From the IMG/VR virus record IMGVR_UViG_3300034013_000139, positions 1 through 46,033 of that record: DNA of 46,033 nt. One strand, written 5' to 3'. This document shows positions 1 to 46,033 of the stretch, one piece after another (the stretch's first letter is position 1; the number at the start of each line of letters is the position of its first letter). The position numbers and the translations under genes are program-made. This stretch comes from a virus. The notes beneath the pieces were generated by a model. It was not told the origin of the DNA. It searched no databases and worked only from the letters and a program-made list of their open reading frames with translations.

Positions 1-573
1 ACTGTCCCCGGTTCTGATGCGAACAGACCCAGCAAGGGGGGCATATCCGTTGCCCGCTGTCAGGATGCCCGCCGTTGCCGCGCTCGTCCCATAATTCGCA
101 AAGCCCGCCACCGCATAATTCGCATCGGGCATCGCAGTGGCGAAGTTGATCGTATAATCCCCCACGCCATTCCGCACGACCGACGACACGTTGCCCGATG
201 CGCGGATGGAGCCGTTGGTGCCGTTGAAGTTCACCCAAGCTCGGCAGGCGTAGAGAGGGGGCGCGCCGGTGGCGTTCAGTGTGCCGTTGAACGTGTCTTG
301 GATAGCCTCATTGCGAATTATTCGCCCCACATCGGTTCCGTTGACATTACCCCTAAACGAGCCGCCATCCCACCCGATGCGGATTTTATCGTTTCCCATC
401 CCTGCCCCACCGCCCTGCTCAACAGGCGTGAAGCCGATCGCACCCTGCACCTGCACCCAAGCCTGCCAGACGTCGGACATTTCACGCCGCCACCAGCGCG
501 CGCCGCTCGTGTAGCTGAACGCTTCCTGAAAAGCGAAGTCCACGGCGTTGGAGGCATAGTGCTTGATCGAAAA
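1..573. repeat. Fibre-tip repeat, copy 1 (matches 44041-44613)
   Basis: The two segments are in the same orientation and differ at only four positions in 573 (71, 72, 87 and 103 in this copy). Similarity falls sharply after base 573 although both sequences keep coding for fibre. The repeat encodes the C-terminal tip of both fibre proteins and starts exactly at the window edge. Confidence 0.97.
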
Positions 574-1350
574 GCTGTCGCCCGCATTCGGCGCACCCGT
601 CGCGCCGGGGTTGGCGAAATACTCACCCGCAACAGTCAGCGTGTTCAGGTTGGTGATAGCAGTCAGCGCATTCGATCCGATGCCATTTATCCCGATATCA
701 GCGCGAACTTCCGTAGGAGTACGGTACTGCAATGCAGTACCCGTTCCATTAGCACGTAGGTAGCTTGTTGCGTTCCCTGCAATTAGCGGTAAATTCACAC
801 TAGCTACGGCTTCTTCTGCTTCGATACGCGCTGTAGTTGCCAACGCAGCTTGAACAGTGGCAGTGCCTGCGCTACCCTCTGCTGCAATTTTAGCAGCTTC
901 CGCAGCAATCCGGTCTGCCGTAGTCTGTGCTACGTTGTCTGCAATGCCATCGGCAATCTCGTTAATCGTGTTAACAGTCTCAGTGATAAGAATGTTATCA
1001 GCTTCTCGGCCATCAGCCGCTTCTTGAACTGCCATAAGCGTTTGCTTGGTAGCACGAACAAGGTTACGTTTACTAACATCAGCGCCTGCCTCGAAATCAG
1101 CCACAAGTTCATCCAACGGAACAATCCGCTGAATAACACCAGTCTGTCCAGAAGTAAGGTCGTCCAGTACGGCCACATCGCCAGTTGCGGCGTTGTACGT
1201 AAAGGCGTACTCTACAGGGTCGCCAAGTCCATCAACAACCCCGTCAACAGTAACGCGAATGTGGTCTGCTTCCAGAACACCCAACGCAAAGTTGGTGGGG
1301 AACACTTGCGGACCACTTGTGTAAGTAAACGGCACTCTAGAGTAAGCCAT
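1..1350 (-). CDS. Tail fibre protein, T7 gp17-like (3' end cut off by window start)
   Basis: This virion protein forms the receptor-binding tail fibre. The first ~150 residues resemble the T7 gp17 N-terminal domain that attaches the fibre to the tail (MAYSRVPFTYTSG start, an ADHIRV segment, then a helical shaft-like stretch). A strong AAAGGAG ribosome site precedes ATG at 1350. The window holds 450 codons with no stop. The last 191 codons (1-573) are GC-rich and almost identical to the tip of the second fibre gene at 43987-45747, while the N-terminal part has the lower GC of the phage core. Joining base 1 to base 44040 adds 17 codons and a stop, giving 467 residues. The gene has its own phage promoter motif just upstream, as gene 17 does in T7. 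Confidence 0.9.
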   Translation of the reverse strand, partial: MAYSRVPFTYTSGPQVFPTNFALGVLEADHIRVTVDGVVDGLGDPVEYAFTYNAATGDVAVLDDLTSGQTGVIQRIVPLDELVADFEAGADVSKRNLVRATKQTLMAVQEAADGREADNILITETVNTINEIADGIADNVAQTTADRIAAEAAKIAAEGSAGTATVQAALATTARIEAEEAVASVNLPLIAGNATSYLRANGTGTALQYRTPTEVRADIGINGIGSNALTAITNLNTLTVAGEYFANPGATGAPNAGDSFSIKHYASNAVDFAFQEAFSYTSGARWWRREMSDVWQAWVQVQGAIGFTPVEQGGGAGMGNDKIRIGWDGGSFRGNVNGTDVGRIIRNEAIQDTFNGTLNATGAPPLYACRAWVNFNGTNGSIRASGNVSSVVRNGVGDYTINFATAMPDANYAVAGFANYGTSAATAGILTAGNGYAPLAGSVRIRTGDS

Positions 1351-1360
1351 TTGAAGTCTC

Positions 1361-1382
1361 CTTTCCATAAAACGGCCCCGGA
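1361..1382 (-). promoter_or_regulatory. Candidate phage RNA polymerase promoter before the fibre gene
   Basis: On the minus strand this element reads TCCGGG, five bases, TTTATGGAAAG. Three other intergenic sites (16955, 32687, 37635) share the pattern with identical spacing. It ends inside the ribosome site region of the fibre gene, the same place as promoter phi17 in T7. Promoter function is inferred from repetition and position. Confidence 0.65.
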
Positions 1383-1399
1383 TATTGCTACCCGGAGCC
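1369..1399 (-). terminator. Hairpin with short T-run after internal virion protein D
   Basis: On the minus strand GGCTCCGG pairs with CCGGGGCC (one G-T pair) around a 10-base loop, followed by GTTTT. It starts eight bases after the stop of the gp16-like gene and overlaps the promoter motif. It could terminate upstream transcription just as the fibre promoter restarts it. Confidence 0.5.
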
Positions 1400-1406
1400 A
1401 GTGTCC

Positions 1407-4400
1407 TTAATTTACAACGGCTTCTGTGACTGCCTCGGAAATCTTAGTAACCGGAGCAAGCGTCTCTGCGATAGTCGTTAGAATGTTGTCTTCTTTAGGC
1501 GGTGTAGGTTCTGCTTTATCTTTACCAGACTTAAGCAACTCTACCTGTCCGAACGTACCCATGCGAATAGCAGCCTCTACAGTACGGAAGAACGGGATAG
1601 CCCGCACAGCCTGATTGTCTGAGAAGTTGTTATCGCCAGTGATTACGTCCTTGATGGCACCCGGAGCGCGATACAGATTATTCATCGTATCTACGATAGG
1701 CACCGACAGCGGACGAGCATACGGCCCAAACGTGTTAAACCGCATGTCCTCAAGACCGAGGATACTCATAACAGGATCACTGTACATAGGCATCCATCCC
1801 GTAAGGTTAGAATACCCGAATGCAGTCTTAGCCCGCTCAATAGGATCACGGTCTGTGCCAGTGATCGTATCACGCAAACTAAGCGCAGTGTACGCAGAAC
1901 CATACGCAGCAAGCGCAGTAATCACAGCCTGTCCATCACGGTTCATTGCGTTCCTAAAGAACTGCTTCTGAATTGCTAGGATAGGGAATGTCTGCAAGTG
2001 CGTAAGAGCGCCACCCCATACAGTGTGCATCCAACGAGAAGTCTCGCCAGCAAGGGCTTTCTGGACCTGCTGGTTAACGCTTCTGTTCAATGCTGCTGCG
2101 AAGTCTGTGGCAAGCTGCTGATCCCACAAGTGCATGTTCAGCCGCTCTACATACGTAATGTCGCCAATAATACTCTTCTCAGTCTTAAAGACAATCGTAC
2201 CATCATCGACAAGCTGCTTGAGTGCATCAAAGTGATCCGGGTCTAGGCCCAAGTCTCGCTGTATACGTCCACCAAGCTGGAACTGCTCCATGTCACCGTC
2301 TTTAACAAGCCTACTGATCTTGTCCATCATACCTAGTGCAGCAACTTCCTGCTGATACTGGCGAACAGTGTTCATCAAAGACGTGTAGCCCTGAATGTAG
2401 TTACCTGCATTCAAGAGTTCACGGGAGCGCGTAAGGAATGCACGAGCAGTCTCGTTACCAACATGGAACTCGTTTGCTTCGTCAAGGTTCATGTGCAACC
2501 TGAGCGTATGGTGATCTTGCCCGATAGGCCCCATCATGTACGCAAGGTCACGCAAGCCTTCGCCTGCATTCTGTCGTAGATCATTGCTTACAATACGACC
2601 AAGGCCGCGACCGTACCAGTTCTTAACTCCAACCGATGCGATAGCAGTACCAGTCTCTGCAAGCTGTGCAAGCCCGTTAAACGGCAGCAGGATAAGTGAT
2701 GTAAGCTGCTTCATGTCAGACACTACGCCAAGGCCACGGTTCGTACCGCTGATCCCGTCATAGCCGACTTGTGGCCCACCGTCGAACTCAGAGAACATAG
2801 CTTCCAGCAGTTCAGGTTGCATAGGCTGTTCGCCAAGCGCCCGTTGCTCTGCCATAGCTGCCTCAATCCACTCTTTCCGGTTAGCACGAGAAGTTAGGCC
2901 ATGCCGTGCTAGTGCTGAGTTACCAGCAATCTGCCGAGCATACGTGCTGTACACGTTATCAAAGTCCGACTGCATCATGTCTACGATCTTAAGCCCGCTG
3001 TTTCCAATAGGCGTATCGAAGTCCAGATCATTACGGTTCTTAAGTGTACCGAGTTTACCGCGCTCTGCTACGTCACTGTCAAAGCGTTTCATCAGGCCAT
3101 CAATCGCAGCCCGCGTCATACCTGCACTCTCAAGCGACATACGTAGGAACTCCCTACCGTCTTGCGAGAACAGCCCAATCATCTGATCGTCTAGCTGGAC
3201 ACCACGAGCAACAAAGCGATCCACGTATGCCTTAGCGACTTCGCCAGCAAGCGTGGGATCAGTGAACGTGCCTGCACTCATATACGACTGCTTGTAAGCG
3301 TCGATCAGGTCTGCCTTGGTAATCGTACCATCGTTTAGCAGCTTAACCATCTTAGAGCCGTTCGCTCTATACGGCGTGAAGTGTGAGTTAGGCGCAATGC
3401 GCTCTGCACCAGCAAGCGGGATTTCATTGTCCCGCCCCTTGGCAATAGCAAGTGCTTCCTGTCCTGCACGGTCATACGCATCCGCAGCAGCACGAATACG
3501 TGCATCAGGGTTACGTGGTCTACCCATAGACACTGCGTTCATGTCCAGCATAACTGCACGATAGAACTCAGTCTGTCCTGCTCTGTTAGTCCCGACAGGT
3601 TTGTTGATGCCCGGTGCAGTAAACCACTGCTTACCGTTCGCGGCGGCCCATTCATTCATAAGCGACGGAACTTTGACAAGGTGTCCCGTTACGCGCTTGT
3701 TGTACATATCTGTCAGGTTAGCTGCGTTAGCAACAGACCCACGGACTTGACCGCCCGGAATTTCAAAGATCGCCGCAGCCATTCGATTAAGCACTGTTGA
3801 CTTAGACCGCCACAAGGAAGTCACGTCTCCTGTACCTATCTGGAACAGCGGGTTCAAACTCGCACGTACCCAAGCATCATCCATTGCAGTCTTAACCTTC
3901 AAGTCAAAGTCAGTTGACCATACGTAGTTCCGAGAGGCGTTGATGATGTTCTTGGTCGTCGTAGACATATTCCCTACAGGGTCTTTCAGTGCCGGGAAAG
4001 CGTTTGGTGTAGGGCCTGCTTTAGCAGCAGACAAGTCACCGCCTTGGTTCGGCGTGAACGCTGGAATGTCGAAGTCTTCCTCTGGTGCTGCAACTTGTGC
4101 TGGATTGTTAGGATCGACTGCTGCCGTAGGTTCAGGCGTCTCCATGACCATAGGTGTGTTACGGATATCCGTAACCATACTCGCTGGTACTTCGTCCGTA
4201 ATCTTCGTGTTAGTCGGCGCATAGAAGTACTCGTCGCCTTCTGCAATACGCTTTAGTGTACCTTTACGCAACTCATTCAAAGGCACCATGCTCTCAGGTG
4301 CAACTCCGCCAATGCCTGCACCAAGTGCTGCACTAGTGAGTGTAATCATTACGCCATCAACCCACGATGATACGTCGCTGTTCAGTGCCTCGCCAGCACC

Positions 4401-5066
4401 GATCAGCGCGCCCGCCTGAGCGCCGCCAGATGCCCCGGCTACAACACCACCAGCCCGCAGTGCAGACGTGTCACGCAGGCCCGCCAGCCGCGCCGCATAG
4501 GCAGCTTTGCCTGCGATCTTGGCCCCACCCACCATGCCGCCAGAGGCCAGCACGAGAGGCGCGTCAATGTCGATCAGGCCACCAGCCAGCGACACAACGG
4601 CAGCGGCTCCCCGGTCCAGCCCCATACGGCCTAGACGTGCCAATTCCTCGTCAATGTTCTTGCGTGTGATCTGTGCGCCTTCCAGACTGTCCTGTGCGAA
4701 CACGTCTTCCCAATACTCACGGGGAAGGTCTTTAGTAAGCGCATCGAAGTGCTGTGCTTTATCCCACGATGCTTCGCCCCATCTACCAGCCTGCCCTGTG
4801 ACTGCCATAAGCACATTACCAGCGACTTCAAGTGGGTTCTCAGTAGTGTCTACGCGCTGATCCAAGTTGCGTACAATCTTCGCAGCAACACTGTTATTGA
4901 TCGCGTCAGTAAACGCTTGCTTGGTTGTTCGTTTCTTCTCTGCCTGATGCTGTCGGAACGCACGTCCCTCTACAGTATCTCCTTGCAGGATGGGATCGAA
5001 ATACGTTGGAGTTTCCGCAGCAGGCGGTGCTTGAACTAGTTGTTCGGTATTGGCTGTATCCGCCAT
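1407..5066 (-). CDS. Internal virion protein D, T7 gp16-like ejection protein
   Basis: This very large virion protein (1219 residues, against 1318 for T7 gp16) is the last gene before the fibre and follows the gp14- and gp15-like genes, which is the T7 order. It should be ejected into the cell envelope to form the DNA channel. Residues ~150-260 contain glycine- and alanine-rich hydrophobic stretches that could insert in a membrane; the rest looks mostly helical. I see no lytic transglycosylase motif at the N-terminus, where T7 gp16 has one; a peptidoglycan hydrolase domain is instead in the gp15-like protein next door. About 280 bases coding for residues ~142-232 are distinctly GC-rich (42 of 60 bases in 4441-4500, against 26 of 60 in 3001-3060). 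The start has an AAGGAG ribosome site. Confidence 0.85.
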   Translation of the reverse strand: MADTANTEQLVQAPPAAETPTYFDPILQGDTVEGRAFRQHQAEKKRTTKQAFTDAINNSVAAKIVRNLDQRVDTTENPLEVAGNVLMAVTGQAGRWGEASWDKAQHFDALTKDLPREYWEDVFAQDSLEGAQITRKNIDEELARLGRMGLDRGAAAVVSLAGGLIDIDAPLVLASGGMVGGAKIAGKAAYAARLAGLRDTSALRAGGVVAGASGGAQAGALIGAGEALNSDVSSWVDGVMITLTSAALGAGIGGVAPESMVPLNELRKGTLKRIAEGDEYFYAPTNTKITDEVPASMVTDIRNTPMVMETPEPTAAVDPNNPAQVAAPEEDFDIPAFTPNQGGDLSAAKAGPTPNAFPALKDPVGNMSTTTKNIINASRNYVWSTDFDLKVKTAMDDAWVRASLNPLFQIGTGDVTSLWRSKSTVLNRMAAAIFEIPGGQVRGSVANAANLTDMYNKRVTGHLVKVPSLMNEWAAANGKQWFTAPGINKPVGTNRAGQTEFYRAVMLDMNAVSMGRPRNPDARIRAAADAYDRAGQEALAIAKGRDNEIPLAGAERIAPNSHFTPYRANGSKMVKLLNDGTITKADLIDAYKQSYMSAGTFTDPTLAGEVAKAYVDRFVARGVQLDDQMIGLFSQDGREFLRMSLESAGMTRAAIDGLMKRFDSDVAERGKLGTLKNRNDLDFDTPIGNSGLKIVDMMQSDFDNVYSTYARQIAGNSALARHGLTSRANRKEWIEAAMAEQRALGEQPMQPELLEAMFSEFDGGPQVGYDGISGTNRGLGVVSDMKQLTSLILLPFNGLAQLAETGTAIASVGVKNWYGRGLGRIVSNDLRQNAGEGLRDLAYMMGPIGQDHHTLRLHMNLDEANEFHVGNETARAFLTRSRELLNAGNYIQGYTSLMNTVRQYQQEVAALGMMDKISRLVKDGDMEQFQLGGRIQRDLGLDPDHFDALKQLVDDGTIVFKTEKSIIGDITYVERLNMHLWDQQLATDFAAALNRSVNQQVQKALAGETSRWMHTVWGGALTHLQTFPILAIQKQFFRNAMNRDGQAVITALAAYGSAYTALSLRDTITGTDRDPIERAKTAFGYSNLTGWMPMYSDPVMSILGLEDMRFNTFGPYARPLSVPIVDTMNNLYRAPGAIKDVITGDNNFSDNQAVRAIPFFRTVEAAIRMGTFGQVELLKSGKDKAEPTPPKEDNILTTIAETLAPVTKISEAVTEAVVN

Positions 5067-5084
5067 GTTAATCTCCTTGTGTGG

Positions 5085-5109
5085 AAGGGTGGCCCGAAGG
5101 CCACTCCTT
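5085..5109 (-). other. UUCG-capped hairpin between internal virion genes C and D
   Basis: On the minus strand GTGGCC-TTCG-GGCCAC forms a perfect 6-bp stem with a UUCG tetraloop. After one mismatch the stem continues for four more pairs. It overlaps the stop codon of the gp15-like gene. There is no T-run, so an RNA-processing or mRNA-stabilising site is as likely as a terminator. Confidence 0.6.
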
Positions 5110-8100
5110 ATTTCGTTATGTTACGCATGTCTTGCTTCTTGTACCACTCTCCGATTTCACTCATAGGAATTACTTTCGGGATAGTCACACCGTCGCCGTT
5201 GATAGTAAAGTCAAACATGATCTTACCTTGGCCGACATGATGCACTTGGAACATAGGCTTACCCAAACTCTGTGCAGTAGACATTTCGTCTGCCACGCCG
5301 GGAATGCTCTCGTACAGCCACTGCATAGCACCGACATTCGGTGTCATGTCGCCGTACTTCGCCTTGAACTCTGGTGAAGCCACGTAGCCTGAGATAGCCT
5401 TGGTAATCGTAAGCGGATCGCTCCTGTAGGCATCTGCCTGTCCAGAGAACATCTGCTCCATCAGATCGCCGCCACTTGCATCAACGAGCAGATTGTTCTG
5501 CCCTGCATACTCAGGGATCATAGACCGTGCTAGATTGACGTTCCCGGTCGCCATAGCCAGACCAGCAACGCCTGCACGAGCAGCAAGCCCGATTGAACCG
5601 GGGCCTTGCGCTGAACCATCACCGCCTTGAACACGAGTGTCCAGCGGGGCAATGCTGCGTACCACGGTTTCCTCTGCAACCTTTGCTGCCGATACTGGAT
5701 CAAGGTTAGGATTAAGCGCATGTAGCTTCTTAATCTGACTGTCCAGCATAGTACCTACAGTCGTGCGGGCATCGTTAGACAGTTCCATGCCATCAATAGT
5801 AGTCTGCGCTCCAAGTACTCGTGAGAATACCCTACGCAAGTTACTACCACCAAGCGCGTTGTTGATCGCTTTAGTAACCAAACCCTGCTCTGCAAAGTTC
5901 GGCCCCGGCTTACCATTCAACGGCGCACCAAGTCCTTTAGCCCACATATCCAGCACAACACGCCCAAGAGCATTAGGGTTGTTACCAGCCGTGAGCAAAG
6001 CTGCATCTGCAACAAGACGTGCATCTGCGTCGAGCATCTGGTTAGCTGCCGTGCTACTCTGTGCCTTAAGGTCGCGGTATGCAATGATAGTATCAAGAGC
6101 ATGTTGGCTTACAGTACCATCATCCTGCACAAGCTTGCCACGCAGTACTGCACTGGCTTCTGTACGAATGTTCTCAGGTACGTAGTTCGCTTGCACAAAG
6201 AACTTCTCAAGCTGTAGCTTATTGAAGTCCGCTACTTCCTCTGCACTAGGCGGTTGACCGTTCGGGCCATTCGTTCTAGCAAAGTTCTCCGTAGCTGCAC
6301 GTGCAGTCTCTTGTGCCTGCTTCCATGCGAGTTCTTGCACATTGGCTGGCTTCTGCCCAAGCGTACCTGTTTGGGTAGCCCGTGCTGCTTCTGCATTCAG
6401 CCTGCGATTGTCTGCTGCAAGTTTAGCAGCTTCAACACTAGTCTTAACTACCTTGCTGATCGTGTCACCAATACCAGAATGCTCAGGCTTAATCCCAAGC
6501 GATGCAGCAGCGTTGCTCATGTATCCAGTGTACTCGTCAAGAGCAAGTTGGATCGCCTGATCCTGTGCAAGCTTGAAGTCTGCATCAGACACGCCTTCCG
6601 GCTGTACCATGTTATCAATAGCCGCAACAGCAGATGCAAGCCCTGCATCAGCAATACTGCGCTCTCCTGCGAACTGGTCGAGGTTGATTGCGTAGTTGCT
6701 GTCGCTAACCTGCTCCGAGATAATCTTCGCGTTTTGTGCGCGCTGGTCCGACATTTTGATTACATGATCGACTTCTGCACGAGTGAGTGCTACGTCATAC
6801 TGGTTCATCAATGCAGTGCGCTGAGTACGATAGTCTTGTTCAGACATACCACCGTCAACATACTGCTTGTCGAGGATATCAAGCTGCGGCGTAATCGCTG
6901 CATACACGTCAATCGCCGTACGCTCACGCGCCAGTTCATAACGTGTCTGTGCTTCTGCTGCACGGCTCTCTGCCGTAACATACGCACGGCCTTCGATTGA
7001 TCCACCAAGACGTTCCACAAAGCCAGCAACATCAGGGTCGAGGTCCGCAGTACGTCTGCCAGTCTCGTTCCACGTCATAGCTGCATCGCTACCCATCGTG
7101 TACGCAACGGCTGCCATTTCCGTGTCGCCATTGAACTGCTTAACAATAGTTGCCCATTTCTGCGGATCAATGTCTCCAAGAGGTTTAGCATTAGTCACGC
7201 TACCGATTGTAGCCATCAGAGTGTTAGCATTCGCCTTAGCACCGGATGCCCACAGGTTCCCGCCGCCACCTTTCGTACCTACTAGGTCGATGTGCGCGTG
7301 TTCTCCGCCCATGTACTCAGCACCAAAGCCAATACCAGTTGCGCCTCTGGATGCTGCTGCGTCTGCAATAGCAACCATTTCAGGATCGTCTGCCTTGATC
7401 TTAGTACCGTCTGCACGATAGAACGCGAAGTCTCCTGCAAAGCCAGTCTTATGTCTGTTAGAACCATGCTGGTGTCCTTCATCTTCCTGACCACTCGTAA
7501 CTACTACCTTACCACCAGCACCGAGAACACTCTCTGCTGCTGCTGCAACAAGCGAGGTCAATTCGTTACGTGGTGGGTTGGGTCGCTTTGGCCCCATGCT
7601 AAACTGCACAGGAATGTTGTAGTCGTACACCTTACCGGGAGTAGACGGGTTAGCTGCATCTTGCGCGTAGTTATACGTGACTTCTGCAATACGCTCGTAG
7701 TCACCATTAAGCTTTGCAGTCTCAATCTCAAGCTTCACTGCTCGGTTGTGATGCTGCTCTGCACCGCGTCCAGTTGCGAACACATTGCTTGCTTCGGCAG
7801 CGGTCACAGTCATACCATGCTCAGTCATAAGCTGAGTATATTCTGCAAGCCCTTCCTCTGCACTGAGTTCATTGTTCTGGATTTTGCGGATCAACTCGTC
7901 TTCTGCGAACATGAACGCATCATTCCGCTCAGTCCTGCGACGGTTCTCGTATTGTGCTTGTGCAGACCGCATAGCGCCAATCTCTTGCGGAGACATGCTA
8001 TCAAACACGCCCTGCTGGTCGAGGATAGTAAACGCCATCGGGTTGCCATTCGTGTAAGCACGGACAACACCATCAACAACAGCCTTGCGACGTGCTTCTT

Positions 8101-8785
8101 CACCAAGCCCTTGTGAGGCAGGCGATGCTCCTGTTGCAAAGTCAATGAGTGATTGTGCGTTGCCGGGATCACGGCTAATAACATCAACAGACGTTGCGAG
8201 TGCTTCCTCGGTCTTACGCTGCTGGAACTGTGCATGTTCTCGCGTATGCTGCTCAACAAGAGCGGGCATCTGCTGCACCATCTTCTTGTTTATAAGTTCT
8301 TGCGTACGTTCATCCTTACCTGTCAGCGCCTGTTCAAGACGCGCAGTGTAGTTCTGTCGGAATGTATCCGGGTCTGCTTCATACAAACCATTCGTAATCT
8401 CTTGCTGCTGTGCTGAGTACAACGCAGATGCAACCGTCTCGGCTTCCATTGTGCGGTAGCCTTCCAGTTGCCATTTGTTGCCATCAACTTCGAGTTCGTC
8501 CTGTGCAACACCTTGTTGGTACGCCATGGCACCATCCATCATGTCACGTTCATAACGAACCTTTGCAGCTTCTCTGATCTTGCGGCTCCCGAACTCTGCA
8601 AGCCCGTTAAGGACTTCCAGCGAAGCACTGCCAACGCCACCCTGCGGTGCATTAGCCTGCTGGACACCACTAACGACTTGAGGTGCGGACGACCCTAAAT
8701 CAAAGGCCGCCCGCATTTCAAGAGGATTAGCGGAGTTCCGGCCAGCAAGTAGACGTTCAGTCTCTTGTCTACGCTTTGCCATCAT
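5108..8785 (-). CDS. Internal virion protein C, gp15-like, with peptidase M15 domain
   Basis: This virion protein (1225 residues) sits between the gp14- and gp16-like genes and should be part of the ejected inner core. Residues ~430-500 carry the zinc peptidase M15 signature: the SxHxxGxAxD pattern at H445 and D452, and EHAH at 495-498. M15 enzymes cut peptidoglycan peptides. Residues ~544-573 resemble the end of a lytic transglycosylase domain (QFNGDTEMAAVAY), possibly a remnant. The flanks are helical and Ala/Gln-rich. Two adjacent ATGs (8785 and 8782) follow TAGGAG; the first overlaps the upstream stop (ATGA), while the second has better spacing. In phiKMV the cell-wall hydrolase is also in this position, but it is a transglycosylase. 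Confidence 0.85.
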   Translation of the reverse strand: MMAKRRQETERLLAGRNSANPLEMRAAFDLGSSAPQVVSGVQQANAPQGGVGSASLEVLNGLAEFGSRKIREAAKVRYERDMMDGAMAYQQGVAQDELEVDGNKWQLEGYRTMEAETVASALYSAQQQEITNGLYEADPDTFRQNYTARLEQALTGKDERTQELINKKMVQQMPALVEQHTREHAQFQQRKTEEALATSVDVISRDPGNAQSLIDFATGASPASQGLGEEARRKAVVDGVVRAYTNGNPMAFTILDQQGVFDSMSPQEIGAMRSAQAQYENRRRTERNDAFMFAEDELIRKIQNNELSAEEGLAEYTQLMTEHGMTVTAAEASNVFATGRGAEQHHNRAVKLEIETAKLNGDYERIAEVTYNYAQDAANPSTPGKVYDYNIPVQFSMGPKRPNPPRNELTSLVAAAAESVLGAGGKVVVTSGQEDEGHQHGSNRHKTGFAGDFAFYRADGTKIKADDPEMVAIADAAASRGATGIGFGAEYMGGEHAHIDLVGTKGGGGNLWASGAKANANTLMATIGSVTNAKPLGDIDPQKWATIVKQFNGDTEMAAVAYTMGSDAAMTWNETGRRTADLDPDVAGFVERLGGSIEGRAYVTAESRAAEAQTRYELARERTAIDVYAAITPQLDILDKQYVDGGMSEQDYRTQRTALMNQYDVALTRAEVDHVIKMSDQRAQNAKIISEQVSDSNYAINLDQFAGERSIADAGLASAVAAIDNMVQPEGVSDADFKLAQDQAIQLALDEYTGYMSNAAASLGIKPEHSGIGDTISKVVKTSVEAAKLAADNRRLNAEAARATQTGTLGQKPANVQELAWKQAQETARAATENFARTNGPNGQPPSAEEVADFNKLQLEKFFVQANYVPENIRTEASAVLRGKLVQDDGTVSQHALDTIIAYRDLKAQSSTAANQMLDADARLVADAALLTAGNNPNALGRVVLDMWAKGLGAPLNGKPGPNFAEQGLVTKAINNALGGSNLRRVFSRVLGAQTTIDGMELSNDARTTVGTMLDSQIKKLHALNPNLDPVSAAKVAEETVVRSIAPLDTRVQGGDGSAQGPGSIGLAARAGVAGLAMATGNVNLARSMIPEYAGQNNLLVDASGGDLMEQMFSGQADAYRSDPLTITKAISGYVASPEFKAKYGDMTPNVGAMQWLYESIPGVADEMSTAQSLGKPMFQVHHVGQGKIMFDFTINGDGVTIPKVIPMSEIGEWYKKQDMRNITK

Positions 8786-9330
8786 TTTCTCCTAGCTAGG
8801 AAGGCCGACGTTCTGCGGTCTTCGGGGTTATGTGCATCCCACGTATCAATCATATTGCTTGCGATACCAAACAGGCTCGCTCCCAACGATGGTGATTTAA
8901 TGGGTGTGATATCCGCACTGTATATCCGTTGGAGGTCAATCTCTCGCCTCTGTTGTCCATACTGTGCGCGTTGTTGGTCGTACTGTCTTTCAAGACTTGT
9001 GCGCGCTCTACCTTTATCAGCAGCAAGATGGCTTCGGCCAATGTCTACCGACCTACCGATTACGCCAGCCGCTGCGGCCTCTACGTCGAATGCTGCACGT
9101 TCTTGCATTGATGCTGTCTGGATGCTCAAGTCCGCGTTAGTCTTCTGATCCTGAGAGCGGTTCTCATTGATCGTTATAGCGTTCTTGCTGTTAGCTGCCG
9201 ACAGCGCGGCCATGGTTGCTTTGTATCGTTGGATACTGGCTTGTAGTTTAGCTTCCTGCTTCTGCACAAGGAAGTCACCAATACCTGTTACAAAGTTCAG
9301 GCCCATTTCTGCGTACATTAAATTCGCCAT
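8782..9330 (-). CDS. Internal virion protein B, T7 gp14-like
   Basis: The protein has 182 residues (T7 gp14 has 196) and lies between tail tube B and the large gp15-like gene, the T7 order. It starts MANLMYAEMGLNFVTGIGDFLVQKQE, followed by a long Gln/Arg-rich helical region. Such proteins are ejected first and form a pore in the outer membrane. The assignment rests on position, size and helical character. Its stop overlaps the next start. Confidence 0.75.
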   Translation of the reverse strand: MANLMYAEMGLNFVTGIGDFLVQKQEAKLQASIQRYKATMAALSAANSKNAITINENRSQDQKTNADLSIQTASMQERAAFDVEAAAAGVIGRSVDIGRSHLAADKGRARTSLERQYDQQRAQYGQQRREIDLQRIYSADITPIKSPSLGASLFGIASNMIDTWDAHNPEDRRTSAFLARRK

Positions 9331-9331
9331 G

Positions 9332-11677
9332 TTAAGCCTTTCTGAATACTTGTCCTCTCCACCGTATCTCTACATAGGTGACTGGTTGCGGGGTTCTCGT
9401 GCGTAGCACAAGAGCAGACGTAAACTGGTCGTCTCCCCACGGCACACTAAATGAGCCAGAAGTGATGGTCGTACCAAACCCGTCTACAGGGCTGTCTTCT
9501 ACAGGAAACCGTGCATTGCTCACCATGAAGATATCATCAGGGCTGCGGTACACATTCTTCATGTATGCTTCAACCTCTCCGCTGTCTTCAAAGTCAACGA
9601 TGTACTCACTAACAACTACAACGTCTTGGTGCCTACCATTACCTCGCCAGTCTTTCGGTATAGGTGCGTTCGGCTGCAACTCCGTCTCGAACACTACACC
9701 AGCGATCATGTCTGTAGGCGCGTAGTCAGGGAACGTGTAGTCCCATGCTGCGCCATCTGCAACGATGCTGCTAGGTGTAACTGCGCGTCCTGCTGCATAG
9801 TCGTCATTCTCGCCAACGCATACGAACGTGTAATCATTCCGATCAAGCGTAACAGTTGGACCAGTAACTTCGCGCACCATGTCCATACAGACAGCATACG
9901 GCAAGTCAAAGTCCAGCGGCTTATCAGGACGCAATGCACACAAGCTGGTTGACGTGGCGTTCCTAAACCACAGGTACACAACACCTTCTTCCACATAAGC
10001 GTGGATAAGGTCTTCTGCGAACGTCCACTTGTGCCAAGCACTCTGGACCTTCTGATTACCATTCCACAGGAAGTTATAGACATACACAAGTCGTGGGTTA
10101 TCATCGGTACGTGCAATTAGTATCTTTGAGTTACCCGCAGATGCAAGGCCGATAATCTCTCCGCGAATGTACTTCTGTGTTACCTTGTTCAAGCTATCAA
10201 CAGAGTTACTGGTAATCTCGCTGGACGGTTGCATTTCGTTCACGCCAGAGAAGATACGGAATTTATACGGAAACATAACAGTGTCTCCTGCAACAACGGG
10301 CCTAGCCTTTGTTGACATTTCAAACTTGGTCGTACGCACGATGTTTGCCGTGCCAGACGTAATGCCAATACTCCCGTCAATCAAGAACTGCCCTGCCTTA
10401 GAGAACACGATCAGGTTAGTGTCGTACTGCACTCCATAGAGCAGGAAGCTTTCTTCTTCACCAGAGGTCTTAATGTCAACCGGATCAGTCGCAAGTTGCG
10501 TTGCTACAGTAGAGCGCCAAAAGTCTAGCGGCTTGTCAGTCTGGCTTGCAATAAAGCTGCCACCTGCAATAAGCCATAGCCTGCGCTGGAACTCACCAAT
10601 ATCTGAAATGGTCTTGCCTACAAACGAGGGCTGTGGGTTACTAACCGTTGTACCTGTCTGTCTGCCTTCCCAATCTCCACGACCAACTGCTGCCGTACCC
10701 AATGCCTTATCAATGGTCATTACGTGCGGCATAGTGCTGTTGTCTAGGAGAAGCAGGGCGTCGGGATCAGTTGTTTCTCGCCATGCGCCAGATACACCAA
10801 AGCCATCACCGACAGTAGTAGTGGTATCGGAGGTGAAACGTAGCCAAAGTTCATCATCAAGTGTGCCAGTGTCACCACGAACGCGGATGATAGCCCCATG
10901 TGGCGCAAATCTTGGTACGTCTGTGAATGTCTTTGCATCACTTACTCCTGCTCTAAGTACTTCATTGTTTGCTCCATCCGACGCAATGATGTCAAAGTCA
11001 AACGACCCGTCTCTAATCCACGCGACTTCTTCTGCAATATCAATGAGCGTACTTCCTTTGAAGTTGGCGTCGAGTTGCAAGTCTGCCATGAGTTCGTCGA
11101 TGATGTAGTTTGCGGCTGTCTTTTCTGCGTCACCTGCAACGTCTCCATCTGGTGTGGTATACTCACCAATAGCAACTGTGTTGTCGCTGTACGTGAGCGT
11201 GATCTTGTACGTCCGTGAGAACTGTCCGCCAAGCGAGTACGCATAACCGAACTTGTAGTTATCGGTAAACGTAGGTACGCTCGTAGCAACAACAACGTCA
11301 CGGTTTACAATGTACACTTTGCCATCCGTCGCGTAAGCAATCGTTTGACCCTTAAAGTAGTCTTCCGTGCCTGCTGCAACTGTGACCGTGTACTCTGTGC
11401 CATCATAGCCAAACAAGCACACTACACCTTCGTTCGTGTCTTCGTCTTCGTACGTGGCGAGTAGATAGAGTTCCCCGTTGAGCAACACCGTGTTTATGTT
11501 TGCATTAGCCGGGACACTGCTGTATGTGTCAAGCAGGACCGTTGCAGGTCTGCTGGTAAGGCCAGCGTTAGGATCAGGATACAGATTGATCTGCTCTCTA
11601 ACGTGACCGTCTTGTTGTACTCGCTCCGGCTGCTGGTTTACACCTTGCAGCGGGAAGCCCAATGTTCCATTACTCAT
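9332..11677 (-). CDS. Tail tubular protein B, T7 gp12-like nozzle
   Basis: The 781-residue protein (T7 gp12 has 794) forms the tail nozzle. The N-terminus contains the family hallmark GVNQQPERVQQDGHVREQ, and the rest is beta-rich, as expected. It overlaps the tail tube A gene by four bases (ATGA), pointing to translational coupling, and the following gene begins two bases after its stop. Confidence 0.93.
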   Translation of the reverse strand: MSNGTLGFPLQGVNQQPERVQQDGHVREQINLYPDPNAGLTSRPATVLLDTYSSVPANANINTVLLNGELYLLATYEDEDTNEGVVCLFGYDGTEYTVTVAAGTEDYFKGQTIAYATDGKVYIVNRDVVVATSVPTFTDNYKFGYAYSLGGQFSRTYKITLTYSDNTVAIGEYTTPDGDVAGDAEKTAANYIIDELMADLQLDANFKGSTLIDIAEEVAWIRDGSFDFDIIASDGANNEVLRAGVSDAKTFTDVPRFAPHGAIIRVRGDTGTLDDELWLRFTSDTTTTVGDGFGVSGAWRETTDPDALLLLDNSTMPHVMTIDKALGTAAVGRGDWEGRQTGTTVSNPQPSFVGKTISDIGEFQRRLWLIAGGSFIASQTDKPLDFWRSTVATQLATDPVDIKTSGEEESFLLYGVQYDTNLIVFSKAGQFLIDGSIGITSGTANIVRTTKFEMSTKARPVVAGDTVMFPYKFRIFSGVNEMQPSSEITSNSVDSLNKVTQKYIRGEIIGLASAGNSKILIARTDDNPRLVYVYNFLWNGNQKVQSAWHKWTFAEDLIHAYVEEGVVYLWFRNATSTSLCALRPDKPLDFDLPYAVCMDMVREVTGPTVTLDRNDYTFVCVGENDDYAAGRAVTPSSIVADGAAWDYTFPDYAPTDMIAGVVFETELQPNAPIPKDWRGNGRHQDVVVVSEYIVDFEDSGEVEAYMKNVYRSPDDIFMVSNARFPVEDSPVDGFGTTITSGSFSVPWGDDQFTSALVLRTRTPQPVTYVEIRWRGQVFRKA

Positions 11678-12252
11678 CGTACGGGGAGCCTCCGGGTGTG
11701 TGGGTATTTGTACTTACCATGCGTACCGTCGAACAGATTAACGTCCTCGTGTCGAAGGTGTTCTGCAACAAGCTGTGCCTGTGCCATATCCTTCTCTCGC
11801 ATGTACAGTTCGATCTTTGGTTGACTGCCTTCTTCGTCTACGTAGTACTCGTACTTTGCTCGTGTCCAGATTGCTTCTCGCGCAACATCAGGAATTTCCT
11901 CGTATGGAAGTGCCTCTACAAGTCTATATTCCTCTGCTGTGTCGATAACAAACGACCGCTTAGAACGATCCCATAGACGGTTCCCGCGTACAATATACTG
12001 TGGGAAGTTCGGGCATTCGCATACAACTGCGTATTGCGGTACGGTTACGGTTCCATCAAGCGCAGGCGTGAGCGTGACAAACGAACGGTTATACCACCAG
12101 CCCTTACCGCCATTACTCTGGACCTTCTTTGCGACAACATTGAACTTCCGCGCTGCCTTTAGGAACGCAGGGTGTTGACTGTCGATTGAGGATACAGGTG
12201 CAATAGCGACAGAACTCAGGCATTCATTGATTGCTTCTAGTCTAGTCAGCAT
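11674..12252 (-). CDS. Tail tubular protein A, T7 gp11-like gatekeeper
   Basis: The protein has 192 residues (T7 gp11 has 196). It starts MLTRLEAINECLSSVAIAPV, which matches the family pattern of an N-terminal helix with an Asn-x-x-Leu core. It should form the ring between portal and nozzle. An AGGAG site precedes the ATG, and the gene follows the capsid gene after a terminator, as in T7. Confidence 0.9.
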   Translation of the reverse strand: MLTRLEAINECLSSVAIAPVSSIDSQHPAFLKAARKFNVVAKKVQSNGGKGWWYNRSFVTLTPALDGTVTVPQYAVVCECPNFPQYIVRGNRLWDRSKRSFVIDTAEEYRLVEALPYEEIPDVAREAIWTRAKYEYYVDEEGSQPKIELYMREKDMAQAQLVAEHLRHEDVNLFDGTHGKYKYPHTRRLPVR

Positions 12253-12311
12253 GATTGTTTCTCCTGTTCATGTAGCTACACAGAGCCTGTGCAGGTAGAT
12301 AAACACTAAAC

Positions 12312-12343
12312 AAAAAATACCCTCCCCGAATTAACGGAGAGGG
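12312..12343 (-). terminator. Intrinsic terminator after the capsid gene (T-phi analogue)
   Basis: On the minus strand CCCTCTCCG pairs with CGGGGAGGG around TTAATT and is followed by TATTTTTTG. It stands eight bases after the capsid stop. This is the position of T-phi in T7, which lowers transcription of tail genes relative to capsid. Confidence 0.93.
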
Positions 12344-12351
12344 CAATAGCA

Positions 12352-13320
12352 TTAGGCTTTGTTCACAACGCCGCACACGTCAGGACGGCGGTTCGACACA
12401 CCGAACGCCATGAAGCTGTCGATGAACCACTGACGCTCAACCTTGTCAAAGAACACGTCCGATTGCAGCGGGATGGTTTCACCAGCCAGCAGCGACCACG
12501 GGTGCAGAATAACTGCGGTGGCCTTTGCTTGTGCAGCAGTCAGGTCGTATGCGTTGCCGTTGTCGGGGTTCGACAGCGGGTGGGCAGTGATGGCAGCTTG
12601 CGGGATGCGCGCGGTCGGCATGATAGCAGAACCCATCATGGTCATAACCTTGCCAAGAGCAAAGTTACCATTGCCTTCCGAGAAGTCACGCGACACAAGC
12701 TTGTCGTTGTTCAGCAGAACTTCGTGCTGAGTTGGGCGAACGAAGATAACACATTCTTCGGTGTCAATGTCTTCTTCCTGCATACGCACAAGGATACGTG
12801 CGATCTTAGCGTACAGCAGGTCCGGGTCTTCCTCGTCACCGAGGGCCGCAAGAGTTTCAACCTTGCCTGCACCGATGGCACCATTCAGACCAGCAGGGGC
12901 GGACAGGCCAGCACCCTTAATGCCTTGAATGAGGAACGCCTCGTCAAAGAACTTACCAAGTTCCTTACCGTGGTCCTTACCAAGTTCAGCACGAGCATTG
13001 AAGTCCGTCTGGAACTCGTTCAGCATGGAACGGTTGTCCCGTGCAAGGATAACCGTATCAACGGTCACGGCAGTACGACCGAAGTTCGTCTTGCTTGCTT
13101 CCGGGCGAACACCAGCTTGCAGTGCCTTAATCTCGGTACGACCGACGCGGCGGACAATCGAGGTATCGGTGTTGCGGATCGGGTTAACCGGGAAGATGCC
13201 CCGCATAACCGAGGACTTTGCGAACTGGCTATCCACAGCGCCAGCATACTGTTCAATCATTTCCGATTGTGCGAGGTCCGACAGATGCGAACTATCGGTA
13301 GGAATATTAGCTCCCGACAT
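12352..13320 (-). CDS. Major capsid protein, T7 gp10-like
   Basis: The 322-residue protein is the right size for a T7-type HK97-fold capsid subunit and lies between scaffold and tail tube A. Typical features are the N-terminal region with SSVMRGIFPVNPI, the R-rich RRVGRTEIKALQAG stretch, and a conserved SDVFFDKVERQWFIDSFMAFGVSNRRPD end. The ATG at 13320 follows AGGAGA. A strong terminator directly downstream fits a gene expressed at the highest level. Confidence 0.95.
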   Translation of the reverse strand: MSGANIPTDSSHLSDLAQSEMIEQYAGAVDSQFAKSSVMRGIFPVNPIRNTDTSIVRRVGRTEIKALQAGVRPEASKTNFGRTAVTVDTVILARDNRSMLNEFQTDFNARAELGKDHGKELGKFFDEAFLIQGIKGAGLSAPAGLNGAIGAGKVETLAALGDEEDPDLLYAKIARILVRMQEEDIDTEECVIFVRPTQHEVLLNNDKLVSRDFSEGNGNFALGKVMTMMGSAIMPTARIPQAAITAHPLSNPDNGNAYDLTAAQAKATAVILHPWSLLAGETIPLQSDVFFDKVERQWFIDSFMAFGVSNRRPDVCGVVNKA

Positions 13321-13339
13321 AGTATTCTCCTATACTAAA

Positions 13340-14191
13340 TTACTTGCCTTGTTTCTTGCCGAGTTCTCGTGACGCCAGAAGCATTGCACGTTTAGCGGCA
13401 TATGTACCGTCTCGGTGCGCTTGCTCACAAGCTGCGAAATACTCTTTGGAAGACATGGCAACAATGTTTGGTTGTTGTTGTTGGTTGTTCGCATTCGGAA
13501 CTACCTGTTCAGACTTCTTGAGGGAAGTGTTCCCTGCCTGCTCGTATCGCTCGTTCAGGTCTTTAGCAGCAAGCACTGCCTTACGACCGCCTGCATCAAT
13601 GAGGTCGATGTACTCTTGGATTTCTTCTGGCTTGAGATTAGCTTTCGCCCAATCACGCAGAGTGTTCCAGTTTTCTTCTCCACCTACCTCAGTGTGCAGT
13701 GCAGTCAGTACACTAGTGTTCTTCGCGTTGTTCTCTTTGATGAACGTGTCGATCCCACTCAGTACGATGTTCGCACTAGCCTCGCCAATAGCTGCGGTCA
13801 ACGCTGCCTTGTCGATCTTAGTTACATCGCCTGCCTGTACTGCATCGTACAGAAGTGCCTTTGCCGTATCAGGCTTAACGCCACTCTCTTGCAGCTTCTT
13901 AAGAACCGCATTGCCAGTGTCAGAGCCAGTGTCACCCCATACAGTAACGTCAAGGGGTTTGTCTTCCGGCTTCGTCTCGTCTTCCTTCGGCTTGGTGTCG
14001 TCTTGCTTGCCAGCATCTGCCTTAGTCGTATCATCCGGTTTGGCATCCGGTTTCGGCTCGTCCGGCTTCTTAGGCTCAGGAGCGGGCGACTGTTGGGCAG
14101 TCTGGTTAGTCATATTATCAGGAACGCCCTGTGCATCCACCTTGGGTTGCTGGTTCGTCTGATCGTCTGGTTTAGTGTCGTTATCAGCCAT
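13340..14191 (-). CDS. Capsid assembly scaffolding protein, T7 gp9-like
   Basis: The 283-residue protein has a highly charged Asp/Lys/Pro-rich first third (residues 1-90), then a helical domain and a basic end (RAMLLASRELGKKQGK). Acidic disordered N-terminus plus basic C-terminal capsid-binding helix is the scaffold plan. It lies between portal and capsid and would be released during head maturation. Confidence 0.9.
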   Translation of the reverse strand: MADNDTKPDDQTNQQPKVDAQGVPDNMTNQTAQQSPAPEPKKPDEPKPDAKPDDTTKADAGKQDDTKPKEDETKPEDKPLDVTVWGDTGSDTGNAVLKKLQESGVKPDTAKALLYDAVQAGDVTKIDKAALTAAIGEASANIVLSGIDTFIKENNAKNTSVLTALHTEVGGEENWNTLRDWAKANLKPEEIQEYIDLIDAGGRKAVLAAKDLNERYEQAGNTSLKKSEQVVPNANNQQQQPNIVAMSSKEYFAACEQAHRDGTYAAKRAMLLASRELGKKQGK

Positions 14192-14202
14192 GTCGTCCTC
14201 TC

Positions 14203-15780
14203 TTACTCTGTCGGTTGCGTAGCTGCTTTAGCTGCAACTTCTTGCTGTACGATCTGTTCTTGCTGCGCTTGCTCTTGTTGCTGTTGCGCTTGCAGTTCTT
14301 CCTGACTGAACAGGAACTCTTCAAACTTAACGCCACGCTGACCAAACAGGAATGCTGCGACCTTGATGGGATTGATCCCACGTCGAATGTCTTCTGGCAC
14401 TCCCTCTAGCAATTGCAAGTCCATGATAGCTGCACGGAAGTTTTGCAAAGCGCCTTCACGCGACAAGTTCTCCATCCCGGTGGTGATCGTGATATCAAAC
14501 AAGTCCTTCTTGTCTAGGCTGGCAATCTTCAACTGCCCGACAAGATACTCTGCTTCGATCTGTTGCCATTCCAAAGCAAGGCGGCTATATAGTCCACCGA
14601 ATGCTGTCTCTAATTCGAGTGCATTCATCTGTACTTCATACGCAGTTACACGCTCTGCATCACGCACAGCGCCAGCGCCCATAAGGAACACCAGCGACAA
14701 TTCACGCTCCATCCTCTCGACAGCAGATGCTAGAACTTGGAGTTCCTTCACCTTGTCATTTGATAGTGCGCCAACATCATCTGGATTACCCGCATGGTAC
14801 GAACCACGTTTCGAGTTATTCAATTCTACCACGTCAAGCAATGACGAGGGATTGACCACGAACTTAATGTCCGCGCTAATCTGAAAGATATCAAACAGTG
14901 CTTCACCAGTCTGGTCGAGGTTGTGGAATACCACAGCATGTTCCTCAACTAGACCTCTGCCGTAATTGAACCCACGGGGCAGTGACCACGTAAGAGCGAT
15001 GATCGGCACATCACGTTGCGAGTAGCCAGTCTTGCTACCGTTAATGTAATATCCTTCACACTCTTGCTCACTAATCCAGCGGTTCCCCTCTTTGTAAAAG
15101 CGGGTATACAACCACAGCTTATCGGCCTTATGCACAGGACTTGCGTTTCCAGTGACAGGCTTTGCTAAAGCTGCTCTCTCAGTCTTAATCGCATTTTGAA
15201 CATCAGCGGGCAATTCATCATACGTAACTTGATCGCGCACTACACATTCCCTCGGCTCCCCGGTAATATCCCGGCGAATACCAAAGTCACGTACACTATA
15301 GACGACATTCCGTCCATTAGGCATACGACGTTTCAGTGCATTACCTGTTACGATAAGCTGTTGTGCCAGATCAACCGCAACGGGTCGATACTTGACGAGG
15401 TTCATTTTAGACATTGCGTAGTCTTCTACCCAACGCGCTTCTTTCCGCGCATCGGATGCTACCTGTGCAAGTGCTACATCGCCAGCCTCTTGCCTAATCT
15501 TCTTCTGGACTTCCATACTCAAGTTAACAGAGAAGAATGGCCGCGTGTGCGGGAACATTGCTTCTACTACTTTGTTACCAAGGTTGTTAACAAGTCGTGG
15601 GCCGATAATGACATAGCTTGCCATTAGTTCTTGACCCTCGGTGTATTCCTCCGGGAACACTCCCCGAATAGTCCAGCGGGCGTATTGTTCACACCGCTTA
15701 ACCAAGTCGCCTTTCTCTCCGTCCATTGCTGTCCAGATTTGGCTGATTTGGTTCTTCTTCAACAGGGGTGTTTTATCCAT
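14203..15780 (-). CDS. Portal (head-tail connector) protein, T7 gp8-like
   Basis: The 525-residue protein (T7 gp8 has 536) is the dodecameric portal through which DNA enters and leaves. The PHTRPFFSVNL segment near residue 75, the ALxLVTGNALK-like stretch near 130, and a Gln-rich C-terminal tail (QEELQAQQQQEQ) fit the family. It is followed directly by scaffold and capsid. The ATG overlaps the stop of the preceding gene by one base. Confidence 0.95.
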   Translation of the reverse strand: MDKTPLLKKNQISQIWTAMDGEKGDLVKRCEQYARWTIRGVFPEEYTEGQELMASYVIIGPRLVNNLGNKVVEAMFPHTRPFFSVNLSMEVQKKIRQEAGDVALAQVASDARKEARWVEDYAMSKMNLVKYRPVAVDLAQQLIVTGNALKRRMPNGRNVVYSVRDFGIRRDITGEPRECVVRDQVTYDELPADVQNAIKTERAALAKPVTGNASPVHKADKLWLYTRFYKEGNRWISEQECEGYYINGSKTGYSQRDVPIIALTWSLPRGFNYGRGLVEEHAVVFHNLDQTGEALFDIFQISADIKFVVNPSSLLDVVELNNSKRGSYHAGNPDDVGALSNDKVKELQVLASAVERMERELSLVFLMGAGAVRDAERVTAYEVQMNALELETAFGGLYSRLALEWQQIEAEYLVGQLKIASLDKKDLFDITITTGMENLSREGALQNFRAAIMDLQLLEGVPEDIRRGINPIKVAAFLFGQRGVKFEEFLFSQEELQAQQQQEQAQQEQIVQQEVAAKAATQPTE

Positions 15781-16145
15781 TACCTATCCCTACTAGTGTT
15801 GACACTAAACGGTTTCGGTGCTGCACCTGAGTTAGCAGACGGTGCAACCATAGCGGCCATACCGGGAGTAACTACTCCGCCGAAGGCAGTAGTGGTTGCT
15901 TTCTTACCGCGAACACTTGATCGTTGTGCGGTACTGCGACGTGCGCCGCCCTTGTCTTCATCTGTGCCGAGTACAATGTCAGCACCGCCATCTGGCCGTG
16001 TCTGGTCTACTCGGTTACTTTCTCGTGCCTGTGTCTCTTGCCGTGCCATCGCAGCTTCTTGTTGCTTGCGTGACTTAGCTGCGCCTACAGCGCCCATTGC
16101 TGCTGCACCTGCACCGACCACTAGGGCAGCCGTGAGTAGCCCCAT
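15780..16145 (-). CDS. Small virion/tail assembly protein, gp7.3-like
   Basis: The 121-residue protein has an Ala/Gly-rich hydrophobic N-terminus (MGLLTAALVVGAGAAAMGAVG), then a basic, low-complexity tail with a KGGARRSTAQRSSVRGKKATT stretch. T7 gp7.3, directly upstream of the portal gene, has a similar basic Gly/Lys/Arg C-terminus and is needed for tail assembly and adsorption. Position and composition suggest the same role. The stop overlaps the portal start (TAATG). Confidence 0.6.
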   Translation of the reverse strand: MGLLTAALVVGAGAAAMGAVGAAKSRKQQEAAMARQETQARESNRVDQTRPDGGADIVLGTDEDKGGARRSTAQRSSVRGKKATTTAFGGVVTPGMAAMVAPSANSGAAPKPFSVNTSRDR

Positions 16146-16155
16146 TGTTACCTCC

Positions 16156-16575
16156 TTACAGTTTCATCGTGTAACTCCGCTCTACTGCATCAAAGCCGAT
16201 GCACTTGAGAAGATTGTGAACACGCTCTCCTGCTGTCTCTAAAACAGTCAAGTAAACGCTATCGAGTTCTTGGTCTTTCGCTTCCTTAATGAAAGCACGG
16301 AGAAGACCCATACCGGAATTGTCAGTTGCGTACCATGCAATCTCTTGAAGCATTGCATTACCCAAGAATGGGTTACTAATAACCTGTCCGACAATAGCAC
16401 CTGTAACACCTGCATCGGTGTCTGAAATCAGAACTACTCCCATACCGTCGATCAACTGCTCTAGGATTTCTCCGTATTGCTCTAGCGGTAAACGAGTACC
16501 AGTTACTTGCTGGTTAAAGTCCTGCATCAGTATTGCTACATCAGATAGGTCTTCTAGTTCAGCTTTTCTGATCAT
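16156..16575 (-). CDS. GNAT-family N-acetyltransferase
   Basis: The 139-residue protein reads like a GNAT: an N-terminal IRKAELEDLSDVAILM strand-helix, a central VTGAIVGQV strand, GMGLLRAFIKEAKDQ in the acetyl-CoA binding region (a degenerate R/Q-x-x-G-x-G/A), and a C-terminal LLKCIGFDAVERSYTMKL motif. Substrate unknown. GNATs occur just before portal genes in several T7-like phages. It overlaps the upstream small gene by 17 bases and is probably co-expressed with the virion genes. Confidence 0.8.
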   Translation of the reverse strand: MIRKAELEDLSDVAILMQDFNQQVTGTRLPLEQYGEILEQLIDGMGVVLISDTDAGVTGAIVGQVISNPFLGNAMLQEIAWYATDNSGMGLLRAFIKEAKDQELDSVYLTVLETAGERVHNLLKCIGFDAVERSYTMKL

Positions 16576-16750
16576 ATCGGTGTGCCTGATGTTCGTGGTG
16601 TTTGATTAACAGCAGAAGTTCACGACGCTCTTGCTGTCGTCCCATGTCGAATGCTGTACTGTCTCGGTCGAACTTTACTTCCTGAGAAATACGTTCAACC
16701 AGCTTATCTAACACATAACGTGCTGTGTCGGTTCTTGCGGTAAGGCTCAT
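16559..16750 (-). CDS. Hypothetical small protein (63 aa)
   Basis: A charged, mostly helical protein with no recognised family. Residues 1-45 are amphipathic (RYVLDKLVERISQEV), and the end is His-rich (KHHEHQAHRYDQ). The start codon overlaps the stop of the 44-residue gene upstream (ATGA) and the end overlaps the GNAT gene, so it sits in a translationally coupled late operon. Confidence 0.65.
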   Translation of the reverse strand: MSLTARTDTARYVLDKLVERISQEVKFDRDSTAFDMGRQQERRELLLLIKHHEHQAHRYDQKS

Positions 16751-16881
16751 GCGTTCTCCTTAATGGTTGATAGAACATCTGCATCAAGCAGACTGACAAT
16801 ACCAGAAGGTACGGGTACTCCCTTTAGAACATACTCTATTGCTAGAAGTATTAGTTCTTCTTCTGATAATTCATTGTACAT
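16747..16881 (-). CDS. Hypothetical small protein (44 aa), first gene after the late promoter
   Basis: This short frame begins MYNELSEEELILLAIEYVLKG and ends in a 4-base ATGA overlap with the next gene. An AGGT-type ribosome site (TTAGGTAAA) precedes the ATG. It is acidic and helical, without a recognised family. It is the first reading frame downstream of the promoter motif at 16955, and the tight coupling supports it being real. Confidence 0.6.
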   Translation of the reverse strand: MYNELSEEELILLAIEYVLKGVPVPSGIVSLLDADVLSTIKENA

Positions 16882-16954
16882 TTTACCTAATAAGATATAG
16901 TATATAGATTATATTAATTATTATATAATATACTCTTATATGCCTATTATCTCC
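16882..16954 (-). other. Very AT-rich leader of the late transcript
   Basis: This stretch between the promoter motif and the first small gene is almost only A and T (runs such as ATATAATAATTAATATAATC on the minus strand). Its composition resembles 37381-37560 and contrasts with the roughly 48% GC of the surrounding genes. It may be an unstructured 5' leader that favours initiation. Confidence 0.6.
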
Positions 16955-16976
16955 CTTTCCATAAAGCAGACCCGGA
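16955..16976 (-). promoter_or_regulatory. Candidate phage RNA polymerase promoter for the virion genes
   Basis: On the minus strand it reads TTTCCGGG, TCTGC, TTTATGGAAAG, the clearest copy of the four-member motif. It lies ten bases after a hairpin closing the RNA polymerase gene and directly before the structural block, where a class III promoter is expected. Confidence 0.72.
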
Positions 16977-16985
16977 AAGAAGACG

Positions 16986-17010
16986 CCTCACCCAAAGAAG
17001 AAGGGTGAGG
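16986..17010 (-). terminator. Hairpin at the end of the RNA polymerase gene
   Basis: On the minus strand CCTCACCC pairs perfectly with GGGTGAGG around TTCTTCTTT, followed by CGTCTTCTTTCC. The stop codon of the polymerase gene lies within the 3' arm. The downstream tract is pyrimidine-rich, not pure T, so termination may be partial. Confidence 0.55.
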
Positions 17011-19459
17011 TCAATACTTCATTCAGGTCCAGACTGCCTTGTGCTGGAAGGTTAGGTAGCTTCACGTTGTATCTCTCGGTCAACTCGTTATAGAACACTT
17101 CGAGTACATTCTGAGAGTGCAGACGTACGAACTCTTCTCGGATGATCTTGTGGAAGTCGTCAATGTGGCAAGCGTGTGTACCAAAGTCGTCATGGATCAT
17201 AGCGAAGTCTGTGATGCCTGCTTCAACAGAAGCGTTAAGCACCATCATCATATGCGTTGCATCCATGCTATGCACGAAGTTCGGTGATGCACCTTGACGC
17301 ATACGCCGCACGTCCATTTCGTCTGTGAAGTACTGCACGTTCAAACGGATACCACCGTTGATGGCTGTCTTGACAAGCTTAACGTCTGACTTCGTTGCAG
17401 ACTGGTACACAGGGAAGCCGAGCGGTGTATGATACAGCACGCCCTTGCCATCCTTAGCCACAACACCAACAGACTTCTGTATCCAATCCATAGCCTGACG
17501 AGCAGCAATAACTACGTTGCCGATGCTAGACCACAGGATCGGTGAGAGCATGATTGCATGTCGGAAGCCTGTAGTACCAAAGAACTCGTTATCCGCATCA
17601 CGATACCAGTCATAGATACTCTCGGTGCAGGTGTTCTGCGTAGAGCCATACGGCAACGTCATAACAGGACGCTTGGACAACTTACGCGGCATACTCGGAT
17701 TGTCGGGATTGAGTTTGCGGAATAGCCGTAGCCAGTTACGCGCTCCACCAGACAGATCACCTTCGCCAACTGCAAGCTGCTTTAGCTTACCTGTAGCTAC
17801 GTTTGCTACCTCTTGGTAAATGTCGGCGGGCTTGTCGGCTTTCGTAAGGTTGACCGCTTTACCTCCCACATCATCCCGTAGCATAGCGGAAAAGTGTTGC
17901 AGGCCGTTACAACTCCCGTCGAGAGCAATGGGCAAACGCGACCGAAACTCTGCTCCAACTCGTGTAGCTTCTGCATATTCAAAGCAGAATGCAAGAAACT
18001 GGTAAGGTTTGTCAGCGTCTGCCCATAAGGCACGGTTGCCGACAGGATCATCAGCGACAGCAAGCCATTGTTCGTGTCTTTCTTCGATCCATGCAACACG
18101 GGCATCATAGGGAGACTTATCTTCGCCCCATTTATTAGCGCCGTGTACTTTGAGCCAATATAGACCACGCGGCCCAAGTGGTTTCGCGTTAGCAAATTCA
18201 ATGAGTGCTTTGCTCTGATCTGGACCCTGTGGCGATACGCCGGAGGATGCCGCATAAACCCTTCCTCGGAAGTCGCATCGGTAGACATAGTAGAACCTAT
18301 CCTTCTTTTCGAGTTCTGCTGCAAGCCGCAAGTTTCGTACTACTAGCATAGACAATGCGCTGCGCTCTGCTTCTGCTGCATGAACTGCGCGCATATCCTG
18401 CTTCCACTGATCGAAAGCCTCTTGCTCTTGCGGGTTCTCAGGCTTGGCACCAGCCGCCAGCGGACAGGGCGGGAAGGCCAGCGGTTCGGCGGCGGGCATA
18501 CCCACGCCAAGGTTCTTGGACCAGACCTCGCGCATGACCCGCAGGACGCGCTGGTTGACCCGCCACGGGGTACGTTGCATCGCGTTGACCGCAGAGTACA
18601 CCCCCGGCATATCGGCGCTGGCGAAGCGTTTCAGGCCCGCTTGCGGATTGACCCGCGACCGGATCACCATGGGCGACGTGTAGCGGATTTCGGGCAGGAT
18701 ATATCCACCATCGCTCGGTGTGGTCCACGGCTCAGGTTCGATAAGCATAGGCAACCGATCAGGGAACAGCATAGCCATAGCATCGTCATGTTCGTTAACC
18801 CATTGGATGCAAGCATTCGTAGGGATGATGAACTTCGCCTCGTTACCCCACTTGCCTACCTGATTAGCACGGTAGCCCTGCCGTAGTTCAAACAGGTCAC
18901 ATGCCTGCATTGTAAGTTGTGCAAGGATCAGGCCGACCAGAACACGTTGCGGTTGCGTCCAATAGTCAGGCACAAAGTCCTTGTTACGCTTCGCGGCCAG
19001 CAAGATACTGTTCCTGATGTGGCCGTAGTGCGCGGTCTGCTTTGCTTCAATCTGACGGAGCGTCTCGTCAAAGTACGTCTTGTGTGCAGTCTCCAACTCG
19101 ATGAACATGAACTCGTCATTGATCTTAGAGCCAATGTCAGCACAGACTGATGTGTACAGTCGGTCACTCTCGTACACGCAGGACAGCATAGACTTCAATG
19201 CCATGTAGGCAAGCTTATCTGTGTCCATACCAAGAAGCACCTTTGCCTCTGGCGCTCTGCGTGTTCCTGTCTTGCTGTCGAGATAGTTCCCGATATGCTC
19301 AGACACTTGCTTGATATACGAAGATAGAAGTCGTTTGCCAGCAGACGTATCAGAGTGACGCTCACCCTCTACTGCCTTGTCACGGATATGGTTGTAGCGT
19401 TGAATGCCGCGATCCAACATAGACCGTTCCCATTCGATTTCTTCTTGTATTGTCGTCAT
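16988..19459 (-). CDS. DNA-directed RNA polymerase, single-subunit T7 type
   Basis: This enzyme (823 residues) transcribes the late phage genes from phage promoters. Catalytic motifs are intact: motif A with D514 (ALDGSCNGLQHF), motif B with K596 and Y604 (KRPVMTLPYGS), and motif C with D757 (MIHDDFGTHA), the equivalents of D537, K631, Y639 and D812 in T7. The promoter-specificity loop region follows TPLGFPVYQ at ~678. ATG at 19459 has an AAGGAG site and overlaps the endonuclease VII stop. Its place next to the structural genes is phiKMV-like. About 280 bases coding for residues ~246-340 are GC-rich (41 of 60 in 18481-18540, against 29 of 60 in 17101-17160), suggesting a recombined patch. Confidence 0.97.
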   Translation of the reverse strand: MTTIQEEIEWERSMLDRGIQRYNHIRDKAVEGERHSDTSAGKRLLSSYIKQVSEHIGNYLDSKTGTRRAPEAKVLLGMDTDKLAYMALKSMLSCVYESDRLYTSVCADIGSKINDEFMFIELETAHKTYFDETLRQIEAKQTAHYGHIRNSILLAAKRNKDFVPDYWTQPQRVLVGLILAQLTMQACDLFELRQGYRANQVGKWGNEAKFIIPTNACIQWVNEHDDAMAMLFPDRLPMLIEPEPWTTPSDGGYILPEIRYTSPMVIRSRVNPQAGLKRFASADMPGVYSAVNAMQRTPWRVNQRVLRVMREVWSKNLGVGMPAAEPLAFPPCPLAAGAKPENPQEQEAFDQWKQDMRAVHAAEAERSALSMLVVRNLRLAAELEKKDRFYYVYRCDFRGRVYAASSGVSPQGPDQSKALIEFANAKPLGPRGLYWLKVHGANKWGEDKSPYDARVAWIEERHEQWLAVADDPVGNRALWADADKPYQFLAFCFEYAEATRVGAEFRSRLPIALDGSCNGLQHFSAMLRDDVGGKAVNLTKADKPADIYQEVANVATGKLKQLAVGEGDLSGGARNWLRLFRKLNPDNPSMPRKLSKRPVMTLPYGSTQNTCTESIYDWYRDADNEFFGTTGFRHAIMLSPILWSSIGNVVIAARQAMDWIQKSVGVVAKDGKGVLYHTPLGFPVYQSATKSDVKLVKTAINGGIRLNVQYFTDEMDVRRMRQGASPNFVHSMDATHMMMVLNASVEAGITDFAMIHDDFGTHACHIDDFHKIIREEFVRLHSQNVLEVFYNELTERYNVKLPNLPAQGSLDLNEVLTSPFFFG

Positions 19460-19848
19460 TTTTGCTCCTTGGCTTTCTTGCGCCTAATGGCTGCTTTCTT
19501 TGCACGCTCAAGTCGTTTCTCGTCTTCGGTCTTGTGAGTGTGGTGGAGTATACCTCCCCACTGCGGGGTACTATGCGTATCCCAATACGCGATCAGTCTC
19601 TCAAGAACTGTGCGTCGATCAGTGTGTGTCCCAACTCGTCTTGCAAGGTTGTGTATCTTCCCTTCGATACCATTGCAATTGACGCACAGGACGCCTCTGA
19701 TGTATCCTGTTCCATGGTCGTGATCGAGTGCAGGAGACTTTCGAGTTCTGGCTCCAACTGGTAGTCCACAGATCGGACACTCAGAGCCCTGTCTCTTTAG
19801 GATCGCCGCTGTTATCAACGGCACTTGCTTTAGCGCGATACGCTTCAT
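19456..19848 (-). CDS. Recombination endonuclease VII (HNH type)
   Basis: The 130-residue protein has the endonuclease VII zinc/HNH signature: CPIC at 24-27, DHDH at 42-45 and CVNC at 55-58. The family resolves branched DNA before packaging and degrades host DNA; it replaces T7 endonuclease I (gp3), for which no gene is seen here. The basic C-terminus (KKAAIRRKKAKEQK) may bind DNA. The start lies 68 bases inside the preceding small membrane-protein gene, and the stop overlaps the polymerase start. Confidence 0.92.
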   Translation of the reverse strand: MKRIALKQVPLITAAILKRQGSECPICGLPVGARTRKSPALDHDHGTGYIRGVLCVNCNGIEGKIHNLARRVGTHTDRRTVLERLIAYWDTHSTPQWGGILHHTHKTEDEKRLERAKKAAIRRKKAKEQK

Positions 19849-19984
19849 AGTTCTTACGTGCCTCGTTCTCTGCGTATGAACGCCTGTTACTATTAAGCCA
19901 GCGTTCTGCGGCCTTCATAAAGCACCAAACCAGATACCCGACAATCAGGTATCCGGCAAGATGCAGCAATTGTTCGTGGGTCAC
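19781..19984 (-). CDS. Small single-pass membrane protein (67 aa)
   Basis: Residues 8-24 (HLAGYLIVGYLVWCFMK) form one probable membrane segment, followed by a charged soluble tail. It overlaps the exonuclease gene by four bases and endonuclease VII by 68. No family recognised. Its coupling to the replication genes suggests middle expression. Confidence 0.65.
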   Translation of the reverse strand: MTHEQLLHLAGYLIVGYLVWCFMKAAERWLNSNRRSYAENEARKNYEAYRAKASAVDNSGDPKETGL

Positions 19985-21042
19985 TTCTTGTTCTCCTTGA
20001 TGAACTCGATAACATCAAGCGGGTTCTTGTTCCTACGCATCCAGAGCAGCTGCATTTCACCGAGCAGTACTTGCTTTGGTGTTACAGGCTCACCAGTACG
20101 CCAATGTACGAACTGATATCCATGCTCTGCGGCAAGTCCTTCATACAAGCTGAGGACATACTGAAACGCATCGTACACGTTTGTAATGTCCTTGAGCAAT
20201 TCGTATGTCAGTGCAGGTCCGCACTGCTTTGCCGTAACCAGATGGCTTTGCAGGCGATCCTTAGCGAAGTCGATATTATGCGTCTGGCCTTTGGCAACAG
20301 CAGCCTGATACCGCTCTAGGTCTTTCGTGAATGTCGCGGTAGGCTTTACCTTCATCACTGCACGGGCGGGTGCAAGCGGCAGACCTTTGATGTTGTCCGC
20401 AGCATCGCCCATAACGCACTGTGCAAAGAAGAACGCGGGGCCGTAGCCTACGACCTTCTTGCTGCTCTTGCTATCGTCAATTACCAGCTTTCCGAAGTCT
20501 CGAAACGGTACATCAATGATTTCAGCAGTGTCCATGTCAAGGTGCAATCCGGGGACCATCCGTAGGTCTTTATCACGGCTACAGAGGATAGCATTGCTCG
20601 GATCGTTGTAGTTGGCCTGAGCAAGTCCATCATCTGCTTCTTGGTCAAGGTGAACTGCAACTCGTCCCACCATACCTGCGATGTAGTCCCGTACTCGGTG
20701 TAGATCAGCGGGTGGTTCTTTACCTTGCCGATTAGCTTGGTATTCCTGCTGCACAGCCTGTGCTGCTCTGTTACCTTTGTTCGATCCTTGAGGCGTAATG
20801 TGAAGAACATATCGCTCTGCCCCGGCCTGACCTCTAATGTACTCTGCAAAGTCATGTACTTGTCCATACTTGTATCCAATGTCTCGCATGGGTTTCTCGC
20901 CGCGCTGTTCTGCAACAGTGTCGGCTGCGATGATATACGCCATGAAGTCGGCGTCGATATGCGCTACACGACCGGGAACAATCTTCTTGCTCTCGGTATG
21001 GTCAGCGAAGTCCATACCTGCCAGTTCATCTAATAGGTTCAT
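19981..21042 (-). CDS. 5'-3' exonuclease, T7 gp6-like
   Basis: The protein belongs to the FEN/5'-nuclease family, which removes RNA primers and degrades host DNA for nucleotide supply. Acidic metal-binding residues are visible in AHIDADFMAYI (D30, D32), EADDGLAQ (~138), SRDKDL and GDAADNIKGLP. The start at 21042 follows AGGAGACACC and gives 353 residues; a longer frame upstream lacks a better ribosome site. It lies between the ssDNA-binding protein and endonuclease VII genes. Confidence 0.92.
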   Translation of the reverse strand: MNLLDELAGMDFADHTESKKIVPGRVAHIDADFMAYIIAADTVAEQRGEKPMRDIGYKYGQVHDFAEYIRGQAGAERYVLHITPQGSNKGNRAAQAVQQEYQANRQGKEPPADLHRVRDYIAGMVGRVAVHLDQEADDGLAQANYNDPSNAILCSRDKDLRMVPGLHLDMDTAEIIDVPFRDFGKLVIDDSKSSKKVVGYGPAFFFAQCVMGDAADNIKGLPLAPARAVMKVKPTATFTKDLERYQAAVAKGQTHNIDFAKDRLQSHLVTAKQCGPALTYELLKDITNVYDAFQYVLSLYEGLAAEHGYQFVHWRTGEPVTPKQVLLGEMQLLWMRRNKNPLDVIEFIKENKK

Positions 21043-21061
21043 GGTGTCTCCTGTGTGGATA

Positions 21062-21083
21062 GGCCGAGCATAACTGCCCGGCC
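21062..21083 (-). other. Intergenic hairpin before the exonuclease gene
   Basis: On the minus strand GGCCG(G)GC pairs with GC(T)CGGCC around AGTTAT. It lies 16 bases after the stop of the ssDNA-binding gene and before the exonuclease ribosome site. A perfect 14-base palindrome, GCATTAATTAATGC, at 21096-21109 spans that stop codon. No T-run follows. Confidence 0.45.
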
Positions 21084-21098
21084 CGATTGATTGAAGCA

Positions 21099-22118
21099 TT
21101 AATTAATGCCGAGTTCAGCGAAGATATCGTCCACGTTCTCAGCGGGCTTTGCTTCGGGCTGTGCCTCTGCTTTCGCCTTCGCGTCTGCATCGGCCTTAGC
21201 CTTTGCTGCGGCAGCTTCCTCTGCTTCCTTTGCCTTAGCAGCAGCGATAGCCTTAGCTTCTTCCTCTGCCTTGGCTTCTGCTGCAAGCTTGTCAGCTTCG
21301 TCGTGGTCTTCCGGCGTGTGATCTTCCTCGTCAACTTCACCGAGGTTCAGTTCGCCAAGCCCTGCCAGAATGTCAGCAAGCGGCGAGTTCTCGAAGTCGA
21401 TAGCCTTCTTGACGATCAAGGTCTGTATCCAGTTCTTAGACACTTCCTGCTCAGTCTCTTTGCCATCTTCGCCTTTGACTTTGCGAGTGCTGGTGCCATC
21501 AATGAACAGGCTATCCCATTGCAGCTTGCTCGGATTGTTCCACAAGAGCAGACGGATCGGTTGCGTCGGTGCCGGGATCGGAATGTTCTTGACCTCGCCA
21601 GTTGACGGGTCTTCGATCATAGGCGGTGCAACGGTCCATTCGCCATCCTTATTACGGATATTGGCATAGGTAGTCTCTTTGCCATCGCTGCCCTTTACAA
21701 CATTATGGACAATCTCGATGATGTATCCACGGCCAAGCAGTTGTGCCATGTTCTTGATACTCTCGTCACCGCCGCGCATCTTCATAAACAGCTTGCGGAA
21801 TGCTGCCTTCTCACCAGTCTTCACAAAGATATCTTCGATGTACAACGTGCTGCGCTTGCCGCCATTGCCATCGTCAACCATGTGCTTCGGACCGAGCAGT
21901 TCAAAGAACAGCTTGGCACGGATAGCAGAGCCATTCACCTTGCCCTGATAGGTAGTCGGATGCTTGCCGACTTCAACGTAGCCGACAAAGCGCATCAGCG
22001 TCTTGCCTGCTGCCGGAATACTGTACTCGCCGGAGCCGCCAGTTACCTTGGTCTGGTCCTGAACGGCTTCGTTATTGGCTTCTGCCAAGAGAGCAGTGAC
22101 GTTAAGATTGTCAGTCAT
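21099..22118 (-). CDS. Predicted single-stranded DNA-binding protein
   Basis: The 339-residue protein lies between DNA polymerase and exonuclease. Residues 1-280 are mixed beta/alpha, with basic and aromatic segments. Residues ~280-325 form an Ala/Lys/Glu-rich helix, and the end is acidic (NVDDIFAELGIN). An acidic C-terminal tip that contacts polymerase and helicase is typical of phage ssDNA-binding proteins such as gp2.5. The long KA/EA helix is unusual. The start follows AAAGGAA. The assignment rests on position and tail. Confidence 0.65.
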   Translation of the reverse strand: MTDNLNVTALLAEANNEAVQDQTKVTGGSGEYSIPAAGKTLMRFVGYVEVGKHPTTYQGKVNGSAIRAKLFFELLGPKHMVDDGNGGKRSTLYIEDIFVKTGEKAAFRKLFMKMRGGDESIKNMAQLLGRGYIIEIVHNVVKGSDGKETTYANIRNKDGEWTVAPPMIEDPSTGEVKNIPIPAPTQPIRLLLWNNPSKLQWDSLFIDGTSTRKVKGEDGKETEQEVSKNWIQTLIVKKAIDFENSPLADILAGLGELNLGEVDEEDHTPEDHDEADKLAAEAKAEEEAKAIAAAKAKEAEEAAAAKAKADADAKAKAEAQPEAKPAENVDDIFAELGIN

Positions 22119-22130
22119 GTGGTGTTCCTT

Positions 22131-24437
22131 TCAATGGAAGTGAGTTAGATCGTACATATTGGGTCCATGTTCTGCCTCAGCAGGGAAGGGGACCGGGCAT
22201 TCGATGTTGTAGAACTTCTTGAGTAGTTGCGGAACTGCGTTCATAACCTTAAGCACCGCGTCTGCTACCTCTCTTGTAACATCAGGGTGCGTGTCGATCC
22301 AGTAGCAGTCATGTACTGTGTTCACTAGGAACGCTCTGTTGTCCCAATTGTTCTTACGCATGAACAGTCGGAACATCACACCTAGAACCATCTGGACAAT
22401 CTCGCCGCCTGTGCCTTGGATTGGATAGTTCTTTAGTTCGGTCGGCATGAACGTATCTGTTATGCCTTTATCGCGCATCCATTTAGGAGCGTCGTAGGAT
22501 CGGAATGAGTAAATCGTTCCTGTAGGCGCTGTATAAGTTCCTCTGCGGAACACTCGCCAACCTTGCTCTCCATCCCGAAAGGGTTCAGCAGTACTGTTGA
22601 CTTCTCGTTCGACAAGATCGTTGTAACGCTTAACCCCTGCATACTCTTGCTCCTCTGCTTCGATCATGGCCTTAACCTCGTCCACGTCCATACCAGTAGA
22701 TGCTGCAATAGCTGCTGCACCCGCTCCGTATGCCCGCTGGAATGAGAAGTTCTTGGCCTTGGTGCGCTCTTTCTTCCACTTCTTGTACTCAGGGTACGTC
22801 TCGTCTTTGCACCAGTAGATCGCGTCTTCGTACTTGATCTGGTGCTTGAGTGCTACGCGCTTACAGTGAAAGTCAACTTGATTGATAAGGTCTTTAACAA
22901 GGTTAGCATCGTTAGATAGCAAGCCCTGTACAACAACCTCTAGCTGGCTGTAGTCAATCTCTACCATCTGCCCACCGTCTTTGAAACGGCTAATGAACAT
23001 GCGCTTGACTGTTGACTTGTCAGCACGAGGAAGGTTCTGCATGTTCGGGTTGTTACTGCTCAGTCGGCTGGTAACGGTGTTAACGTGGTTAAGGCTGTGA
23101 TGCACAACTCCTGTCTCGTCAACGGTTGTCAACATACCTACGTACGTCTTCTTCTTCGGATCGTACCTAGCGTAGTACGTGCCGAGTTCTTTGTTCAGTG
23201 CTGCGTTCCTGCTGAAATCCTTGAGGAACGGAATGTCTCGTGTACCCAAGACTTCGATAGTGTCCTTGTCTGTACTGTAGATAGGAACACCCGCGCCATC
23301 TGTCATAGCATTCTTCCAGCTAGGATCAGGCTCGGTAATACCGGGAAGCTTGTGGAAGTAGTCTTGCCATTTGACCTTAAGATCGCCCTGCACTTCTACG
23401 TTAGTAAACTTGCCCTCGCCTACCTTCTTACCAGACTTGTACACATCTTGTACGAGTACAGAACCATTCGGTCGCTTGATAGTCCATCGTGCGAGTGTAT
23501 CATCGTACTCTGCGCTAGGACTTGCCATAAGCTTGCTGAGTTCGATTGGCTTGCCATTGAAAAGCGGCCAGCGTTCTGTTGCCTTATACCGTGCGAGTTC
23601 CCCCGTCTCGTCAATGTACACGTCGCGCTTTTCGTACTTGATTGTACCACCGAACAGCAGGCACGATACATGCGTACCGCTCGTCCAAGAGAAGTTGACC
23701 TCTGCTGGAACATGCTCTGTGATGTATGCATCAAGACGTGCTGCCACTTCCTTCTGCTCTGCCATCAATGCCGCCATGTCTGCCTTAGCAACTGCTAGGT
23801 CAATCGGTAGGCCACGATACTCCATTTCGGTAGTACCAAGCAGACCATCCATACGTACTTCAATAGCTGTACGCATACCGAGTATGTCTGCTTCCTTAAG
23901 CTGGCCTAGGTAGATCAGTTCGGTGTTGCCAATGTCGCCAGAGTTCCGGCCTTCCTCGACTGTGCCGATAAGGTAGTCCTTAAGCAAGTCAGGGTTAATT
24001 TCTGATGTAAGTACGCCTGCGTTCCACAATGCCTTAAGCCCGTCGATCTTCTTACGACCACCATAGCTTTCGATTATACTGTCCATAGAAACCATATGGT
24101 ACTTCTGGACCTGTCCGCGAATAAGGTACTCAGCGTACTGCGTACACCATACCTTGCCTCCGCGTACATAGAACTTACGCAGGTTCTCGTATCCGCCGGG
24201 AATACACATTTCATACAGCAGATCGAACTTGATGTTATGCCCGACAAGGACATCAACATCGTCGGGAATATGCAAAGGCGTCACCTGATCTTTTGACAGG
24301 AAGTGTTCTGCTGTGCAGCACTGGTCGCCTTGCTTCTTATAGCCACGCATAACCACATAGTTCTTAGGGTTAAACGGATTAGACTTCCGCTTGTGGCTGT
24401 GGTGCGTCTCCGTCTCACTGTCAAAGATTAGGTACAT
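22131..24437 (-). CDS. DNA polymerase, family A (T7 gp5-like)
   Basis: The replicative polymerase (768 residues) has both exonuclease and polymerase domains. Proofreading motifs: DSETE (D6, E8) and GHNIKFD (N68, D72). Polymerase motifs: SRLSSNNPNMQNLPR (457-471), motif A EIDYSQLE (D495), motif B RTKAKNFSFQRAYGAG (K562, Y570) and motif C VHDCYWID (H709, D710). Its start codon overlaps the stop of the nucleotidyltransferase-like gene (TAATG). Genes upstream and downstream all serve DNA synthesis. Confidence 0.97.
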   Translation of the reverse strand: MYLIFDSETETHHSHKRKSNPFNPKNYVVMRGYKKQGDQCCTAEHFLSKDQVTPLHIPDDVDVLVGHNIKFDLLYEMCIPGGYENLRKFYVRGGKVWCTQYAEYLIRGQVQKYHMVSMDSIIESYGGRKKIDGLKALWNAGVLTSEINPDLLKDYLIGTVEEGRNSGDIGNTELIYLGQLKEADILGMRTAIEVRMDGLLGTTEMEYRGLPIDLAVAKADMAALMAEQKEVAARLDAYITEHVPAEVNFSWTSGTHVSCLLFGGTIKYEKRDVYIDETGELARYKATERWPLFNGKPIELSKLMASPSAEYDDTLARWTIKRPNGSVLVQDVYKSGKKVGEGKFTNVEVQGDLKVKWQDYFHKLPGITEPDPSWKNAMTDGAGVPIYSTDKDTIEVLGTRDIPFLKDFSRNAALNKELGTYYARYDPKKKTYVGMLTTVDETGVVHHSLNHVNTVTSRLSSNNPNMQNLPRADKSTVKRMFISRFKDGGQMVEIDYSQLEVVVQGLLSNDANLVKDLINQVDFHCKRVALKHQIKYEDAIYWCKDETYPEYKKWKKERTKAKNFSFQRAYGAGAAAIAASTGMDVDEVKAMIEAEEQEYAGVKRYNDLVEREVNSTAEPFRDGEQGWRVFRRGTYTAPTGTIYSFRSYDAPKWMRDKGITDTFMPTELKNYPIQGTGGEIVQMVLGVMFRLFMRKNNWDNRAFLVNTVHDCYWIDTHPDVTREVADAVLKVMNAVPQLLKKFYNIECPVPFPAEAEHGPNMYDLTHFH

Positions 24438-24814
24438 TAGAGTTGGTTCCTCGCTATCTTGCGTACGTATTCAAAGAACTCGTATCGCTGATCTTTGTTT
24501 GGCATACCCCATTTCTGTGCAAAGCTAGTACACCAAAGCACAGCTTCAAATTCTGCCCTGCTCTGGAAAGCTAGAATGTTGAACGGCCCTTTGCGAAACG
24601 CAGCGAATGTGCTGTCTTGTGCGTATGCCTCTTTACCACAAATCTCCCATTCGTCAAACGCGTCGAAAGACGTACACAATACGTTTACATCAACATCAGT
24701 AGTGTTGGGATCGGTCCCGCAAATGATCGTGGAACCTCCGCGCTGTGCATGTAGAACTCCCGGCATGGTAGCAATGAGGTCTACTACCTTCTTAATGTTC
24801 TCGTCGTTAAGCAT
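24437..24814 (-). CDS. Minimal nucleotidyltransferase-like protein (125 aa)
   Basis: The protein shows the core of the nucleotidyltransferase fold: GGS at 26-28, then D40-V41-D42 (GGSTIICGTDPNTTDVDV), close to the hG[GS]...DhDh pattern. The substrate is not predictable. ATG at 24814 overlaps the ligase gene end by eight bases, and the stop overlaps the polymerase start. Related frames occur next to polymerase genes in other podoviruses, so a role in nucleic acid metabolism is plausible. Confidence 0.65.
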   Translation of the reverse strand: MLNDENIKKVVDLIATMPGVLHAQRGGSTIICGTDPNTTDVDVNVLCTSFDAFDEWEICGKEAYAQDSTFAAFRKGPFNILAFQSRAEFEAVLWCTSFAQKWGMPNKDQRYEFFEYVRKIARNQL

Positions 24815-25754
24815 CTGGTGTTTCCTTATCGTCGCGCCAATGCTGGAATGTAGGCTCTCGCAAAGCCCCATAAGAAGCGTCTTCCTTGTACTGGATGCAA
24901 GCCATACGACGCCACTTGGTAGTCTTATAGCCGCTTGCGATAGCAGCTTGCCACTGCGTCCACTCCTGCCACAACTCAGTACGCTCTGCGTGAGTAAGCT
25001 TACCGGGACCGCAGCCAATCTCTGTACCTTTGTAGCTAACAAGTACACGACCAACCATGCCCTTGGGTTCACCAGCCTCTGTGGTAGCTTCCTCGAAGCC
25101 TGTAACGTACAGGTCAATCGTAGGCTTACGCAGCAGCTTCTGGTAACACCATGTACGCTTACCAGGCTCGAACTTGCCGTTAGCATCCCGAACGATCATG
25201 CCCTCTGCACTAGGCTTCTGTGCCATGAACGCATCGAACAGACCGTCGATATCCTTCTTGTGGCAGGCAACCTGTACAATCCTACGAACCTCTTGCGTGT
25301 TCATAGGGATCATGGTCTGCATAAGGAACAGCCGCTTTGCAAACGGTAGCGTAGCCAGCGACGTATTGAAGTCGAACAGGTTCAATATCAAACCACTCTG
25401 CGGTGTCTGCCTGCGGACCACGCCGCTGATATCCTTGAATGCCGTGTAGTCTTCGTGCGTAACTTCGCCAATGAGCGTCATAGTGCTGTGCGCCCATGTC
25501 TTCTGCGTAGTAGCATCCCGCACGACCAAGAACGCATTGATACGCTGCATAAGCTTTGCTAGGATGAACTGACAAGAGTTCGGAAACTCGTCTTGTCTTG
25601 TACGCATGGTAATCAGATCGACGCCATTGCCAACCATGTTAACGCGGAAGTCAAACCGGACAGGCACACCGTCCAGCTTCTCTGATAGGTACACTTCCTC
25701 GCCTAGCTTGGCAGGTGTGTACTTAGACTGTGCCAGTTGGATTGTCTTTGTCAA
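24807..25754 (-). CDS. ATP-dependent DNA ligase, T7 gp1.3-like
   Basis: The enzyme seals nicks during replication. Nucleotidyltransferase motif I is EKLDG with adenylated K26; motif III is IGEV (95-98), motif IV EGMIVRD (184-190) and motif V WCYQKLLRK (202-210). The likely start is TTG at 25754, preceded by AAAGGAG; an ATG three bases upstream is in another frame and stops at once. This gives 315 residues (T7 ligase has 359). It ends within the next gene's start region. Confidence 0.92.
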   Translation of the reverse strand: MTKTIQLAQSKYTPAKLGEEVYLSEKLDGVPVRFDFRVNMVGNGVDLITMRTRQDEFPNSCQFILAKLMQRINAFLVVRDATTQKTWAHSTMTLIGEVTHEDYTAFKDISGVVRRQTPQSGLILNLFDFNTSLATLPFAKRLFLMQTMIPMNTQEVRRIVQVACHKKDIDGLFDAFMAQKPSAEGMIVRDANGKFEPGKRTWCYQKLLRKPTIDLYVTGFEEATTEAGEPKGMVGRVLVSYKGTEIGCGPGKLTHAERTELWQEWTQWQAAIASGYKTTKWRRMACIQYKEDASYGALREPTFQHWRDDKETPDA

Positions 25755-25755
25755 A

Positions 25756-26307
25756 TCATGCTCCTTTGTTGTTCCAGTCTGTATCAGACATAGCATCTTG
25801 TTCTCTGCTGGCGCGGTCTTGCGCTTTGTAGTGCGCCTCTGGCTGTGCGTCGAACAGTGGCTTGCAGTGCCGTCGCGGTACAGCGGCATCAGGCGGGATA
25901 AAACCGTGGTAAACGTCCGTAGCGTTCTTGTGATCTTGCGGTGGCTGATTGAACTCCAGCATACGCTTGAAGTCAATGCCGGGATTAGCTGCAACATACA
26001 ACTCGATCTGTGCCATAAGGTTAAACAGTTCGTGTGCGATATGTGGCAATCCGCTCTCGTGATCCAGAGCCATGAAACCATGCTCAGGGTTACGCATCTG
26101 TGCAAGCATACGTGCCTCTCGGTGACGCGCTGCTGCCTTACCGTAACGCTTGAACGCTCCGGGTACTTTCCGCCAGCTATGAGCCTCGTACTTGATAGCA
26201 CCATAGTCTAGCGTAGACTGGATGAACATACGGGCAATAGGAAAACCCTCGTCAAACAACGTAGGGTCTGCCTTGCCTGCATCTGCCTTGAACTTCTGAT
26301 CTGTCAT
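25756..26307 (-). CDS. dATP/dGTP diphosphohydrolase-like protein (DUF5664)
   Basis: The 183-residue protein matches the DUF5664 pattern: KADAGKADPTLFDEGFP at the start, LDYGAIKYEAHSWRKVP, RYGKAAARHREA, and the D-x-E-S-G-L-x-H-x-x-H-x-x-x-N motif (DHESGLPHIAHELFN) at ~84-98. The family is related to MazG-like pyrophosphatases and is annotated as dATP/dGTP diphosphohydrolase N-terminal domain. It could adjust the dNTP pool. It overlaps the sulfotransferase-like gene by four bases. Confidence 0.75.
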   Translation of the reverse strand: MTDQKFKADAGKADPTLFDEGFPIARMFIQSTLDYGAIKYEAHSWRKVPGAFKRYGKAAARHREARMLAQMRNPEHGFMALDHESGLPHIAHELFNLMAQIELYVAANPGIDFKRMLEFNQPPQDHKNATDVYHGFIPPDAAVPRRHCKPLFDAQPEAHYKAQDRASREQDAMSDTDWNNKGA

Positions 26308-26936
26308 GCTAACTCCATAAGGCTGTAGTCAAAGTGATGATACATACGAATACTTGCGAGTGCCTCGTCAGTAACGCTGTCGTCCCACTTAGACGGTGTG
26401 CTTTGATTGATGTGCGGAACAGTGCCGATCTGTAGGATATTACTCAGGTCTGTCTCGTTGTAGCACCTAAGCACTTGCAGCGGACGACTTCCAATACCCT
26501 TAAGATACTGTGTCGCACTCTTATGTACGGCAGGCATCTGGAATGCTACTGCATGGTACGTGTCTTCGTCATTGTCGGGAGACGAGAACTTAGAAGTACT
26601 CTGCATAACCCAATCGCTGAACGGCCTGTCTGCGTCGAGGTTCTGCTCCCTGATCCACCATGGCGGTGCTGCCGGATTGCGCTGCGGGCTTACGTTTTGC
26701 ATGTACCGCCACAGGCTCTTAAGCCGTTCGACGGGATCGCGTAAACAATACACGAATGTCCAGTTACTATACAGAACTTGATCGAACCCTCTGTTAAACA
26801 GTTCTACCTCTCCGTGCCTGTGCGGACAGAAGGCATCTTTGTAAACATCAAGCACCGTCTGCTTAAGTGCCGTACTGCCACTACGCGGAGGCATAATGAC
26901 AATCTTACCAAGTTCAGGAATTACTAGCAAGGTCAT
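26304..26936 (-). CDS. Sulfotransferase-family protein
   Basis: The 210-residue protein carries the two PAPS-binding motifs of the family: the 5'-phosphosulfate loop PPRSGSTALK (16-25) and the 3'-phosphate region CLRDPVERLKSLWRY (64-78). Such enzymes transfer sulfate to sugars or proteins. The acceptor here is unknown; a host envelope glycan is a guess. It is coupled to neighbours on both sides by short overlaps within the DNA metabolism block. Confidence 0.82.
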   Translation of the reverse strand: MTLLVIPELGKIVIMPPRSGSTALKQTVLDVYKDAFCPHRHGEVELFNRGFDQVLYSNWTFVYCLRDPVERLKSLWRYMQNVSPQRNPAAPPWWIREQNLDADRPFSDWVMQSTSKFSSPDNDEDTYHAVAFQMPAVHKSATQYLKGIGSRPLQVLRCYNETDLSNILQIGTVPHINQSTPSKWDDSVTDEALASIRMYHHFDYSLMELA

Positions 26937-27360
26937 GCTCCATGATGTATTTCATTACTTCTTTGAGGTCGTACGTAACAAGGCTTGCGAACTGGTACAT
27001 AATGTCCCACCGTTCCTCGCTGCTGCTACCATCAAGAAGGATGATACCGTGCTTACCACGACCGATCTGGTATCCGAGTTCCATGTGTCCAGATTTGCCA
27101 GCGGGCAATACAAGAACCATGTAGTCTGACTGGTCAATAAATTTCTTGTCGAAATTATAGACGTTCACACTAGCAGGTTCCTTTAGGGCAGACAGGTAGT
27201 CAAGACCTTTGCTCTGATAGTATGCCTTCCAATGATCGTCAGCTTCTGGTCCTGCTGCGTACCAATCCATGAACACTTGATGCTCAGGGAGCGCATCTGT
27301 AAGACGGTCCCGGATATCAAGCATGTTTGGATTACGTAGTGATCCGGCTACATAGATCAT
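26914..27360 (-). CDS. Nucleoside 2-deoxyribosyltransferase-like protein
   Basis: The 148-residue protein has a Rossmann-like N-deoxyribosyltransferase fold: IYVAGSLRNPNM at the start, DYMVLVLPAGKSGHMELGY (~85-103, with the probable catalytic Glu of the S-x-x-x-E-x-G-Y motif) and GRGKHGIILL. Relatives swap bases on deoxynucleosides or act on nucleotide derivatives, and are frequent in phages. Start ATG at 27360 overlaps the preceding gene (ATGA). Confidence 0.72.
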   Translation of the reverse strand: MIYVAGSLRNPNMLDIRDRLTDALPEHQVFMDWYAAGPEADDHWKAYYQSKGLDYLSALKEPASVNVYNFDKKFIDQSDYMVLVLPAGKSGHMELGYQIGRGKHGIILLDGSSSEERWDIMYQFASLVTYDLKEVMKYIMEHDLASNS

Positions 27361-27554
27361 GCGTCGGCACCTTTCACGCAGTCGATAACAAAGCCAACAG
27401 CCGGATGGCCTTGCTGCATCATCATCCAGTTGTACTCCGCTGCGAACGTAGCAGTGACGAACATGCACTCTGCATGGGTGTAAAAGCGGTCGGTAGGCTT
27501 GAGAGTAACAAGTTCACCATTGAGCATCATTGCTACAATAACTGCTACGTACAT
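27357..27554 (-). CDS. Hypothetical small protein (65 aa)
   Basis: The N-terminus (MYVAVIVAMMLNGELVTLK) is short and hydrophobic, followed by a soluble helix with two cysteines (C30, C59). No family recognised. A ribosome site (AAGGATAAGCA) precedes the ATG. It lies between the metallophosphoesterase and the deoxyribosyltransferase-like gene and overlaps the latter by four bases. Confidence 0.6.
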   Translation of the reverse strand: MYVAVIVAMMLNGELVTLKPTDRFYTHAECMFVTATFAAEYNWMMMQQGHPAVGFVIDCVKGADA

Positions 27555-27557
27555 TGC

Positions 27558-29171
27558 TTATCCTTTCGTGCTGGCGTCTCGCCAAGCTTTGCCATACTTG
27601 ATTGTCAAGATCGCTCGCTTACCATTCAAGTAGGTTACGATAAAGCTATGCGACCAGCTAGACAGGCCCATGTTGTATCCCATGTCAAGAGAGCCATACA
27701 CGCCTGCGGTGTACACGCCATCCACAATACTAGCAGAGTGCGTGTGAGCGGTATTCGCCTTCCCTACGGTACGCAGGTTCAGCGGATTGCCTCGTGCGCC
27801 ATTCGGTCCCAAATGACCATGCACACCAGCTTCGATGTTCGTGCCATATACCTTGTAGCTTTCGTCTTCCTTAACGACTTCGATATTCCGCATAGGCAGA
27901 CGTGACAGCAAGGCATCTTCAAACGGGTGGTAGTAAGCACCGCGTCGGATAGCCTCGTGCATACGCAGATTGTGCTTAAGCCAGAAGCCAGCGTTAGGCG
28001 GATCATAGAACGCAGAGGTATCCCGGAGCCAGCGATGCAATGCTACGTCATGGTTAGACGTGATTACAATGCTCTTACACCAAGGACGATGTGCCAGCTT
28101 GAGAATACGCGCTGCAACATCAAACTCTGCCTCTACACTCTCGGTGTTCCGATGGTGCATCTTCCACAAGAAGTGCGCGTCTTTGATGTTGTGGTGATTG
28201 CGCGGCATGAAGTCGATAGTGTCATGGAAGAACTGCTCGTAAGGCAACAGCCGATCCAAGATACCGCCCTCTGCGAACACGTCTTCGATAATGAAAGCGT
28301 CTGCCTTCATACCGTGAATGTCGCCATGGGTGATAGCAGCAACACGCATACCATCTGTACCGCCATCAGGTGTCCAGTACGTATCCAGATCATAGAAGCA
28401 CCCGTTAAGGTCCGCGTTGATCTGTCTCGCCCACCATGCACCATCGTCGTCTACCTCTACAACCAACGCACCGAATACATGGTGGAACTCTGCCACCTGT
28501 CCTGCGACCCGTTGAATGTAGTTCCGCTGCGTCACAGTACCCGTAGTGTACAGAAACACAGGCTGCTCGTCCTTCATGGTAGGTACGCTGTCCATCCGCA
28601 TCTTAACATGTGGGATCACTGCGCTATTACCACGAGTGTACGTCTTGAGTGTACTCAGAGGATGCACACGAGTAGGAATGATGTTCAGTTCGCCACACCA
28701 TACAAGATCAGGTGCGATCTGAACAGACTGGTCTGAGGCATACGGCTCAATACGCGGATCATACCACGCACCGTCGCCATCACTCGACTTAGCAGAACCG
28801 TCCTTGGCATCATTAGCAGACAGTGCTTTCTTGCTGTACACAAAACGGCTAACATGCAGTTCTGCATTTCTGTATTCCAGATAGTGCATCAAAGACTGCC
28901 AGAACTTGTCATGCAGCTTAGTATTGTTCTGCGCGCAGGTAAACACAAAGGTTTTACCCGTGGCTTTAATCCGGCGATGGTCTGGTGCTTCCAGTACACC
29001 GCCTGCAAGGTCCAACTCCGGTTGAGTTTCCTCAGAGTAATTCCGTGCCAACTCCACGAATGTAGAGTTACGGAACTTGTATCCTTGCTCTCGCAAGAGG
29101 TCGCGGGCGGACATAGTAGCACCGCCTGATACCTGCAATGCGCTATTCACTGCTGCTTGATTTATCTTCAC
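27558..29171 (-). CDS. Metallophosphoesterase with a long unknown N-terminal region
   Basis: The C-terminal half has calcineurin-type metal motifs: HGDIHG (282-287), SNHD (372-375), VHGHLG and a final AHTHS. Such enzymes hydrolyse phosphomonoesters or diesters, including DNA ends. Residues 1-275 show no recognised domain. I prefer GTG at 29171, behind GGGAG with good spacing and overlapping the helicase end by 29 bases (537 residues). ATG at 29114 is the alternative. Confidence 0.78.
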   Translation of the reverse strand: MKINQAAVNSALQVSGGATMSARDLLREQGYKFRNSTFVELARNYSEETQPELDLAGGVLEAPDHRRIKATGKTFVFTCAQNNTKLHDKFWQSLMHYLEYRNAELHVSRFVYSKKALSANDAKDGSAKSSDGDGAWYDPRIEPYASDQSVQIAPDLVWCGELNIIPTRVHPLSTLKTYTRGNSAVIPHVKMRMDSVPTMKDEQPVFLYTTGTVTQRNYIQRVAGQVAEFHHVFGALVVEVDDDGAWWARQINADLNGCFYDLDTYWTPDGGTDGMRVAAITHGDIHGMKADAFIIEDVFAEGGILDRLLPYEQFFHDTIDFMPRNHHNIKDAHFLWKMHHRNTESVEAEFDVAARILKLAHRPWCKSIVITSNHDVALHRWLRDTSAFYDPPNAGFWLKHNLRMHEAIRRGAYYHPFEDALLSRLPMRNIEVVKEDESYKVYGTNIEAGVHGHLGPNGARGNPLNLRTVGKANTAHTHSASIVDGVYTAGVYGSLDMGYNMGLSSWSHSFIVTYLNGKRAILTIKYGKAWRDASTKG

Positions 29172-30429
29172 TCTCGTCTCCCATAATAGGCATGTCAACG
29201 TAACGCGCCCGCATTGGTTCATATTTAACAGTCGCACGAGGATCGCTTGGTCCTGTGTCAACCCGCAGCTTGTTCTTAGGCAGCGATAGCCAACGTACGT
29301 TGCCGTACCCCGGATCATTCGATGCACCGATCATAAGCTGAAAGTCACACGCGCCTTGCTTACCTGTCTTACTGTCTTTAAGCATCCCAAGTGTAGGAAA
29401 CTGTAGTCCGTCACCGTCATTGGATATCTGCGATGTAGCAAGACCGATAGCGTCATACTTGACTGCAAGTTCTCGGCCCCATTGATACATGCGTTCCAAC
29501 CCAAGGTCGGTACGTGCGCTATCACCAAAGCCTCGCACGTTGTCGATCATGTCATAAACGACAACCTTGGCATTGTTAGCTTCGATGATCTGCTCCACGG
29601 CGAAGTTATCCATACCGTGAATGTCAACAACTCTGATCTTGTCTCGTCTGCCCATAAGCTTGGCATACGCCATGCCCGCAACCTTACGCTGACTAAGTTC
29701 AATCAACTTCGTCTTGGTAATGCCTAGAGCAGCTTGGTACAGCCGAGGTACGATACGCTTACCCGGACCTTCATTGTTAAGCCAGAGTATATTCTCGTCC
29801 GGTCCAATCTGCGGTGCAAAGTAAGTCAACTCTGATGCAAGGAAAGTAGTCTTACCTTTGTCAGGTCGGCCTGCAATGATACCAAAGTCACCGCCACGCA
29901 ACGGACGCATACTGTTATTCAGTACGTCTAGCCGCCACTTGATCCCGTTCGTCTCGTTATCTTCAAGCAGTAGGTCGTCAATGTCGTCGTCGATGAACTT
30001 GATATCTTTCATACCCGCGTCCATCTTGTACTCTTGAATGCTTGTCGCAAGATGATGGTACAACTGCGGCAATTCACCTTCTTCAAACGCTGCGATCTTG
30101 TTCGCAATGGTCGTAGCCAAACGCAGTTCAAGCAAGCTACGCATAACTTCCATGCGCGTTTCTTCGTCTACGTTCTCTCGTGCGCGGTTCAGCACAATCT
30201 CTAGTGCCTGCCGCTTGTCGTCTTTCAGTCCGCTATGCCATGCACGGAACAACGGCAAGAACACGTCAAAGTCAACCGACTGATGATCGGGGAACTTATC
30301 AAAGTACTTGCCGTAATCCTTGATGATAACAAGTGTCTGCGGATCGAGTGCATTGTCCGTTATACGCCCTCGCACCTTGTAGAAGTTTTCGCGGTGCTTG
30401 AGAATACGCAGGAGCGTGAGGTCGATCAT
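29143..30429 (-). CDS. Replicative DNA helicase, DnaB/gp4B-like
   Basis: The 428-residue hexameric helicase lacks a primase domain. Walker A is AGRPDKGKT (186-194), Walker B VVVYDM (289-294), and the sensor region is GLATSQIS (329-336). The N-terminal 160 residues are helical, as in DnaB-type proteins. T7 fuses primase and helicase, but here they are two genes, as in phiKMV. The gene starts 11 bases after the zinc-ribbon frame, behind AGGAGTTAACAC. Confidence 0.92.
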   Translation of the reverse strand: MIDLTLLRILKHRENFYKVRGRITDNALDPQTLVIIKDYGKYFDKFPDHQSVDFDVFLPLFRAWHSGLKDDKRQALEIVLNRARENVDEETRMEVMRSLLELRLATTIANKIAAFEEGELPQLYHHLATSIQEYKMDAGMKDIKFIDDDIDDLLLEDNETNGIKWRLDVLNNSMRPLRGGDFGIIAGRPDKGKTTFLASELTYFAPQIGPDENILWLNNEGPGKRIVPRLYQAALGITKTKLIELSQRKVAGMAYAKLMGRRDKIRVVDIHGMDNFAVEQIIEANNAKVVVYDMIDNVRGFGDSARTDLGLERMYQWGRELAVKYDAIGLATSQISNDGDGLQFPTLGMLKDSKTGKQGACDFQLMIGASNDPGYGNVRWLSLPKNKLRVDTGPSDPRATVKYEPMRARYVDMPIMGDESEDKSSSSE

Positions 30430-30439
30430 GTGTTAACTC

Positions 30440-30526
30440 CTATTCTCTACCGCAGCGCGGGCATCGCCTACTAACCCATGTAGGCCACGTGTAGTCACAC
30501 CAGTAACAGCTACGTGTAGTTTTCAT
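30440..30526 (-). CDS. Tiny zinc-ribbon protein (28 aa)
   Basis: This frame begins MKTTRSCYWCDYTW and contains CYWC and CPRC, a complete four-cysteine zinc knuckle in 28 residues. An AAGGAG ribosome site sits inside the last codons of primase, and the stop is ten bases before the helicase start. Its place between primase and helicase suggests a role in priming or loading. Both the coding call and the function are inferred from the motif and spacing. Confidence 0.6.
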   Translation of the reverse strand: MKTTRSCYWCDYTWPTWVSRRCPRCGRE

Positions 30527-30528
30527 AC

Positions 30529-31359
30529 TTAACTCCTTAACGCTTCATCTATTGCCTCCCTGATAGTATCTCTGCTTAGATACTTTGGGTCTTTGTCTGC
30601 CTTCGCCCTGACAAGGCGACAGCCGTGTACGCTGAATGACTTACGCATCTTAACGTACGCATCGCGTCCAGCCTTGTCAGGGTCGGTGAATGACACGATG
30701 GTTGTAGCCAAGCAGGTTAATTCTGCTGTGTCTTGCGACGCTACGCTCGTGCCGAGGATTGCTGCTGCATCATAGCCTGCTGAGGCGACAGCTATTGCTG
30801 ACAGTATATCCTCAGTCAGTACCATGACTAGTCTATTAGGTTTAATTGGGAAATGAAGTGTAGGTCTGCCTTGTATCATCTTGTACTTGGGTCGCTCACC
30901 GTTTACTGCACGGGCAACTAGTCCTACGTCTTTGAGTGTTCTGTCACGTACTGGAATAAGGAGACGCTTACTTGCGTCATGCCACTTAATCCCGTGTACA
31001 TGCTCTGCCACTTCTGGTGTCAATCCACCATTGAGCAGCCATACTAATGCTTGCTCTGGAGCGAACTCCAAGCCTATTGCATCAGGAGGCATACCTGTGA
31101 ACTGTTTAAGTTCGTCAAGCGCAGCATTGCTTGCTGCACGTAGTTCTTTCAGTGACCTACTCTCTACCGGATGGAAGAGTTTCTCTCCGCAACGGAAGCA
31201 GTAAAGACTGTATCCCTTGAGGTTGTTAGCAATGTATGCTGTAGGCTCATTAGTGCAATGGGCGATCTTGCGGCGCTGGTTTATGTCCAGCAGCTTCGCG
31301 CTGTCTAGCCAGTGCAGTTTCGATGGTTTGGCGTACGAGTTCTGGTGTCTCACCGACAT
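30529..31359 (-). CDS. DNA primase, gp4A-like with zinc finger and Toprim domain
   Basis: The protein makes RNA primers for replication. An N-terminal zinc-binding region has H34/C35 and C54/C57 (CFRC). The Toprim domain has E183 (LTEDI) and the DPD motif with D226 and D228 (TDPDKAG). The start is chosen as ATG 31359 behind GGAG because the zinc site needs these residues; this overlaps the upstream gene by 110 bases. GTG six bases further in is another option. Length 276 residues. Confidence 0.88.
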   Translation of the reverse strand: MSVRHQNSYAKPSKLHWLDSAKLLDINQRRKIAHCTNEPTAYIANNLKGYSLYCFRCGEKLFHPVESRSLKELRAASNAALDELKQFTGMPPDAIGLEFAPEQALVWLLNGGLTPEVAEHVHGIKWHDASKRLLIPVRDRTLKDVGLVARAVNGERPKYKMIQGRPTLHFPIKPNRLVMVLTEDILSAIAVASAGYDAAAILGTSVASQDTAELTCLATTIVSFTDPDKAGRDAYVKMRKSFSVHGCRLVRAKADKDPKYLSRDTIREAIDEALRS

Positions 31360-31639
31360 ATACAACTCCATCTCCCATCATATACGCATGGGTAACGTCT
31401 TCCTCTCCAACGTATCCTGTACGTGACACTGTGATGCACACGCTCAGGTCGTTCTTGTCGATTACATAGAAGTGCGGCTGTCCATCCCACATAGTCCACA
31501 CGTTGTAATGACGTGTGATGTTATGCGTTAGTTCAGGTACGTACTCCATCCACGCATCTCGTTGAACAGGTGCAGTGGCGAACCACCGCACCATATTACG
31601 GAAATGCAGGTCGTCGAACAGGTGTTCGATCAATTGCAT
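31250..31639 (-). CDS. Hypothetical protein (129 aa)
   Basis: A soluble, Trp/His-rich protein (MQLIEHLFDDLHFRNMVRWF start), with a likely central beta sheet (WDGQPHFYVIDKNDLSVCITVS) and a C-terminal helix. No family recognised. The ATG follows AAGGATAAGCA and lies three bases after the secreted VDP-repeat gene. Its end overlaps the primase start region. Confidence 0.6.
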   Translation of the reverse strand: MQLIEHLFDDLHFRNMVRWFATAPVQRDAWMEYVPELTHNITRHYNVWTMWDGQPHFYVIDKNDLSVCITVSRTGYVGEEDVTHAYMMGDGVVYVGETPELVRQTIETALARQREAAGHKPAPQDRPLH

Positions 31640-31642
31640 TGC

Positions 31643-32143
31643 TTATCCTTCTGCTTCTTCGCTCAGAACCTTCGCCTTGCATTGTGCATGGGCGATCTCT
31701 TGGTTGCGGCCAAAGGCGGTATGTACGTAAATCTTGCCATCGGCGCGACGTTCACACGTACCAGTCCAGTGCTGTGCAACATAAGGTGCCTGCTCTGCGT
31801 CACCTTTACCAAACTCGAAGTTCGGCACAACAGGCGCAACGGGTGCAGGATCAACAGGCTCGGTCGGATCGACGGGATCAACAGGGTCCACTGGATCAAC
31901 AGGATCAATGGGGTCCACAGGGTCAATCGGGTCTACCGGGTCGATAGGGTCCACGGGATCAACCGGATCAACGGGATCGACAGGTTCTTCCGGCGTCGGC
32001 TCAGGATCGAACGGCTCCGGCCAATCGGAAACTTCGGGATCACCGAGAGTGATAGCATGTGCCATGTTGACTGCAAAAGCAGAAACAATAACGAACGCCA
32101 GTGCTGCGATGATCGCACGGATATGGATGTAATTCAGACGCAT
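31643..32143 (-). CDS. Secreted protein with VDP-repeat spacer and cysteine-containing end domain
   Basis: The 166-residue protein has a clear Sec signal peptide (hydrophobic residues 9-25, predicted cut after AHA at 30). An acidic Pro-rich stretch leads into thirteen V/I-D-P tripeptides (55-93), a stiff extended spacer, then a small domain (~103-160) with two cysteines ([20 protein letters not shown]) that could form a disulphide. It should be exported to the periplasm. No family recognised. As an early or middle gene it may change the envelope, for example to block superinfection; that is a guess. Confidence 0.75.
31865..31981 (-). repeat. Tandem 9-bp repeat coding for V/I-D-P
   Basis: Thirteen 9-base units encode VDP or IDP. 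Third positions vary among units (GTT/GTC/GTG, GAT/GAC, CCA/CCT/CCC/CCG), so the protein repeat appears to be maintained by selection rather than by recent slippage alone. Unit number may vary between isolates. Confidence 0.9.
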
Positions 32144-32206
32144 GTATATCTCCTATACAGTGTTAAGGTGTGCCAGTTGTTACGCACCGCTGGCAAAGCG
32201 TGGTCC

Positions 32207-32587
32207 TTAGTTCAGGACCGAGTTCAGCAGATCATCAGCAGACTGCTCTGCCGTGGGTTCTGCGGTCGGTTCTTCGCCGCCTTCAACAGCCGGGACAGCA
32301 CCAGCAGCGCCATACGACATGCGGGTGGGTTTGCCGATCAGCTTGAGTTCAACAGCGCGGTTCAGGTAGTTCCGCACGGTCTGCTGCGTCGGGATTTCAA
32401 GGCCAAGACGGGTGGCCGCTGCGATGATCTGATTGATCGACAGTTCGGTGAAGCCACGGGCCACACCTTTGTTGACAACGCCAGCCCATGCTTTGACAGC
32501 TTCATCAGTGTCGCGTGTCAGCTTGCTGCCGAGTTCTTCGGGAAGGTCGGACAGGTCGGCAAAGTCAAACGGGTCTTTCTCAGACAT
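32207..32587 (-). CDS. Hypothetical protein with possible winged-helix region and acidic tail (126 aa)
   Basis: Residues ~50-87 (INQIIAAATRLGLEIPTQQ then TVRNYLNRAVELKLIGKP) look like a helix-turn-helix with a following wing. The N-terminus and the last 30 residues are acidic (EEPTAEPTAEQSADDLLNSVLN). The fold reading is tentative. It is the first gene downstream of the promoter motif at 32687, with an AGGAGAATACC site. Confidence 0.6.
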   Translation of the reverse strand: MSEKDPFDFADLSDLPEELGSKLTRDTDEAVKAWAGVVNKGVARGFTELSINQIIAAATRLGLEIPTQQTVRNYLNRAVELKLIGKPTRMSYGAAGAVPAVEGGEEPTAEPTAEQSADDLLNSVLN

Positions 32588-32632
32588 GGTATTCTCCTAT
32601 GTGGTGGGTTGATGATGCTACGCTGCATCTAG

Positions 32633-32658
32633 GATAGGCCGAGGTTAGTCAGCCTATC
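32633..32658 (-). other. Hairpin in the leader of the 32207 gene
   Basis: On the minus strand GATAGGC pairs with GCCTATC around a 12-base loop. It lies about 30 bases downstream of the promoter motif and 45 bases before the start codon, so it would be in the 5' leader of the transcript. Confidence 0.4.
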
Positions 32659-32686
32659 TCCGTTGAAGCGTACCTTACTGCGTCGT

Positions 32687-32708
32687 CTTTACATAAAGGT
32701 GTCCCGGA
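32687..32708 (-). promoter_or_regulatory. Candidate phage RNA polymerase promoter in the early/middle region
   Basis: On the minus strand it reads CTTCCGGG, ACACC, TTTATGTAAAG, the same spacing as the copies at 1361, 16955 and 37635. It sits in a 123-base gap, directly after a stop codon and before genes leading to replication. Confidence 0.65.
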
Positions 32709-32710
32709 AG

Positions 32711-32905
32711 TCAGGTCTTTAGTCGAACATGGATACGATACAGCACGTTCGTCCCTAATGCCTTGCTTGTTCTGCGAACAGGAGTATAGAACGTATCACC
32801 ATACCTAGTTTTGTAAGCAGACACCGTTACTTCACCCTTACGTTCAAGCACGTCCCGCGTCTTCCATTTACCAAGCACAAAGGAAGACTTAGGAGCCGCG
32901 CTCAT
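32711..32905 (-). CDS. Hypothetical small basic protein (64 aa)
   Basis: The frame beginning MSAAPKSSFVLGKWKTRD starts in a 4-base ATGA overlap with the gene before it. It is Lys/Arg-rich and probably all beta (VTVSAYKTRYGDTFYTPV). A longer frame from 33007 lacks support. No family recognised. Confidence 0.6.
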   Translation of the reverse strand: MSAAPKSSFVLGKWKTRDVLERKGEVTVSAYKTRYGDTFYTPVRRTSKALGTNVLYRIHVRLKT

Positions 32906-33087
32906 TTCAACACCCACCGACCATTCACCTTCATCCAGTACGCAAAGGCACGAAGGTGTGCAGTGAGGTATCCCGGCGTACTGTAGACACGGAACAGACG
33001 CAACCATTCATCAGGGTTGTAGTACTTCTCGTTGTACAACGGCCCTTCATTCATACGTCTGATGTACTCGTCATGCGGTATGTTCAT
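32902..33087 (-). CDS. Hypothetical small protein (61 aa)
   Basis: A soluble aromatic-rich protein (NIPHDEYIRRMNEGPLYNEK start, LRAFAYWMKVNGRWVLK end). It is coupled by short overlaps with the genes on both sides in an early operon of small genes. No family recognised. Confidence 0.6.
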   Translation of the reverse strand: MNIPHDEYIRRMNEGPLYNEKYYNPDEWLRLFRVYSTPGYLTAHLRAFAYWMKVNGRWVLK

Positions 33088-33199
33088 CTTCTGCTCCTAC
33101 ATTACCGTCGCTGAGTGTATCAGCGTGTTGCATGATCTTGATGATGATGTATACGCAGGTGTACCCTACGATAAAGCCCCACAGGTCAATCGGAAGCAT
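33071..33199 (-). CDS. Small single-pass membrane peptide (42 aa)
   Basis: The frame begins MLPIDLWGFIVGYTCVYIII. Residues 6-22 form one membrane segment, and the last 15 residues are acidic. ATG at 33199 follows GGGGAAG and overlaps the upstream gene by 14 bases; the end overlaps the next gene by 17. Tight packing supports it being real. Confidence 0.55.
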   Translation of the reverse strand: MLPIDLWGFIVGYTCVYIIIKIMQHADTLSDGNVGAEDEHTA

Positions 33200-33914
33200 C
33201 TTCCCCAACTCCTACGTTAACGAACAGTTTCCCGTTCTTCTGCAATTGAGTACGCATGTCGTCAAGATCAGCATTTGCAGCACCGCCAAGCACGATACTC
33301 ATATGCTCTGCACCGCTGATGAACGCATCGGCATACATGCGGTTCAGGTTATCATCAAGACCATCGGCCACTGCCTGATAGTCAAGCAAGTCAGTGTCGA
33401 AGTGCTGGTTGATAGTTTTCAGGATGCTGTCGAGTGCAGCAAGTCTCTTCGCAACTTCACGCTGCTGTGCCTCGAACATATTCGCAGGAGGATCAACCTC
33501 GCAGATGAAGTAACTGCCGTTGAAGAAAGACCAGTTCTCTTGCTTACGTGCAGTGTCGTACGTAACAGACCGCCAGATGCCAAGGTCAACATCAGCACGG
33601 CCAGAACCATCAATGTACCGCAGCGTAGCAGGACGCCAGTTCCTCGCACGAGGGGAGCCAAGGATCAGAATGCTTTCCTGATCGGCAGTGATGTGCGGCC
33701 AGCGGCGCTGCATTTCGTAGAACACCGCTTCCGGCAGTGCATATGCACGTTCCTGCACCCCCTTGTAGCATCCTGCACCCACAATCAAGTGTTCACCGAG
33801 CAAGAAGTTGAACGCTTCTGCAAGGCTCATGCAGACATGGCTTGAGAACACAACATGGTTCGGACAGGGCGACGAATAACCATGCACACCAGCAGTTTGA
33901 ACGAGAGCAGTCAT
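33186..33914 (-). CDS. Hypothetical protein (242 aa)
   Basis: A soluble mixed alpha/beta protein with a cysteine- and aromatic-rich N-terminal half, and a helical C-terminal half from ~160 (EAQQREVAKRLAALDSILKTI). No recognised motif. It is directly downstream of the kinase-like gene, separated by ten bases holding an AAGGAG site, so the two are probably co-expressed early. Confidence 0.65.
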   Translation of the reverse strand: MTALVQTAGVHGYSSPCPNHVVFSSHVCMSLAEAFNFLLGEHLIVGAGCYKGVQERAYALPEAVFYEMQRRWPHITADQESILILGSPRARNWRPATLRYIDGSGRADVDLGIWRSVTYDTARKQENWSFFNGSYFICEVDPPANMFEAQQREVAKRLAALDSILKTINQHFDTDLLDYQAVADGLDDNLNRMYADAFISGAEHMSIVLGGAANADLDDMRTQLQKNGKLFVNVGVGEDASD

Positions 33915-33924
33915 GTGTATCTCC

Positions 33925-34737
33925 TTACATGAGAGTTGTTTTCAGAACGGTAACGGCATTCATCTGCACATAGAAACGCGCGTCGAACATGGAACACATT
34001 TCGGCACAGTGCTTCTGGAACTCAAGATACCTGTCGAACGGTACACCATGCCCGCCAGCAACAGGATCAGTCACAACAAACTGCTTACCACGCCACAGGA
34101 TATTGCCATCGTGCATGTCAACGCCAACGTCTATGCTACGCTTACGCATCATAGCAGAGAACTCTCCCCACAGACGCTCAAGCGGAGACAGGTGCTTGAC
34201 TTCAAGCGGCATACCATTAGCTACGTTGTAATGGATCGTTGCAAGCTTCTTGGCAGTTTCCCACGGATGTTGATCCGGGTTCTTGTCAAGCTTCTCCATC
34301 AGCGCATAGCCGTACTCGCTGTCGCTTTCGTACTTAGGCAATGCAAGAGCGTACACACGAGGCAGCGCAGCATTACCAGTACCACGACGATACGCGAACG
34401 CACAGAACGCAATCCAGCAACCGTAGCCATCCTTGACGCTGAACTTCTTGATAGCGTTGCCGTTGATCGTTTCAACAGCCGAGCCATAGTAGCCCTTACC
34501 AAGAGTACCATATTCGCGGCGCTCATTGAACATTCCAGCGGGATCGCGGATGAACTCTTCCCGATCAGCGTTGATATCAACAGGCTTGTTGATGATCGCA
34601 CTGACAGCCTGCTCAACAGGCAGATCAATGGTAGCACCTTCTGGTCTGTATGCCTGCACTGACTTAAGCACAGGGTCGCGCTTCATTTGAATAACCCACG
34701 GGTTATCAGCGAACATAATACGGTGTTCTTGCGCCAT
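33925..34737 (-). CDS. Protein kinase-like protein, T7 gp0.7-type
   Basis: The 270-residue protein has the layout of a protein kinase domain. A glycine-rich loop (GKGYYGS, 80-86) is followed by the ATP-contacting lysine in AIKKF (K97 or K98), the catalytic loop DMHDGN (D207, N212) and a TDP metal site (D224) replacing DFG. Early T7 gp0.7 phosphorylates host RNA polymerase and other proteins to favour phage transcription; the same role is likely here. It starts behind AGGAGATACCTCAA and lies early in the reading order, well before the RNA polymerase gene. Pseudokinase activity cannot be excluded. Confidence 0.8.
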   Translation of the reverse strand: MAQEHRIMFADNPWVIQMKRDPVLKSVQAYRPEGATIDLPVEQAVSAIINKPVDINADREEFIRDPAGMFNERREYGTLGKGYYGSAVETINGNAIKKFSVKDGYGCWIAFCAFAYRRGTGNAALPRVYALALPKYESDSEYGYALMEKLDKNPDQHPWETAKKLATIHYNVANGMPLEVKHLSPLERLWGEFSAMMRKRSIDVGVDMHDGNILWRGKQFVVTDPVAGGHGVPFDRYLEFQKHCAEMCSMFDARFYVQMNAVTVLKTTLM

Positions 34738-34804
34738 TTGAGGTATCTCCTGTTAAGATGGACACAGTAGGACAGACGCTCACGCATCTGCCCAGCTTCA
34801 CCCA

Positions 34805-34993
34805 TCACATCGTAATGGCAATCGGGTACGGCACAAGATGCTGCTTTGCCAACCGACGCCGTGCGATAGCCAACCCGACCTTCTCGAAGTTCGACTTCGT
34901 GACGTTTGCCAGTTCCTGTGCATCCAGCACACGATCCAGCACATATTCGACTGTCACACTAGACAGCCCGACGATCCCAACCTTTATACGCAT
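34805..34993 (-). CDS. Hypothetical small protein (62 aa)
   Basis: The frame begins MRIKVGIVGLSSVTVEYVLD, which suggests a strand-turn-helix core; the end is basic (RRRLAKQHLVPYPIAITM). AAGGAG precedes the ATG, which lies 35 bases inside the preceding membrane-protein gene. No family recognised. Confidence 0.55.
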   Translation of the reverse strand: MRIKVGIVGLSSVTVEYVLDRVLDAQELANVTKSNFEKVGLAIARRRLAKQHLVPYPIAITM

Positions 34994-35312
34994 TTATATT
35001 CTCCTTGAGTTTGATTGACAGAGGCGACGGATAGTCGATGGTGATAAACCCACACCGTTTAACATACTTGATCTTGCTGTAGCCGTAGCAATACCGCCCT
35101 GCTGTAAGAAACAGAGCAAGCAGCAGGCCAGAGCAAGTGGCGATAAGTTCACCGCCTAGTGTGCCGTGCATGAACAACAGCAGACCGACAGTAAAGAACA
35201 CGTCGATGTAAGTCGCATAGCCAAAGATCAACTTGATCGGCACAACTCGTGCTAGTGTCACCATGATGGCCAAGCAGGTAATGACAGATGAAGCTAGTGC
35301 GACGGAAAGCAT
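34959..35312 (-). CDS. Membrane protein with about three transmembrane segments (117 aa)
   Basis: Hydrophobic segments lie at ~4-22, ~33-49 and ~56-72, followed by a basic cytoplasmic tail (YSKIKYVKRCGF). It could be an inner-membrane protein acting on the host early in infection, but no family is recognised. It is separated by one base from the next upstream gene. Confidence 0.65.
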   Translation of the reverse strand: MLSVALASSVITCLAIMVTLARVVPIKLIFGYATYIDVFFTVGLLLFMHGTLGGELIATCSGLLLALFLTAGRYCYGYSKIKYVKRCGFITIDYPSPLSIKLKENINAYKGWDRRAV

Positions 35313-35313
35313 A

Positions 35314-35496
35314 TCAAACGTCCTTCTCGATTACAGGCTGCATGACACCACCTTTGTCGTACCATGCCTCATAGCCAATTACTTGGCCTTGCTTGCGGAC
35401 AGCCCGCGCCTCATTCCGACTGCCGCCAGCTTGATGCCGCCAGTAGTCGCCGTGTAGTAAGGCACGTTCCCGTGTTGTGAACAATGCACGTTCCAT
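35314..35496 (-). CDS. Hypothetical small basic protein (60 aa)
   Basis: The protein is Arg-rich in its first half (RERALLHGDYWRHQAGGSRNEARAVRK) and has a beta-like end. It overlaps the upstream gene by one base. Small basic early proteins of T7-like phages often inhibit host functions, but nothing here identifies a target. Confidence 0.55.
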   Translation of the reverse strand: MERALFTTRERALLHGDYWRHQAGGSRNEARAVRKQGQVIGYEAWYDKGGVMQPVIEKDV

Positions 35497-35753
35497 CAGA
35501 AGATATCCACGATCTTGATGCCCGGATCAAGACGTGCAGCATCGAATGCTTTCGCGTTGTACTCGTCGTCCATGTTACCGATCATGTGGTCAATCAGCTT
35601 CATGCGGATATCACGCTCACCCGCCTTGAATGTGAACATATACACGCCATTGAGCCAATGCGCGGTATACACGACATTCACTTTCCTGCGGAACGGATTG
35701 CATGGCACAGGCCGACCCAGCGATGCATAGAAGTCTTTGATGCGGTTAAACAT
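35496..35753 (-). CDS. Hypothetical protein (85 aa)
   Basis: The start is chosen at ATG 35753 (MFNRIKDFYASLGRPVP), behind AAAAGGAAT; a longer frame to 35813 has no ribosome site. The protein is soluble, with a probable beta hairpin (VYTAHWLNGVYMFTFKAGE) and a C-terminal acidic stretch. No family recognised. Confidence 0.6.
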   Translation of the reverse strand: MFNRIKDFYASLGRPVPCNPFRRKVNVVYTAHWLNGVYMFTFKAGERDIRMKLIDHMIGNMDDEYNAKAFDAARLDPGIKIVDIF

Positions 35754-35823
35754 GGCGTTATTCCTTTTGCTAGATGAACGCAAGTCAGTGCCCGCTGTTA
35801 CACAGGCACTCACATTTCGTGCA

Positions 35824-35898
35824 TCACTTGCTCATACGCAGGATTGCATAGAGCATGAAGATTAGGGCGCAATACAGCGCAATACCTGCTGCCAGCAT
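35824..35898 (-). CDS. Tiny membrane peptide (24 aa)
   Basis: This frame starts in a TAATG overlap with the preceding stop and encodes MLAAGIALYCALIFMLYAIL plus four residues, one membrane helix. Translational coupling supports it, but the length makes it uncertain. Confidence 0.42.
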   Translation of the reverse strand: MLAAGIALYCALIFMLYAILRMSK

Positions 35899-36416
35899 TA
35901 GTGCGCAGGTTCCATAGCAGCTTCGATAGCCAGCAACACGCCGGGATGATCGGCCAGCAGCAGCTTGACGAACTGCAAGCGGTCAATCTCATTCTTCGCA
36001 AGCTTCGCATGGACCGCCGTGGCGTAGTCCTTCGCATCGAATGCCTTGGCAGCTTTCACGTCAAGACCGAGGAAAGTGTCCATAGCTTCGCTGTAGATGG
36101 AAGCGCCGTTGTCCACGAGTTGCTGCAAGTCAGCGAACTTCTCAGACGGGCCGAAATTGTCGCCTGCTTTGAAGCGATAGCCATATTCGGCTTTCGTGTC
36201 GATCTGGCCTGTGACGCCACCCAAGGCAACGCCCACGATCTTGAGGATACGCTGTTTCATACGCGGCTCAACGCCCATGGCAAGACGCGCCAACGGTGTC
36301 CAATCGCGGGTGTCCAGCCAATGCTGCATGGCGACCATCGTGATAGCCACAGCCTTGCTGGTGTGAGACTTGTGCGACTTTACAAAAGACGCAATCTGCT
36401 GGTTGATAGAAGTCAT
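35898..36416 (-). CDS. Hypothetical protein, first early gene (172 aa)
   Basis: The helical soluble protein (MTSINQQIASFVKSHKSHTSK start) is the first gene after the 1.55 kb leader and so likely the first translated on infection. It has Ala- and Lys-rich helices and no recognised motif. The ribosome site AAAGGG lies between the start and a large inverted repeat. First genes in this position often counter host defence or host transcription, as T7 0.3 does; similarity to those was not seen. Confidence 0.7.
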   Translation of the reverse strand: MTSINQQIASFVKSHKSHTSKAVAITMVAMQHWLDTRDWTPLARLAMGVEPRMKQRILKIVGVALGGVTGQIDTKAEYGYRFKAGDNFGPSEKFADLQQLVDNGASIYSEAMDTFLGLDVKAAKAFDAKDYATAVHAKLAKNEIDRLQFVKLLLADHPGVLLAIEAAMEPAH

Positions 36417-36437
36417 GTTAATGCCCTTTCATTGGCT

Positions 36438-36560
36438 GGTGATAGAATACTGCCAAGGATTGAAACATGCTGTTGCTATTGTCGCTGATATCACTCCACC
36501 GTGGCGGTCCATCGTGCATTTTGTGGACAAGCCGCATGTCCTTGGCAGTACACTATCACC
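36438..36560 (-). repeat. Large inverted repeat just before the first early gene
   Basis: The 22-base arms (36438-36459 and 36539-36560) pair at 20 positions. After a 6-base bulge the stem continues with ACATGC/GCATGT. On the minus strand this is a 123-base stem-loop ending 22 bases before the start codon at 36416, next to its ribosome site. RNA stability, an RNase III site or a terminus-related structure are possible roles. Confidence 0.85.
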
Positions 36561-37109
36561 CTAGCTATACGCTGATACCCATTGCTAATGCAAAGATCAT
36601 GTTGGCATGACTTAGTAACGCTATATAGATCGGGTGTAGTGCGCTTTCCCGTGTAGCCTTTATGTATACGCTATTAGGGCGACCAGCACTGTGCTAAGCA
36701 ATGCGTTGTCCTTTACCCGACAAGTCGGTGTCACTGGTGCATCGCAGGCCGGGTCCACGGTTATCCTGCTACTGTACGGCCTATCCAGCCACCCTAACGG
36801 TTATGCCGCATTGTGTAACTATTGCCACACTCAACAGCGCCGCATCATAGGGATGCACATATCACCTGTTTTCGACAAGGCACAGTCAAGCCCGTTCCTT
36901 TATAGTGCGGTCGCAGCACTCGCCCGGTCGCAGAACTCAGCATCACTGCCTTGCCCTACGTCTAGACACTATTCACCCAAAGCCGCAGGCGGTTCATTCG
37001 TTCAGCGCTTCCCAAGCCCGCAGGCCCTTCCTGTCGCTTACTAGGGATGCCGTTCCCTGTCGCTTTCGATGTTTATAGTTATACAGGCTTTTTCGGTACG
37101 TTCAAGCAC

Positions 37110-37136
37110 AAAAAACACTGATAAATCAATCACTTA
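37110..37136. repeat. 27-bp direct repeat, copy 1
   Basis: The perfect 27-base sequence beginning AAAAAACACTGATAAATC recurs 87 bases away at 37197-37223. Both lie in the non-coding leader. Short direct repeats near the terminal repeats are a T7 feature. Confidence 0.93.
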
Positions 37137-37196
37137 CAAGATAGTTTCATTTGAACGGTATCGTACAGTTATACCCTAGAACCTACTCAACAGTTC

Positions 37197-37223
37197 AAAA
37201 AACACTGATAAATCAATCACTTA
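37197..37223. repeat. 27-bp direct repeat, copy 2
   Basis: Identical to 37110-37136 over 27 bases. Each copy is preceded by a GTTC or TTCAA segment. Three imperfect 11-base TTCGTT units follow at 37240-37272. Confidence 0.93.
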
Positions 37224-37380
37224 GCCTATCTTGTCCTATGTTCGTTGCTAATTCGTTCCTGATTCGTTCTCTTCTGCCTGTTGTGTATGAATAGATATCG
37301 CGCGTGTAGTATATTCTTATACGCGCGTGTATGCCTTGCTTGCATGGTATCCAGCGACCATACCTAACTACAGGTTGAGT

Positions 37381-37560
37381 GCTTATTATAGGTATATTAA
37401 GACTATATTAAGAAGATATATTAACTTAATATATTATAAGTAATATTATACATATATTATCTTAATATCTTATCTAATACTTAATAAGACTATATTATAA
37501 CCTATTATATACATATCATATATAACGTATGTACCATACACTGTAACTGATACCTTAATC
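37381..37560. other. Very AT-rich block in the leader
   Basis: The first 60 bases contain only ten G or C, and the block is dense in TATA and TTAATAT steps. It is a candidate easily melted region for replication initiation or a cluster of host promoter -10 elements. No unique -35/-10 pair stands out. Confidence 0.6.
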
Positions 37561-37634
37561 AGTCTTATATCTAACAGTTATAATCTGCTCTGTTATTCGG
37601 TAAGACATAGATACACTGGATCAGTGAGTATGTA

Positions 37635-37656
37635 TTATCCATAAAGGATACCCGGA
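37635..37656 (-). promoter_or_regulatory. Candidate phage RNA polymerase promoter in the leader
   Basis: On the minus strand it reads CTTCCGGG, TATCC, TTTATGGATAA, with the same 5-base spacing as the other three copies. Transcription from here would run through the leader into the early genes. Confidence 0.65.
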
Positions 37657-37893
37657 AGCTAAGGCATTGATAATCAATGATTAATTAATGGTTTATAACA
37701 GTAGGGCTAACAGGCACTAATTGAGTTTAACATATGAGTTATTCATGCAGGTTATATGAGTGAAAAGGTAATTGATGCACACACAAGCCTGCATGATATC
37801 AAGCAATGATCAATCAATGATTAACCCATGATTAACAGGCATACCCCCATGGGGGAACTGTGCGCGCTGTGGATATCTATACCTCCACACAAT

Positions 37894-37922
37894 TTTATAC
37901 CAAATTTTGACATTTGCTTTAA
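37894..37922 (-). promoter_or_regulatory. Candidate host sigma-70 promoter for early genes
   Basis: On the minus strand TTAAAG and TATAAA are separated by exactly 17 bases, with an extended -10 TGG before TATAAA. It is the best host-type promoter seen in the leader, upstream of all early genes. The -35 match is weak (3 of 6). Confidence 0.45.
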
Positions 37923-37971
37923 TAGTGGAGTACACGAGCATACACCCATGTACTCCTCCATCGTAAACTGC

Positions 37972-38259
37972 TTACACAGTACCAGTACCATCAAACACTA
38001 CGCGCTTACCGCCCGCAGAATACAGCTTGATCTTGCCACCAGTCGTGCTGAACGCCCACAGCACCAGAGTATCACCTTGCTTGATGATGACCTCAGTTGC
38101 TTCACCAGCAATGACCGCAGGGCCATCAGTAGGTGCCGTTGCTTTCCGACCAATCTTCACGTCAGTCTTGTTCGTCAGGATATACAGATGGTTCCCGACC
38201 TCAGCTACAGCAGCCGAAATGTTCGTCCACGTGTTAGCCGCCAAAAGTACTTCTTTCAT
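37972..38259 (-). CDS. Hypothetical beta-rich protein, possible virion decoration (95 aa)
   Basis: The protein starts MKEVLLAANTWTNISAAVAE behind GGAGA and seems to be all beta (HLYILTNKTDVKIGRK, GDTLVLWAFSTTGGKIKLYS). It is the last gene of the late region, behind another beta-rich repetitive protein. Small beta domains of this kind often decorate heads or fibres, but no family is recognised. Confidence 0.6.
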   Translation of the reverse strand: MKEVLLAANTWTNISAAVAEVGNHLYILTNKTDVKIGRKATAPTDGPAVIAGEATEVIIKQGDTLVLWAFSTTGGKIKLYSAGGKRVVFDGTGTV

Positions 38260-38365
38260 TGTTCTCTCCAATACTGTTATGTCTGCTGTTATGATCCCCG
38301 CAGACTTCGTGGGAGGACCGCCAGAGGCCCATTCGTGATCCGGCTACCCTTGGTCGGATAATCCA

Positions 38366-38406
38366 GAGAAGGTCAATTCTCGCCCGTCTGGCGAAGCGCC
38401 GTGGGC
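38366..38406 (-). other. Two adjacent hairpins between the last two late genes
   Basis: On the minus strand GCCC-(AC)GGCG-CTT-CGCC-GGGC (38382-38406) is followed by GAGAA-TTGACC-TTCTC (38366-38381). They fill part of a 158-base gap without a gene. There is no T-run; they may tune readthrough or mRNA decay. Confidence 0.4.
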
Positions 38407-38417
38407 AATTCCGCGCC

Positions 38418-39326
38418 TTACGGAGCCGTGTAGCCCTGAGCATTGATCCGAACGGTCCCGGTGGCCGAGAGGTTCGCGTTCAACGCAGTGTTTGCCGTAG
38501 CGAGTAGATGCGTAACTGCAAAGTCGAGTTGCACAGGCACGTTGATCGGCAGAGGAAGCCGGAAGCGTTCCGTAGCACCATCTAGGATAATCAGTTCCAC
38601 CGTTGCTGCACCAGTGTTAATCACCTGAGCGCCTGTGATGTGTCGTTTAAGACCAGCACCAGCAGCCGCAGCAAGAGCCTGAGCAGTAGTAGTCGTGAGT
38701 GCCAGTGAGGCATTCCATGCAGTTTCAGCAACACCGCCGTTCTTAACGAGCAATTGACCCGCAGGCGTCATAGTGTGGTCTACAGCATCACCAGCAACGA
38801 ACGTAGTCTGGTGAGTAGCACGCACTCGGCCACCAACTCGAACAGCGTTACCAGCGATAGCAACGTCTTCGGCACCTTGACCAACAGCAGTTGCGTTTAC
38901 CGTAGGCGTACCAGAGATAGTAACAGCCGGGGTTCCTGAAATAGACACCGCACCGGATACAGGTTGTGTAGTGATTACACCAGCCTCAGTTTCTTGCATA
39001 GTATACACGGCAGTACCACTACCATGCGCGGTTGCCCGAAGCCGGAAGTACGTATATCCGCTGATATCAAACTCCCACGAGTATGCAGGAGCAGCACCGA
39101 GCGTACCAGTTGCAGTTTCTACCACGTTAGTACTGCGAATGCCCTGAATAGGCACCCAAGTGCCGTTTACACCATCAGTACTGTCAACACTTGCTTCAAA
39201 TGCAGTAGCGTGACCAGCAAAAGTACCGCTGAGTTGGACAGTAAGACCAGTCTCACGAGTACGATACACACGAGTTTGTGCGTTTGCGGTGATAGTTACC
39301 GCTGTCCGTTCTTTTTGTTTCGTCAT
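38418..39326 (-). CDS. Predicted virion surface protein, head-fibre or decoration type (302 aa)
   Basis: The protein is Thr/Ala/Gly-rich and beta-structured. The N-terminal half looks like an Ig-type or carbohydrate-binding fold (TVQLSGTFAGHATAFEASVD to YFRLRATAHGSGTAVY). The middle has SGTPAVTISGTPTVNA repeats, and the C-terminal half another beta domain. Such proteins are typically attached to phage heads or tails. It lies after the lysis genes, outside the main structural block. The call rests on composition and layout only. Confidence 0.6.
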   Translation of the reverse strand: MTKQKERTAVTITANAQTRVYRTRETGLTVQLSGTFAGHATAFEASVDSTDGVNGTWVPIQGIRSTNVVETATGTLGAAPAYSWEFDISGYTYFRLRATAHGSGTAVYTMQETEAGVITTQPVSGAVSISGTPAVTISGTPTVNATAVGQGAEDVAIAGNAVRVGGRVRATHQTTFVAGDAVDHTMTPAGQLLVKNGGVAETAWNASLALTTTTAQALAAAAGAGLKRHITGAQVINTGAATVELIILDGATERFRLPLPINVPVQLDFAVTHLLATANTALNANLSATGTVRINAQGYTAP

Positions 39327-39327
39327 A

Positions 39328-39543
39328 TTACCTCGCTCCTGCCGTTACAGCAGCAATAAGTCGAGTACCTGTGATGATGCTTTCATCGCACTCAGGCACG
39401 TTACAGTCCGCGAGTGCAGCGGCGTGATCTTTCGCAAGCGGGAGTACTGATTGCTTGATCGCAGTCGTACTATTCGGCGTACTTACGCAGCCACTCACGA
39501 GCATCGTCAACAGTAAGGTTCCGCACACTGTCAATCGCTTCAT
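39328..39543 (-). CDS. Outer-membrane spanin lipoprotein, Rz1-like
   Basis: The 71-residue protein starts MKRLTVCGTLLLTMLVSGC, a lipoprotein signal peptide with lipobox LVSG before the cysteine at 19. It overlaps the Rz-like gene by 74 bases in another frame, the usual nested spanin arrangement. It would pair with Rz to fuse inner and outer membranes in the last step of lysis. GGAGAG precedes the ATG. Confidence 0.82.
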   Translation of the reverse strand: MKRLTVCGTLLLTMLVSGCVSTPNSTTAIKQSVLPLAKDHAAALADCNVPECDESIITGTRLIAAVTAGAR

Positions 39544-39712
39544 TGATACTCTCCATCGTTTGTTCATAAGCCTCTGCTTCTTTCGCTTTCTGCTTCATGC
39601 GCTCGTCTCGCGTAGCATCGTACCGAATATACAGTACAGCGCCGACCAGAATAGCAATGGCGAGAGCCGGTTTCCACCAAGCCCTCGCCAAGGTCCACCA
39701 CAGACCGATCAC
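39470..39712 (-). CDS. Inner-membrane spanin, Rz-like
   Basis: The 80-residue protein has one N-terminal membrane segment (~14-30, KPALAIAILVGAVLYIR), followed by a charged coiled coil (residues 35-70) reaching into the periplasm. The gene overlaps the holin-like gene by four bases and contains the Rz1-like start. Together they form the spanin complex. Confidence 0.85.
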   Translation of the reverse strand: MIGLWWTLARAWWKPALAIAILVGAVLYIRYDATRDERMKQKAKEAEAYEQTMESINEAIDSVRNLTVDDAREWLRKYAE

Positions 39713-39936
39713 TTAGGCACTTCCTCGGCCTTACCAACGGGTGTGTTAGTAATGGTCCGCATGTAAGCGTTCACCGTGATCACCGCGAGAGTGTAGAGAG
39801 GATACCACTCAGGCGGAATTACCGACCCAAACTGCGGGTCAACCAACACTGCCAGCACCACATCGACAATCAGAGGGAAAGTCATAACGAGGTTCACCAG
39901 CAGCGTACGAAATCCTTTAAGAAACTCGAATTTCAT
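39709..39936 (-). CDS. Holin-like small membrane protein (75 aa)
   Basis: Two hydrophobic segments are visible (~11-33 and ~44-59), with a charged C-terminus (NTPVGKAEEVPK). It lies between endolysin and spanin genes with 4-base overlaps, the normal place for a holin that times lysis by opening the inner membrane. The frame at 43159 is a second candidate. Confidence 0.72.
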   Translation of the reverse strand: MKFEFLKGFRTLLVNLVMTFPLIVDVVLAVLVDPQFGSVIPPEWYPLYTLAVITVNAYMRTITNTPVGKAEEVPK

Positions 39937-40661
39937 TGCTTCTTACCTTTCAGAAACGACAGAATGAAGGCCATCAGGCTTTGTTTCTGCGTATGTTGTG
40001 GCTTCAAAGCAGCCTCATGGCGCTTCAAAACCGTATACCAGTCCATTGCAGCACGAGCAATCTGCGCTCCTTGCGTACGAACGTCACCATTCACGATATC
40101 ACGCGCTTGCGTAAGGCGTTGATGCGTCGGTTCAGTACCCACAGGGCAGTATGTCTCGAACTTACGGTTGCGGAAACGGCCATTATGGATACCATCGTAC
40201 ATGATAAACAGCGCAGTTTCCCAATCGAGTGCAAGATCGGGGTTATTAACGAGCGGTTTGCCCGTAAGAACCTCGTATTTCTTGTAGTTGTCCAGCCAAG
40301 TGATCTGTACAAGACCGCGACCATAGTAAGATTTGCCGTTAATCGGCGTTACATAGTCGTGTTTGATAAGACCACGCGCCATAGCGTTCCGTACTGCTGC
40401 ACGAGCCTGAGCATCGGTGATTGTCGGACCAGACAGCGTAGCACCCTCTCGAATAGGTTGATACCAGTAAGCCGTTTCATGTCCAGCAGTAGCCAGATTG
40501 TATGCAATCTCGGCAATCCGGTAGTTATTCTTAAGCCCGTACTCCACGATACGCAGAATGCCATCATCGGCACCCTGCTTTAGCTTCGTATCAGTAGAAC
40601 GCAACCAATCGACAAGGAAGTTCTGCTCTTGTGCCGTACGTTCTCGCTTAGTTGGTGCCAT
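39933..40661 (-). CDS. Endolysin, glycoside hydrolase 19 family
   Basis: The 242-residue enzyme cleaves peptidoglycan glycan strands at lysis. GH19 features are ATAGHETAYWYQPIREGA with catalytic glutamates E62 and E72, and GRGLVQITWLDNYKKYE (115-131). No signal peptide, so export needs the holin. ATG 40661 behind GAGGG is preferred over a GTG nine bases upstream. The start lies within the end of the previous gene. Confidence 0.92.
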   Translation of the reverse strand: MAPTKRERTAQEQNFLVDWLRSTDTKLKQGADDGILRIVEYGLKNNYRIAEIAYNLATAGHETAYWYQPIREGATLSGPTITDAQARAAVRNAMARGLIKHDYVTPINGKSYYGRGLVQITWLDNYKKYEVLTGKPLVNNPDLALDWETALFIMYDGIHNGRFRNRKFETYCPVGTEPTHQRLTQARDIVNGDVRTQGAQIARAAMDWYTVLKRHEAALKPQHTQKQSLMAFILSFLKGKKQ

Positions 40662-41028
40662 CGGCGGCACCCTCGGTCTTGGTCGGTTCAGATTGCCCTT
40701 CCTGCTTCACAGGATCGTCGCCTGTGGGCTGTTCGGGTTCTGCCGGGGCCTCAGTAGCCTCTGGCTCAGACGCCTCTCCACGGGCCGCTGCCGCAGCTAT
40801 AGCCGCAGCACGAGTTTCGGCCTGCATTTCATACCGACGCTTTGCAAACAGGTATAGTACCTTAAGCGTATCCATTAGTGCTTCGTTCTTCTCCGGGTTC
40901 CCGGTCTGGCGTTCAATAGCCTTAAGCACTTCGTTCTTCATCTTGTACAGGAAACCAGTCTTGTCCTGCGGGAACGTCAGCAGTCGCGGGTTCAGTACGC
41001 CTTCGTTCGGATCAGTCTTGTCAGTCAT
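40648..41028 (-). CDS. Hypothetical protein with acidic low-complexity tail (126 aa)
   Basis: The N-terminal 75 residues are helical and basic; the last 45 are Ala/Glu/Pro-rich and probably disordered (EASEPEATEAPAEPEQ). It lies between large terminase and endolysin with overlaps on both sides. No family recognised; a packaging or lysis accessory role would fit the position. Confidence 0.6.
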   Translation of the reverse strand: MTDKTDPNEGVLNPRLLTFPQDKTGFLYKMKNEVLKAIERQTGNPEKNEALMDTLKVLYLFAKRRYEMQAETRAAAIAAAAARGEASEPEATEAPAEPEQPTGDDPVKQEGQSEPTKTEGAADGTN

Positions 41029-42812
41029 TTATACAACCTCTTGTGTCTTTCTAGGGACGTACCCTGTGTGCCAATGCCGTGCATACCTGCAAAGCCTTTG
41101 ATCGGTCGGCCATTCCCTAGAGGATTAGCCATGAGTTTCCGGTAGAGTTCTTTCTGAGCAGCTACCTTAACCTTCTGCTCGTCTTGACGTAGGGCCTCAA
41201 CCCAATACCGCACTGAGCCAGCAAGGGCATCAAGGCGGTCGTCATGGATCAGCGAGTTCCTGTCTCGTGTAATACGCGACATTTGATAGAACGTAGAGTA
41301 ACTCGGCTTGTCTTGGATAGCGTATCTATCGCAATAGCGCATATCCTGCTGTAGTACGTCTTCGTCTACGAGCAATCTGTGTGACGAGATAACAGGCTCA
41401 AGGATATCAATGATCCTTAGTTCTTTCTGCCCACTCTCCCACGTTTCCTCAATACCGCACTTGTGCGCTTTAATCAGGTGTGGTTCCCAGATGTTCTTGA
41501 ACGCGCCGTTACCGTAGTTCTTTTCAATCGTAATAACAGTCGGCTTGTACTTTACTGCAATGGCAGTCATAGCGTCTAGCAGGTCTTGCCCGTATCCGCC
41601 TTTATAACCACCAATTGCTACCCAAAATACCTTCCCGGCCATAAACCGGGTTACTGCAAACGCACACTCGTCACCATTAGCCCCACCACCAGCAGGGTCA
41701 ACGTGCATGTTCGTGCCTTGATACGATCCGAACTCGCTAGAGAACGAATGCGCTCGGTAGAACGGGCTTTCGATAGGGAAGTCTGGCGGTGTAAACACGC
41801 GGTATTCCGGTGCTTGTAGCCAGTTAACCTCAATCGGTGCGCGCTCTTGCGGTACACGCATGAACACAAGGTTACTAGGCTTAATCGGAAAGCGATCACG
41901 GTCCATAAGACGGGTATCCAGCATGTGCTGCAATTGGAAATACGCGCGTCCTTGGTCAATCTCTTTCTTCGTAAGCGTTGCTTCATTCAACAGTTGCGGG
42001 TCTGTAGGCTTACCGCGATCACTCGTCGGTCCACCACCAGTACGCAAAGACGGGTCTTTCTGCACAGCCTGTCGAATAATGGGAGCAAGAAATGCCCCGT
42101 AGTTCGTTTCTTCTTCCTCGGTCGGGAAACGTCCCGGCCACACACGGATATCAAATCCACGGGATGCCAAGCCGTTATACACGCTGTCAATAGACTGCGG
42201 CGTACCGAGATAGATAATGTCTCCATTAGAACAGATAGACGTGAAGTCTTTAGTCAGGTGCTTCAATCGCTCACGTTGTACTTCGGTCTGGCTGTTCTTA
42301 GACGATTCAATGTCGTCAGCGATAATGATATCTGCGCGCTTACCTTGCATGTTGGACCCAATGCCCATACACGCAATAGAGGGTGATTTCTCTGGTCCCT
42401 TAAGAGCATAGTGTACGTCGAATGCCTTAACGCTCTCCCGGTCGCCTGCTGTTTTGTCAGGGCGCAAGCAGCGTAGTTCATCCATACCTTTGATGATCTG
42501 GATAACCCAATTGGCAATCTCGGTAGCCATCGTGTCACCACTCGATACGATAAGTACGCGAGTAGATGGTTCGTGAATTAGTCGCCACACAGCATAAGCT
42601 GCTGTAATGGTTGTCTTAGCCTGCCCACGTTGGGCTTGTATCATTCGATACAGAGGACCGGATTGCAAATACAGGGCCATGTCTAGCTGCAACGGTGTGC
42701 AGTCAAAGCCCAATAGCCCTGTAATTACGTCATAGAGAAACTCCCGAAAGTCCGGGTATGCCTCTTGCAGAGTATGCAATTCGGTCCAGCGTTCTTCGGG
42801 GGTTAAATCCAT
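41025..42812 (-). CDS. Terminase large subunit, T7 gp19-like
   Basis: The packaging motor (595 residues; T7 gp19 has 586) couples ATP hydrolysis to DNA translocation and cuts concatemers. ATPase motifs: Walker A AQRGQAKT (60-67), Walker B DIIIADD (161-167) and coupling motif YLGTPQ (201-206). Nuclease motifs: HVDPAGGG (D372), TIEKNYGNGAF (E430) and HDDRLDALA (D525, D528). It overlaps the neighbouring genes by one and four bases. Confidence 0.96.
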   Translation of the reverse strand: MDLTPEERWTELHTLQEAYPDFREFLYDVITGLLGFDCTPLQLDMALYLQSGPLYRMIQAQRGQAKTTITAAYAVWRLIHEPSTRVLIVSSGDTMATEIANWVIQIIKGMDELRCLRPDKTAGDRESVKAFDVHYALKGPEKSPSIACMGIGSNMQGKRADIIIADDIESSKNSQTEVQRERLKHLTKDFTSICSNGDIIYLGTPQSIDSVYNGLASRGFDIRVWPGRFPTEEEETNYGAFLAPIIRQAVQKDPSLRTGGGPTSDRGKPTDPQLLNEATLTKKEIDQGRAYFQLQHMLDTRLMDRDRFPIKPSNLVFMRVPQERAPIEVNWLQAPEYRVFTPPDFPIESPFYRAHSFSSEFGSYQGTNMHVDPAGGGANGDECAFAVTRFMAGKVFWVAIGGYKGGYGQDLLDAMTAIAVKYKPTVITIEKNYGNGAFKNIWEPHLIKAHKCGIEETWESGQKELRIIDILEPVISSHRLLVDEDVLQQDMRYCDRYAIQDKPSYSTFYQMSRITRDRNSLIHDDRLDALAGSVRYWVEALRQDEQKVKVAAQKELYRKLMANPLGNGRPIKGFAGMHGIGTQGTSLERHKRLYK

Positions 42813-43159
42813 TAATCCTCTCCTACAACTCGAAGCTGTGATAGTTCAGTGACGTTCGCGCGCTTCTTACGGCGGTCTTCTAGACCTTTCTGCAAAGCAC
42901 TGATCTTGTCAACTTGCTCGTCGTCAAACCTGATTTCGTTGTTCTTGAGGAACGCCGTGATAGCGTTCATCATCGCCGGGTTCGGCATTGCTCCTTCGTC
43001 AAAGATTTCCTTAAGGATTTCATCTTCAACATCATCAAGGTTAACAGCGTCTAGTGCATCCAACCGCTGCTCGTACCTAAGAAGAACCTTCTCAAATACG
43101 GCAGCGATCTTTGCATGTAGTGCGCCGAGTTTAACCTCTGTTGCTGCACCTTTTGCCAT
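42812..43159 (-). CDS. Terminase small subunit, T7 gp18-like
   Basis: The 115-residue helical protein (MAKGAATEVKLGALHAKI) lies directly before the large subunit and overlaps it by one base. DNA-recognition proteins of this size and charge guide packaging in T7-like phages. The start at 43159 is in a TAATG overlap with the membrane-protein gene upstream; a longer frame lacks support. Confidence 0.85.
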   Translation of the reverse strand: MAKGAATEVKLGALHAKIAAVFEKVLLRYEQRLDALDAVNLDDVEDEILKEIFDEGAMPNPAMMNAITAFLKNNEIRFDDEQVDKISALQKGLEDRRKKRANVTELSQLRVVGED

Positions 43160-43431
43160 TATATTCCAAATACCTTTACTACTACGGTGATAATCAAAGG
43201 CACTACCATGGAGATAGTAGCAATGATCCCTGCCATTTTCCACTGGAACTGTTCTAGGCGCGTAATACGCTTGTCCTGATTGCTCAGAGCATCGCGGATT
43301 TCATGCCTGTGTTCCTTGAGGTCGGTGCGGCTGTTCTCCATAGACGTAATTAGGTGCTTTACATCGCTTCTAATCTCGCCCAAAGCTACTCCAAAAGTGT
43401 CCTTCGTGTCTGGTTGATGTGATGTCGTCAT
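43159..43431 (-). CDS. Membrane protein with coiled coil, possible gp17.5-like holin (90 aa)
   Basis: The protein has a charged coiled-coil region (~15-63) and one C-terminal membrane segment (~66-87, MAGIIATISMVVPLIITVVVKV). T7 has its holin gene 17.5 exactly here, between fibre and small terminase. The layout also resembles XhlA-type lysis accessory proteins. It overlaps both neighbours. Confidence 0.65.
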   Translation of the reverse strand: MTTSHQPDTKDTFGVALGEIRSDVKHLITSMENSRTDLKEHRHEIRDALSNQDKRITRLEQFQWKMAGIIATISMVVPLIITVVVKVFGI

Positions 43432-43976
43432 GCGTCTTTCCAGTACTTGTCGTCAGTGTAGTCTTTTGGAATGCTAGGGGCATCCTTAATAAACCACCCT
43501 GCCTGAAACATTTTGCTTACAAACTCAGCAGACCGCGACCATAATTCAATAATCTCCAACTGCGTGAGTTCATACACGTAATCCGTGTTGTCTCTGAACA
43601 GTGTAATTACTGCGCCTTGGCCTTGAGCAACTCGCATACTTGCTGCAAAAGCAAGTGCCTGCAAGTTCTCTTTGGTCGTGTTATCTCCGCGCAAGGAAAT
43701 TTGCTTGCCTGTTGACAATGCAAATGTTTTTCCTTGCTCGATCCTGCGGTCGCGCTCGGCGTTAATGGCTTCTCCGGGTATTGGTGCCGCATGGATATCT
43801 CCATCGTCGCTCCACAGCCATTCACTCGCGGGCGGTAGATCGTCGCTGTTGATGATGCGGTGCGGTGTGTTTTCAGGGACCACGGCGGCGGCAACGTCTG
43901 CAATGTCAGCATCCGTCGCGGGGGATACGATGACGACACGGTTCTGCGGGTTGGGGTAGATGATTAGTTGTGTCAT
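43428..43976 (-). CDS. Tail fibre assembly-like protein with DUF4376-type domain (182 aa)
   Basis: The middle region (AINAERDRRIEQGKTF, ~69-84) is typical of DUF4376 proteins, which often follow phage fibre genes and are thought to help fibre folding. The start MTQLIIYPNPQNRVVIV follows GAGGAC, ten bases after the fibre stop. The first ~80 residues are encoded by GC-rich DNA like the fibre tip; the rest has the lower GC of the phage core. That change within the gene suggests the 5' part was acquired together with the tip. Confidence 0.72.
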   Translation of the reverse strand: MTQLIIYPNPQNRVVIVSPATDADIADVAAAVVPENTPHRIINSDDLPPASEWLWSDDGDIHAAPIPGEAINAERDRRIEQGKTFALSTGKQISLRGDNTTKENLQALAFAASMRVAQGQGAVITLFRDNTDYVYELTQLEIIELWSRSAEFVSKMFQAGWFIKDAPSIPKDYTDDKYWKDA

Positions 43977-43986
43977 GGGCATGTCC

Positions 43987-45747
43987 TCAGCGGAAAATGA
44001 CGACGTTGACGAATTGCGCGTCCTGACCAACTCCGGTCGCACTGTCCCCGGTTCTGATGCGAACAGACCCAGCAAGGGGGGCATATCCGTTGCCCGCTGT
44101 CAGGATGCCCCACGTTGCCGCGCTCGGCCCATAATTCGCAAAACCCGCCACCGCATAATTCGCATCGGGCATCGCAGTGGCGAAGTTGATCGTATAATCC
44201 CCCACGCCATTCCGCACGACCGACGACACGTTGCCCGATGCGCGGATGGAGCCGTTGGTGCCGTTGAAGTTCACCCAAGCTCGGCAGGCGTAGAGAGGGG
44301 GCGCGCCGGTGGCGTTCAGTGTGCCGTTGAACGTGTCTTGGATAGCCTCATTGCGAATTATTCGCCCCACATCGGTTCCGTTGACATTACCCCTAAACGA
44401 GCCGCCATCCCACCCGATGCGGATTTTATCGTTTCCCATCCCTGCCCCACCGCCCTGCTCAACAGGCGTGAAGCCGATCGCACCCTGCACCTGCACCCAA
44501 GCCTGCCAGACGTCGGACATTTCACGCCGCCACCAGCGCGCGCCGCTCGTGTAGCTGAACGCTTCCTGAAAAGCGAAGTCCACGGCGTTGGAGGCATAGT
44601 GCTTGATCGAAAAACTGTCAGTTCCGTTTGGCGCACCCGTGGCGCCGGGACTGGAGAAATACTCACCCGCGACAGTCAGCGTGTCTAGATTGGTGATCGT
44701 CGGCGCGGTTTCCGATCCGATGCCGTTGATGGACAGGTAGGCGCGATAATCAGCAGGTGTTCCAAGCGCCGCCCGAAACGCCGCCTTATTCGGAATATCA
44801 GCGCCGTTCTGCGACTTCTGAAGCATGTCAGCCGTTGCGAACGCGCCGAACCCGATGATCTCGATACTGTCACCGACAGCCGCGCCCGTCGCCAGCGTTA
44901 TCGACGTGCCGTTCAGGGCAGTGAAATCATCGCCCGAAACCAGCTTCACGCCGTTCAGATATACCGTCACGAAACCGATGTCATACACAGCGGCAAAGAC
45001 GGTCTGCCCAGCCGTGGCGGTATAGGCATATTGGGCGATCATCCCGTTCACCGAGGACGCCGCGTTGACCCACGCCGCGCTTGCCCTGACTTTCATCCGG
45101 TTATCGACGGTATCGAAATACAGATCACCCGTCAGCAACGGCCCGCCATTATTCCGCAGCGTAGGCGCGACAGCCTTCGGCCCCTGATACACGTCCGCGA
45201 AATTCGTCACATCCACGATGTTATCGGCCACGATCGCGACATCAGCCACGTTCGCCGCGACCGTATCGACATCAGCGATATTCGCAGCCACGGTATCGAC
45301 CGCCACCACGCTATCGGCCACGCGCACGATGTCAGCCACCAGCGCGTCGAGATCGAACGTCGCAGCGCCGACCGGGATTTTCACCGACCGATCCACTTGT
45401 TCCTGAAGTTGCTGATCCCGCATGACGCCGAGATCAAGGGCGTCTTCGATGGTCTGAGCGTAATACGCGCCCTGATTTTCCAGATCGGTCTGTTGCGTGA
45501 ACGGCGCGTTCCTGATCAGCGTGATCGTCTGCGCCGCCGTGGGGGCGACAGAGAACACCACCGACCCGCCAGCAGCACCTACGCCCGTCACCGTGAACCC
45601 GTTCGTCAAGACAGTATCCACGCCGCCTTCAGTCCGCACCACCCGGATATGCGAGGCGTCCAGAATGCGGAACCCATAGGCAAACGATGTCGTGACACCG
45701 TTCCCAGTATAGGGTCCAGATTTATTGATCGCGCTGGGAACGGTCAT
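43987..45747 (-). CDS. Second tail fibre protein, GC-rich, sharing the tip of the first
   Basis: The 586-residue protein has a T7-type adsorption domain (MTVPSAINKSGPYTGNG to PFTQQTDLENQGAYYAQTIEDALD, residues 1-105), then a repeated helical shaft (DTVAANIADV and variants, ~145-185), a beta region and a C-terminal tip (379-586) whose residues to 569 match the first fibre almost exactly. The N-terminal two thirds differ from the first fibre in sequence and base composition (40 of 60 G+C at 45301-45360). It probably belongs to another phage or prophage. The stop at 43987 also serves the first fibre if the ends are joined. Confidence 0.88.
   Translation of the reverse strand: MTVPSAINKSGPYTGNGVTTSFAYGFRILDASHIRVVRTEGGVDTVLTNGFTVTGVGAAGGSVVFSVAPTAAQTITLIRNAPFTQQTDLENQGAYYAQTIEDALDLGVMRDQQLQEQVDRSVKIPVGAATFDLDALVADIVRVADSVVAVDTVAANIADVDTVAANVADVAIVADNIVDVTNFADVYQGPKAVAPTLRNNGGPLLTGDLYFDTVDNRMKVRASAAWVNAASSVNGMIAQYAYTATAGQTVFAAVYDIGFVTVYLNGVKLVSGDDFTALNGTSITLATGAAVGDSIEIIGFGAFATADMLQKSQNGADIPNKAAFRAALGTPADYRAYLSINGIGSETAPTITNLDTLTVAGEYFSSPGATGAPNGTDSFSIKHYASNAVDFAFQEAFSYTSGARWWRREMSDVWQAWVQVQGAIGFTPVEQGGGAGMGNDKIRIGWDGGSFRGNVNGTDVGRIIRNEAIQDTFNGTLNATGAPPLYACRAWVNFNGTNGSIRASGNVSSVVRNGVGDYTINFATAMPDANYAVAGFANYGPSAATWGILTAGNGYAPLAGSVRIRTGDSATGVGQDAQFVNVVIFR
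44041..44613. repeat. Fibre-tip repeat, copy 2 (matches 1-573)
   Basis: Same orientation as 1-573 with four differences in 573 bases. After 44613 the sequences diverge at once. The repeat is the only long similarity between the phage core and the GC-rich right end. Confidence 0.97.
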
Positions 45748-45779
45748 AGCACCCCCTTGTGTTCCGAGGCACTATGACC
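45742..45779 (-). promoter_or_regulatory. Inverted repeat enclosing the second fibre gene's start
   Basis: GGTCATAG and CTATGACC are perfect 8-base arms. On the minus strand the 3' arm includes the ATG at 45747, and the AAGGGGG ribosome site lies in the loop. If it forms in the mRNA, it could reduce fibre translation. Confidence 0.55.
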
Positions 45780-45817
45780 GCCAAAGGTTGCGGCCTAAAT
45801 CACCCGCGCGGCCAGCG

Positions 45818-46033
45818 TCACTGTTGCGTCCCGTCGCGCCCAGAGATCACGCCCTGCACCACATCGACTGGCCCGGTCGGGCTGAACCGATCTTCCGCCA
45901 CGCCCACGCCATAGCCCACCGTTCGGCCAAGCTGTCCGGTCGGGATGCCCGTGATCAGGCCAATGGCTTGCAGGCCGTCAATCGTGGCCCGCCGCGCCGA
46001 ACCGTCTTCAGCGACCGCGCCATAGACAGACCC
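45818..46033 (-). CDS. C-terminal end of a large virion protein (partial, GC-rich)
   Basis: The visible 71 residues (GSVYGAVAEDGSARRATIDG to VISGRDGTQQ and stop) continue beyond the window. The LQAIGLITGIPTGQLGRTVGYGVGVAED pattern followed by a VVQGVISG end resembles C-termini of very large phage virion proteins with LPD38-type ends. It is followed by a fibre gene, just as internal virion protein D is in the phage core, so an ejection-type protein of another podovirus or prophage is likely. Confidence 0.6.
   Translation of the reverse strand, partial: GSVYGAVAEDGSARRATIDGLQAIGLITGIPTGQLGRTVGYGVGVAEDRFSPTGPVDVVQGVISGRDGTQQ

Follow-up and report, generated by a model that had tools for sequence, protein, structure and literature searches.

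A T7-like phage record that probably continues through a shared fibre tip into a second, epsilon15-like phage

The DNA analysed here, called the window below, is the entire 46,033-base IMG/VR record IMGVR_UViG_3300034013_000139 (G000), classed 'linear'. We conclude, with a probability of roughly 0.88, that it is a chimeric assembly, in which one circuit of a T7-like phage (a map of about 44.04 kb with one fibre) has run via a shared fibre tip into a second, L106-like phage. Bases 1-44040 would represent one circuit of a T7-like podovirus, in which a DUF4376 chaperone-like gene and then the terminase genes come after the fibre gene. The assembly path would cross at 44041-44649, in a fibre tip that is also carried by a second phage of the community, and would then enter an L106-like podovirus, passing through its fibre stem and the 3' end of a polyvalent-protein gene to the contig end. 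The tip itself would have become shared via recombination, as a high-GC cassette of about 840 bp that moved between unrelated phages. The sample probably contained two phages, not one hybrid genome, and both would have occurred in it together.

The sequence-only reading had reported a repeat between the two ends of the window, with four differences between bases 1-573 and 44041-44613. The count was correct: substitutions were found at positions 71, 72, 87 and 103, leaving exact-match blocks at 1-70 and 104-573 (470 bp). The similarity extends to 690/44730, with 95.7% overall (BLAST E = 0), far above chance. A terminal overlap of at least 6 bases between the two ends of the 46,033-base record was not found. 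Both copies of the repeat form the C-terminal tip of a minus-strand fibre gene, and the stems differ between the copies. Fibre 1 is laid out as a PF03906 N-terminus, a low-GC stem (50.9%) and then the tip. The features are as follows.

1-573, minus strand: fibre-tip repeat copy alpha, the 3' part of fibre 1, interrupted where the contig begins (GC 60.9%)
44041-44613, minus strand: fibre-tip repeat copy beta, four differences from alpha; its letters are present in the contig L002
1-1368, minus strand: fibre 1, with a PF03906 N-terminus (Pfam E 4.7e-6), PHROG tail fibre, truncated at the contig start
43987-45747, minus strand: fibre 2 reading frame, an L106-type stem (PHROG tail fibre) with tip beta
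43987-44040, minus strand: completion of fibre 1 on closure, 17 codons and a stop, which follow fibre 1 in L002

Closure of the T7-like circuit was seen directly in an independent sequence, L002 (IMGVR_UViG_3300042564_001993, 12,051 bases), the closest relative by terminase, with a terminase protein 100% identical to that of the window. L002 runs without interruption through internal virion protein, fibre 1, tip, the 17 codons, DUF4376 and terminase. It has one fibre only; no second fibre was found in it, and nothing of the stretch past the tip. In a 12-kb alignment with window 34107-44040 followed by 1-2165, its only differences from the closure are a 48-bp deletion at 40881-40928 and 13 substitutions; the segment 44008-44040 is found exact in both L002 and L192. 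The 13 substitutions fall in the tip, at 71-103 and 574-601, and at all of these positions L002 has the bases of the 44041-44641 copy (beta). L002 follows the beta letters through 601 and the fibre 1 letters beyond, and the switch lies in a short tract.

602-609, minus strand: 8-bp tract common to the two fibres, in which L002 passes from tip beta into the stem of fibre 1; the stem-side edge of the cassette

Since an assembler would hardly change between sequences within only 8 shared bases, L002 is probably a true recombinant with tip beta. Its population is not fully identical to that of the window, as seen from tip beta and the 48-bp deletion. The segment absent from L002 sits between direct repeats beginning CTTCGTTC, which are 48 bp apart. 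It corresponds to 16 codons, a slippage-type length variation in a small gene (40648-41028) adjoining the endolysin.

The gene order of relatives was also in agreement with closure at 44040. It had been proposed that this closure places the fibre before DUF4376, the gp17.5-like gene and terminase, and both L002 and the set of 37 relatives bear this out. The set comprises those loci that hold both a fibre N-terminus and a terminase, L002 included, and the fibre was upstream of the terminase, in the same orientation and contiguous, in 37 out of 37. The end of the internal virion protein gene lies just upstream of the fibre in all except one, a contig that starts inside the fibre. The distance from fibre start to terminase start ranges from 2065 to 5016 bases in the relatives (median 2948). 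It is 2596 for the 44,040 closure, the same value as in L002, and 4589 for a 46,033 circle, which the distance alone does not exclude. The window genes that are relevant here are listed below.

1407-5066, minus strand: internal virion protein (phrog_342), upstream of fibre 1
16988-19459: single-subunit phage RNA polymerase (phrog_414, E 2.3e-262), a T7-like trait
41025-42812, minus strand: terminase large subunit, T7 type (PF22530, phrog_38)
42812-43243, minus strand: terminase small subunit (PF11123, DNA_Packaging_2)
43159-43431, minus strand: gp17.5/holin-like small protein, with a weak match only (phrog_689 holin, E 0.0097)
43428-44084, minus strand: DUF4376 gene, a likely fibre chaperone (PF14301, E 6.2e-9)

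Genes for a T7-type terminase, connector, capsid, internal virion protein and PF03906 fibre are all present in window 1-44040, and the T7-like late order, which ends in fibre, small genes and terminase, is obtained solely after closure at 44040. In parts of the terminase region, the window phage has about 69-71% DNA identity with the T7-like podoviruses Rhizobium phage RHph_X3_9 and Paracoccus phage ParKuw1, but unlike them it has a fibre tip cassette of foreign GC content. The earlier figure of about 44.04 kb for the closed genome is supported as a circular map length and not necessarily as the length of the virion DNA, because T7-like virion DNA is normally linear with direct terminal repeats, which an assembly collapses, and would be longer than the map by one terminal-repeat copy.

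The argument from the reading frame fared less well. It is true that the join of 44040 to base 1 keeps fibre 1 in frame and adds 17 codons and a stop. However, this is not independent evidence, because the repeat occupies the same frame of both fibre genes. The rival join of 46033 to base 1 likewise keeps the frame: 71 codons and a stop are added, and the resulting gene of 527 codons ends just before fibre 2. Both joins being in frame, the frame therefore cannot separate the closure models, and that base 46033 meets base 1 in frame is most readily seen as a coincidence with a chance of one in three.

The claim that the window leaves through the shared repeat into other DNA was supported by the composition and gene context of 44614-46033.

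44614-46033, minus strand: foreign extension of 1,420 bases, from an L106-like (epsilon15-like) phage; GC 61.2% versus 51.0% in the core
45818-46033, minus strand: last 71 codons of a polyvalent-protein gene (phrog_9880 positions 2170-2228 of 2231, E 1e-8)

The GC content of the extension is close to that of L106 (60.5%). Its 4-mer distance is 0.32 to L106 and 0.63 to the core, and the latter exceeds that of every core window (0.26 +/- 0.04, maximum 0.45). L106, also L082, is the 48,555-base record IMGVR_UViG_3300042363_000610. Bases 44656-46033 align to it continuously, with 90.06% DNA identity, up to the last base of the window, which falls within the 3' end of the polyvalent-protein gene. 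In L106 this gene (423-8216, 2,597 codons) encodes a large polyvalent protein with ART-PolyVal (ADP-ribosyltransferase) and LPD22 domains. It is followed by a fibre 2 homologue with a different tip and then by a gene whose N-terminal part is also present in the DUF4376 gene of the window. No relative of the window's terminase was found in L106. The L106 connector belongs to phrog_332 and the capsid protein to Pfam GP7 (PF20911), the epsilon15-type capsid family. A search for near-identical copies of the fibre 2 stem yielded no more than L106/L082 (91%) and the partial L087, and an exact pattern from the tail matched L106 as the only record. A record in which a near-identical fibre 2 stem and tip beta sit together on their own backbone was not found. 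The idea that the 45818-46033 tail contains a frameshift, prompted by another frame that ends in ..TLAARVI, was rejected, since phrog_9880 and L106 show a natural C-terminus in the given frame.

Tip beta, a shared stretch of about 610 bp, thus joins a side with 51% GC to a side with 61% GC. A short-read assembler could have crossed between the phages here, because the approximately 609 identical bases would exceed the short-read length. The exact sharing of bases 1-70, with a difference at 71, is what an assembly-graph branch would leave.

Three other explanations were weighed. The window might be a complete circular genome of 46,033 bp, cut at an arbitrary point, with tandem fibres and a duplicated tip, in which fibre 1 ends in the 71-codon tail. 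The in-frame join described above would suit such a circle, and the size is within the 42.4-46.6 kb of full-size relatives. However, the chance of an in-frame join is about 1 in 3, the ends do not overlap, the block is absent from L002, and 44614-46033 is foreign in composition. Moreover, the 71-codon tail is the C-terminus of the 2,597-residue product of the L106 gene, with DNA similarity up to the last base. We regard such a genome as highly improbable and reject it on composition and the L106 match. A structural variant of the T7-like phage, its fibre 1 replaced by an L106-type fibre together with part or all of a polyvalent gene, would require that two alleles of one phage species were stitched together in the record. 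The fibre locus is indeed polymorphic, with two tip alleles, and tip beta is contiguous with T7-like genes both in the window and in L002. The insert, however, retains the GC and 4-mer signature of the donor to the contig end, and the interval from fibre to terminase never rises above 5.0 kb in the 37 relatives. With a complete polyvalent gene, a 44-kb T7-like genome would grow by up to 7.8 kb, an increase that packaging would probably resist. We therefore consider this variant very unlikely.

The repeat of 573 bp might also be the phage's own terminal redundancy, i.e. a direct terminal repeat. In length it falls within what is usual for phage terminal repeats, and it is located at one end of the contig. 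Against this, four sites differ between the copies, and the two lie in fibre genes whose stems are not alike. In L002 the tip occurs once, in the interior of the contig, and the AT-rich gap at 37.4-37.6 kb makes a more suitable candidate for a genome end. The packaging end of T7-like phages is not known to lie within a fibre gene, and we attach a virtually negligible probability to this explanation.

In the preferred reading, a T7-like circuit continued into an L106-like phage, the tip belongs to a larger cassette that includes part of the DUF4376 gene.

43807-44040, minus strand: cassette part of 59% GC, with the last 17 codons of the fibre and the N-terminal half of DUF4376; common to L110, L111 and L106

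Together with 1-609, this segment forms an 843-bp island of 61.2% GC, which tops all 828 core windows of the same size (maximum 57.5%). The C-terminal half of DUF4376 (43428-43806) is core-like, with 47.8% GC, and the N-terminal half belongs to the cassette. The GC content of the fibre 1 stem (50.9%) likewise resembles that of the core. From its composition, the tip appears to be imported DNA, foreign to the T7-like genome. Versions of the cassette occur on other stems in L110, L111 and, more distantly, L106. L110 (GC 61.7%) carries a DNA-ejection protein (phrog_598), and L111 (GC 62.6%) is a distinct T7-like phage. The tip of the window is 95% identical in amino acids to that of L110 over 166 residues and 89% to that of L111 over 106, whereas the terminase of L111 is only 40% identical to the window's and a search of L110 gave no terminase match. 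According to alignments, the DUF4376-gene proteins of the window, L110, L111 and L106 have the N-terminal half in common, and their C-terminal halves are unrelated. A DUF4376 score was obtained for the protein of the window alone, and comes from its C-terminal half. A host scan with the tip gave just partial matches of 38-73% in diverse bacterial genomes, mostly MAGs.

For about 609 bp, as far as the GC-rich 8-bp tract, no base differs between the fibre of L002 and fibre 2 of the window. We consider it reasonably probable that a compact mobile cassette, consisting of the tip and the N-terminal half of DUF4376, passed very recently between a 51% GC T7-like and a 61% GC epsilon15-like phage of one community, with one edge inside a conserved linker of the stem and the other separating the two chaperone domains. 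The direction of transfer would be from phages of about 61% GC to the phage of 51% GC. Letters 71-72 of the first copy agree with L110 and L111, and bases 1-103 may therefore derive from another tip allele. The closure is firm in structure, but some uncertainty attaches to individual letters in about the first 600 bases of the closed genome. The contig L087 (bases 1-793) opens within a gene of the fibre 2 type. This gene has the start of the tip in common with the window (78% DNA identity to 44410-44866) and then diverges, probably at another tip crossover point.

Fibre-tip exchange and chimeric contigs are both already documented, and neither is a new kind of event. In the Alteromonas phages A5, V22 and P24, a module of tail fibre and DUF4376 chaperone is common to unrelated families, which has been attributed to horizontal transfer and recombination (PMC10579305). 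The window is similar in that a fibre piece and the adjacent DUF4376 gene are shared across unrelated phages, but differs in that only the tip and the N-terminal half of DUF4376 are involved, at about 90% or higher DNA identity, and in that the assembler was misled. By analogy with that module, the tip would bind the receptor and the DUF4376 protein would be its chaperone (PMC10579305); the shared pieces fit a recombination cassette that would carry receptor specificity and part of a chaperone-like gene. Tail fibres and tail spikes specifically are reported to show recent domain mosaicism across families (PMC10684548). The high-identity C-terminal domain on unrelated stems, across families, resembles those cases, but here there is a single environmental example, with a composition step at both cassette edges. 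Chimeric or fragmented contigs from mosaic phages and repeats, and terminal repeats merged into circles, have also been discussed (PMC10563150). As in such chimeras, the path changes genome through a shared stretch longer than the read or k-mer; unlike in them, the contig completes a full circuit first, and for this reason the shared segment is seen twice.

It would be misleading to take the record for a 46-kb two-fibre phage, since its last 1,420 bases most probably belong to a different phage, and at about 44.04 kb the T7-like genome is effectively complete. When a host-range module has been exchanged recently, it can thus splice unrelated phages in databases. The window also offers a clear example of a swap of tip and half-chaperone, with edges that are readable from composition.

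Elsewhere in the T7-like part, an AT-rich intergenic stretch was noted at 37000-37800, where GC drops to 21.5% at 37401-37600. Two identical 28-bp direct repeats lie within it, at 37109-37136 and 37196-37223, and the stretch is a candidate early promoter, origin or genome-end region.

Follow-up and report, generated by a model that had tools for sequence, protein, structure and literature searches.

In phage tail loci, fibre chaperones are commonly encoded directly behind the fibre. Exchange of a fibre together with its chaperone between distant phages is already known from the Alteromonas phage A5 and V22 systems, in which the chaperones end in a DUF4376 domain (PMC10579305, PMC7289586). Active V22 fibres require gp27, a protein grouped with others that end in DUF4376 (PMC7289586); the A5 fibre works in the absence of its chaperone (PMC10579305), so dependence on the chaperone varies. 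Features of this type of chaperone (V22 gp27, A5 gp9) are strands at the N-terminus that pair with the tip of the fibre, and a body of helices with a beta-hairpin. In Pam3 gp25 the fibre is held by residues 1–55, and the helices at the C-terminus form the trimer (PMC9608196).

Here we analyse a locus in IMG/VR record IMGVR_UViG_3300034013_000139 (positions 1–46,033, the whole stretch, hereafter the window), in which a fibre tip and the beginning of the DUF4376 gene behind it appear to have travelled together. Within that gene we call the first 62 codons the front and the DUF4376 domain the back (Table 1). The explanation that we favour, and that we hold to be fairly probable as a whole, combines three elements: an assembly chimera at the end of the record, exchange of a block made of tip and front, and a front that acts as a tip-binding module carried with the tip.

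Table 1. Coordinates in the window of the features discussed, with the evidence for each
Feature	Coordinates	Strand	Evidence
N-terminal part of the real phage's fibre, T7-type, ∼50% GC	613..1368	-	PF03906; 51% to L043; 100% to L042
GC-rich stalk end and tip of the real fibre; the record breaks inside the tip at position 1	1..612	-	phrog_11355; continuation into 44040 in L042; GC block
Small core-phage gene behind the DUF4376 gene	43159..43431	-	Similar-looking gene directly behind the L043 fibre (resemblance by eye)
Back: DUF4376 domain, core composition	43428..43790	-	PF14301; GC 0.481, GC3 0.50; relative only in L042
Front: GC-rich codons 1–62 of the DUF4376 gene; encoded alone in most loci	43791..43976	-	Shared with other phages
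Tip of the second assembled fibre	43987..44645	-	Single allele switch at 44650–44641; fibre end ...VNVVIFR* at 43987
N-terminal part of the second fibre, probably of an L003-like GC-rich phage	44650..45747	-	90% DNA identity to L003; absent from L042; phrog_1640 tail protein
3' end of a giant gene, probably of an L003-like phage, cut by the record end	45819..46033	-	End of 2597-aa ORF in L003; phrog_9880

Layout of the record and its ends

Read on its minus strand, the window is a T7-like phage, with a gene for a 1219-aa virion protein (5066–1407) followed by a T7-type fibre that runs from 1368 to 1 and whose N-terminal domain belongs to Phage_T7_tail (PF03906, E 4.7e-6, 26.8 bits against a cut-off of 25.2). 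At the other end of the window lie a second fibre (45747–43987), the DUF4376 gene, a small gene, and then the region of the small and large terminase. GC content is ∼50% except close to both ends, where it is 57–65% or more, and megablast of a window half against known phages gave no match. A separate stretch at 36901–37800 falls to 32–40% GC and has few long ORFs; it is possibly a genome-end region or the early promoters of the T7-like phage.

When the record was searched with its own end, positions 1–690 were found to duplicate 44041–44730 at 96% identity (the first 70 bases exactly, and a further 461 bp exactly further in), and the similarity ended precisely at position 1, which is the end of the record. 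A second contig of the same phage was available in IMG/VR (IMGVR_UViG_3300042564_001993, 12 kb, here L042), its terminase being 100% identical to that of the window. L042 matches the window from 2165 to 1 and then from 44730 to 34107, at 99.4% and in a single unbroken run, with position 1 joined directly to 44040; it carries one fibre of 473 aa with the DUF4376 gene directly behind it, and both the second fibre and the stretch 44656–46033 are absent. That same stretch has 90% DNA identity to a GC-rich contig of 48.6 kb (IMGVR_UViG_3300042363_000610, 60–61% GC, here L003), in which the counterpart of 45819–46033 is the end of a 2597-aa ORF (61% GC), and the window end at 46033 thus falls inside a gene.

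Judging from this one sister contig and from the geometry of the end, that is, a repeat stopping where the record stops, we conclude that ∼44650–46033 (∼1.4 kb) is probably part of another, L003-like GC-rich phage and not of the T7-like phage, and that the assembler most likely passed from the former into the latter through the tip common to both. On these sequence comparisons the T7-like phage is ∼44,040 bp as a circular map, with 51% GC and one fibre. The original prediction had started from a closed genome, which does not hold: 1–690 copies 44041–44730, 46033 lies inside a gene, and L042 joins 1 to 44040. Because of that junction in L042 and the position of 46033 within the 2597-aa gene, the 71-residue tail of the "closed" first fibre is artificial. 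The reading frame of the first fibre does cross the junction to a stop codon (527 aa), as it would if the window were a correct circular genome with two tandem fibre genes and a duplicated tip. We regard such a genome as highly improbable, as L042 has a single fibre and a direct continuation, the extra 71 residues are the end of the 2597-aa gene in L003, the end of the repeat coincides with that of the record, and the DNA of the second fibre is 90% identical to another phage. Near-identical tips in phages of one sample can thus yield false two-fibre genomes in metagenome assemblies.

At the sites that separate the two tip copies, L042 agrees with copy A for the first 49 and with copy B for the remaining 13, changing over once, between 44650 and 44641. 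From ∼44645 down the window is identical to the L042 allele, so the end that the real fibre lacks at position 1 is supplied by the tip of the second assembled fibre. This allele pattern is consistent with a single crossover within the tip between alleles that circulate together, or it might stem from a chimeric join at 44641–44650. The join in the window could itself be an assembly switch over a short identical stretch, with the L003-like phage of the sample lacking this exact tip. Indeed, 44650–46033 is linked to the tip by assembly only, the tip of L003 itself is more divergent, and the allele switch in L042 lies at the same place. Assemblers, for their part, need exact overlap at a join, and the start of the tip should therefore be truly identical over one k-mer or more; a homologous tip and front are present in L003, and the exchange with two further phages described below (L005 and L008) is independent of the join. 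We consider an assembly switch at this point rather unlikely, and in equal measure doubt its consequence, namely that the window would give no evidence of recent exchange between the T7-like and L003-like phages.

Composition and relatives of the tip and the front

Since L042 is free of the suspect join, the composition test was run on that contig. The best two-breakpoint GC block spans its positions 1550–2463, with a GC content of 0.607 inside against 0.49 outside, and its log-likelihood gain (∼19) was reached by 0 of 2000 shuffles of 50-bp blocks. The limits correspond to fibre codon ∼252 and DUF4376 codon ∼78, or ∼613 and ∼43742 in the window. That a GC-rich tip and front would be bounded on both sides inside genes had been predicted from the sequence and is borne out, GC rising to ∼60% across them and the predicted limits (codon 259 and 43740) being close to the computed ones; the further position given with the prediction, 44613, marks the point from which the two tip copies diverge. 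Third codon positions agree that composition is not smooth, GC3 being 0.40 in the N-terminal part of the fibre, 0.705 in the tip, 0.66 in the front, 0.50 in the back and 0.52 in the terminase. When the 44,040-bp map is divided into 920-bp windows, these average 0.510 GC with an sd of 0.029; the highest of them (0.611) falls in the region of tip plus front, and the best outside this block reaches 0.571.

The tip is rich in Gly and Ala, and smaller rises are seen elsewhere (0.57 in the highest 920-bp windows outside the block), as might be expected if its GC content followed from its amino acids through compositional drift or selection, with no import. However, GC3 is also high, at 0.705 against 0.40 within the same gene, and near-identical DNA with sharp homology ends is found in otherwise unrelated GC-rich phages, which makes a purely amino-acid-driven origin extremely improbable. 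As separate observations, GC rises to ∼0.59 at 3901–4800 and 18001–18900, inside the gene of the 1219-aa virion protein and an 823-aa ORF, and these may be other imported domains; in three other T7-like contigs (L072, L091 and L095) the GC content of the fibre is 9–12 points higher at its end than at its start, so tips of contrasting GC are a recurrent feature of the T7-like group.

Conflict between the relatives of different parts of the same two genes was sought as a sign of exchange, and was judged from homology limits in place of trees. The closest relative of the fibre N-terminus, at 51%, is in a T7-like contig (L043) that has a different tip and a small gene behind its fibre, with no DUF4376 gene seen there. 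Whether the query was the complete DUF4376 protein or the N-terminus of the fibre, scans for close relatives returned L042 only, and among all loci the back has a relative in that contig alone. Tip and front have quite other relatives. Among all loci searched, protein identity to the T7-like phage at the tip end is 97% in L005, 89% in L008 and 54% in L003, and that of the front is 70%, 75% and 76%, respectively. At the DNA level, the ∼500 bp of tip end and front are 87–89% identical in L005 and L008 and 70% identical in L003, with best stretches of 90–96% in two of the three GC-rich contigs, and similarity ends inside the DUF4376 gene in all three (43807 in L005, 43808 in L008 and 43783 in L003). 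Outside the tip, the front and the L003 fibre segment, the available stretches of these contigs gave only matches of 63 bp and 123 bp, both fibre DNA. L008 is T7-like, with a terminase 40% identical to that of the T7-like phage of the window; L003 and L005 gave no match to the window terminase and carry other head and packaging families.

The same tip and the same front thus occur in three phage contigs that are otherwise unrelated to ours, which argues that the two moved together. These homology limits support exchange of tip and front as one block of ∼0.6–0.9 kb between otherwise unrelated phages, with crossovers inside two genes. The idea of a unit exchanged with GC-rich phages therefore stands, similarity being practically confined to it and ending at 43783–43808, and the predicted conflict among fibre N-terminus, tip and the two halves of the DUF4376 gene is seen. 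A prophage of the same host had been suggested as a possible partner, for which we found no donor: all GC-rich partners found are contigs of phages, a front profile run against bacterial genomes retrieved nothing, and the tips that bacterial genomes do contain reach no more than ∼50% identity when compared over their full length.

The tip domain and the module behind it

The two tips match a tail fibre tip family (phrog_11355, E 1.6e-14 and 2.8e-17), and the domain is predicted to be all-beta (pLDDT 90). Its model aligned with the Pam1 tailspike (Z 7.8, 1.9 Å over 69 residues), with AP22 gp53 (Z 6.4, 2.7 Å over 79 residues) and with pyocin fibres (Z 4.6–5.0); a search of the tip sequence against solved structures gave no match. 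By family match and model, the tip is a lectin-like phage fibre tip with a predicted beta-sandwich-like fold. The same domain occurs in several other arrangements. Eight tandem copies are found in one tail fibre protein of Synechococcus phage Syn5 (gp46; L151, 1181–3728), a contig of a Flavobacteriales MAG has five successive tip-type domains in separate ORFs and then one front (L185, 2825–8213), Vibrio phages (L153–L155) have short series similar to the latter, and five loci binned to Patescibacteria-type genomes (L167, L184, L198, L204 and L206) have tip domains with no front detected.

A profile built from the fronts of L042, L003, L005 and L008 found 17 further viral loci; in most of these the front makes up a whole gene of ∼60 codons, placed immediately after a fibre that has the same tip domain at its end. 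Loci collected by tip similarity alone have a front behind the tip in most cases. The pair is also present in isolates, among them Vibrio phage 1.009.O (genes 22 and 23), cyanophage NATL2A-133 and Pseudomonas phage PotUPM1, whose annotations list the front as a hypothetical or predicted protein. Bacterial genomes scanned with the front profile returned nothing; scanned with the tip profile they returned 44 loci, with a front directly behind the tip in 27 and none in 17. For 75 of 78 fronts a tip gene ends at most 200 nt upstream, commonly 10–25 nt away, and the remaining three comprise two at contig ends and one with a 533-nt gap. After removal of duplicates, 67 unique pairs remained, 45 with a back shorter than 35 aa and 22 with longer backs; the latter fall into 13 clusters, an upper bound on truly distinct backs since clustering was by BLAST alone (E 1e-4). 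Tip and front distances are correlated (Mantel r 0.456, p 0.0005, n = 65, no kinship correction), a correlation that could in part be due to shared ancestry alone. Tips without a front are common, for instance in several fibres of cyanophages and Rhizobium phages, so a front is not indispensable to the tip fold.

Fronts had no credible match in Pfam, PHROG or NCBIfam (26 fronts were scanned against the last two), and a search of the front sequence against solved structures found no relative. Residues 1–50 are confidently predicted as a domain of their own (pLDDT 86–97). Behind them, PF14301 covers residues 69–167 (E 3.8e-9, 37.4 bits against a cut-off of 25), and the model of the whole protein has strands in residues 1–50 followed by helices and a hairpin, the back being of low confidence. 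In the window the gene starts at 43976, directly after the fibre stop at 43987, and the two genes adjoin in L042 as well. A sequence search with the whole protein against solved structures, including a solved Tfa, gave no match, and the fold search gave weak rows with no convincing match. The best of these, lambda gpW, aligned with 58 residues of the back, where the model is of low confidence, at Z 4.3 and was taken as uninformative. On its occurrence in sequence data, the front is a self-contained module of ∼60 aa, usually encoded alone, and not a fragment of the DUF4376 protein. The prediction that the front of a chaperone accompanies the tip is thus upheld as to the movement and revised as to what moves.

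By analogy with characterised chaperones, the front may bind the tip during folding, or cap it, and the DUF4376 domain and other backs, where present, may supply trimerisation. A tip arriving without its own front would then misfold, so that crossovers keeping the two together would survive, and the linker between domains would be a tolerated second crossover point. A front that contacts the tip and a back that organises the trimer would in this way account for the joint exchange of tip and front and for a far breakpoint that lies close to the linker. Tip and front might also move together merely as neighbours under short exchange tracts, the front having no action on the tip, as their usual spacing of 10–25 nt and the frequency of tips without a front would allow. 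We find this unlikely: fronts almost never occur without a tip, across loci with diverse neighbours and backs, the distances of the two correlate, and the front occupies the position of known fibre chaperones. By analogy with the N-terminal domain of Pam3 gp25, the front is likely the tip-specific binding half of a fibre chaperone and would have to move with the tip.

It is about an even chance, in our estimate, that the front represents an undescribed family of ∼60-aa tip partners in phages and prophages whose hosts include cyanobacteria, Alphaproteobacteria and Vibrio, which would recognise one lectin-like tip type and be the true portable unit, with DUF4376 and other chaperone domains as optional, exchangeable add-ons behind it. 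If the front is the tip-specific half, a small and easily missed partner gene belongs with this very common tip in the annotation and study of fibres. That the receptor-binding exchange breaks off between two domains of one chaperone gene also suggests which half of the chaperone must match the tip.

Comparison with described fibre and chaperone modules

The order of genes, a fibre followed directly by a chaperone gene with a C-terminal DUF4376 domain and shared across phage families, is that of the A5 and V22 modules (PMC10579305, PMC7289586), and the lectin-like fold of the fibre tip, also seen at the tip of pyocin fibres, is common to both. Whereas a larger, multi-gene module is shared in A5 and V22, the shared part here is the tip and only the first third of the chaperone gene; the second boundary lies inside a gene, and the front is found alone or on other backs as well. 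As regards the tip itself, the likeness to phrog_11355, AP22 gp53, the Pam1 and phiAB6 tailspikes and the C-terminal domains of pyocin fibres comes from family match and fold alignment, and with identities of 12–22% in the structural alignments and Z below 8 it may reflect a common fold arrangement.

Pam3 gp24/gp25 and Mu Tfa offer a parallel for the two-part layout, with an N-terminal fibre-binding domain of ∼55 residues, a linker and a helical, trimerising C-terminal domain (PMC9608196). In Pam3 gp25 and Tfa, however, the C-terminal helical domain is conserved and the N-terminal part variable, a pattern that we did not find; here it is reversed, the N-terminal front being conserved and the backs variable or missing. 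The present locus differs from these systems in that exchange broke within the chaperone gene, in that the front is conserved and the backs vary or are missing, and in its small partner family, for which databases have no entry.
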